From: an uncultured Lachnospiraceae bacterium
GTDB lineage: Bacteria; Bacillota; Clostridia; Lachnospirales; Lachnospiraceae
Direction: 5' to 3'
DNA: 38,486 bases
Assembly: GCA_947630925.1 (NCBI GenBank)
Contig: CANRJM010000021.1
Coordinates: forward strand, 1 to 38,486
The position numbers and the translations under genes are program-made. The notes under the pieces were generated by a model. The model ran no database searches. It was not told where the DNA came from and saw only the letters and a list, made by a program, of their open reading frames with translations. Positions 1 through 38,486 of this stretch are shown here, in pieces; positions within the stretch are counted from its first letter, which is position 1, and each line of letters starts with the position of its first letter.

Positions 1-38
1 TAGTAAATCACAACCTATAATCGCTGGAACCCTTGATT

Positions 39-1541
39 TTACTGGTTTTCCTTACCCAAAGTTTTCATCGTCGGGAATAACAGCACATCCCTGATCGCCG
101 GCGAATTCGTCATCATCATTACCATACGATCGATACCAAAACCAATTCCACCCGTAGGCGGCATACCAACACGCAGTGCATTTAAAAAATCTTCATCTGT
201 ATGGTTTGCTTCACTGTCTCCGGCTTCAAACGCTTTTTCCTGCGCTTCAAAACGCTCTTTCTGGTCAATCGGATCATTCAACTCAGAATATGCGTTTGCC
301 ATTTCCCAGCCATTCATAAAAAACTCAAATCGTTCTACATATTCCGGATTCTCTGGTTTTTTCTTCGTCAACGGAGAAGTCTCAATTGGATGATCCATTA
401 CAAAAGTCGGCTGAATTAGATGTTCTTCAGCATATTCCTCAAAAAACAGATTTAAAATATCTCCCTTGGTATGTCTGTCCTCAAACTCAATATGGTGCTC
501 CCTGGCAACTTTTTTTGCCTCTTCCGTATCCTTAATTTCATGGAAATCCACATTGGCATATTTCTTCACGGCATCTACCATAGTAATTCTTTCAAACGGT
601 TTTGAAAGATCCAACTGATGCTCCCCATAAATCAGAATCTCCGAACCGGTAACCTCCTTCGCCACAAAACGATACAGATTTTCCGTCAAATCCATCATAC
701 CATGATAATCCGTATATGCCTGATATAATTCCATCAATGTAAACTCCGGATTATGTCTGGTATCCAGACCCTCATTTCTAAATACCCTGCCAATTTCATA
801 GACTCGCTCCATACCGCCTACAATCAATCGCTTTAAATATAACTCCAGAGAAATGCGAAGTTTCAAATCTTCATTTAGTGCATTAAAATGTGTCTCAAAC
901 GGTCTGGCAGCCGCACCACCGGCATTGGATACTAAGATTGGCGTCTCTACCTCCATAAATCCCTGTCCATCCAGATAGCGGCGGATACTGCTGATGACCT
1001 TAGAACGTTTTACAAACGTATCCTTAACCTCTTCATTCATGATCAGATCCACATATCGCTGGCGGTATCTCATATCCGTATCTGTCAATCCATGATATTT
1101 CTCTGGAAGGATCTGTAAACTCTTGGACAATAATACAAGCTCTGCTGCATGAATAGAAATCTCTCCAGTCTTTGTTTTAAATACCGTTCCTTTAATCCCT
1201 ATGATATCTCCTACATCATACTTCTTAAAATCCTTATAGCTGTCCTCGCCAATGGCGTCTCTTGCAACATATGCCTGAATCTTTCCCTGAAGATCCTGAA
1301 TATTACAAAAAGAAGCCTTTCCCATGACCCTCTTAAACATCATGCGTCCCGCTACAGTAACTTCTTGTCCCTCCAAAGCCTCATACTGTTCTTTAATCTC
1401 AAGGGAATGATGCGTTACATCATATTTTGTAATTACAAACGGATTTTTCCCCTCTTCCTGTAATGCCTCTAATTTCTCTCTTCTCACCTTTAAAAGAGTA
1501 TTGGTATCCTGCTGATTTGCCTGACTCTTCTGTTCTGCCAC
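39..1541 (-). CDS. lysS: Lysyl-tRNA synthetase, class II
   Basis: Charges tRNA-Lys with lysine in the cytoplasm. The 500-residue length is normal for bacterial LysRS. An N-terminal OB-fold anticodon-binding region (about residues 60-150) precedes the class II catalytic core. Motif 1 is seen around [16 protein letters not shown], motif 2 around [13 protein letters not shown], and motif 3 as [12 protein letters not shown] close to the C-terminus. Translation starts at a GTG codon, preceded by GGGAG about 9 nt upstream. The gene lies 22 bp downstream of greA with no terminator between them, so the two are probably one operon driven by the promoter upstream of greA. Identification is secure from the three motifs. 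Confidence 0.97.
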
Positions 1542-1563
1542 TTTTTCCAGTCTCCCTTCCCAT

Positions 1564-2055
1564 TTACATTACTGCTGATTTCTGGATTTCCAGAATTTCA
1601 TATCGAATCATCTCGCCGGTAGGCGTTTCTACCTCAATCGTATCGCCCGCCTTAGAGCCAATCAATGCGATTCCAACCGGAGATTCATTGGAAACCTTAC
1701 CGTTTAAAACATCTGCTTCTGTAGAACCTACAATTTTATACTCCATAATCTCGTCAAATTCAATATCCCTTAACTTAACCTTGCATCCAATATTAATGAC
1801 ATTGACGTCAACATCCTCTTCCACGACTACTTCTGCATTCTTTAAAATATTATCAATTTCTTCAATACGAAGTTCGATATCTCTCTGCTCATCCTTGGCT
1901 GCATCATATTCGGCATTCTCTGATAAGTCCCCCTGTTCTCTGGCTTCCTTAATCTTGATAGCCACTTCCTTACGTCTGACTACCTTTAACTCCTGTAATT
2001 CATCTTCTAATGCCTTTAACCCTTCATAGGTCAAAATATTTTTCTTCTCAGCCAT
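1564..2055 (-). CDS. greA: Transcription elongation factor GreA
   Basis: Rescues backtracked RNA polymerase by stimulating cleavage of the nascent RNA 3' end. The 163-residue protein has the N-terminal antiparallel coiled coil (about residues 8-75) with the tip motif [16 protein letters not shown], which carries the conserved acidic residues that enter the polymerase secondary channel. The C-terminal FKBP-like globular domain follows (about 80-160, including the [14 protein letters not shown] region). The start ATG has a strong GGAGG site 7-8 nt upstream. It is the first gene of a probable greA-lysS operon, an arrangement common in Clostridia. Confidence 0.97.
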
Positions 2056-2126
2056 TTTCTTTCCTCCACTTTCTACTTAGTTGCCCTTTGTTTATCGGCA
2101 AAGCAGGACACACTTAATATCGTCTC

Positions 2127-2155
2127 ATTATAAACCAAATTATATATTCCGTCAA
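2127..2155 (-). promoter_or_regulatory. Sigma-A-type promoter of greA-lysS
   Basis: On the minus strand a -35 box TTGACG (2150-2155) and a consensus -10 box TATAAT (2127-2132) are separated by exactly 17 bp. The promoter lies about 70 bp upstream of the greA start codon and points toward it. Three short direct repeats begin about 5 bp upstream of the -35 box. Confidence 0.75.
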
Positions 2156-2160
2156 CATCC

Positions 2161-2215
2161 CTACCTTTTCCTGAGTTACGTTCCTACCTTTTCCTGAGTT
2201 ACTTTCCTGAGTTAC
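2161..2215 (-). repeat. Short tandem direct repeats upstream of greA promoter
   Basis: A 19-bp unit (minus strand GTAACTCAGGAAAAGGTAG) occurs perfectly at 2161-2179 and 2184-2202, followed by a shortened copy GTAACTCAGGAAA at 2203-2215. Period is 23 bp, then 13-19 bp. Their position just upstream of the -35 box allows a role as activator or repressor sites, but they could equally be a neutral slippage product. Function unknown. Confidence 0.7.
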
Positions 2216-2312
2216 ACCTATCTTTTTGAGTTTCCACAGTTTTACAGTCCTACCTTGTCGGCGTAATGGATAGCCGGTTGTTACGGCAGCCGGGTTCAAA
2301 AGTATCTCTCTT

Positions 2313-3368
2313 CTACCTCTTTGCCTTCCGGTATCCGGCATCCTGCGCCTCCTGTTCTGAATGAAAGACAATCAAATAATCCGAATCCGCCATTTTTTTA
2401 TAAGCAGCCTGCCCAGGACAATGATATATCTTTGATTTTTGATTTCCCCGAATTTCAACCGCTTCTTTCTTCTGAGCGGATTCATTCCGTCCTGTCCGAC
2501 TGCCAGCATAGGAAGCGGGCGTTTTCTTTGCCTCTTTTCCGCTAACGCCGGTTTCGCTATCTTTTTTACTTTCCCCGGTTGCATAATTAATCCGGATCCC
2601 CGGCTGCACATTATACACAAAAACATTAAAACAAATGCCATCGCCTTTGTCTTCCACAGAATATGCCTCTATCTGCACGCCCCTTGCCAACAGGTCCTTT
2701 CCCTCAAAAACCGGCGTTACCTTGTAAAGCACATCGTTCCCCGTTTCCTTCACATAATCTGCAACCATATTTTCAAAAGGCAGCATCCCATCCACATTCA
2801 TGGAACGGGTGCCTGTGATCAGATTTTTCTCATTGGCATTTTCTGCCGTCAACTGATACCCAATCAAATGGCACCGGTTATACAGATATTTTCCATCCAC
2901 AATATCATACTTTACCGTATGCCATCCGGAAGGCTTGACTTTTCCGATACTTCCCCGCTTCTTTGTCGGCATCAGGTCTTTTCCCACATTTGCGTAAGCC
3001 ACGCCGCATCTTCCCAGTGAATCCAGTTCACTGTACCGCTCAAAAGACTTCTTTGTTTTCTCTTTCTCTGTAAATCCCGGCTGATTTCCATCAATTTCTA
3101 CATATGGCTGCCCCGAGTATGCCGGAATCTCTTCTATGGAAATGGATTTTTTCCTGTTATCCGTCGGTTTTTCCGTCTGAGAAACATCCGGCTTACCACT
3201 GCCATTCTCCGCCTCATCCATAACAGACGCAGACGGCTCCCCCAACCCTGCCGAATTTGGGTTATCTGCCTGTCCGCAAGCTGTTAAAATAAGACTGAAT
3301 ACTGCTAGATAAAAAAAGAGATAGCTATGTAATACTATTTTCCTCATGGAATTATGTTCTCCTCTCAT
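2313..3368 (-). CDS. Secreted DNA/RNA non-specific endonuclease, lipoprotein
   Basis: Likely a surface-anchored nuclease of the DNA-entry/NucA-like family. The signal segment MRKIVLHSYLFFYLAVFSL ends in the lipobox LTAC, so the mature protein should be lipid-anchored. The catalytic region (about residues 85-260) holds the YNRCHLIGYQL motif, matching the family's His-containing active site, then NLITGTRSMN. The C-terminal ~40 residues (SKIYHCPG...EAQDAGYRKAK) resemble the small metal-binding tail found on other clostridial nucleases. Two starts are possible: the first ATG has GGAGG 6 nt upstream and overlaps the preceding gene by 17 bp; the ATG at codon 8 (3347) gives a more typical lipoprotein signal. 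Exact substrate is not shown. Confidence 0.82.
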   Translation of the reverse strand: MRGEHNSMRKIVLHSYLFFYLAVFSLILTACGQADNPNSAGLGEPSASVMDEAENGSGKPDVSQTEKPTDNRKKSISIEEIPAYSGQPYVEIDGNQPGFTEKEKTKKSFERYSELDSLGRCGVAYANVGKDLMPTKKRGSIGKVKPSGWHTVKYDIVDGKYLYNRCHLIGYQLTAENANEKNLITGTRSMNVDGMLPFENMVADYVKETGNDVLYKVTPVFEGKDLLARGVQIEAYSVEDKGDGICFNVFVYNVQPGIRINYATGESKKDSETGVSGKEAKKTPASYAGSRTGRNESAQKKEAVEIRGNQKSKIYHCPGQAAYKKMADSDYLIVFHSEQEAQDAGYRKAKR

Positions 3369-3765
3369 ATATTTCCTCCGTTATTTTTTCATGGGAAGTA
3401 CCCGGAAACTCATGCCGCCCTTTCCTCTCCCAACGGGATAAATCCAAATCCAGATAAAAATCAGCCGGATAAGTCCGGTTCCACCAGAAAACAATTATGT
3501 ATTCTATCTTTTTCACAAAAGGCACAAGCTCCTCTGATTCTGCCAGACAAAATTCCCCGCTGCCTGCCAGAGAAAGGAAATCCGGATTTACTGCCAGTTC
3601 CATCCCCTTCAGGCTTCCATATAACTGAGCCGAGTATGGACTCATCCACAGTTTTTTACCCCTACAGATTTTTCGGATCCTTTCTGCAACTGCCTGATCC
3701 CTGCTTTGCCTCCTATGGTTGAACATCATACCTTTTCTATCATCCAAACAAACGATTACTATCAT
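3352..3765 (-). CDS. Conserved hypothetical protein next to nuclease
   Basis: A soluble protein of about 137 residues starting MIVIVCLDDRKGMMFNHRRQ, with no signal peptide or membrane segment. I do not recognise a characterised domain; similar small clostridial proteins are sometimes labelled ribonuclease Z, but no HxHxDH metallo-beta-lactamase motif is present here, so that label is not supported. The start is placed at the ATG preceded by GGAG with 6-nt spacing; an in-frame ATG ten codons earlier lacks a site. The 3' end touches or overlaps the start of the secreted nuclease gene, so the two are probably translated from one mRNA. Confidence 0.6.
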   Translation of the reverse strand: MIVIVCLDDRKGMMFNHRRQSRDQAVAERIRKICRGKKLWMSPYSAQLYGSLKGMELAVNPDFLSLAGSGEFCLAESEELVPFVKKIEYIIVFWWNRTYPADFYLDLDLSRWERKGRHEFPGTSHEKITEEIYERRT

Positions 3766-3894
3766 CTTTCTCTCCAAAAACAATAAAGAGCCCAAGGCTC
3801 ATCATCAATGCTGACAGCAGTTCTAAAAATCAACTTTACAACAGGTTCTTCTGACAAATCCACTATATAAGGCGTATGCTTCCAGTCTCGCCGC

Positions 3895-3939
3895 TTATTT
3901 CAGTCTGTCTAATTCCACCTCGGTTACACGAATACTCAT
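3895..3939 (-). pseudogene. Relic of a ribbon-helix-helix/MobC-like gene start
   Basis: The minus strand reads MSIRVTEVELDRLK and then stops; extended upstream in frame it is preceded by KINQDYS. This resembles the N-terminus of ribbon-helix-helix proteins such as mobilization accessory protein MobC, but only ~20 residues remain. Proximity to a serine recombinase supports a mobile-element relic. The assignment rests on a very short match and is weak. Confidence 0.3.
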
Positions 3940-4163
3940 CGAATAGTCTTGATTTATCTTCAAATTTTTCCTATTAGAGTATAGCAGAAATGTAGAATAA
4001 TGTATAGCGTTTGTTCTGCCTAATATCAAAGCCTTACATCAAAGATAGCGAAAATTGCGAAAAAGATAGACTTGGTTGGGGCGGAGATTGGACAGGTATA
4101 GTAAATTTACCACACTTTTATTTGAGGAAATGGGGAAGCACTACTACAAAATTCTTGACTATA

Positions 4164-4203
4164 AAAAAATAGGTATTGCAATTTTATGCAGTACCTATTT
4201 TTT
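4164..4203. terminator. Bidirectional terminator-like hairpin
   Basis: Perfect 12-bp arms AAAAAATAGGTA (4164-4175) and TACCTATTTTTT (4192-4203) with a 16-nt loop that itself contains TGCA twice. The A/T tracts at both ends would serve as a terminator on either strand. No clear gene ends immediately at it, consistent with a relic region. Confidence 0.6.
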
Positions 4204-4396
4204 CAATTGCTTACTTATTTTACATAAATTGAGAATAGTTTATCTGTTCAACTTGCCATTGTACAGAGGTGTCCATTCCAGCGCTAACAGTTTCATTTTT
4301 CTCTTACAAAAACCGTATATCCAGTAATCAGAAATGCTATAGCCACACAACATATTGCAACTACCTGTAATATTTTTACTATCTTGGCAGGCAAGC

Positions 4397-4431
4397 AGAA
4401 AAGAGCAGCCTCGGTATGACTGCTCTTTTCT
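4397..4431. terminator. Hairpin with 12-bp arms, terminator-like
   Basis: Arms AGAAAAGAGCAG (4397-4408) and CTGCTCTTTTCT (4420-4431) are perfect inverted repeats around an 11-nt loop. The AAAA/TTTT runs in the arms suit a rho-independent terminator. It directly abuts the next palindrome. Confidence 0.6.
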
Positions 4432-4461
4432 ATTTGTTAGGGCATATGCCCTAACAAATAG
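4430..4461. repeat. Perfect 32-bp palindrome
   Basis: Left arm CTATTTGTTAGGGCAT (4430-4445) is followed without a spacer by its exact reverse complement (4446-4461). It lies between two other inverted repeats and about 55 bp past the 3' end of the recombinase gene. It could be a recombinase site, a fused transposon end or an operator; nothing in the sequence decides which. Confidence 0.8.
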
Positions 4462-4490
4462 AGTGTCAAAAAGTACACCTTTTGACACTC
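4461..4490. repeat. Inverted repeat, 11-bp arms
   Basis: Arms GAGTGTCAAAA (4461-4471) and TTTTGACACTC (4480-4490) flank an 8-nt spacer. It shares its first base with the neighbouring 32-bp palindrome and ends 24 bp from the recombinase stop codon. It could end recombinase transcription or act as a binding site for the recombinase. Confidence 0.75.
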
Positions 4491-4514
4491 CATAACCTTT
4501 TTAATTCTCTTATT

Positions 4515-5132
<618 letters not shown>

Positions 5133-5179
5133 TTACAATTCCTCCTTCAAAACGTAGGTAGTGATAAAGTAATTTAAAA

Positions 5180-5211
5180 AAAGTCCTACTGCATTTCTAC
5201 AATAGGACTTT
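5180..5211. terminator. Hairpin between recombinase and XRE gene
   Basis: Arms AAAGTCCTA (5180-5188) and TAGGACTTT (5203-5211) enclose a 14-nt loop, with an A-run before the left arm. It sits in the divergent intergenic region 5133-5400, about 50 bp upstream of the recombinase gene. It could be a terminator or a leader structure. Confidence 0.5.
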
Positions 5212-5400
5212 CTAAAAATCAAAACCGACTTACCTGATATTGAGTTTTGCAGGGAAATCCACTTGCCGCAACCCTCGGTTGACAAATTTCAATCCGACCT
5301 TTGGTGGTATGCAACCTCAAAATATGCTATGATTTTCATTGAGGATGGCACATAAAGCCACCGAAAAACCCATGCGGAAGAAAGAACGGAGGAAAGAAAC

Positions 5401-6396
5401 ATGATCTTAGCAGACAAGATAAGGAATTTAAGAAAAAAGAGCGGCTGGTCGCAGGAAGAACTTGCGGAAAAAATGCAGGTATCAAGACAGGCGATTTCCA
5501 AATGGGAGAGTGCACAGACTATGCCTGATCTTGAAAAGATATTGATGCTCAGCAAGCTCTTTGGAGTCACGACAGATTATCTTCTCAAGGACGAGATAGA
5601 AGAGGAAGTATTTACGAACAATGCAGACCATGTGCCTGTAAAACGGATTTCTCTTGCACAGGCAAACGAATTTCTGGAATGGAGAAAACGAGCGGCTGGT
5701 CGCATTGCCGCCGCAGCTTTTTTGTGTATCATCTCCGTGATCCCGCTTCTTCTCCTGAGCGCTGCGGCAGAGCTGCCAGGAACGCTTATCTCCGAAAATC
5801 TAGCCGGGGAAATCGGGCTGATCACGTTGCTAATTATTGTTGCTCCCGCGGTAGCACTCTTTATCTTCTGCGGCTTCAAAAATGCACCGTTTGAATGCAT
5901 CGGCAAAGAGCCGTTTGAAACAGAGTATGGTGTGGACAGAATGGTAAAGGAAAAACAGAAAGCGTACAGAACCACCTATGTAAAATGCAATATCATTGCC
6001 ACTTGTCTGTGTGTTCTTTCTCCTATCCCGCTTTTCATCGGTAGTTTCACGGAAAAAGAGTTTTTTACCGTAGTCATGCTGACCGTCACGATGCTCTTGG
6101 CAGGAATTGGAGTAGTTCTTTTTATTGTGGTCGGTATTCGTTGGACAAGTATGCAGAAACTTTTGAAAGAAGGCGACTACGCACTTCGAGAACCGCAAGA
6201 CCAAAGAAAAATCCATATCAGGGAAAATATTGGAACTGCCTATTGGCTAAGCGCAACCGCTATATATCTTGGATGGAGCTTTTTGACGAACGCCTGGGAG
6301 ATGACATGGGTCATCTGGCCGATTGCCGGGATATTGTTTGCCGTTATCAAGTGCCTTTGCAATCTGTTTATGGACAGGGACAATAAACCGGACTGA
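5401..6396 (+). CDS. XRE-family regulator with multi-spanning membrane domain
   Basis: The only clear plus-strand gene in the window. Residues 5-62 are an XRE/Cro helix-turn-helix ([20 protein letters not shown] followed by [11 protein letters not shown]). After a ~40-residue linker, hydrophobic segments around residues 100-125, 138-160, 200-220, 225-248 and 280-318 indicate four to six membrane helices. Such proteins are thought to couple DNA binding to a membrane signal, but the ligand is unknown. The start codon has GGAGGA about 9 nt upstream. It is divergent from the recombinase and convergent with the downstream C-S lyase gene. Confidence 0.85.
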
Positions 6397-6494
6397 TATA
6401 GACAGTCTTTGTCTATGTGTGATTGGCATCATTCTCAGCCTTTTTCATGTACTTTTTCACTCGATCAGTTACTCTATTCCACGAAGGAAAACTA

Positions 6495-7676
6495 TCAGCA
6501 TGACTCCTTGTATTTTTGGAATCCTTCCCGCAAGCGCGAAAGCCCATCCTCCAGTAAAGTACGGGGGCAGGCAACATTCATACGGATAAACTTCGTGCCG
6601 CAACGCCCATACTGCGTTCCGCTCGAAACAATTAAGCCCGTTTTATCACGGATAAACGAAACCGCCTCATCAGCAGATTCAATCTGCCTGCGGCAATCCA
6701 GCCACATAAGATATGTCGCCTGGGAGGGAACGACGCGCAGCTTCGGCAGATTCGTTTGAATATAATCCGCTGCAGTTCTTTTATTTTGAAATATATACGA
6801 CCGCAATTTGTCAAGCCACGGCGCGCCTTTTGTAAATGCGGCAACAGCCGCCTCGACGGCAAAGGAGTTTGGTTCAGCCACCTCGTCCGTATTTAATCCA
6901 CGCCAAACCTTATGGCGCAGCGCAGGATTCGGCACTACTACCGCTGCCGTTTGTAATCCTGCCAGATTAAAAGCTTTCGTCGGCGCAATGCAGGTAATAC
7001 TGTTTTCCAGACATGCCTCGGACGCACTGGCAAACGGAACGTATTCCACTCCCGGATCCGTCAGATCGCAGTGGATTTCATCGGACAATACCACGACATG
7101 ATACTTTTTGCAAAGAGCGCCGATTTGCGCAAGCGTTTCCCTGTCCCATATCTTTCCGATGGGATTATGCGGATTACACAGGATCATCAGGGATGTCTGC
7201 GGGTCGGCAAGCTTTCTTTCCAAATCTTCAAAGTCGATTTCATATTTACCGTCTTTATATTTCAACTCACTTTCCAAAACCTGCCTTCCATTATTGAGAA
7301 TAGAATTGAAAAAAATATTGTAAACGGGAGTTTGTATTAAAACCTTCTCAGCGGGCGTCGTCAATTTCCGGACAATACTCGAAATAGCGGGCACTACGCC
7401 TGTGCAAAAAATCAGCCATTCACGATCCATCTCAAAGCAATGCCTGTTTTTCCACCATGTCCGGTAAGCGTCATACCATGATTCGGGAATAACAGAATAG
7501 CCAAATATGCCGTGTTCCGCCCTTTCTTTGATTGCAGACAGGATTTCCGGCGCCGCCGGAAAATCCATATCCGCTACCCACATGGGTAATTCGCCGTTTG
7601 AAACATCCCATTTCAAAGAATGCGTATTTCTGCGGTCTGTAACAAAATCAAAATCATAGTTTTCATTCATCTTCAT
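6495..7676 (-). CDS. MalY/PatB-type PLP-dependent C-S lyase (cystathionine beta-lyase-like)
   Basis: A fold-type I PLP enzyme of about 393 residues, probably cleaving C-S bonds (cystathionine or cysteine conjugates) or acting as an aminotransferase. Family signs are NGELPMWVADMDFPAAPEI near the N-terminus, NPHNPIGKIW in the middle, SDEIHCDL with the PLP-contacting Asp, and APTKAFNLAGLQ with the Schiff-base lysine. The frame is open seven codons earlier, but AAAGGAAAGG ends right at codon 8, so the start is the ATG at 7676 or at 7670. A DUF3737 gene lies ~130 bp upstream on the same strand, so they may be cotranscribed. Substrate cannot be told from sequence. Confidence 0.88.
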   Translation of the reverse strand: MKMNENYDFDFVTDRRNTHSLKWDVSNGELPMWVADMDFPAAPEILSAIKERAEHGIFGYSVIPESWYDAYRTWWKNRHCFEMDREWLIFCTGVVPAISSIVRKLTTPAEKVLIQTPVYNIFFNSILNNGRQVLESELKYKDGKYEIDFEDLERKLADPQTSLMILCNPHNPIGKIWDRETLAQIGALCKKYHVVVLSDEIHCDLTDPGVEYVPFASASEACLENSITCIAPTKAFNLAGLQTAAVVVPNPALRHKVWRGLNTDEVAEPNSFAVEAAVAAFTKGAPWLDKLRSYIFQNKRTAADYIQTNLPKLRVVPSQATYLMWLDCRRQIESADEAVSFIRDKTGLIVSSGTQYGRCGTKFIRMNVACPRTLLEDGLSRLREGFQKYKESC

Positions 7677-7808
7677 GCCTTTCCTTTCGCTTATCATTAA
7701 CGCTTTTTTCCTGTGCTGCTGTCCGTTCTGAACTGGCCCGAAAACCGTATGGTAATTTGGAAAGAGAGTTCTAATACGGAACGAAAGGACGTTACCTCCG
7801 TTATATCC

Positions 7809-8732
7809 TTATACTTCACAGGCACATGGCTGCAATGGCAGATTTGTGATAACATTAAAATCCTCTTTTTTCCCCCTTGTCGATGACTGCCCGCAGATAA
7901 TCTTTGTTTTTTGCGGATTGATTTTATCCTGCTCCAGAATCAGTTGTTCAATATAATCTGCCCGGATTATCCCGCCTTGAGGATTCATCACGCTGTCAAT
8001 CTTGCTGGAAATTTCTGCGTCTACCGTGGAATACTCAAAAGCCAGCGTAGTATTGATCAGCTTGCAGTTTTTCATTACCAGATTATCGATATAGCACATT
8101 CCCTGTAAACTCTCAATGGTACAGTTTACAAGCGTCAGATTCTTTGCATTCCAGCCCAGATATTCCCCAGAAATAAAGGAATCATATACCGTAACATTTT
8201 CCGTATTCCAAAAAGCGTCTTTTGACAGCATCTTCGCATTTTTGATTACGACGTCTTTTGCCCCGTCAAAAGAGTAATTTCCGGTAAGCGTAAAATCATG
8301 GATTTCCATATTCCGGCAATTCATGGCAAAGTAATCGCCCTTTGCCGTTACCCTTTCCATCCTGACATGATCGCAATTCCATAACGTTTCCGATGCATTC
8401 GGAAAAGAAACATCGGTCAATGTCACATCCTGACACCTCCTGAAATTCTTCGGTGCCTCAATCACTGCATTTTCTACTGAAATATTGTTGGTATACCACA
8501 CTCCGGCACGCGCCATTTCAAACCATGTACAGTCCTTTGCCACAATGTTTTTACTGTACCAGAGAGGATATTTCCAGCGGAACAGACTTCCGACAAGCGT
8601 AATGCCACTGCTTTCCTTTAGCGGCGATTCCCCGTCCATAAATACACAATTTTCAATCCGTAAATCTTTCGCCTGAAACAGCGCTCTCTCGCCCGTAAAT
8701 GTCTGTTGTTTGATTTCCTTTACCGTATCCAT
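7809..8732 (-). CDS. DUF3737 family beta-helix protein
   Basis: About 307 residues with no signal peptide or membrane helix. The body (residues 20-270) is a run of ~20-residue imperfect repeats such as LRIENCVF, IVAKDCTW, VRMERVTA, VVIKNAKM and LTLVNCTI, the pattern of a right-handed parallel beta-helix. This matches the DUF3737 family, whose function is not established. The start is set at the ATG of MDTVKE because GGAG lies 6 nt upstream of it, while the ATG four codons earlier has its site only 1 nt away. It precedes the C-S lyase gene in the same direction, suggesting a shared operon. Confidence 0.85.
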   Translation of the reverse strand: MDTVKEIKQQTFTGERALFQAKDLRIENCVFMDGESPLKESSGITLVGSLFRWKYPLWYSKNIVAKDCTWFEMARAGVWYTNNISVENAVIEAPKNFRRCQDVTLTDVSFPNASETLWNCDHVRMERVTAKGDYFAMNCRNMEIHDFTLTGNYSFDGAKDVVIKNAKMLSKDAFWNTENVTVYDSFISGEYLGWNAKNLTLVNCTIESLQGMCYIDNLVMKNCKLINTTLAFEYSTVDAEISSKIDSVMNPQGGIIRADYIEQLILEQDKINPQKTKIICGQSSTRGKKEDFNVITNLPLQPCACEV

Positions 8733-8750
8733 AATAATCTCCATTCCTTT

Positions 8751-8816
8751 TCAAATGCCCTCAACCTTTTTGTACCCCTTTTCAATCTGCCAGACCAGAT
8801 AGTCTAAGCAGTCCAT
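8751..8816 (-). CDS. Possible 21-residue leader ORF upstream of DUF3737 gene
   Basis: A short frame on the minus strand begins MDCLDYLVWQIEKGYKKV and stops 18 bp before the DUF3737 start. AAAAGG lies just upstream of its ATG at a rather short spacing. It could be a leader peptide, a relic of a longer gene, or chance. No domain is recognised. Confidence 0.25.
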   Translation of the reverse strand: MDCLDYLVWQIEKGYKKVEGI

Positions 8817-8897
8817 TTCCTTTTCCCCTCTAACATTTTATTATCTATAAATCCAATCTGCGCCTTCTTTCTGTTTTTATATTCAGTATATAACACT

Positions 8898-8938
8898 GAT
8901 ATATAAATATCAAATACCTATATCAAATATATAGATAT
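8898..8938. promoter_or_regulatory. AT-rich dyads, candidate operator for DUF3737/C-S lyase genes
   Basis: Two adjacent inverted repeats share the half-site GATAT/ATATC: GATATATAAATATC at 8898-8911, and ATATC (8920-8924) with GATAT (8934-8938). They sit ~165-205 bp upstream of the DUF3737 start, in an AT-rich stretch with several -10-like hexamers. Spaced dyads of this kind suit a dimeric repressor, but AT-richness makes chance symmetry likely. Confidence 0.3.
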
Positions 8939-8998
8939 GCTTTTTAAGCATACATTGTACATCAATTCTTTACAAGAATGTCATTCAAAAGGAAAGAT

Positions 8999-9032
8999 GA
9001 GACAGGCACACCGTTTCCAGTATGCCTGCCTC
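8999..9032 (-). terminator. Terminator hairpin at end of ATPase/relic unit
   Basis: Read on the minus strand, GAGGCAGGCA (9032-9023) pairs with TGCCTGTCTC (9008-8999) through ten pairs including one G-U, followed by ATCTTTCCTTTT. It begins 1 bp after the stop codon of the short Cys-rich frame at 9034-9231, which supports that frame being the real end of a former gene. Confidence 0.65.
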
Positions 9033-9033
9033 A

Positions 9034-9231
9034 CTACCAGCATTTCTCGCTGTGCAATGGCTCGCCCAAAATCCGCCTCAATATAACAAATTCCTCCGGT
9101 GCCAGCTCTCCTTCCACTACCATTGGAAGCCTGCACAGCACAAAGATTCTCCTACAGAATCCGTCCAGAACAGAACAGTCCTCGCATTTCACACCTAACC
9201 CTTTCTGTTCACACCGACAATTTTGTATCAA
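9034..9231 (-). pseudogene. Cys-rich C-terminal gene remnant
   Basis: A 65-residue frame opening with a TTG codon and no ribosome binding site at normal spacing. It contains CRC near its start, CEDC, and further cysteines, and ends EPLHSEKCW one base before a terminator hairpin. I recognise no family. The upstream frame is interrupted by a stop a few codons earlier, so this is best read as the 3' part of a gene whose 5' part has been lost. Confidence 0.35.
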
Positions 9232-9266
9232 AGATTCGTTTAAATTCCATCCTCAAGTCCACCTGA

Positions 9267-9455
9267 TCATTGTATTGCACCGTGCCAATCACTCCTTCGT
9301 CCCGATCCAGAAACCTTGATGGCTTCATCCAGAATATTTTTTGCGGAATTCAAGCTTCTGACATGAACAATCTCTATATCCCTGCAAATTTCTGTCAACG
9401 CCCGTTTGATGTCAATGAATTTTATTACAGTGTCTTCAACGATTAACACCTTCAT
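9267..9455 (-). pseudogene. Truncated response-regulator receiver domain
   Basis: The first ~47 residues (MKVLIVEDTVIKFIDIKRAL, ending NILDEAIK) look like the N-terminus of a receiver domain: a hydrophobic beta-1 strand, an acidic ED pair and a long alpha-1 helix. The frame then turns into unrelated sequence (VSGSGRRSDW...) and stops at 62 residues, before the phosphoacceptor aspartate expected near residue 52. Its start overlaps the end of the ATPase gene by 20 bp, with GGAG 10 nt upstream, so the intact gene was probably coupled to the ATPase. It cannot work as a receiver domain as it stands. Confidence 0.55.
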
Positions 9456-10860
9456 ACAACACTATCTCCTTTCCCTCCGTCATTTCTTTATATTCAACCA
9501 AACTTACATTACCCATCTCATTTGCCCTGTCAATACAACCTTTTGTAAAGCCTGATTTGGAGAACAGATAGTAATGTTTTGTTTTATAATTAAATAATTC
9601 GCTACGCTTTATGAGAGTTTCTAAAACACCGATGTCAACCTTTTCATTTGTCCATTTACATTCTGCAAAGATGGCTGTGTTTTTATCCTGTTCACCCATA
9701 ATGTCAATTTCAGCTTGACTTTTTTCCCTTGGAGCGTTGCCCCACCAACGACCGAGAGATTTAAACTCTACCGGGCAGTTCCCGGAAATAAGCTGTTTCC
9801 AAAGATACTGTTTGCAGATTTCTTCAAAAACCTTTCCCATATAGTCAGAAAGCTGAGGTTCAATGCGTTTATAAACCAAATCAGCGGCACCACGTGCAAT
9901 AATTGAATTATTATCAGGTACAAAACGATACCAGAACCGGAACATATTGTCCTCAATGTAATAGATTGATTTTCTGGAAGACTTTTCGCCATACGGTGTT
10001 TCTTTCTGCACAATGCCCAAATTGATAAGATTTTTAATGTAGTTCGTGCATACATTTGTATTTTCTCCGACTTTACTTGAAATCTCAGACATCCGTGACG
10101 AACCCGTTGCAATAGCCGTAATGATAGCCGTGTAGATTGCAGGCTCACGGACTTCCTGGTTTAAAAGGTTTACCGGTTCCTCGTAAAGAAAAGACATTGG
10201 ATTGAGATATGTGTTTTTTATGTTATCCTCTATGCTTAATTTGTCACTCATCTGCAAAAGATACTGCGGTGTGCCACCTGCAATGCCGTAAATAAGCGCT
10301 TTATCTTCATCAGACAAGTTTTTAAAATATGCACAGGTTTCTTCAAAGTCGAAAGGTAACAGCTTAATTTGAGCTGTTCTTCTACCGTAAAGAGGTGCTT
10401 TATACGCAAGCACATGATCTTCCATATATGACATAGAAGAACCGCAGAGAATAAGCATTAATTTCGATGTGTCTTTATATTTGTCAATTAAAAGCTGTAA
10501 AGTAGATGCAAGGCTTTTTGATGCACGCGCCACATAAGGATATTCGTCAATCGCAAGGATGATTCTTTCTTTTTCAGCAAGCTGAAACACATATTCAAGT
10601 GCGGCTTGGAAGGAAAGAAAAGACGATTCGGTTTCAATACCGTTTGCAAACTCCATAATGCTTTTTGAAAAGTTCTCAAGATTCTGCTTTGTATTACTTT
10701 CAAGCCCCATGAAATATATGGCTTTTTTATCACTAATAAACTGATTAATAAGCGCAGTTTTGCCTACACGCCGTCTGCCGTAGATAACCGCAAATTCAAA
10801 TTTATTCGATTGATATATATTATCAAGAGCATTAAGCTCACGTTCTCTGCCTATAAACAT
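9436..10860 (-). CDS. DUF234-type AAA+ ATPase with nuclease-like C-terminus
   Basis: A 474-residue protein of the archaeal ATPase/DUF234 kind, widespread in accessory regions and with no settled function. The N-terminal ATPase domain has the P-loop GRRRVGKT (residues 28-35) and Walker B IILAIDEYPY (100-109), then a sensor region LILCGSS. A winged-helix region follows (about 235-300). The C-terminal DUF234 part contains EIDIMG...AIFAECKW, which fits a PD-(D/E)XK nuclease core with D, E and K in order. The ATG has GGGGG 8 nt upstream. A perfect 19-bp dyad lies ~50-90 bp upstream and a broken receiver-domain gene overlaps its 3' end. Defence or regulatory roles are both possible. Confidence 0.85.
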   Translation of the reverse strand: MFIGRERELNALDNIYQSNKFEFAVIYGRRRVGKTALINQFISDKKAIYFMGLESNTKQNLENFSKSIMEFANGIETESSFLSFQAALEYVFQLAEKERIILAIDEYPYVARASKSLASTLQLLIDKYKDTSKLMLILCGSSMSYMEDHVLAYKAPLYGRRTAQIKLLPFDFEETCAYFKNLSDEDKALIYGIAGGTPQYLLQMSDKLSIEDNIKNTYLNPMSFLYEEPVNLLNQEVREPAIYTAIITAIATGSSRMSEISSKVGENTNVCTNYIKNLINLGIVQKETPYGEKSSRKSIYYIEDNMFRFWYRFVPDNNSIIARGAADLVYKRIEPQLSDYMGKVFEEICKQYLWKQLISGNCPVEFKSLGRWWGNAPREKSQAEIDIMGEQDKNTAIFAECKWTNEKVDIGVLETLIKRSELFNYKTKHYYLFSKSGFTKGCIDRANEMGNVSLVEYKEMTEGKEIVLYEGVNR

Positions 10861-10907
10861 TTACACAACCCCCATATTAGGATGTTTATATTATTGTATA
10901 CAAAAAT

Positions 10908-10950
10908 AAATTAGTCAAGTATAAATGAGTGATTTATACTTGACTAATTT
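10908..10950 (-). promoter_or_regulatory. Perfect 19-bp inverted repeat upstream of ATPase gene
   Basis: Arms AAATTAGTCAAGTATAAAT (10908-10926) and ATTTATACTTGACTAATTT (10932-10950) are exact reverse complements around a 5-nt loop. Read on the minus strand, the second arm contains TTGACT, a possible -35 box, with AT-rich -10 candidates downstream before the ATPase start at 10860. It may be an operator, or a terminator for the hydrolase gene upstream (it is followed by ATTTTTG). Confidence 0.6.
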
Positions 10951-11013
10951 AAGTCATTTCATCAAAGCCAATATGGTAGCGGTTATCGTATCTTGACTCT
11001 TTGTCTACAGTCT

Positions 11014-11037
11014 GAAAGCAGCCGAATAGCTGCTTTC
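11014..11037 (-). terminator. Hairpin after hydrolase gene
   Basis: Arms GAAAGCAGC (11014-11022) and GCTGCTTTC (11029-11037) with a 6-nt loop, starting 17 bp past the hydrolase stop codon. GC content and position suit a terminator, but there is no strong T-run afterwards. Confidence 0.45.
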
Positions 11038-11054
11038 GTATTCGCTTCTCCCGG

Positions 11055-11693
11055 TCAGAATCGTATTTTGAATTCTACCCTTGTACGACCTTTTACATAC
11101 TCTGCAAACTTCTCCCCGTCAGAGGGTTTCCCCACAATGCTGCCATAATGCGTCGGAATCACAACGTCCGGCTGTATGCTGTCCACGAGCTCTGCTGCCT
11201 CTTTTGCAGCCATTGTATAAGTTCCGCCAATCGGTATCAGCGCAATATTGCACTGAACCGCCTTTGCTTCTTCCGTAGCATCTGTATCTCCGGCGATATA
11301 GATGCGTTTTCCCCCAATCTGAAGAATATAACCCACCCACCCGGCGCTCTTTGGGTGAAATGGCTTCAACGTATTATATGCCGGAACAGTCTCAATCTCC
11401 AATCCCTCCACCTCCCGGCAAACATCCGGTTTTACCGTCACAATACATTTTACCAGCCCAGAAGCCTCCTGCGCTTTTCCCTCCATCTTCTCCGGCACGA
11501 GTAGGACTGTCTCATTATTTGCCACCTTTCCAATATCTTCCGGTGAAAAATGGTCATAGTGGTCATGCGTAATCAGAATATAGTCCGCATCATGCGCTTC
11601 TGCCTTCATCTGAAACGGATCAACGTAAATCGTTCTTTCGTCCTTCTTAATACGGATACTGTTCTGTGTAAAAACCTCAATATTTTCTATCAT
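11055..11693 (-). CDS. Metallo-beta-lactamase-fold metal-dependent hydrolase
   Basis: A 212-residue MBL-fold hydrolase of the UPF0173/lactonase-like group. THDHYDHFS at residues 42-50 gives the metal-binding HxHxDH motif (His43, His45, Asp47, His48), IYIAGDTDAT gives the bridging aspartate, and VVIPTHYGS the late histidine. The short length and lack of extra domains exclude RNase J and true beta-lactamases. There is an excellent AGGAGG site 6 nt before the ATG. It stands alone, with a hairpin downstream. Its substrate is not predictable from sequence. Confidence 0.9.
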   Translation of the reverse strand: MIENIEVFTQNSIRIKKDERTIYVDPFQMKAEAHDADYILITHDHYDHFSPEDIGKVANNETVLLVPEKMEGKAQEASGLVKCIVTVKPDVCREVEGLEIETVPAYNTLKPFHPKSAGWVGYILQIGGKRIYIAGDTDATEEAKAVQCNIALIPIGGTYTMAAKEAAELVDSIQPDVVIPTHYGSIVGKPSDGEKFAEYVKGRTRVEFKIRF

Positions 11694-11900
11694 AAGATAC
11701 CTCCTGTCAAAACTTTATTTTCCCCCTACGATATTTTTCACATTGGCAAGCTGCTACGCTAAAATGCGCTTATATAGAAATTGTAACATTTCATCTTGCC
11801 AGGCTCAACCAAATTCTTTACTTCTGAATCTGCAGTTTTCTACAATTACAGGTTGACAAACCTTATACTCAAGGGAGAGTATAATTACATAAACGTAAAT

Positions 11901-12515
11901 TTAATCTTCCTTTGTCAATACTTTCCTCTGCCAGCTTCGTTTTCCGCACTTAGGGCATTTCATGTGTCTTGTCCTGCCAGTATGCAATGCGAGATTAGTT
12001 TGCCAGTAAGTTGGTACATATCTGTGACCACAATTTTGGCACTCATAGTATCCAGCTTTCTGCTCAATACCTACCGCAATAAAAGCAACCGTAAAAATCA
12101 TCACAAGAGCAAATGCGATAAGTACAATCCGAAGCCATACAGGCATCACAACATAGGAAGCCACAAATACTATGACTATCCCGGCAAGGATAGCTGGAAG
12201 GACAACCCAGTATTCCGTCTTTAACATCTGCCTGTTTTTCTCTTCGATTTCTTGTTTCATTGCCAGAAGATTTTCTTCTGCCCGTTTGTCATATGATTCT
12301 GCCATGATTCTTTCACCCGACAGGAGTTCATTGACATTGATTTTCAAAAAATCACACAACTCCAGCATTATTCCAGAATCTGGCATAGATTTTCCGGTCT
12401 CCCATTTTGATACTGCCCGGTCACTGATACCGATCTTCTCAGCAAGAACTGCTTGGGTTATACCCTGTTCTTTTCTGCATGATGCTATGAATTTTCCTAT
12501 TTTGATTTGATCCAT
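11901..12515 (-). CDS. XRE-family regulator with membrane helices and zinc ribbon
   Basis: About 204 residues. Residues 4-62 form an XRE helix-turn-helix (FIASCRKEQGITQAVLAEKI, then SDRAVSKWETGKSMPD). Two hydrophobic helices follow (VVLPAILAGIVIVFVASYVV and IVLIAFALVMIFTVAFIAVG). The C-terminal tail has two CxxC pairs (CQNC and CPKC) forming a zinc ribbon. The start is the ATG at 12515, with AAAGGAGG 8 nt upstream; a GTG three codons earlier is too close to that site. It may sense a membrane or metal/redox signal, but no target operator is visible. Confidence 0.82.
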   Translation of the reverse strand: MDQIKIGKFIASCRKEQGITQAVLAEKIGISDRAVSKWETGKSMPDSGIMLELCDFLKINVNELLSGERIMAESYDKRAEENLLAMKQEIEEKNRQMLKTEYWVVLPAILAGIVIVFVASYVVMPVWLRIVLIAFALVMIFTVAFIAVGIEQKAGYYECQNCGHRYVPTYWQTNLALHTGRTRHMKCPKCGKRSWQRKVLTKED

Positions 12516-12810
12516 ATCGGGCACCTCCTTTCATGACTCAAGCATATCTGAAATTAATGTAATTAACATGAACCGGCAGTTGATTTCTGTTTACTCTACC
12601 GCAAGTTGAGTGTCTATAAAGCCCCAATACATCTCCAGATACTTGTCATTCCATCACATATTTTCATTTTTATGATATATACTTGTTTATGATATTGTCA
12701 ATATTACTTTACACTTTTTCTTCACGAAACCTTTTAGGCTACCTGCTCCAATGAACCATACTATTATGAGTAGAAATGTTTGACAGGCAAAGATAGTGGA
12801 AACATAAAAT

Positions 12811-12848
12811 GGCGCAGTGTATTCTTTCTGTCTGGAACACACCGCGCC
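12811..12848 (-). terminator. Rho-independent terminator
   Basis: On the minus strand GGCGCGGTGT (12848-12839) pairs with ACACTGCGCC (12820-12811) in a 10-bp stem with one G-U pair, followed by ATTTTATGTTT. It probably ends transcription from the toxin-antitoxin operon or from the former flavodoxin gene whose 3' relic lies just upstream. Confidence 0.7.
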
Positions 12849-12866
12849 GGGTTTACTGCTTCTTAT

Positions 12867-12934
12867 TTATTTTACTTCCTTCTGCGCCCATTTCGCCACA
12901 CTCTTATAGGATAAATCGGTCGGGTCTTTTCCCC
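12867..12934 (-). pseudogene. Flavodoxin gene 3'-end relic, copy A
   Basis: The minus strand encodes GKDPTDLSYKSVAKWAQKEV followed by K and a stop. This is the C-terminus of the secreted flavodoxin at 35610-36203 (GKDLTDLSYKSVAKWAKKQV). Over 68 bp it differs from copy B (13851-13918) at four positions by my count. Similarity stops abruptly at 12934 where CCCC meets TGCATG. Confidence 0.75.
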
Positions 12935-12947
12935 TGCATGTGTCAAG

Positions 12948-12984
12948 TATAGGACAAACTTTTTTTGAAAAAATTTATCCTATA
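12948..12984. repeat. AT-rich imperfect palindrome beside relic A
   Basis: TATAGGA (12948-12954) and TCCTATA (12978-12984) enclose an inner AAAC/T-run and A-run/TTT pairing, giving a long imperfect hairpin. It begins 13 bp past the end of relic A. It could be a mobile-element end or a terminator; I cannot identify it. Confidence 0.4.
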
Positions 12985-13062
12985 TTCTTGCTTACCCAAT
13001 CTGCTTTTATCATACAGGCTTACTCCAAGTTTGCATAGGTACAGACTATCTACCGTTGACTT

Positions 13063-13467
13063 CTATACTGCTACTACACAGGATTCATTATAAAAGGGAA
13101 TCTTAAAATCATGTGTAACAAACTTCATACCATCTGCTTTCGCCTGAGCGATCATAATCCGGTCAAAGGGATCATTATGCACCTGATGCTCGCTATGGAA
13201 TACCAGCGTTTCCAGTACCCCTACATGCTTATCTGTAATCGGTAGCATCTGATACCCCATTTTTCTGCACAGTTCCGACAATTTAGAACCACTGATCCGA
13301 ATCTTATCCGGCTTTGCCATATATTTGATTGTCGTCTCCCACACAGCGGCAGCACTATAATAAACATCATTATCTGCATCCATAATCAAAGCTTTCGCCT
13401 GTTCCGACAATTTGGGGTTATCATCTAATGCCCATAAAATAATATGCGTATCTAATAACAGCTTCAT
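13063..13467 (-). CDS. PIN-domain toxin (VapC-like ribonuclease)
   Basis: A 134-residue PIN-domain protein, likely the RNA-cleaving toxin of a type II toxin-antitoxin pair. MKLLLDTHIILWAL supplies the first catalytic Asp (residue 6), AAAVWETTIKY the central Glu, HNDPFDRIMIAQA the central acidic cluster and FVTHD the last Asp. The pattern matches the Sll0205-like PIN subgroup. It overlaps the antitoxin gene by 4 bp. A terminator lies downstream at 12811-12848. Confidence 0.92.
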   Translation of the reverse strand: MKLLLDTHIILWALDDNPKLSEQAKALIMDADNDVYYSAAAVWETTIKYMAKPDKIRISGSKLSELCRKMGYQMLPITDKHVGVLETLVFHSEHQVHNDPFDRIMIAQAKADGMKFVTHDFKIPFYNESCVVAV

Positions 13468-13697
13468 TCCAACACTCCAAACATTTTAGCAATTTCAGGG
13501 TTCATCTCATCAAAATCGTAATCGTCATCATATAAGTTCTGCCCTCTGGCAATCCCAATTCTCTCTGTGATTACTATATTCTTGTTTTCCTTAACCTCAG
13601 GCTGCATGAAACGATCTATTATCTCTAGCAAAAACTGCAGGTTATCTTCTGAAAGTCCACTGACTTTTTGGACAACCTGATCCTGCAATACTGACAT
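13464..13697 (-). CDS. Antitoxin partner of PIN toxin
   Basis: A 77-residue acidic protein directly upstream of the PIN toxin with a 4-bp overlap, the usual antitoxin-first layout. The N-terminal half (SVLQDQVVQKVSGLSEDNLQ) is helical; the C-terminal tail is acidic (LYDDDYDFDEMNPEIAKMFG) and would be the toxin-binding part. No standard DNA-binding motif is obvious. The ATG at 13697 is chosen because AAGGCGG lies 8 nt upstream; a GTG three codons earlier sits inside that spacing. Identification rests largely on context. Confidence 0.8.
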   Translation of the reverse strand: MSVLQDQVVQKVSGLSEDNLQFLLEIIDRFMQPEVKENKNIVITERIGIARGQNLYDDDYDFDEMNPEIAKMFGVLE

Positions 13698-13753
13698 ATA
13701 AAACACCGCCTTTTCTTCATAAAATTAACTTCTCTGACTGTCTGTCTAAGTAT

Positions 13754-13782
13754 ATTATACACAAATACAGCCGACTATACAA
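13754..13782 (-). promoter_or_regulatory. Promoter of toxin-antitoxin operon
   Basis: Minus-strand -35 TTGTAT (13777-13782) and -10 TATAAT (13754-13759) are separated by 17 bp, ending ~55 bp upstream of the antitoxin start. Confidence 0.6.
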
Positions 13783-13850
13783 TTGCAACTTCCTTTTTCA
13801 AACGTTTTAACAGTTTCTTTTTTCTACTGATTTTTCTCCATGCCCCGGAA

Positions 13851-13973
13851 TTATTTTACTTTCTTCTTCGCCCATTTCACCACGCTCTTATAGGATAAAT
13901 CGGTCGGGTCTTTTCCCCATACTTCTATATCAGAATGAATTTGTAACCCATACAGCGTGCGGTAAAAAATCAT
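13851..13973 (-). pseudogene. Flavodoxin gene 3'-end relic, copy B, in a 40-codon ORF
   Basis: The last 21 codons read GKDPTDLSYKSVVKWAKKKV then K and stop, matching the secreted flavodoxin C-terminus. They are joined in frame to an unrelated start, MIFYRTLYGLQIHSDIEVW, making a 40-residue frame. Its ATG (13973) has only a poorly spaced AAGGA. It lies 19 bp past the stop of the last cobalamin-operon gene, so it is probably on that mRNA. Most likely a relic, though translation of the small frame is not excluded. Confidence 0.6.
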
Positions 13974-13992
13974 ATCCTTCTACTTTCCTTTT

Positions 13993-14229
13993 TTAACTTT
14001 TCAAAATCCGCATCATTACATCATAATTCTCAGGCTGATGAGGAAAAGTACAGTTAGTACAATCTTTTATTTTCCTCCCATCCCTTTCTATATACTTAGG
14101 ATTTCCCGGACAATTTTCTCTCAAATACAATGGACAATAGCAAAATAAACAGTTAAAATCATCCAGCCCCTTATGACAGGGAAAATATTTGCACTCGCTA
14201 TTTTCAAAAAAACGATATGAATTTTCCAT
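13993..14229 (-). CDS. Cysteine-rich small domain protein, last gene of cobalamin operon
   Basis: A 78-residue soluble protein with nine or more cysteines. The sequence YRFFENSECKYFPCHK, FNCLFCYCPLY, then DCTNCTFPHQPENYD fits the Cys-rich small domain family, which recurs beside cobalamin genes but has no proven function. The cysteine pairs suggest binding of a metal ion or a small cluster. It starts 6 bp after the cbiA stop and is clearly the last cistron of the operon. A role in cobalt handling is an inference from context. Confidence 0.8.
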   Translation of the reverse strand: MENSYRFFENSECKYFPCHKGLDDFNCLFCYCPLYLRENCPGNPKYIERDGRKIKDCTNCTFPHQPENYDVMMRILKS

Positions 14230-14235
14230 TTTCTT

Positions 14236-15663
14236 TTACACCATCTTTTCCTTATATCTCTCTGCTTTCTCTACAAATACCTTTGCAAATATAGGGTTAG
14301 ATGGGTAATATAAATGCGGAAAACCCATCCAATGCGTTTCATCTTCTATAATGCAGGGATATTCTTTTCCTGTCATGGGTTTAATTGCTACCACATCACT
14401 TCCATTACAAGTACTGTCATAATAATGAAACTCATGCCCTTTTATCTTTTCACCTTTTGGAAGGAAACAACTTTGTCTTTCCTTCATCTCTATGTAACCG
14501 AAACGAACCAGCTTTCCAATATAAAAGCATGTCCCCGGGATGATTCCTGCCATGTCATATCTAACTCCGTTCTTGTCTGTTATAAAGGAATGTAAATACA
14601 TAAAACCACCACACTCTGCTACCACAGGCATCCCATTCTCCACGGCATCTTTAACTGTTGTACGCATTCTGGTATTTCCGCTAAGTTTCTCCGCATACAG
14701 TTCGGGATATCCACCGCCAATCAGCAGTGCATGACATCCATCCGGTAGCTTCTCATCCCATAACAGAGAAAAATATTTTATCACCGCACCATTTTCTTCC
14801 AACATACGAATATTATCTGCATAGTAAAAGCAAAAAGCTTCATCCCTTGCCACAGCAATTACAGGACGGTTCCCGGCACTCATCTTCTTTGTCTCTATTT
14901 TACCACTATCTGCCAGTTCTTCCGCACTCTCAGCTATTGTAACGATAGTCTCAATGGAAACGTTCTCTATAAACTTTTTGGAAGCTGCCTGCAGCTTTTC
15001 TTTTATGTCATCCAATTCATTCGGTGTAACAAGCCCTAAGTGTCTGCTCTCTATATGCAGCTCTTCCCTCTCCGGTAAAAAACCTACTACTTGAACCTTT
15101 AGTTCTTTTTCTATCAGAGGTTTGACTATTTCATAATACCCCTTTGAAATCCTGTTCAACACCACTCCCTGAATGAGATGTTCCTTATCATACGCAAGAA
15201 ATCCTGCAATCAATGATATGACAGAACGTCCCATTCCCTTTACATCGACGACAAGTACAATAGGCGTTTTCGTTACTTTCGCCAAATGATAGGACGAACC
15301 TTCTTCCCTGACTCCTCCCAACCCATCATATAGTCCCATAACACCTTCCAAGACTGCAATCTCTCCCTCTGTTACACCATCCATAAAAATTTTTTTCGTC
15401 TGCTCCTCATTTGTAAAAAAAGTATCCAAATTTTTAGCCGGAACATCTATTATCTTTTCATGGAACATCGGATCAATATAATCCGGTCCGCATTTATAGG
15501 AAATCACGTTACATCCATCACTCTTTAATGCCTGAAGCAAAGCACAGGTAACTACTGTTTTTCCGCTTCCACTCTTTGGGGCGGCAATCATAATCCTTTT
15601 GATTTTCATTGAAACAACCATACCTTTCTTTCCATATCCCTCTCCTGTCTCATGCAGCATCAT
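14236..15663 (-). CDS. cbiA: Cobyrinate a,c-diamide synthase CbiA
   Basis: Amidates the a and c side chains of cobyrinic acid using glutamine and ATP. The N-terminal domain is a dethiobiotin-synthetase-like P-loop fold (IAAPKSGSGKTVVTCAL near residue 30), with YKCGPDYIDPMFH and EGVMGLYDG as family motifs. The C-terminal class I glutamine amidotransferase domain has LLIGGGYPELYA and AECGGFMYL with the nucleophile Cys351. The start is unsure: the frame opens 6 bp after the upstream stop, but homologues begin near MKIKRIMIAAP, whose ATG is at 15609; neither has an ideal ribosome site. It follows the CbiJ-CbiE-CbiT fusion in the operon. Confidence 0.95.
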   Translation of the reverse strand: MMLHETGEGYGKKGMVVSMKIKRIMIAAPKSGSGKTVVTCALLQALKSDGCNVISYKCGPDYIDPMFHEKIIDVPAKNLDTFFTNEEQTKKIFMDGVTEGEIAVLEGVMGLYDGLGGVREEGSSYHLAKVTKTPIVLVVDVKGMGRSVISLIAGFLAYDKEHLIQGVVLNRISKGYYEIVKPLIEKELKVQVVGFLPEREELHIESRHLGLVTPNELDDIKEKLQAASKKFIENVSIETIVTIAESAEELADSGKIETKKMSAGNRPVIAVARDEAFCFYYADNIRMLEENGAVIKYFSLLWDEKLPDGCHALLIGGGYPELYAEKLSGNTRMRTTVKDAVENGMPVVAECGGFMYLHSFITDKNGVRYDMAGIIPGTCFYIGKLVRFGYIEMKERQSCFLPKGEKIKGHEFHYYDSTCNGSDVVAIKPMTGKEYPCIIEDETHWMGFPHLYYPSNPIFAKVFVEKAERYKEKMV

Positions 15664-15669
15664 ACCACT

Positions 15670-17721
15670 CTATCCGTCAAATTCAAATGCACAAATCCAA
15701 ACCGGATTTTCTGACTGCATCAAATGATGACTTCCTGCCTTCTTCGTTCTGCTTACCTGTATTTGAACGATTTCTTTCGTTTTTATATAATCCACTGATA
15801 AGATTTCTTTTATTTCACAAATGGTTTCCATACTGACAGCATTGATGACAATCCGCATTTTGGAATTAATCTGCCTAAGCACCTTCAGAATTTCCTTTAA
15901 TCTTCCATTGCTCCCTCCTATAAACGCATGTGTTGCTACCGGAAGATTTAATAAACCTTCCGGTGCCACCGCTTCTACTACTGTTATATTTTGCAGTCCA
16001 AACTTTTCCTTATTTTTTTTAATCAGAGAAACTGCCTCTTTTTTCTGTTCCACCGCATATATCTGTATATCATCGGAAAGAGCTGCCATTTCCACCGCAA
16101 CCGAACCTGTCCCGCTGCCAATATCATAGACTATCCCACCTTCCTGTAGTCGAAGTTTACAAATGCTGACTTCCCGCACTTCCTCTTTTGTCATGGGCAC
16201 TCTATCCCTAATAAATTCTCCATCTGCAATGCCATGTGTCAGCCTTCTTTTCATAGCATATGGATTTCTAATAAAGCAGGTATACAAACCTTCCTTTTCC
16301 AACTCAAGGCATTCTGACGGTGTATACTTTTTTATCCATTGTTCCTTATAGGATAACTGATATCCTATTATAATTTCGCATTCCTCCATACCAGCATCTG
16401 TTAATAGCTTTCCCAAACAATTTATATCTTTAACACCGGAAGTAAGTAAAAAGGTCTTTGAACTATTTTTAACCCTGCGTGCAAGGTTACATAATTTTTT
16501 TCCATGTATGCTGTAAATAGCAGCATCCTGATAACTCTCTCCAATACAGGCGGCCAAATAAGACACAGAAGAAATGCCCGGCATAATGTGCAAAGATGCC
16601 TTTAACCGCCTCTCTCTAACCTCTTTTTGTAATGCTGCATATAAAGACTGGCATCCACTGTAAAACCCACTGTCCCCTGAAAAGAGAATTACCACCTTTT
16701 TATTTTCTAAAAAAGTATTATTTTCCTGCACTTCTCTCAAATACGGAATAATCTGCTCTGCCAAATAAAAAAAATGCTTTTCCGATTTAGAACGCAGATT
16801 TTTCAGTATCCTTTCTGCTCCTAGCAAAATATCTGCCTCACTAATTACCGTTTCTACTTCTTTCGTCAGACAATCTTCATATCCCATACCGACGCCAGCC
16901 AGGATAATTTCCATCTGACCTTTTATCAGAATCCTTTTTCCACAAATATCTTCCAACTTGCAGCACAGCTCAGCAAAGGAATAGCCTTTGTCTTCTTTCG
17001 GACATCCTATTACAAACAACTGCGTTCCTGTTCTTTTTGCAGCCTCCAATTTTTCCGGATATCCACCCGATACACCGCTCTCCTTTGTTACTAAACAGGA
17101 AATATCATATTGCTGGATTATTGCCTCATTCATTTCCATAGCAAAAGGTCCCTGCATGGCAATAACCTGTTTTCCACAAATCCCCTGTTCCATACAAAGA
17201 GAAAGACTTTCTGCGCTTGGAAGTACCCTTACATATAATCTGCTCTTTATCTCTTCACAAGTACAATACTTAGCCAATTCCTTGCTGCCTGTAGTTAGAA
17301 GAATATTCCCCTTTGTATCTTCCAAAGCCCTTGCACATGCTTCATTTGTCTCAAAATAAGTAATATTGCCTTCACATTGTGTATGCCTGTCTCTTTTCAG
17401 ACGCAAATAAGGAATTGATATTCCTGACTTCTTTCTTTCCTCTAGCGCTTTTTTTATATTGCGGGTAATATGTTCGGCATAGGGATGGGTGGCATCCACC
17501 ACTGCTGCAAATTGTCCGCCAATCAGGAAACCCTCTATTTCTTCCTGATCCATTCTGCCCTGATGCACTTTTACAAGGGGATGCTGTTCCAAAACAATTT
17601 CACCATACACCGTTGCCACGCAGATCGTATGGCTTATTCCTGCTTCCACAAGATATTCTGACAGCTTTCTCCCTTCTGTTGTTCCTGCAAAAATCAGTAT
17701 TTCCTGTAATGTTTCGCTCAT
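15670..17721 (-). CDS. cbiJET: Triple fusion CbiJ-CbiE-CbiT (precorrin-6A reductase, C5- and C15-methyltransferase/decarboxylase)
   Basis: One 683-residue polypeptide carries three successive corrin-ring activities. Residues ~1-265 are the precorrin-6A reductase (ILIFAGTTEGRKLSEYL, VVDATHPYAEHITRN, VTKESGVSGGYPEKL). Residues ~270-475 are the C5-methyltransferase CbiE (IILAGVGMGYEDCLT, SGDSGFYSG, MPGISSVSYLA). Residues ~490-683 are the C15-methyltransferase/decarboxylase CbiT (IRDRVPMTKEEVRE, SAM loop VYDIGSGTGSVAVEMA, FIGGSNGRLKEIL). CbiE-CbiT fusions (CobL type) are well known; adding the reductase at the front is less usual. There is no stop or frameshift between the parts. The start overlaps the cbiH stop by 4 bp, giving translational coupling. 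Confidence 0.93.
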   Translation of the reverse strand: MSETLQEILIFAGTTEGRKLSEYLVEAGISHTICVATVYGEIVLEQHPLVKVHQGRMDQEEIEGFLIGGQFAAVVDATHPYAEHITRNIKKALEERKKSGISIPYLRLKRDRHTQCEGNITYFETNEACARALEDTKGNILLTTGSKELAKYCTCEEIKSRLYVRVLPSAESLSLCMEQGICGKQVIAMQGPFAMEMNEAIIQQYDISCLVTKESGVSGGYPEKLEAAKRTGTQLFVIGCPKEDKGYSFAELCCKLEDICGKRILIKGQMEIILAGVGMGYEDCLTKEVETVISEADILLGAERILKNLRSKSEKHFFYLAEQIIPYLREVQENNTFLENKKVVILFSGDSGFYSGCQSLYAALQKEVRERRLKASLHIMPGISSVSYLAACIGESYQDAAIYSIHGKKLCNLARRVKNSSKTFLLTSGVKDINCLGKLLTDAGMEECEIIIGYQLSYKEQWIKKYTPSECLELEKEGLYTCFIRNPYAMKRRLTHGIADGEFIRDRVPMTKEEVREVSICKLRLQEGGIVYDIGSGTGSVAVEMAALSDDIQIYAVEQKKEAVSLIKKNKEKFGLQNITVVEAVAPEGLLNLPVATHAFIGGSNGRLKEILKVLRQINSKMRIVINAVSMETICEIKEILSVDYIKTKEIVQIQVSRTKKAGSHHLMQSENPVWICAFEFDG

Positions 17722-18446
17722 TGATACCCCCTTTTCGTGATTAGTTTCCCATTTATTATTTCTGAACCGGAGCTTCCAATAAATACCGTAGTGAACATAT
17801 TAACTTCCCTCTCTCTCAGTTCTTTTAATTTGCATGTCTCCACTTTTGTTCCTTTTCTTCCTATATTTTCAACATATCCGCATACCCGTTCCCCCTCTAT
17901 ACTGCGAAGTAAAATATCACAGGCTCTCATCAAATAATCTTTTCGTTTACGGCTGGACGGATTATAAAGCACAATGACAAAATCACCCTCTGCGGCTGCA
18001 TTTAACCTTTTTTCAATCCTTTCCCACGGTGTCAGCAAATCACTCAGACTGATGACACAGAAATCATGATTCAGAGGCGCTCCTAAGACTGCTGCCCCAC
18101 TGCTCGCTGCAGTAATCCCTGCTATGACAAAAAGCTCTATTTCCGGATACTCTTTTCCAAGCTCATACATCAAAGATGCCATTCCATAAATTCCTGCATC
18201 ACCGCTACATACAAGGGCTACTCTTTTCCCTTTTTCGGCTTCCTGAAAACATAACCGGCATCGTTCCTTCTCCTGACGCATAGGTGTAGATAACAGTTCT
18301 TTTTCCTTAAAGCGTACACTTAACAAATCCAAATACAAAGTGTAGCCGACAATCACATCTGACTGCTCCAATATATGTATTGCTTCCGCTGTCATCATTT
18401 CTTCTCTGCCCGGTCCCATACCCACAATATAAATACTATTTTTCAT
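17718..18446 (-). CDS. cbiH: Precorrin-3B C17-methyltransferase CbiH (CobJ family)
   Basis: Methylates C17 and drives ring contraction of cobalt-precorrin-3. About 242 residues with the tetrapyrrole methylase fold: MKNSIYIVGMGPGREEMMT with the N-terminal GxGPG loop, CSGDAGIYGMASLMYE, AGITAASSGAAVLGAPLNHD, and VLYNPSSRKRKDY. The length excludes the longer fused CbiH60 form. The ATG at 18446 sits inside the end of cbiG, overlapping by 11 bp; no site is needed beyond re-initiation. It overlaps the next gene by 4 bp. Confidence 0.94.
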   Translation of the reverse strand: MKNSIYIVGMGPGREEMMTAEAIHILEQSDVIVGYTLYLDLLSVRFKEKELLSTPMRQEKERCRLCFQEAEKGKRVALVCSGDAGIYGMASLMYELGKEYPEIELFVIAGITAASSGAAVLGAPLNHDFCVISLSDLLTPWERIEKRLNAAAEGDFVIVLYNPSSRKRKDYLMRACDILLRSIEGERVCGYVENIGRKGTKVETCKLKELREREVNMFTTVFIGSSGSEIINGKLITKRGYQ

Positions 18447-19515
18447 AAGTAACCCACTTTCTGCACTGGCTATTTTTTGCGATTGCAATCGTTATTCCAT
18501 TTTCAGCATACTTTGGAACAATCAGTTTTCCGCCCTTACCACAGGCTTTCAGTGCCGCCCTTTCACATACATTGTCCACGCCCACTTGATCCTTTACAAA
18601 GTCTGACTTAGTAAAATTCCCCTTTACCTTCTGCAATTCCTCAGCCGTATAGGTAAAAAACAAAACATCTTCTTTCCTGCACCATTCAAGTATACCCTGT
18701 TCATCACATTTCTGTGAAATAGAAGAAAGTGCCATAATCTGTGTAATGGAAATACCCAGTTCATTGATTTTTTTCATGATAACCTCGCCTATCTCATCCG
18801 CACTCTTCCCCTTTTTACATCCTATTCCTATGATATATTCCTGTGGTTTTAACAAAATAGCAGTATCAAATTTACAATCTCCAGATGTAACCACAACATC
18901 GACTGTCTCTGCTGGTGGATAAGGCAACAGCCGCACTTCTGCAGGCAGGCAACTTTTCTCATCAATCCCATGCCCCGGTTCTATGGACATGGTTATTTTC
19001 TCTCCCGCCAATGCTTTTGAGGAAACCTTCGCAATTCCATCCTTGTTCACAATATAAAGTCCGTTTCTTTTTGCAAACATATCTACCGCAAATCTTTTAT
19101 TGATGTCTGTTGCTGTAGTAATAACAGGCACTGCACCTGTTTTATCTGCAATATAATTTGCAAGCTCGTTTCCCCCGCCAATATGTCCGGATAAAATCGG
19201 GATAATATATTTACCTTTTTCATCCATCACAAGCACTGGGGCATCTTGCAGTTTATCGGTAAGGTTGGAAGCGATTGCTCTGACCGCAATCCCACAAGCT
19301 CCGATAAACAGCATCGCAATCCTTTTCTGCATCTGTGTTTTTGCCCAATCTCCAACAGATGTTTCCACAGATAAGACAGGCGAATCGCTGCCATCACTCA
19401 TACAGGCTTTGCATTTTGTAAATAAATTAATTTCTATTTCCCTTTCAAGCATTTTTGCAATGTTTTCCGAAAGCAGCTTTCCATTTTCCGTAAAGCTTAT
19501 CACGTTTAATTTCAT
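18436..19515 (-). CDS. cbiG: Cobalt-precorrin-5A hydrolase CbiG
   Basis: Opens the delta-lactone of cobalt-precorrin-5A and releases acetaldehyde, a hallmark step of the anaerobic pathway. The ~359-residue protein has the N-terminal motif IGACGIAVRAIAS, the central LSGHIGGGNELAN, and a C-terminal CbiG domain (YIIGIGCKKGKSADEI, then VGVDNVCERAAL). The ATG at 19515 has AAAGGG 8 nt upstream; another ATG two codons earlier is too near that site. It starts 13 bp after the cbiF stop and its end overlaps cbiH. Confidence 0.94.
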   Translation of the reverse strand: MKLNVISFTENGKLLSENIAKMLEREIEINLFTKCKACMSDGSDSPVLSVETSVGDWAKTQMQKRIAMLFIGACGIAVRAIASNLTDKLQDAPVLVMDEKGKYIIPILSGHIGGGNELANYIADKTGAVPVITTATDINKRFAVDMFAKRNGLYIVNKDGIAKVSSKALAGEKITMSIEPGHGIDEKSCLPAEVRLLPYPPAETVDVVVTSGDCKFDTAILLKPQEYIIGIGCKKGKSADEIGEVIMKKINELGISITQIMALSSISQKCDEQGILEWCRKEDVLFFTYTAEELQKVKGNFTKSDFVKDQVGVDNVCERAALKACGKGGKLIVPKYAENGITIAIAKNSQCRKWVTYEK

Positions 19516-19528
19516 GTTCATATCCCTT

Positions 19529-20290
19529 TCACACTTCGCTTTTCTTCCGAAATCCGGTTGAAAAATCAGACGCATACAACCTTGATTTTCTATAATTCTG
19601 ATGAGTAATCACATCACCGACTAGCACCAGGGCTGTTTTGGTAATACCATGTTTAACAGATGTATCATACAATGTTTCAATCGTACAGATATATGCCTCC
19701 TCATCATCCCATGTTGCTTTATACACAAGTGCCGCTGGTGTCGTTTTCTCATATCCTCCTTCTATAAGTCGTCTGCTTAATTCCTTAATCATTCCTGTGC
19801 TTAAATAGATTGCCATAGACGCCTGATGCGCTGCAAAACTCTCAATACTTTCCCGCTCCGGCACTTTTGTTTTTCCCTCCATTCTGGTAATAATCAGGGA
19901 TTGAGAAACGCCCGGCAGGGTATATTCCAAATTCAAAGATGCAGCTGCCCCAAAACAGGCAGTTACACCTGGACAGCTCTCATAAGAAATGTTTCGTTTA
20001 TCCAGCTCATCCATCTGCTCCCTGACTGCACCATATATGCTTGGCTCTCCTGTATGCAGCCGGACCGTTGTTTTTTCTTCCGTTTCCGCTCTGCAAATAA
20101 TCGCAAGCACTTCTTCCAGCGTCAACTTAGCACTATTATGTATCTCACATTCCTTTTTTGCATACATAAGCAATTCCGGATTTACTAAAGAACCGGCATA
20201 TATAATGACATCTGCCTGTTCTAACAAACGCATTCCCCTGACTGTTATCAAATCTACTGCTCCTGTTCCTGCCCCAACAAAGTAAACCAT
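19529..20290 (-). CDS. cbiF: Cobalt-precorrin-4 C11-methyltransferase CbiF
   Basis: A 253-residue tetrapyrrole methylase that adds a methyl group at C11. It begins MVYFVGAGTGAVDLITVRG, with the GAGxG SAM loop, and carries IIYAGSLVNPELL, LHTGEPSIYGAVREQMDEL, PGVTACFGAAASLNLEYTLP and QSLIITRMEGKTKVPE, all typical of CbiF/CobM. Its first ~37 bp overlap the 3' end of cbiD in another frame, a long overlap that implies coupled translation. Confidence 0.95.
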   Translation of the reverse strand: MVYFVGAGTGAVDLITVRGMRLLEQADVIIYAGSLVNPELLMYAKKECEIHNSAKLTLEEVLAIICRAETEEKTTVRLHTGEPSIYGAVREQMDELDKRNISYESCPGVTACFGAAASLNLEYTLPGVSQSLIITRMEGKTKVPERESIESFAAHQASMAIYLSTGMIKELSRRLIEGGYEKTTPAALVYKATWDDEEAYICTIETLYDTSVKHGITKTALVLVGDVITHQNYRKSRLYASDFSTGFRKKSEV

Positions 20291-21384
20291 GCTTCTGCCC
20301 CCTTGCTTTTTGCTAATTCACCAAACTCATTTGCATATAATATACAATCTATTTGCATCTTTCCTGCAGCACGATTTTCCATATAATAGCAAACACGCTC
20401 CGCAATTCTGTCCATAACCTGCTGCAACTTTCCGCTTTCTACTAAAATAGGTATTGCCTCTTCTGTAGTTGCACACTCCAGTATTTTTTCAGCCTGCAAA
20501 GAATCCATCTGCTCTTTTATGGAAAATGCGGCAAGGAGTTCCATTCTGCAGTCCGCTTCTTTGGAATGCGTGTTCATAATTCCACCGGCGACCTTAATCA
20601 GTTTGCCAATATGACCAGTCAGAAGCATTTTCTGAAATCCAAGTTCTACTGCCATATCAATCGTTGCTCCGATAAAATTGCTACATTTAACACTCCTGTC
20701 CAAATCGTAGCCATAAACTTTTCTCATATAATCCAAGCCATAATTCCCCGGTGAAACAGCAACATAATCAAAGCCCAATGCTCTCCTTTGACGCAACTCC
20801 ACCTGAATGGTATCTAAAAGTGCCTGACTGCTCATAGGTTCCACAATACCGCTTGTCCCTAATATAGAAATGCCCCCTACAATGCCAAGTCTGGGATTAA
20901 AAGTATGTTTACATAGTTCTTCGCCCTCTGGCACTGAAATTTCAACCTGCAGGCTTCCCCTGTAATCTGCTGTCCTGCAAATCTCCATAACTTCCTTTTT
21001 TATCATTTCCCTCGGCACATGATTGATTGCTGCACTGCCTACTTGTTGGTCAAGTCCAGGTCTCGTAACCCTTCCCACACCTTTTCCTCCTTCAATGATA
21101 ATTTCCGCTTCCTTACGCACCTCATGTTTCATACCTGACAGATAAGAAACTTTTGCATAAATCCATGCACCTGTTGTAATATCCGGATCATCACCGCCAT
21201 CTTTTTCTACCGCACAGCTTACCTCATTTTCCCCACACCTGATATCCAAAAGCCTCGCCTCATAAGCTATTCCCTTTGGCGTTTCTATGGTAATTTCCGC
21301 CTTTTTCTTTCCTGTGAGCAACATATACGCTGCAGCTTTTGCTGCGGCCGCAGCACAGCTTCCAGTAGTAAAACCATATCGCAT
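20254..21384 (-). CDS. cbiD: Cobalt-precorrin-5B C1-methyltransferase CbiD
   Basis: Methylates C1 in the anaerobic route; CbiD is specific to that route and so marks the pathway type. The 376-residue protein starts MRYGFTTGSCAAAAAKAAAY, the near-invariant CbiD opening, and contains GKGVGRVTRPGL, LGTSGIVEPMSSQALLDTI and GHIGKLIKVAGGIMNTHS. GGAAG lies 6 nt before the ATG, which follows the cbiC stop by 1 bp. Confidence 0.96.
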   Translation of the reverse strand: MRYGFTTGSCAAAAAKAAAYMLLTGKKKAEITIETPKGIAYEARLLDIRCGENEVSCAVEKDGGDDPDITTGAWIYAKVSYLSGMKHEVRKEAEIIIEGGKGVGRVTRPGLDQQVGSAAINHVPREMIKKEVMEICRTADYRGSLQVEISVPEGEELCKHTFNPRLGIVGGISILGTSGIVEPMSSQALLDTIQVELRQRRALGFDYVAVSPGNYGLDYMRKVYGYDLDRSVKCSNFIGATIDMAVELGFQKMLLTGHIGKLIKVAGGIMNTHSKEADCRMELLAAFSIKEQMDSLQAEKILECATTEEAIPILVESGKLQQVMDRIAERVCYYMENRAAGKMQIDCILYANEFGELAKSKGAEAWFTLLGQEQEQ

Positions 21385-21385
21385 T

Positions 21386-22054
21386 TTATTCTTCCTTTCT
21401 CAGTAAGCCATACAAAACAGCATTACAAATAGCTGCCGCAATATTGCTTCCACCCTTTCTTCCTCTGTTAATGATATAAGGGATTTCCGTTTCCAATATA
21501 AGTTCTTTTGCCGCCTCCACATTGACAAACCCCACTGGAACCCCAATGATAAATGCAGGTTTCCAGTTCCTTCCTTTTGACATTTCATACAGCTTTATCA
21601 GCGCAGTCGGTGCATTACCTATTACAAAAATAACCGGATGTTCAATAGCTGCCGCTTTTTCCATGCTTACGGATGCCCTCGTCATATTTTTTTGCTTTGC
21701 CAGAAGTGCAACTTCATCTTCTGCCATAAAACAATGTGCCTTCCCGCCAAATTTTGCAAGCACCTTTTTATTGATTCCAGCCAATGCCATATTGGTATCT
21801 GTTACGATATCAGCCCCACTTTTTATCAGTCCTTCTAATTCCTCAACTGCCCCTTTAGAAAAACAGAGCGTTTTAGCATAGTCAAAATCTGCACTGGTAT
21901 GTATCACACGTTTTGTAATCATTGCTTCCCTTGCCGGAAGATGGATTCCTCTTTTTAATAATTCCTCATCAATAATCTCAAAACTTCTCTTTTCAATTTC
22001 ATCCGGCAATAGATACTCTATTTTTGAATGTTCCATTTTCCCTTGTAACCTCAC
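21386..22054 (-). CDS. cbiC: Precorrin-8X methylmutase CbiC
   Basis: Moves the methyl group from C11 to C12 to give cobyrinic acid. RVIHTSADFDYAKTLCF holds the catalytic histidine. Other family motifs are IVTDTNMALAGINKK, VIFVIGNAPTALIKLYEM, IIGVPVGFVNVEAAKE and the final RGRKGGSNIAAAICNAVLY. Two starts are possible: GTG at 22054, overlapping the upstream stop by 4 bp, or the ATG six codons later with AAGGG close upstream. Length (216-222 residues) is normal. Confidence 0.95.
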   Translation of the reverse strand: MRLQGKMEHSKIEYLLPDEIEKRSFEIIDEELLKRGIHLPAREAMITKRVIHTSADFDYAKTLCFSKGAVEELEGLIKSGADIVTDTNMALAGINKKVLAKFGGKAHCFMAEDEVALLAKQKNMTRASVSMEKAAAIEHPVIFVIGNAPTALIKLYEMSKGRNWKPAFIIGVPVGFVNVEAAKELILETEIPYIINRGRKGGSNIAAAICNAVLYGLLRKEE

Positions 22055-23064
22055 ATATTTTCCAACAAAAGCTCATTTTCTTTTCTGCTCTTTACTGCAA
22101 TCCTGTAAAATCCTCTACCCAATCCCCTAAAATTTCTGCAATCTCTGATTAAAATCCCTTTTTCCAGCAAACTCTCATATAAAGGAGATTCACTATAAAT
22201 CATGATAAAATTTGCCATAGAAGGGAAAACCTGAAAGCCTTTTCTTTTTAATCCATCTTCTAAAAAATTCCGTTCTTTCCTGGTATATTCCACCGTTTTT
22301 ATAACATACTCTGTCTGCTCTGCACAGATGCAACCGGCCTCTTGTGCGAAACAGGAAAGGTTCCATTCCGGAAGCTGACTTGCTATTTTGGTACGAAGCG
22401 ATTGATTTTTACAGAGCAAATAGCCCAACCGTACTCCGGGAATTGAGAAAATTTTTGTAAATGCCCTGACAAGTATCAAATTATCAAATTCCTCTGTTTC
22501 GGACAACATGGAAAAATGATTACCACAAAATTCAATAAAACACTCATCCAATACTACATAAATTCCTTTATCCCTACAATACCGCAAAAGGCTTTTGACA
22601 GCTTCCCTGCTCAAAAGATTTCCTATTGGATTATTAGGATTTGCAATAAAAAGTACATCCACATCATCTGTCAACACTCTATAGCAATCATCTGTCAAAC
22701 AAAAACCGTTTTTCTTATTCATTTCATAATAAATAATTTTACTTTCTACTGCTTTAGCCGCATATTCATATCCATAAAATGATGGTACTGGTATCACCGC
22801 TTTTTTCACTTTAATACCATGAACGATTGCCATAAAAAGTTCTGATGCCCCATTTCCAAATAACAGATCGTCTTCAGGCACTGCAAGCAGCTTGCTGACT
22901 GCCTTTCTTAGTTTTTCTGATTGTATATCTGGATACCTGCCACATGTCTGAATGGCTTTATACAATGCCGCTCGCACTGCATCAGGCATCCCAAGCGGAT
23001 TTACATTGGTTGAAAAATCAATATCTACATAATTTCTATATACATCACCGCCATGAATACCCAT
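22051..23064 (-). CDS. cobD: Threonine-phosphate decarboxylase CobD (PLP enzyme)
   Basis: Makes (R)-1-aminopropan-2-ol phosphate for the nucleotide loop by decarboxylating L-threonine phosphate. It is a 337-residue fold-type I PLP protein related to histidinol-phosphate aminotransferase. Motifs are DIDFSTNVNPLGMPD, RYPDIQSEKLRKA, FGNGASELF, IANPNNPIGN, VVLDECFIEFCG and RAFTKIFSIPGVRLGY with the Schiff-base lysine. The HGGD opening and the position beside cbiB favour CobD over HisC. It is 36 bp downstream of cbiB. Confidence 0.88.
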   Translation of the reverse strand: MGIHGGDVYRNYVDIDFSTNVNPLGMPDAVRAALYKAIQTCGRYPDIQSEKLRKAVSKLLAVPEDDLLFGNGASELFMAIVHGIKVKKAVIPVPSFYGYEYAAKAVESKIIYYEMNKKNGFCLTDDCYRVLTDDVDVLFIANPNNPIGNLLSREAVKSLLRYCRDKGIYVVLDECFIEFCGNHFSMLSETEEFDNLILVRAFTKIFSIPGVRLGYLLCKNQSLRTKIASQLPEWNLSCFAQEAGCICAEQTEYVIKTVEYTRKERNFLEDGLKRKGFQVFPSMANFIMIYSESPLYESLLEKGILIRDCRNFRGLGRGFYRIAVKSRKENELLLENM

Positions 23065-23100
23065 ACCAATAAATCATTCCCCTTTTCATCTGCAATTTTG

Positions 23101-24075
23101 TCAAAAACAAATCAATAGGATCAGGCACAGCATTTCACCCAGCCATGCAGTTCCATACATCAAATGATTCACACGTTTTATATCTTCATATTCCACCCCC
23201 CGCAATGCCTCACCTATATATGGCTTTTTTACTGTTTTTCCAAAATAGCTGGCATCTCCTGCAAGCCTTATCCCCAATGCACCAGCACATACGGACTCCG
23301 TCTGTGCAGAATTAGGACTTGCATGTTTCCTGTGGTCTCTTTTGTAAATTGTCAGTGCTCCGCTGCCCGAAAAATGACGATATGGCAAAAAGGAAACTGC
23401 AATCATCAGACACGCACATATTCTTGCCGGAATAAAGTTCATGGCATCATCCAATCTGGCTGCTGCCCATCCAAAATATAAGTATTCATCATTTTTATAT
23501 CCGACCATAGAATCCATGGTATTAACCGCTTTATACACAAAGCCGAGTACCGGTCCACCAACAGCCAAATACAGCATCGGGGCAATCACACCGTCGGAGG
23601 TATTCTCTGCCACCGTTTCGATTGCTGCCTTTGCAACGCCTTCCTCATCCAGACACTCCGTATCCCTGCCTACAATCATGGAAACTGCAATCCTTGCCTG
23701 CTCCAAATCACCATTTTTCAAGCATTGATAAACCTTCATGCTCTCAACCTTCAGACACTTCACTGCCAGAATTTGATATGTCATAATACACTCCGCCGCT
23801 ATTCCTATATATGGATGAAGTCTATATGCCAAAAACATCACAAACGATGTTACTGACACAACACTGATTAGTACAATGATTACCAGTCCCACCCCCTGCC
23901 TCAATTCGGATATTTCCTGCTTCCTGTTTTTATCTGTCTTCTCTTTATGTAGCCTTTTTTCTGTTCCTTTGATCAGCCTCCCAATCAGCCGGACCGGATG
24001 AGGGATGCAATAGGGATCTCCTAAAATCAAATCCAGTAAAAATCCCAGTAAAAAAGCAATGATGTGATATCTCAT
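23101..24075 (-). CDS. cbiB: Adenosylcobinamide-phosphate synthase CbiB
   Basis: An integral membrane protein of 324 residues that attaches aminopropanol (phosphate) to adenosylcobyric acid. The opening LLGFLLDLILGDPYCIPHPV followed by RLIGRLI is diagnostic of CbiB. Later motifs are ETVAENTSDGVIAPMLY, GFVYKAVNTMDSMVGYKN and FGWAAARLDDAMNFIPAR. Hydrophobic helices occur around 1-20, 55-80, 150-175, 210-230 and at the C-terminus. Its ATG overlaps the cobC stop (ATGA). Confidence 0.95.
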   Translation of the reverse strand: MRYHIIAFLLGFLLDLILGDPYCIPHPVRLIGRLIKGTEKRLHKEKTDKNRKQEISELRQGVGLVIIVLISVVSVTSFVMFLAYRLHPYIGIAAECIMTYQILAVKCLKVESMKVYQCLKNGDLEQARIAVSMIVGRDTECLDEEGVAKAAIETVAENTSDGVIAPMLYLAVGGPVLGFVYKAVNTMDSMVGYKNDEYLYFGWAAARLDDAMNFIPARICACLMIAVSFLPYRHFSGSGALTIYKRDHRKHASPNSAQTESVCAGALGIRLAGDASYFGKTVKKPYIGEALRGVEYEDIKRVNHLMYGTAWLGEMLCLILLICF

Positions 24076-24698
24076 ATTCTCGTTATTTCCTTTATTTGCA
24101 TACTATTGCCCCAACCTGTCAAATTACATATATAGCCCCTGCCATTCAAAACCTGATAATCAAAATATTGCTTTTCTCCATACAAACTTAGCAGTGCCAT
24201 AATTGTACCTCCATGAACAATCATTCCCACCCGGACAGATTTGCTACTATCCGATTCTATATCCTGCCGCACTTCATCACATATTCTTATAAATCCTCTT
24301 TTACATCTTAATATAAATTTTTCTCTGCTTTCTCCTTCTGGAAAATCCAGAACCCCTCCACTTTCTAACCAAGCCTGATACTGTATATCGTCCTTTAATT
24401 CCTCATAATTCTTATTCTCAAATCGTCCGAAATCTATTTCTTCCCATTCCGGAATAACTACAGGACATAACTCAGGATAAAGAATATTTGCAGTTTCCAC
24501 GCATCTTTTCATCGGACTGGTAAATAAGTATTCCACCGTCGGATAAATATTTTGTTCCTTATACGACAACAATACCTCTTTTCCACTTTCCAAAAGACTT
24601 TCGTCCTTTTTTCCCAAATATCTGCGTTCTTTATTTGCCTGTGTCTGTCCATGCCTGATAAATACCAGCGTCACTTGATTTTCTGAGCTATTCCACAT
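24072..24698 (-). CDS. cobC: Histidine-phosphatase family protein, probable alpha-ribazole phosphatase CobC
   Basis: Likely removes the phosphate of alpha-ribazole 5'-phosphate or adenosylcobalamin phosphate during loop assembly. VFIRHGQTQANKERRYLG carries the phospho-accepting His in the RHG motif; EEIDFGRFENKNYEEL and IVHGGTIMALLS complete the active site. Two starts exist: ATG at 24698, which overlaps the upstream gene by 28 bp, and GTG at 24674, which makes a neat 4-bp GTGA overlap and begins directly at TLVFIRHG. The second fits the style of this operon. The specific substrate is inferred from context. Confidence 0.85.
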   Translation of the reverse strand: MWNSSENQVTLVFIRHGQTQANKERRYLGKKDESLLESGKEVLLSYKEQNIYPTVEYLFTSPMKRCVETANILYPELCPVVIPEWEEIDFGRFENKNYEELKDDIQYQAWLESGGVLDFPEGESREKFILRCKRGFIRICDEVRQDIESDSSKSVRVGMIVHGGTIMALLSLYGEKQYFDYQVLNGRGYICNLTGWGNSMQIKEITRI

Positions 24699-25063
24699 AT
24701 TACCCGCTCAACCTCCTCTGCCCTTTCTGCAAGCCGCACAAGAATCCTTCCCACACGCTCCCTATATTCTCTTTCAAACGGTTCAAGCGGCACAATTCCG
24801 TTTCCAATCTCATCACTGATAATAATCAGATTATCATGGCAATCCAACAATGACAAAATCTCATCTTCGGGACAACCTCCATTTGAAATACAGTTTCTAA
24901 TCCAAAGATGAAAATGATTCATAATCATTGTCTCTCTCTGTTGCAAAACTGTATGGTCCGGCAGTACGCCATCCCACACCATTTCTTCCTGCAAATGATA
25001 CTTTGAAAGTACATAATTCAATTTTCCCTGTGCATTTCCACCGATTACTAATTTCATTTTCAA
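24671..25063 (-). CDS. Short CobU-like protein
   Basis: A 130-residue protein related to adenosylcobinamide kinase/guanylyltransferase but shorter than the usual ~180. The P-loop region is KLVIGGNAQGKLNYVL, with Leu where Ser or Thr normally follows the lysine. The middle part with the guanylylated His motif is missing. The C-terminal family signature is well kept: ISDEIGNGIVPLEPFEREYR then GRILVRLAERAEEVERVICG. A full-length CobU with the opposite pattern lies two genes upstream in transcription order. It could be an auxiliary subunit, a partial enzyme, or a protein with another nucleotide-binding role. It starts 1 bp after cobS (TTG) or at the ATG two codons on. Confidence 0.75.
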   Translation of the reverse strand: MKMKLVIGGNAQGKLNYVLSKYHLQEEMVWDGVLPDHTVLQQRETMIMNHFHLWIRNCISNGGCPEDEILSLLDCHDNLIIISDEIGNGIVPLEPFEREYRERVGRILVRLAERAEEVERVICGIAQKIK

Positions 25064-25064
25064 G

Positions 25065-25835
25065 TTATCTCCCTATCAAAATATTAATCGCAGCCGCCAT
25101 AATAATCATGCATACTTCGCAAAGAAGCACAAAATACCCCGATGTATCCCCGGTGACCCCGCCAAACTCTTTTTTACTTCGATAAAAGTAATATGCAAGT
25201 GTCAACAGAGCCGCCACTGCTACAAGCAAACCTGCCATAATAGAGCAGAAAAGCATAAATCCAATACAAACAACAGTCTGTATATATAGGGAGCCTTTCA
25301 CGAGTTTTATCGCAGCACTGTCTGCAAAGCGATACAGCATCCCTTCCCTTTTCGCAAGCGGAAACGAGACTGCACTGATTCCGCAAAGACAACGTGACAG
25401 AAAAAAACCACTGCATATTATTCTTAACAAAACATCATTTTCTATCTCTGAAAATGCACCCAAAAAGACCAGTCCATAGAAAATAAGCATAATAACCGCA
25501 AAAGCACCTATATGAGAATCTTTTAGTATTTCCAGTTTTCTTTCCTTTGAACTAAAAGAATTTATGGCATCCATGGTATCCATAAAACCATCAACATGGA
25601 ATCCACCTGTAACAAAAAGCGGAATGGCCGCTCCTATGGCAATACGGCAAAGGCTGCCTATGTGATAAATACCACAGAGATAATTCCACAAATAGATACA
25701 ACTGCCAATGAATGCCCCAATCCACGGAAAGAAGCAAAATATGTATTTCATATCCTCTTCCTTCCAATCAAACTGCGGAACTGGAATTCTGGAATATATG
25801 GAAACTGCTACAAAAAATGATTTTATCGCCTGCAT
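25065..25835 (-). CDS. cobS: Adenosylcobinamide-GDP ribazoletransferase CobS (cobalamin synthase)
   Basis: A membrane enzyme joining adenosylcobinamide-GDP with alpha-ribazole (phosphate) in the last stage of the pathway. The 256-residue protein has FFVAVSIYSRIPVPQFDWKE at the N-terminus and the key GGFHVDGFMDTMDAINSF stretch with acidic metal ligands, followed by ILKDSHIGAFAVIML. Further hydrophobic helices run to the C-terminus, with FGGVTGDTSGYFV near the end. GAGG lies ~11 nt before the ATG. A 59-bp gap separates it from cobU. Confidence 0.95.
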   Translation of the reverse strand: MQAIKSFFVAVSIYSRIPVPQFDWKEEDMKYIFCFFPWIGAFIGSCIYLWNYLCGIYHIGSLCRIAIGAAIPLFVTGGFHVDGFMDTMDAINSFSSKERKLEILKDSHIGAFAVIMLIFYGLVFLGAFSEIENDVLLRIICSGFFLSRCLCGISAVSFPLAKREGMLYRFADSAAIKLVKGSLYIQTVVCIGFMLFCSIMAGLLVAVAALLTLAYYFYRSKKEFGGVTGDTSGYFVLLCEVCMIIMAAAINILIGR

Positions 25836-25894
25836 ATCTTTGTATTCCTCACTACTTTAGTCTCTACACCTGTAAACATATATTTTTGCGGTTA

Positions 25895-26428
25895 TTATAT
25901 GACTACAGGAATCCCCACTACTACTTCCACTACCTGGTCAGCTAACGCTGCAAGTCTCTGGTTGATTTTCCCTATTGCATGAATATACTCCCTTGTTGTT
26001 GCATCATAAATAACGCCATCTTCAAATACATTGTTACTTACCACAATGAAATGCGTCACCTGCCTTTTTAATGATTCAATGCCTCTTATGACATTTTCTA
26101 CCACCTGCATTTCCGGCTTCGTTTCCCCCTCTGAAAACATCTCATTTGCAGTCAGATTGGAAATGCACTCCAATAACACAACCCGCTCTCCCTGTTCCAT
26201 TTTCTCAAGTGAATGATGAATTTCTGTCGGTTGTTCAATCGTAAAGAAACCTTTTCCGCTTCTAAGTTTTCTGTGCCGTTCAACCTTTTGACGCCCCTCC
26301 GCATCACAAACCTGCATTGTCGCCAGATAATATTTTTTAATATTGCCAGACTCAGCAAGTGAAACAGCAAGTCCCTCCGCATAAGAGGATTTCCCGCTTC
26401 CGCTCCCGCCAATAACCAGTATCATCAT
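25895..26428 (-). CDS. cobU: Adenosylcobinamide kinase/guanylyltransferase CobU
   Basis: Phosphorylates adenosylcobinamide and transfers GMP to it. The 177-residue protein has the P-loop LVIGGSGSGKSSYAEG and VERHRKLRSGKGFFTIEQP, where the His matches the guanylylated histidine of the family; VVLLECISNLTANEM follows. In the usual EVGxGIVP signature the sequence instead reads VSNNVFEDGVIYDATTREY, a clear divergence, before INQRLAALADQVVEVVVGIP. Its ATG overlaps the cobT stop by 4 bp. The degraded signature is intact in the short CobU-like protein nearby. Confidence 0.88.
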   Translation of the reverse strand: MMILVIGGSGSGKSSYAEGLAVSLAESGNIKKYYLATMQVCDAEGRQKVERHRKLRSGKGFFTIEQPTEIHHSLEKMEQGERVVLLECISNLTANEMFSEGETKPEMQVVENVIRGIESLKRQVTHFIVVSNNVFEDGVIYDATTREYIHAIGKINQRLAALADQVVEVVVGIPVVI

Positions 26429-27498
26429 ATTTGGTACCTCTCATATTGCTTTACCTGAATATCTGAAAACAAGGTTTTCCCACGATAAACACATAATGCC
26501 ATCTCTATCAGCGACAGCATCATAACTGCACCAGTTCCTTCCCCCAATGCCATCTCTCCATCTATCACAGGCTCTATTCTTAATTCCTTCATAAGTTTTT
26601 CTACTGCCGGTTCTTTTCCCTTATGCGACGGTATTAGATATTGTATTGTTCCTGGTATCATCCGCTCTGCAAGCAACGCCGCTACCATACTGATTACACC
26701 GTCCAATACCACCGGTATATGAAAAATACCGCCGCCAATACATACTCCCATAAGCCCAGCAATATCCAGACCTCCAACCGTTTCCAAAACCGTCAGAGGT
26801 TCTGCCTCATAAAGTTTATACTTTTCTATTGCCTCTGTGATAATCTGCTTTTTGTGCTGCAATTTTTCATTGCAAAGCCCCGCTCCCCTTCCGGTTACCG
26901 CATCTGCATCTACTCTTAACAACGCTGCCGCAACTGCACTACTCGTTGTTGTATTTCCAATTCCCATCTCACCTGTAGCAAGAATTTGATAACCCTTTTG
27001 TTCACAGTCTGCTACCACTTCTATACCGGTAAAAATTGCCCTGATGGCTTCCTCCCTTGTCATGGCAGGTTCTCTTCTGAAATTTCCAGTTCCATGGCGG
27101 ATTTTCCGGTCAAGCACTCCTGTTATTCTCTCTTTGCTATTTATTCCTATATCTATAGGAATCGTGTCTGCACCAATCGATGCCGCCATTCTTCCTACCG
27201 ATGAAGTACCATTTGCCATTTGCCTTGCTACCGCTGCTGTAACCTCCTGTGAAGACTGACTGACACCTTCCTCCACGATTCCATTATCTGCACACATGAT
27301 AATAACAGCTTTCCTGGAAATATCAATTTCATCTGTGCCTAAAATTGCACCGATCTGAGCTGTGACAGATTCAAACCTTCCCATTCCGTCCAGAGGTTTT
27401 GCTATCATATCCCAATATTCTAATACTCTTTTATATATCTTTTCATCCGGCATATCCACTGCCAGCTTATCTAATTCCTCTTTCATACACTCATTCAA
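26425..27498 (-). CDS. cobT: Nicotinate-nucleotide-dimethylbenzimidazole phosphoribosyltransferase CobT
   Basis: Activates the lower-ligand base to alpha-ribazole phosphate using nicotinate mononucleotide. Motifs include [57 protein letters not shown] and, near the C-terminus, [13 protein letters not shown] with the catalytic glutamate. The frame opens with ATG at 27522, but GGGAGG lies 6 nt before a TTG codon at 27498, which is the likelier start; an ATG follows at 27486. All options overlap or adjoin the end of cbiP. No base-synthesis genes are seen nearby, so the native lower ligand is unknown. Confidence 0.95.
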
Positions 27499-28960
27499 TA
27501 TTTGCCTCCCTGAGTATTCCATAAATTTCCTCCATGTTCAAATGTTCTGATAAAATATCTGCCAGCCTGTCATACTGTTTATCTTTATAATCTCTGTAAT
27601 CCATACAGTCCTCAGTTTCTATGGAAATCCCCTTATTCTTTGCCAATACTCCCACAAGGGCAGATGCAATAGCCGCCTTATCAAAGATCCCATGAATATA
27701 AGTTCCGTACACATTTTTAGTGCTTCCAATGATAAATGGCTGCTCCTGACATTCTCCGATACTTTCTCCCATATGTATCTCATATCCATCATATTCAAGC
27801 CCAGAAAGTACGGAAAAAACTCCTTCCATCTGATTTAGTGTTCCCTGTACCTGACGGCGTACTTTTTCGCCTTTTAATTCTGTCATGATAGGAAGCAACT
27901 CCATTCCTTTGATAGTACCTTCTGCTTCCAGCCCTTCCGGATCGGAAATCTGTTTCCCCATCATCTGATATCCTCCACATATTCCGCAAATCGGTACTTT
28001 TCCCACCAGTTCTTTTAGGGCATTTTCCAACCCATTCTGACGCATCCACTTTAAATCGCCTATTGTATTTTTACTGCCCGGCAAAAAAATCAAGTCAGGA
28101 CAACCTAATTCTTTTGCTGATGTAATATAGCATACATATACATCCGGTATCTGCTCAAACACGTTAAAATCTGTAAAATTAGAAATTCTGGGATATCTGA
28201 TAACCGCAATGTCTACTTTCCCCTTTTTCTTTTTTTCAAAGCGATCTGTCAGGCTGTCCTCATCTTCCAAATCTATATCCATATAAGGAACCACACCTGT
28301 TACCGGAATACCTCCCTTTTCCTCCAGTATTTCAATACCCGAATCAAGCAGAGACTTATCTCCCCTGAATTTATTGATAATCAATCCTTTCACTCTTTTT
28401 CTTTCATCTTCTGTAAGCAACAGCAACGTTCCCAAAAGTTGTGCAAACACACCGCCCCTGTCAATATCTCCTGCAAGCAGTACCGGTGCATCGACAATCT
28501 CTGCCAAACCCATATTGACGATATCATTCTCACGTAAATTGATTTCTGCCGGACTTCCCGCTCCCTCAATTACAATAATATCCGCCAATTCTTCTAATTC
28601 TTGAAACGCTCTTTTGATATCTGGAATCAACTTGCGTTTATAGGCAAAATATTCTCTTGCACTCATGTTTCCAAGAACTTTGCCGTTTACAATTACCTGT
28701 GAACCTGTATGATCTGTCGGCTTTAACAGAATCGGATTCATACAGACTAAGGGACTGATGCCTGCTGCTTCTGCCTGCATAACCTGCGCTCTTCCCATTT
28801 CAAGTCCTTCTGTTGTAATAAAAGAATTAAGTGCCATATTCTGAGACTTAAAAGGAGCCACTCTGTACCCAGCCCGTTTCATAAGCCTACACAATCCCGC
28901 CACCAGAAAGCTTTTTCCGGCACCCGACATTGTTCCTTGAACCATAATTACTTTCGCCAT
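27491..28960 (-). CDS. cbiP: Cobyric acid synthase CbiP
   Basis: Performs four successive glutamine-dependent amidations to give adenosylcobyric acid. The N-terminal P-loop domain opens [19 protein letters not shown] and has [24 protein letters not shown] and [18 protein letters not shown]. The C-terminal amidotransferase domain has [14 protein letters not shown], the nucleophile Cys328 in [10 protein letters not shown], and GTYIHGIFD with the catalytic histidine. The 489-residue length is normal. GAGG precedes the ATG by about 6 nt, and the gene follows btuD closely. Confidence 0.97.
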
Positions 28961-28967
28961 AACTGCC

Positions 28968-29762
28968 TCATTTCTTCGTTGCTTTTATCCCCCTGATGTA
29001 CGCAAGGAATTTTTCATTTCCCCCAAAGCTACTCTCAGTAATATCAAAAAGCTGCTCTATAAAATTCGATGCAAAAATCTCTTCCGGTGTGCCATATCTT
29101 TCCACATACTCCCCTTTCAGACAGAGGATTTTATCGGAAACTATCTTTGCCAGTTCTAATTCATGTAAGGACATAATAACAGTCAGTCCCTTCTTTTCCC
29201 TCATCTCCTGCAATATGGACAAAAATTCAAGCTTATACTTTATATCCAGATATGAAGTTGGCTCGTCTAATATCACGATTTCCGGTTCTTGACAAATTGC
29301 TCTTGCAAGCATCACTCGCTGCTTTTGTCCATCACTAATTTTATCAAAATCCTTTTCACGAATATCTGTTATATGAGTGAGTTCCATCACCTCATCAACA
29401 ATCAACTCATCCTCTTTTGATAATATTCCAAACCAACCGGTATAAGGGTATCGCCCTGTTGCAACTACATCTCTGCAGTTTTTCAGTTCTGCCCTTAGCT
29501 TTTCTGTAAACAACACTGACATTTTCTTTGCCAGTTCATCCGCCTTCATTTCTGATAAAACAGTTTCACCAAGATATACCGTTCCATCAATCAGCCGTAA
29601 TTGTCCTGCAATACTTTTTAACACCGTTGATTTTCCTGCACCATTTGGACCAATTATGCTTAATATCTCCCCTTTGGGCAGAGCAAGCTCCATCTCTTTT
29701 ATCAATGGCTTATTATCATACCCTACACACATCTTTTTTGTTATAAAATAGTAATTCTCCAT
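28968..29762 (-). CDS. btuD: Corrinoid ABC transporter ATPase (BtuD-like)
   Basis: The ATP-hydrolysing subunit of a FecCD/BtuCD-type importer, on the inner face of the membrane. The 264-residue protein has Walker [14 protein letters not shown], a slightly changed signature motif [16 protein letters not shown] (SDGQ in place of SGGQ), Walker [13 protein letters not shown] and the switch histidine in MSLHELELA. It is the third gene of the transporter set. Corrinoid specificity, rather than ferric siderophore or heme, is inferred from the riboswitch and the surrounding pathway genes. Confidence 0.88.
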
Positions 29763-29786
29763 TTCTCCATCTCATTTTGCATCATT

Positions 29787-30806
29787 TTATTTTTGCTTTT
29801 TTATCATAATCCAGAGTACCACAGGCGCTCCAAAAATAGCAGTCACCGTACTGATACTCAACTCTGTTGGTGCAAGTATCGTTTTGGCAAGCAAATCACA
29901 AAACAGACAAAAAACACTTCCACCCAAAAAACAGGCAGGTATCATCAATATCGGTTCTGTTGTGCGTAGAAACCTTTTCACCAGATGCGGTACTGCAATT
30001 CCCACAAAGGAAATCGGTCCTGCAAATGCCACAATACATGCTGACAAAATGCTGGAAAAAATCACAATGCGAACCCGAAGAAACCGTAGATTTACCCCCA
30101 CATTCCTCGCATAAGCATCTCCCAACTGGTAAGCACTAAGCGGCTTTGACATGAGAAAGACAGCAATAAATGTCATAGAAATTACTACTGCCATAACCTT
30201 TACATTCTCCCATGTCATCCCGGAAAAACTCCCTCTGGACCAATTATGAAGATTTACAATGTCCGCATCATTAGCAAAAGTCACAACCAATTCTGTAATT
30301 GCAGAACAGATGTAACCAATCATAACACCGCTGACTACCAGCATTGACATATTGTTAATCCTGCGCGACATCAGCAAAACAAATCCCATTGATATCATAG
30401 CACCGATAAATGCCCCCAAAATCATAGCAGCCGATGTTACCCTGATACCGTTTCCCATTAAAAATACCATCACAAGTGCCACAACCATCTTTGCACCGGA
30501 AGATATTCCCAAAACAAACGGACCTGCAATGGGATTGTTGAAAAATGTCTGCAAAAGATATCCGGCAAGTGCAAGCGCTCCACCAAGTATCAAAACTGCC
30601 GTTGCCCTCGGAAGCCTGATATCCCATAAAATCCTTGTTACAGTTTCGTTTATTTCCTGTCCTGCAAGTGCTCTTACGATATCCGGAAATACAATCCTGA
30701 CACTCCCAATACAAACATTCAAAAAATAAAAAAACAAAACACCAATACCAAGTAAAAGGAACGCTGTAATATATCTGCATTTCTTGTTTTTATGCATATG
30801 TATCAC
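29787..30806 (-). CDS. btuC: Corrinoid ABC transporter permease (BtuC-like, FecCD family)
   Basis: A 339-residue permease with about ten hydrophobic helices. Family motifs are DIRLPRATAVLILGGALALA near residue 60, QTFFNNPIAGPFVLGISSGA, and the late FAGPISFVGIAVPHLVKRFL that contacts the ATPase. Start is GTG at 30806 or ATG three codons on; AAAGG lies 4 nt before the GTG. It sits 17 bp after the binding-protein gene and 24 bp before the ATPase gene. Confidence 0.9.
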   Translation of the reverse strand: MIHMHKNKKCRYITAFLLLGIGVLFFYFLNVCIGSVRIVFPDIVRALAGQEINETVTRILWDIRLPRATAVLILGGALALAGYLLQTFFNNPIAGPFVLGISSGAKMVVALVMVFLMGNGIRVTSAAMILGAFIGAMISMGFVLLMSRRINNMSMLVVSGVMIGYICSAITELVVTFANDADIVNLHNWSRGSFSGMTWENVKVMAVVISMTFIAVFLMSKPLSAYQLGDAYARNVGVNLRFLRVRIVIFSSILSACIVAFAGPISFVGIAVPHLVKRFLRTTEPILMIPACFLGGSVFCLFCDLLAKTILAPTELSISTVTAIFGAPVVLWIMIKKQK

Positions 30807-30822
30807 GATACCTTTCTCTTAA

Positions 30823-32007
30823 CTATTCCAAATGATAAAGATAGTGCATATCGTCCATTTCTCCATGAAACATTGCATACATATCTTCAATTAAATAACC
30901 AATCAAGAGCGACTGCTGGTACATATCATTTGTAGTACACCAGACATTCCCCTCTTTTACCGCCTTAAAATCCGCTAAAAGTTCACATTTATCAAGAAGA
31001 TCTTCCACACTGGAAACACCACCATCGATTGAACTGTTATAAATTAAATAATCCGCATCTTTTGCGCCCGCATAAAACTCTTCTGCCTGTATATTCATGG
31101 TGGAACGCTTTGTTTCTGCAGCGCCTAAGTTTTCAAAAACATAGTTTCCCCCCGCAAGCTCTATCATCTTTGGAACATAGTCAGATGACTGGCGTACTTG
31201 TACCATTCCATTAGAGGTAATAAAGAAAAAGGCTGCTGTTTTATCTGTTTTTTCATCTGTACTTACCTTTTCAAGCACTGCTGCCTGTTCTTCAAATATC
31301 CTCTCTGCCTCGTCCTCCTTCCCAAGCAAGGCTCCATAAAACTTAACCCATTCCACCCTGCCAAGCGGATGTGACTCATAACTGGAATAATCTATCATAA
31401 TCGGAATTCCAAAATCTTGCAACTTTTCTATCACTTCGGGAGAATGCGAAATCATCATGTTCTCTATAGCAAGCGTACAATGATTTGAAACAATCAGCTC
31501 ATAATCCGGTTTACTATACTTGCCCGCATAAAGAATATCGCCCTTTGCCATTGCCTCCCTGGCAGCTTCGATATACCAGCCATCTTCCTTCTGTCCTGAA
31601 AAAGTAATTGTATCCAATCCATTCAACTCACTGAAAATACCCATTGCCGAAGATGCCACCAGATAAATATCTTTCACCGGACGTTTAAGTATCACTATTT
31701 CTTTATCTAAATCCTGTGGCACTTCTTTATTTTCCGGTACAATCAAAAACCGCACTTCGTCCATTATTGTCGTCAACAGAACATAGCCGCCCTTATAATA
31801 GTCTATGGTAAAATTCTCGGCATACTGTAGCTCCATGCTTTTTTCATAAACCAGAGATGGTACGTTTTCTGTCTTTTGTGTTGATTGAAGATTTGCTTTT
31901 GTTTCCAGCCCTGTATCAGATACGGGACTGGAAGTATGACTACTACAGCCAGACAGCCATAGCAGCCCCACAAAAAGCAGAATAAATATCTTTTTTCTGT
32001 GTCTCAT
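30823..32007 (-). CDS. btuF: Corrinoid-binding lipoprotein (BtuF-like, periplasmic-binding fold)
   Basis: A 394-residue substrate-binding protein anchored outside the cell. The signal KKIFILLFVGLLWLSGC ends in a lipobox with Cys21. The mature part matches the BtuF/FecB-type fold: LKRPVKDIYLVASSAMGIFS, YELIVSNHCTLAIENMMI, FGIPIMIDYSSYESHPLGRV and the C-terminal lobe with KEGNVWCTTNDMYQQS. GGAGG lies 6 nt before the ATG. It is followed by the permease and ATPase genes. Corrinoid specificity is inferred from the operon and riboswitch; the sequence alone does not separate it from siderophore binders. Confidence 0.87.
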   Translation of the reverse strand: MRHRKKIFILLFVGLLWLSGCSSHTSSPVSDTGLETKANLQSTQKTENVPSLVYEKSMELQYAENFTIDYYKGGYVLLTTIMDEVRFLIVPENKEVPQDLDKEIVILKRPVKDIYLVASSAMGIFSELNGLDTITFSGQKEDGWYIEAAREAMAKGDILYAGKYSKPDYELIVSNHCTLAIENMMISHSPEVIEKLQDFGIPIMIDYSSYESHPLGRVEWVKFYGALLGKEDEAERIFEEQAAVLEKVSTDEKTDKTAAFFFITSNGMVQVRQSSDYVPKMIELAGGNYVFENLGAAETKRSTMNIQAEEFYAGAKDADYLIYNSSIDGGVSSVEDLLDKCELLADFKAVKEGNVWCTTNDMYQQSLLIGYLIEDMYAMFHGEMDDMHYLYHLE

Positions 32008-32051
32008 CCATAACCTCCAATGCCTCTACCACCACAAGTTGACGGCTGCAT

Positions 32052-32924
32052 TTATTCTTTTATTTTATCTGAATGAAAGGTCAGCGTGTACTCCACTTCA
32101 TGCGGTTTACTCATCGCCACAGTATCACCAATAACAACCACTGGTTCATCAAATCTAAGGACAGGAATCTCAAATACAGAGTTCCCTTCTGTATTTACCG
32201 GAAGATATTTTTCTCCATCCACTAACATATAATCATAATTAGGGCTGCTCCACTCTACGGTTGCTACTGCTTTTCCATCTTTTACGTTCACCGTTACAGG
32301 CGATAATATCTTCGCTCTTCCGCTTCCGCCCTCAAAAGTGATTTCCATGCTGTAAGTACCGTTTTTCAAAGTATCTACAGATTTTTCCTGTGTATCATTC
32401 TCTAATGGTACCGGATTGGAAACACTGACTTTGTGGTCATACCATTTTCCTTTTGTCCCAACCAGTGCCAAATCAAATTCTGTCTCTAATGCAGGCACTG
32501 GTACATCAAAACCGTAAACTTCCTCTGTTGTACCATCACTGTATGTAACGGTATCCTCTGTTGGAGAAAGCAGCTCTGCCCCCTCCTTTGCCGCATCGTC
32601 TGCAAGTCCTGGGTAAAGATTTAGTATTTTTTTAGAGATTAATGTAATATGAATTGACATTTCTCCATTTTTTACTGTAAGTGTACCTTTTCCCTCACAC
32701 GTTTCATTTACACGAAACATACTGTTGTCTGTTGTAAACTCTGCCGTATATGTTCCATCCTCCAGTTTCGCAGTTTCATCACTTTCAGAACCTGACGGTG
32801 TCTCTGTAGTTTCTACTGAAGTACCTGTAGTTTTCTCTGGATTCTGTACACTGTTGCTCCCTCCACAGCCTCCAAGCAGTGAAACAACGAGAAGCGCCGT
32901 AATAACTATCAACTTTTTCTTCAC
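32052..32924 (-). CDS. Uncharacterised two-domain lipoprotein in the B12 regulon
   Basis: A ~290-residue secreted lipoprotein. The signal segment ends in LLGGCGGS with a lipobox Cys, then a Ser/Thr/Glu-rich linker to about residue 58. Two related beta-rich domains follow. Shared elements are DGTYTAEF and NGTYSMEI at each start, GTLTVKNGEMSIHI and VTVNVKDGKAVATV in the middle, and FDVPVPALETEFDLAL and FEIPVLRFDEPVVVIG near the end. The layout resembles small ligand-binding beta-sandwich (NEAT-like) domains, but I cannot assign a family. The real start is probably the GTG at 32924, which has GGAGG 8 nt upstream. Lying between cbiK and btuF, it may capture corrinoid, cobalt or tetrapyrrole at the surface. 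Confidence 0.75.
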   Translation of the reverse strand: MKKKLIVITALLVVSLLGGCGGSNSVQNPEKTTGTSVETTETPSGSESDETAKLEDGTYTAEFTTDNSMFRVNETCEGKGTLTVKNGEMSIHITLISKKILNLYPGLADDAAKEGAELLSPTEDTVTYSDGTTEEVYGFDVPVPALETEFDLALVGTKGKWYDHKVSVSNPVPLENDTQEKSVDTLKNGTYSMEITFEGGSGRAKILSPVTVNVKDGKAVATVEWSSPNYDYMLVDGEKYLPVNTEGNSVFEIPVLRFDEPVVVIGDTVAMSKPHEVEYTLTFHSDKIKE

Positions 32925-32959
32925 TATAATTACCTCCATCTAACTGCAACCTGCTCCTA

Positions 32960-34162
32960 TTATTTTTTCAGCGCATCCGCTGTATGTTCTACATAAATTT
33001 TCTGAACGGCATCAATAGAGCCAAGACCGGCAATCTGTACATCCACGCTGTCAAAATGACCGGAAGCCTTAAACATACTAAGCCATGAATCCTCGTCATC
33101 ACCTGCCATATCATTATTAGCATGATCCCCTGCTACAACCATTAACGGACGGAGAATTACCTTTTTACAACCTGACTTTGCCACTGCATCTATCACTGCC
33201 TCACATGATGTTTCCTCTGGTTCTCCTTCTACCGTACCGATAAACACATTATCATATCCAAGCTTTCCCATCTGTGACTGCATCTGGCTATACGATACCT
33301 TTGCCGCATGAGACGTGCCATGCCCTAAAAATACAAATGCAGCACCATCCTCTTTTGCATTATCCAAACTGTCATATCTCGCATCCTTCACTGCTGTTTC
33401 CGTAAGCGCCTTTGCAACAGCTTCCTTGTCAGCGTTAATTACCGTTGCATCTGCACCGACCTCACCAAGAAGCGGTTCTGCAACCTTTACCGTTTCAAAC
33501 TTATCCCGATATGTATCAACTGCTTCCATCAATTCATCATACTCTGCACCATGCATAAGATGCGTAGGCTGTACCACTAAATTCTTTACTCCACTTGCTA
33601 CTGCACGTTCCAGTGCCTGAGCCATGTTGTCAATAGATTCTCCATCACGAGCCTGGATATGGTTGATAATAATCTGTGCCGTAAAAGCCCTTCTTACGGA
33701 CCAGTCAGGATTTGCTTCCTGAATTGCATCCTCAATTCCCTTAATATCATCAACACGACTGTCATTAAAGGAAGTGCCAAAGCTGACTACCAAAATCTCA
33801 TTCTCACCAATATTATCCTGATTTCGTGGATCATCCTTAGATACATCACCGGTATCCCTGCCAAAATAATCCGGATCGGCATTTTCACCTTCCACAAGTT
33901 CTTTCTGGGCATCCGTCAGGGAATCCCATGCAGACTTTGCCTTCTCACATTGCTCATCCGTTTTGTCATTTCTCTCCTGCACATAGATTGCATCAATTAA
34001 TGCGGCAACTTCATCGGCTGCTGCCTTATCTGAAGATTCTGTCTTATCTTCTGTCTGTACAGAATCTCCAGCAGTTTCCGATGTATCATTAGAGCATCCT
34101 GTCAGTGCCAACGAACAAGTCGTGACGCTGGCTAATAACGCAATAACTAATTTTTTTCTCAT
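32960..34162 (-). CDS. cbiK: Sirohydrochlorin cobaltochelatase CbiK, lipoprotein form
   Basis: Belongs to the family inserting cobalt into sirohydrochlorin. Residues ~122-395 are the CbiK domain: ILVVSFGTSFNDSR at its start, FLGHGTSHAAKVSY with His281, GTVEGEPEETSCE with the metal-ligand glutamate, and MVVAGDHANNDMAGDDEDSW with His347. These match the His-Glu-His set of the Salmonella enzyme. In front is a lipoprotein signal (LVIALLASVTTCSLALTGC), an acidic linker, and a ~45-residue helical segment with WDSLTDAQKELV, common in clostridial surface proteins. It should therefore lie outside the membrane. AAGGAG precedes the ATG. It is the first gene after the B12 riboswitch and terminator. Confidence 0.92.
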   Translation of the reverse strand: MRKKLVIALLASVTTCSLALTGCSNDTSETAGDSVQTEDKTESSDKAAADEVAALIDAIYVQERNDKTDEQCEKAKSAWDSLTDAQKELVEGENADPDYFGRDTGDVSKDDPRNQDNIGENEILVVSFGTSFNDSRVDDIKGIEDAIQEANPDWSVRRAFTAQIIINHIQARDGESIDNMAQALERAVASGVKNLVVQPTHLMHGAEYDELMEAVDTYRDKFETVKVAEPLLGEVGADATVINADKEAVAKALTETAVKDARYDSLDNAKEDGAAFVFLGHGTSHAAKVSYSQMQSQMGKLGYDNVFIGTVEGEPEETSCEAVIDAVAKSGCKKVILRPLMVVAGDHANNDMAGDDEDSWLSMFKASGHFDSVDVQIAGLGSIDAVQKIYVEHTADALKK

Positions 34163-34253
34163 GTTTCTGTCTCCTTTTCTTACTTGTTAAATTTACAAAA
34201 AAGCGTAAACACAGTGGCCACACTACGATTACAGCAATTTCATACAAAGTAAA

Positions 34254-34302
34254 AAATCCTTTCTTATAACTGAAACTTTGTTGCAGTTATAAGAAAGGAT
34301 TT
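34254..34302 (-). terminator. Riboswitch-linked terminator hairpin
   Basis: A perfect 19-bp stem: AAATCCTTTCTTATAACTG (minus strand 34302-34284) pairs with its exact complement at 34272-34254 around an 11-nt loop, and is followed by a run of T. It lies between the riboswitch and the cbiK start and would end the leader transcript when B12 is bound. About 115 nt separate it from the end of the aptamer. Confidence 0.85.
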
Positions 34303-34418
34303 GTACACAAATAAGCCTGCAGAATACATTCACGCAAATAAACGTTCATAATGTTTCTGCAAGTTCAAACGTACAACCAGTTACTCGTGGTCTGAAACAA
34401 ATGTTTCTGTACAACATC

Positions 34419-34600
34419 CAGGCAGGTCTCCCGGCTTAAAGATCATCACATCCGCCATCTTCCCAGGAAAGAATTTCCTTGTTTCCCAGTGATATATCGG
34501 CTTCAACTCCCTAATTACGGTGACGAGTTCGTACAGGATTTGCACCTGTTTCCCTTTTCACCAAAACCAATGCTTATTTCTACACATTGTTTTGACACCT
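34419..34600 (-). ncRNA. Cobalamin (B12) riboswitch aptamer
   Basis: Minus-strand RNA with the conserved cobalamin-aptamer elements in order: GGTGCAAATCC (34546-34536), a junction with CACTGGGAAA around 34490-34482, GATGGCGGATGTGATGATC near 34460-34440, and the B12 box AAGCCGGGAGACCTGCC (34437-34421). The outer ends are approximate. It lies between a good promoter and a strong terminator upstream of cbiK, so it should switch the whole synthesis and uptake operon off when cobalamin is plentiful. Confidence 0.95.
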
Positions 34601-34625
34601 GTATGTTATTATTCAATTATTCAAT

Positions 34626-34654
34626 AATATATCATATTTCTTACTTAATGTCTA
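34626..34654 (-). promoter_or_regulatory. Promoter of the cobalamin operon
   Basis: Minus-strand -35 TAGACA (34649-34654) and -10 TATATT (34626-34631) with a 17-bp spacer. Transcription would start near 34619, about 20 nt before the riboswitch. The -35 box overlaps the stop codon of the upstream gene, showing that the operon starts here. Confidence 0.7.
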
Positions 34655-35359
34655 TAACCGTTGATCACTGAATTTCCCAAAAATCTGTCTATATCCATAT
34701 GTCAACGGCATATCTGTCATTCTCACTAGTGGATTTTTGGGCGAACAGTCATCTGCTATTCTATTGGAACAACTGATATTATTACATCCAACACAAATGC
34801 CTTTGCATTGCAAGCTTACATCCTGTGTCAGCTCTGAAATAAATGCAACACTCTTTTTAGGTAGCATACAAAAAGCCGAATTACAGGTAATCTGTGGTGC
34901 AACCCTTTTTAACAGAGATGGCAGTAGCTCTATGGGAAAGTCTTCTTCACTGCCAAGAAAATGATATCTTGCAACATGCCAGTCTGTATTTTCTCTGATA
35001 TAGCGATTATAAGCCTCATAACCTTGCAGTAAAAACTCACTTGCCAATACCTCAAGCATATAGCTCTGTGATAACATTCCCCTGTCACTATAGCTTTCCT
35101 GTAAACGATCCAGCTCTTTACCTAGAGACATAACAACATTTTCATATATCGTAGTGCCATTCTCCACCTGATGATGATTTTTTACAAAGGATTCCTCCCT
35201 CTCCCAAAATGCTTCCTCACGCATCAATGGCAGCATCTCCTCTGCCACTTTTTGAAATTCATCCTCCTGAGTGTCTCCATAATGAAATTTTTGGCGCACC
35301 CTCTCTAAAAAAACTGGCGATAAAAAGTCATCTAATACATCAGAAAAAAACGCTTTCAT
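34652..35359 (-). CDS. Protein resembling B12-dependent methionine synthase activation domain, with Cys cluster
   Basis: A 235-residue soluble protein. The middle region (GKELDRLQESYSDRGMLSQS, then ARYHFLGSEEDFPIELLPSL, then CNSAFCMLPKKSVAFISEL) follows the pattern of stand-alone clostridial versions of the methionine synthase reactivation domain, which helps reduce oxidised cobalamin. Next comes a cysteine cluster, CKGICVGCNNISC (CX3CX2CX4C), with another Cys seven residues on, which could hold an iron-sulfur cluster. AAGGAG lies ~9 nt before the ATG. It is upstream of the B12 riboswitch promoter, so it is not under that switch. The assignment rests on motif resemblance; a TorD-like helical chaperone was considered less likely. 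Confidence 0.5.
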   Translation of the reverse strand: MKAFFSDVLDDFLSPVFLERVRQKFHYGDTQEDEFQKVAEEMLPLMREEAFWEREESFVKNHHQVENGTTIYENVVMSLGKELDRLQESYSDRGMLSQSYMLEVLASEFLLQGYEAYNRYIRENTDWHVARYHFLGSEEDFPIELLPSLLKRVAPQITCNSAFCMLPKKSVAFISELTQDVSLQCKGICVGCNNISCSNRIADDCSPKNPLVRMTDMPLTYGYRQIFGKFSDQRL

Positions 35360-35609
35360 TTGACTTTCTCCTTATAATTCACAACATTTATATTTCATAA
35401 AACGCTTTATTACTATCCATCAATACAATTTAATAATATAGACTAAATATATAGCTTCATTTTTGGACGATTGAAACAATATTCCAATTTCACTTTTTCT
35501 CCGGCTTACATCTTCTATAATTTCATATGTTTGTGTTTCCCACAACGTAAAATCATACTTTGACTTTCCCCATTTTACCACAATCCGGAAGCGTGTAAAT
35601 AGCCTGTTT

Positions 35610-36203
35610 TTATTTGCCTTTTACCTGCTTCTTCGCCCATTTTGCCACACTCTTATAGGATAAATCGGTCAGGTCTTTTCCCTTTTTTACCTTTGCGCCC
35701 TTGGCGCTTGCTTTTACCCCTTTCATGCTGCCGGAGATACCGCTCCCGCCGCTGGTGCAGAATGGCACGATCTTTTTTCCTTTCAGATTATAGGACTCCA
35801 GAAACGTGCGGATAATCTTCGGCTCCTTTCCCCACCAGATGGGATAACCAAGAAATATCACGTCATATTTACGGATATTTTTTACTTTTCCCTTGATTTT
35901 TGGCCTGGCATTTTCATCATTCTGCTCTTTATTCGCCCGGCAGTCATCATTTTCATATCCCAGATCAGCCGTTGTATATGGCTTGGTTGGTTTGAGCCGG
36001 TACAGCTTCCCTCCGGTTGCCTTCTTTAATTTCTTAGCAGCGCCCTTTGTCGTCCCTGTTGCCGAGAAATAAACAACCAGCACTTTTTTTGCTTCCTTTT
36101 TCTTCTTACCTGCTGCGCCCGCATTTGCCGCCGGAAGCATCAAGCCTGCAATCAACGCAAACACCAGCGCCAGATTGATCCAAACTATACTTTTTTTCTT
36201 CAT
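35610..36203 (-). CDS. Secreted flavodoxin
   Basis: An exported FMN-binding flavodoxin-like protein of ~197 residues. A signal peptide (KKKSIVWINLALVFALIAGL, ending ANAGAAG) is followed by a Lys-rich stretch and the flavodoxin domain: VLVVYFSATGTTKGAAKKL is the phosphate-binding loop, DVIFLGYPIWWGKEPKIIRT and IVPFCTSGGSGISGSM the flavin-contacting loops. The start is the ATG at 36203 with GGAGGG 8 nt upstream. It lies downstream of the flavodoxin-reductase fusion on the same strand, separated by a hairpin. Its last ~55 bp recur as relics at 12867-12934 and 13851-13918. Likely extracellular electron carrier or reductase; partner unknown. Confidence 0.9.
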   Translation of the reverse strand: MKKKSIVWINLALVFALIAGLMLPAANAGAAGKKKKEAKKVLVVYFSATGTTKGAAKKLKKATGGKLYRLKPTKPYTTADLGYENDDCRANKEQNDENARPKIKGKVKNIRKYDVIFLGYPIWWGKEPKIIRTFLESYNLKGKKIVPFCTSGGSGISGSMKGVKASAKGAKVKKGKDLTDLSYKSVAKWAKKQVKGK

Positions 36204-36230
36204 GACTTTTCCCTCCATCATCTTTTTGTG

Positions 36231-36258
36231 GCGTAAGTCCGTTTTTTCGGACTTACGC
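36231..36258. terminator. Hairpin between flavodoxin and fusion gene
   Basis: Perfect 11-bp arms GCGTAAGTCCG (36231-36241) and CGGACTTACGC (36248-36258) with a six-base loop, 2 bp past the fusion-gene stop. The T-run follows on the plus strand only; on the minus strand the tail is A-rich, so it may act as an mRNA end-stem or weak attenuator rather than a full terminator. Confidence 0.5.
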
Positions 36259-36260
36259 TT

Positions 36261-38288
36261 TTAATACCAATCATGTTTCTCTCCCCGGTCAAGTGCGTTA
36301 ATCCGCTCCATTTCCTCTTCGGTCAATTCAAAATCATACAATTCCGTATTCTCCTGTATGTGCGCCGGGTTGCTTGAACCCGGTATCACGACCACACCCT
36401 TTTGCAGATTCCACCGCAGGATCACCTGCGCCACGGATTTCCCGTGCGCTTTTGCGATTTTTGCCATAGTTTCATCCGAGAGCATTTCCTGTGTATAGCC
36501 GCGCCCGCCCAGTGGATACCAGCCCTGCACGACAATGCCGAGGCTGTGGATATAGGGGATCACATCATTTTCCTGATAGTACGGGTGAATCTCATTCTGT
36601 ACAAGAGCCGGGATAATGCTTACCTGTGGGAGAAATTCCTGCAGCTCCTCCACATACCAGTTGGACAGGCCAATCGAACGAATTTTTCCTTCTTTTACCG
36701 CCTGTTCCATCGCCTTGTACGCCTCTACGTCTCCCGTTCCAGGATGGTGTAACAGCATCATATCAATGTATCCGACATTGAGTTTTTCCAAAGCTTCGTC
36801 TATTGCTTTTTCTGGCTCGTCAAACTGGCTGGGATAAAGTTTTGTGATCACGAAGATTTCCTCTCTGGGGATTCCGGATTCCCGAATGGCTTTCCCCACC
36901 TCGGCTTCGTTACCGTACATATAGGCGGTGTCAATCAGGCGCACGCCCCGCTTTAATGCTTCGGAAACCGACTGCACACAGGTATCCCCGGTCAGGCTGT
37001 AGGTGCCAAGTCCGTTGATTGGCATTGGATAGCCGCTGTTTAATCTGACGGTTTTTGTGTCAAAATTAAATACACGCTCCCGTGTGTCTGTACTGCTCTG
37101 CGCCAGCAGTTCCTGTATTCCGGAATCCTGTAACCACTGCGCCACTTCTTCTTTGCTCGTTTCAGCAGAAAAGCGCATGCCCTCATGCCATGTTACCGTA
37201 CTGTCTGTTAATGCGTGTAGATTTGCAGCGCTGGAACCGATTTCACTGCTATGGGATGTGCATACCGGCACAATCGTCTTTCCACTGAAATCATAACTTT
37301 CCAAAAAGGTGCAAATGATTTTTGGCGCCTGCCCCCACCAGATGGGATACGCAATTACCACATTCTGATACTGGGACATATTCTCCACTTTTCCCGCAAT
37401 CGCCGGTCTTGCAGACGGATCGTTCTGCTCTTTTGTCGCCCTTGTAGTGGAATCTCCATAATTCAAATCCTCTGCTGTATATGGCTCTTCTGGTTCTATG
37501 CGGTAAATGTCCGCCCCTGTGCTCTCCTGTATATATTCGGCAATCCTTTTTGTAGTACCGGTGCAGGAAAAATAAGCTACAAGGCTTTTTCCCTGTTCTA
37601 CGACGCCCGGTTCAGGCGTTGCAGACGGCAGCGGCGGCCCGGTTTCCTCTGGAGAAAGCGTTTCTATTGGCTGCAGCGTAGGTCCTCCTGGTATTGGTGT
37701 TACGGATGACGATGGTGGAAGCGTTTTGTCCGGTGTCAGGGTTTCTCTCGGCTGCATCGTAGGTTCTCCCGGCGCCAGCGTCACAGATGACGATGGCGGG
37801 AATGTTTTGTCCGGCGCCATCGTCCCTGACGGTGCTTTCGTATCGGAAGTTGTCTTATCTTTCCGGGCGGAGTCTCCTGTTACCTTTATTTTTACCCATG
37901 TACTCTTCTTTTTTGACACCCTGCCTTTTTTCCCGGAACTTCTCTTTCTTACCGTGACTTTTATTTTGGCGGTTCCGGCTTTCTTCGCTGTGACCGTCCC
38001 TTTTTTGCTGACTGCCGCCACCTTTTTATTGCCTGTGGCAAACTGGATCACATTTTTACCTTTTGCGGGTAAGACACTGACTTTAATTTTCTTCTTGTCC
38101 CCCCGTTTCATCAGATATGTCTTTTTGGTTACTTTCTTTTTGCCAATTTTTAATGTTATGCCCTTAACTGTCAGCGTCTTTTTCGTCTTTGCCATTGCGG
38201 TTTGGGGAAATCCTGCCACTGCCAGAGAAAAGACAAGCAGGAACGCCAGCAGTTTCCGCATATCGTTGAATCCCTTACTTTTTTGCAT
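36261..38288 (-). CDS. Secreted fusion: Ig-like domain, Pro/Thr linker, flavodoxin, aldo-keto reductase
   Basis: A ~675-residue exported protein with four parts (numbered from an in-frame ATG at 38330). A signal peptide (LLAFLLVFSLAVAGFPQTAM, ending near AMA) is followed by a Lys-rich bacterial Ig-like (Big_2) domain at ~52-150. A Pro/Ser/Thr linker at ~170-245 has two and a half 27-residue repeats (PDKTLPPSSSVTP...). A flavodoxin domain at ~248-405 has VAYFSCTGTTKRIAEYI and VVIAYPIWWGQAPKII. An aldo-keto reductase at ~425-689 keeps the tetrad Asp467, Tyr472, Lys497, His528 (LIDTAYMYGNE, ITKLYP, LLHHPG). The start is the ATG at 38288, with GGAGG 5 nt upstream. Electron flow between the two enzyme domains is plausible but unproven. 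Confidence 0.9.
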   Translation of the reverse strand: MQKSKGFNDMRKLLAFLLVFSLAVAGFPQTAMAKTKKTLTVKGITLKIGKKKVTKKTYLMKRGDKKKIKVSVLPAKGKNVIQFATGNKKVAAVSKKGTVTAKKAGTAKIKVTVRKRSSGKKGRVSKKKSTWVKIKVTGDSARKDKTTSDTKAPSGTMAPDKTFPPSSSVTLAPGEPTMQPRETLTPDKTLPPSSSVTPIPGGPTLQPIETLSPEETGPPLPSATPEPGVVEQGKSLVAYFSCTGTTKRIAEYIQESTGADIYRIEPEEPYTAEDLNYGDSTTRATKEQNDPSARPAIAGKVENMSQYQNVVIAYPIWWGQAPKIICTFLESYDFSGKTIVPVCTSHSSEIGSSAANLHALTDSTVTWHEGMRFSAETSKEEVAQWLQDSGIQELLAQSSTDTRERVFNFDTKTVRLNSGYPMPINGLGTYSLTGDTCVQSVSEALKRGVRLIDTAYMYGNEAEVGKAIRESGIPREEIFVITKLYPSQFDEPEKAIDEALEKLNVGYIDMMLLHHPGTGDVEAYKAMEQAVKEGKIRSIGLSNWYVEELQEFLPQVSIIPALVQNEIHPYYQENDVIPYIHSLGIVVQGWYPLGGRGYTQEMLSDETMAKIAKAHGKSVAQVILRWNLQKGVVVIPGSSNPAHIQENTELYDFELTEEEMERINALDRGEKHDWY
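37622..37816 (-). repeat. 81-bp in-frame repeats encoding the linker
   Basis: Near-identical DNA units spaced 81 bp apart (for example GATGACGATGG at 37705 and 37786) encode the 27-residue Pro/Ser/Thr linker units. A third, more divergent unit lies nearer the flavodoxin domain. Such repeats allow linker length to vary by slippage or recombination. Confidence 0.75.
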
Positions 38289-38369
38289 ACAATCCTCCAT
38301 TCCAGTGTAAGGTATGGAAATTCCCGGCAAAACAGCCTTTGCTGTGAGCCACAGAATTTCTCTTTACAC

Positions 38370-38486
38370 TTAATACCAATCATGTTTTTCCTTCCGGTCA
38401 AGCGCGTTGATCCGCTCCATTTCCTCTTCGGTCAATTCAAAATCATACAATTCCGTATTCTCCTGTATGTGCGCCGGGTTGCTTGA
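38370..38486 (-). CDS. 3' end of a second aldo-keto reductase gene (cut by window edge)
   Basis: The last 38 codons of an aldo-keto reductase run off the window edge: SSNPAHIQENTELYDFELTE then EEMERINALDRKEKHDWY and stop. They match the fusion protein's C-terminus at all but one residue (Lys for Gly in DRGEKHDWY), and the DNA is also nearly identical to 36261-36377. This shows a tandem paralogue upstream. Whether that copy also carries Ig-like and flavodoxin domains cannot be seen here. Confidence 0.9.
   Translation of the reverse strand, partial: SSNPAHIQENTELYDFELTEEEMERINALDRKEKHDWY

What the first reader, a model, noticed from the sequence alone, without database searches (positions are those of the whole stretch)
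12867..35682. Flavodoxin 3'-end direct repeats bracket the cobalamin operon and the toxin-antitoxin pair
The 3' end of the secreted flavodoxin gene (copy C, 35628-35682) recurs in the same orientation at 13863-13917 (copy B) and 12879-12933 (copy A). By my count C differs from B at 4 and from A at 3 of 55 positions. B and C enclose the whole cobalamin operon (~21.7 kb); A and B enclose the VapBC-like pair (~1 kb). Similarity breaks at about the same point (CCC or CCCC) in all three. This is the pattern left by integration into the 3' end of a gene, or by stacked elements sharing one attachment site: intact gene, cargo, displaced 3' end, second cargo, second displaced 3' end. No integrase lies between them, so it could be a mobilisable remnant. 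Decay of ancient flavodoxin paralogues is the main alternative.
Basis: partly seen in the sequence, partly recalled or inferred. Interest (0 to 1): 0.7.

Follow-up and report, generated by a model that had tools for sequence, protein, structure and literature searches.

The report
Flavodoxin gene-end insertion hotspot
In gut Lachnospiraceae the last third of a flavodoxin gene is a recurring landing site for mobile DNA carrying anti-phage and toxin-antitoxin genes; in this genome the displaced gene ends are still visible, and a vitamin B12 operon sits between two of them.

Summary
The three repeats are real: 3, 3 and 4 mismatches in 55 nt, next best match of C in the window 25; a fourth copy lies on another contig. 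They are displaced 3' ends of a Flavodoxin_4 gene. In 21 of 87 sequences searched, flavodoxin 3' ends lack their 5' half; 17 of 24 such hits start at or near the codons Gly-Tyr-Pro-Ile-Trp-Trp. Fourteen junctions share an end sequence...GTCCYATACTTGACA..., also beside copy A. Four of them lie on loci with large serine recombinase genes, none in this genome. Cargo includes CBASS, ThsA, Gabija and the window's VapBC. Some relatives show the site without insert. A-B is therefore well explained as a decayed integrated element. The B12 operon (B-C) fits a second, stacked insertion, since relative L118 has flavodoxin followed directly by the antitoxin ORF. But B lacks the end sequence, and three relatives carry the operon without bracketing ends in the DNA read, so its cargo status is unproven. 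New flavodoxin-targeting member of known integrative/cis-mobilizable elements; no excision or recombinase activity is shown.

The parts
35610..36221 (-). Intact secreted flavodoxin gene (Flavodoxin_4), the target gene; codons GYPIWW begin at 35849
   Evidence: PF12682 E 2.1e-50; position by sequence
35616..35683 (-). Copy C: 3' end now attached to the gene; among the loci held its tail recurs only at the displaced copy in G159
36261..38330 (-). Big_2/flavodoxin/aldo-keto reductase fusion upstream of the flavodoxin; conserved neighbour that identifies the same locus in G159 and L118
34652..35359 (-). 235-aa ORF without Pfam or NCBIfam match; no tblastn match in the loci held, including G235, G318 and G002
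34404..34617 (-). Cobalamin riboswitch of the operon
   Evidence: Rfam RF00174, 103.6 bits
13989..34657 (-). Cobalamin biosynthesis/transport operon (block homologous to relatives), possible cargo between C and B
   Evidence: gene order conserved in G235, G318, G002; block limits
13919..13988 (.). Junction between operon and B; no match to the loci held and no recognised element-end sequence
13851..13918 (-). Copy B: displaced 3' end whose downstream flank is the VapBC-like cassette
   Evidence: 89.6% over 443 nt with L118, where it ends an intact flavodoxin
13063..13706 (-). VapBC-like pair (PIN-domain ORF 13063-13467; antitoxin-like ORF 13464-13706)
   Evidence: PF01850 for the first ORF; 87% and 79% aa identity to the pair in G239
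12935..12967 (-). Conserved element-end sequence beside copy A (AAAAAAAGTTTGTCCTATACTTGACACATGCA)
12867..12934 (-). Copy A: displaced native 3' end
12811..12848 (-). Hairpin-like inverted repeat (seen by eye) downstream of A; this tail is shared with the 3' ends of intact flavodoxin genes of relatives
   Evidence: sequence; sharing

Best explanation
The flavodoxin gene end is a site-specific insertion hotspot. Mobile elements with a conserved end sequence recombine at the Gly-Tyr-Pro-Ile-Trp codons of Flavodoxin_4 genes. They carry their own version of the last ~79 codons, so the gene can stay intact while the old 3' end is displaced to the far side (anatomy shown; recombination inferred). Some relatives of the element carry large serine recombinase genes, in G318 a triplet, near that junction (shown); that these enzymes do the cutting is inferred. 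In the window a VapBC element inserted first, leaving A and B. Later, DNA including the B12 operon came between the gene and B, giving C (inferred). Both are now remnants without a recombinase of their own, like cis-mobilizable elements accreted at one site. Confidence: A-B about 0.85, serine recombinase mechanism about 0.7, B12 operon as cargo of the same kind of event about 0.5.
For: The class I end sequence stands at 14 junctions in 13 genomes, plus a decayed one (L081); in 12 of the 14 the flavodoxin begins at the GYPIWW codons, the exceptions being window A and L116. A strict motif gave 10 hits in 1.20 Mb (85 sequences, nearly all chosen for holding flavodoxins); all 10 lie at flavodoxin 3' ends (with 48, 49, 50, 58); five Markov controls gave 0, 0, 2, 0, 1. 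A junction pattern, designed from known cases, matched 6 places in 5 of 299 family genomes and 0 for the reversed pattern; five of the six were known before, G314 is new and is again a flavodoxin end. Serine recombinase genes or parts at 4 of these 15 junctions: L134 (stop 208 nt before the displaced end), G318 (three in tandem), L111 and G208; G271's triplet of the same kind has full domains but sits on a 5-kb contig without the junction. L132 keeps a 29-residue match to the first recombinase just before its junction. Sites without insert: L118 against the window, L101 against L121 and L111, L128 against L120. G159: intact gene, CBASS, element end, displaced 3' end. Chimera L114: 5' half 83% identical to a paralogue whose 3' half is 50%, while its own 3' half is 96% identical to L128.
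Against: No serine recombinase was found beside 11 of the 15 junctions with queries from G318 or by eye, apart from the L132 fragment; several lie near contig ends. G314's junction has a tyrosine recombinase fragment nearby instead (PF00589). In no single locus were an intact gene, a recombinase and the displaced end all seen. B lacks the end sequence. The operon occurs in G235, G318 and G002 without bracketing 3' ends in the DNA read. Across 667 gene pairs third-position identity does not rise at the break (0.494 before, 0.496 after), so 3' halves are not exchanged often. A and B share a trimmed left edge that relatives' copies do not have; unexplained. No viral contig with the flavodoxin end was found. 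Most loci are metagenome bins.
Confidence: 0.75

Rival explanations
1. Ancient flavodoxin paralogues decayed in place, leaving 3' stumps; the cargo between them was always there.
For: Flavodoxin_4 paralogues are common (up to 8 matches in one genome of the genus). The copies are short and trimmed. Third-position identity shows no general jump at the break. 7 of 24 orphan hits start further inside the gene.
Against: Stumps from many genomes begin at the same codons behind the same non-coding sequence. L118 lacks the operon at the same locus. A flavodoxin 3' end is followed by the same antitoxin ORF in three genomes, with the PIN gene in two.
Confidence: 0.12
2. The A-B element is a true integrated element, but the B12 operon reached its place by ordinary rearrangement or homologous recombination between flavodoxin ends, not as cargo of an integrating element.
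For: B has no element-end sequence. The operon's gene order occurs in G235, G318 and G002 without bracketing ends in the DNA read. In G002 it lies beside a divergent flavodoxin.
Against: Among the loci held, C's 3' tail recurs only at the displaced copy in G159. The operon is bracketed by two 3' ends and is absent between gene and antitoxin ORF in L118. CobQ had no match at E<=1e-150 in G159, G239, G309 or G320.
Confidence: 0.45
3. Tyrosine-recombinase elements use the gene end, as is usual for integration into gene 3' ends.
For: Elements with tyrosine integrases often integrate in gene 3' ends without disrupting the gene (PMC5704250, passages). G314's junction contig holds a tyrosine recombinase fragment (PF00589, E 2.2e-10) 1 to 1.7 kb from the junction, on the opposite strand.
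Against: No tyrosine integrase was noticed at the other junctions, although not all cargo ORFs were scanned; serine recombinase genes or parts lie at 4 junctions.
Confidence: 0.2

Closest known systems
Streptococcal ICEs with a single serine integrase or a triplet of serine integrases (PMC4701971, passages read)
   Same: Triplet of serine integrase genes in one orientation at the element end, sometimes with ORFs between them and the target gene (G318); a defined site inside a coding gene
   Different: The serine-integrase targets in those passages are rumA, mutT, traG and hsdM; triplet elements disrupt the gene with 2-8 bp repeats, rumA elements (2-21 bp repeats) change its C-terminus; 'flavodoxin' does not occur in the main text. 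Here about 237 nt of the gene end is duplicated and the gene can stay intact.
CIMEs and tandem accretion of decayed ICE/IME at one target gene (PMC5704250, passages read)
   Same: Stacked remnants without integration genes, bounded by copies of the target gene's end
   Different: 'flavodoxin' does not occur in that main text; the cargo here (VapBC-like pair, B12 operon, CBASS, Gabija) was not compared item by item with it; transfer genes were not looked for here.
LSRs catalogued in PMC10083194 (passages read)
   Same: Many LSRs share one conserved coding target
   Different: 'flavodoxin' does not occur in the main text; supplements were not readable here, so it may be listed there. That paper reports no enrichment of LSR targets near anti-phage genes.
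Phage e14 at the icd 3' end (recalled, no call)
   Same: Element brings its own version of the target gene's 3' end
   Different: Tyrosine integrase and a phage, both from memory.

Membership tests
Integrative element inserted in a gene 3' end (CIME-like remnant) | Direct repeats of the target gene's end at both sides, one completing the gene | tested here: met
   window; G159
Integrative element inserted in a gene 3' end (CIME-like remnant) | Homologous site without insert in a relative | tested here: met
   L118 for the operon interval; L101/L121, L101/L111 and L128/L120 for relatives. No relative without the A-B insert at this very locus was identified.
Integrative element inserted in a gene 3' end (CIME-like remnant) | Conserved element end (attachment) sequence | tested here: met
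   At A; not recognised at B
Integrative element inserted in a gene 3' end (CIME-like remnant) | No integration genes left | tested here: met
   None found between A and C. Own genome has 4 PF07508 matches, none on the window contig.
Large-serine-recombinase element | LSR gene (Resolvase + Recombinase domains) in the element | tested here: inconclusive
   Not in the window. Genes or parts at 4 of 15 related junctions; domains verified at a junction only in G318, elsewhere by similarity to it
Large-serine-recombinase element | Recombination with a 2-bp crossover | not testable with these tools
   Needs circular-junction reads or an assay
ICE/IME | Relaxase/conjugation genes or oriT | not tested
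   No dedicated search; none noticed between A and C
Prophage or satellite phage | Phage genes or viral contigs carrying the gene end | tested here: inconclusive
   No relative of the flavodoxin end in viral contigs; phage protein families were not searched
VapBC | PIN toxin with adjacent antitoxin | tested here: inconclusive
   PIN domain met (PF01850); the antitoxin ORF has no Pfam match and no NCBIfam match near a cut-off

The most novel reading that the evidence does not exclude
A family of serine-recombinase-linked elements uses the GYPIWW codons of flavodoxin genes as attB and has turned the target gene's own last third into one arm of its attachment site. Each insertion therefore repairs the gene, and integrase-less cassettes (defence systems, toxin-antitoxin pairs, even a complete 20-kb B12 operon) can stack at the same gene and be mobilised in trans.
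Probability: 0.35. Interest if true: 0.75.

Novelty: new member of a known kind. Interest (0 to 1): 0.52.

Why it matters
It names a defined hotspot, with end sequence and break point, where gut Lachnospiraceae gain and lose defence and toxin-antitoxin systems. If the B12 operon proves to be cargo, B12 synthesis in gut bacteria could be acquired in one step at a known address. The end sequence gives a search key for finding further defence cargo.

Tried and rejected
Viral contigs were scanned for a pattern of the repeat (0 matches) and for the flavodoxin C-terminal peptide (9 pattern hits, none confirmed). The first junction pattern had wrong spacing: 11 places in 10 of 397 genomes, against 19 for its reversed control by my count; only G318:C14 (0 mismatches) was a true junction. 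It was replaced. Synonymous-site test for frequent 3'-half exchange: negative. Correlation of neighbouring windows (29 genes) is lowest exactly at GYPIWW (0.436 against 0.479-0.673 at the other boundaries), weak support only. Base composition of the operon genes (GC 0.407, GC3 0.359) against flanks (0.424/0.432 left, 0.482/0.523 right) is suggestive, not decisive. L102 against L099/L100/L110 (shared ATPase gene) was not used as an empty site because 0.8 kb of other DNA separates the displaced end from the ATPase in L102. The small resolvase 4515-5132 (PF00239 only) has no shown link. Papers: in the listings of searches (titles and abstract starts; several lists were capped, e.g. 15 of 245 and 12 of 98) I saw no report of flavodoxin as an integration site. 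PMC3485107 (passages) lists a flavodoxin ORF next to a TnpX-family recombinase ORF in its annotation table; not followed up.
Full report
Observation. The window is a whole contig (G000:C21). The three copies are as described: 3, 3 and 4 mismatches in 55 nt, a 68-nt family, next best match of C in the window 25 mismatches. C ends a Flavodoxin_4 gene. A fourth copy, D, lies at G000:C26:26104-26165. D and its downstream hairpin match A (81% over 123 nt), and upstream of D is a stretch 93% identical over 44 nt to DNA shortly before the displaced copy of G159.

What the copies are. A profile of the flavodoxin C-terminal part was run on 87 sequences (window, L011, L043, L044, L045, L048, L082 and the 80 loci; several of the first group are the same contigs as loci of the second). 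21 of the 87 hold 24 C-terminal hits without a 5' half beside them; 17 of the 24 start at profile positions 1-8, that is at or near Gly-Tyr-Pro-Ile-Trp-Trp. L082 and L097 are one contig, the L096 hit may be cut by the contig start, and A, B and D are too short for the profile. A common non-coding sequence stands directly before many of them: class I, TTTTTTTGTCCYATACTTGACAGATGCA|GG or ...AGTCYATACTTGACAGAAG|AATATCC (window A, L092/G159, L097/G239, L132, L133, L143, L107/G001, L111, L134, L116, G318 twice, G208, G314; decayed in L081/G309); class II...CAACGCATAACAGAGACTGGCTCCATTT|TATTATCC (L121 twice, L123, more diverged in L120). Orphans with neither end also exist (L097 first copy, L102, L136, L100, L104); L096, L122, L167 and L168 were not inspected for it. 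A strict class I motif occurs 10 times in 1.20 Mb, each time at a flavodoxin 3' end (three of those sequences were fetched because of a recombinase or the motif). A junction pattern is found at 6 places in 5 of 299 family genomes, none for the reversed control; five of the six were already known.

Integration. In G159, at the same locus as the window (aldo-keto reductase fusion and flavodoxin, flavodoxin 92.5% aa), the order is intact gene, CBASS genes, class I end, displaced 3' end. In G239 the same PIN/antitoxin pair as in the window lies between two flavodoxin 3' ends. In L118 the intact flavodoxin (N half 96% identical to the window's) is followed directly by the same antitoxin ORF, without the PIN gene and without any operon between. 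Sites with and without insert: L101 against L121 (89% over 342 nt) and L111 (83% over 545 nt), and L128 against L120 (83% over 308 nt), all starting at or just after GYPIWW. L114 is a chimera with its join at the same codons. Against frequent exchange, third-position identity shows no general jump there.

Recombinase. L134 ends a recombinase-like ORF 208 nt before its displaced end. In G318 three serine recombinase genes in tandem precede the class I end, with Resolvase and Recombinase domains in all three; the third is split in two ORFs in a sequence with ambiguous bases. L111 keeps pieces of the second and third, G208 the end of the third, and L132 a 29-residue match to the first. G271 has a triplet of the same kind with full domains on a 5.1-kb contig without the junction. 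A query from L111 and L134 matched 3 of 397 family genomes at E<=1e-30. No intact flavodoxin was found on the far side in the G318 stretches read. G314's junction has a tyrosine recombinase fragment nearby. The window genome has four PF07508 genes, none on this contig. So the link between this enzyme and this site rests on position.

Cargo. PADLOC hits: CBASS cyclase, E1-E2, JAB and 2TM effector (G159), ThsA (G208), GajA/GajB and PDC-S02 (L121), TmtA (L120), type I restriction (L118, other end unseen). These ten proteins from five loci were picked because they looked like defence genes, so no enrichment is claimed. Other junction loci carry other genes: VWA/lipase in L133, ORFs without Pfam match in L143, and an MrfA-like zinc-binding fragment in L107.

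The B12 operon. The same gene order occurs in G235, G318 and G002. In G235 and G318 no flavodoxin was found in the stretches read, which in G318 end about 0.5 kb beyond one end of the operon. In G002 a flavodoxin of 38% identity lies 1.5 kb upstream of cbiK, with no 3' end at the other side. Homology to relatives stops at about 13989 and 34657; the 235-aa ORF 34652-35359 has no match in the loci held. The tail of C resembles the displaced copy of G159, while A has the tail found on intact genes of several relatives. The simplest order is: native end A, then a vapBC element giving B, then operon DNA giving C. That order is inferred.

Unexplained. A and B share the left edge GGGGAAAAGACCCGACCG, whereas the vapBC-adjacent ends of G239 and L118 are longer. 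A second crossover point or a deletion between GG runs are both possible.

Known kinds. Serine-integrase triplets inside target genes (PMC4701971, passages) and accretion of decayed elements as CIMEs (PMC5704250, passages) cover the principle. Flavodoxin as target was not seen in the search listings named under Tried and rejected.

Noticed in passing
window 12905-12984: TATAGGA occurs twice in direct and once in inverted orientation within 80 bp around the right edge of copy A, partly inside the element end.
   Followed up: no
window 36261-36377 and 38370-38486: The contig ends in a 95% repeat of its own aldo-keto reductase 3' end; G159 has further AKR copies there, so the assembly probably broke at a gene array.
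   Followed up: partly
L134 790-5059 against L104 13024-17751: Two blocks appear in swapped order in two related bins at 96-98% identity, as after a circular intermediate or a rearrangement.
   Followed up: no
L143 around 4420: A second element-end-like sequence about 150 bp after the displaced flavodoxin end, with no flavodoxin codons directly behind it.
   Followed up: no
G000:C26:25711-26165: Copy D is followed by the start of an ATPase gene; a DUF4143/AAA_14 ATPase gene of that kind follows flavodoxins in L099, L100 and L110.
   Followed up: partly
L097 and L188: L097 (same contig as G239:C31, placed in the window's family) is titled a Bacteroidales bin, so title or bin may be wrong; L188 holds an IS200-type transposase (PF01797) inside the element.
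   Followed up: no
window 4515-5132: Small serine resolvase (PF00239 only) left of the repeats; no link to the elements shown.
   Followed up: no
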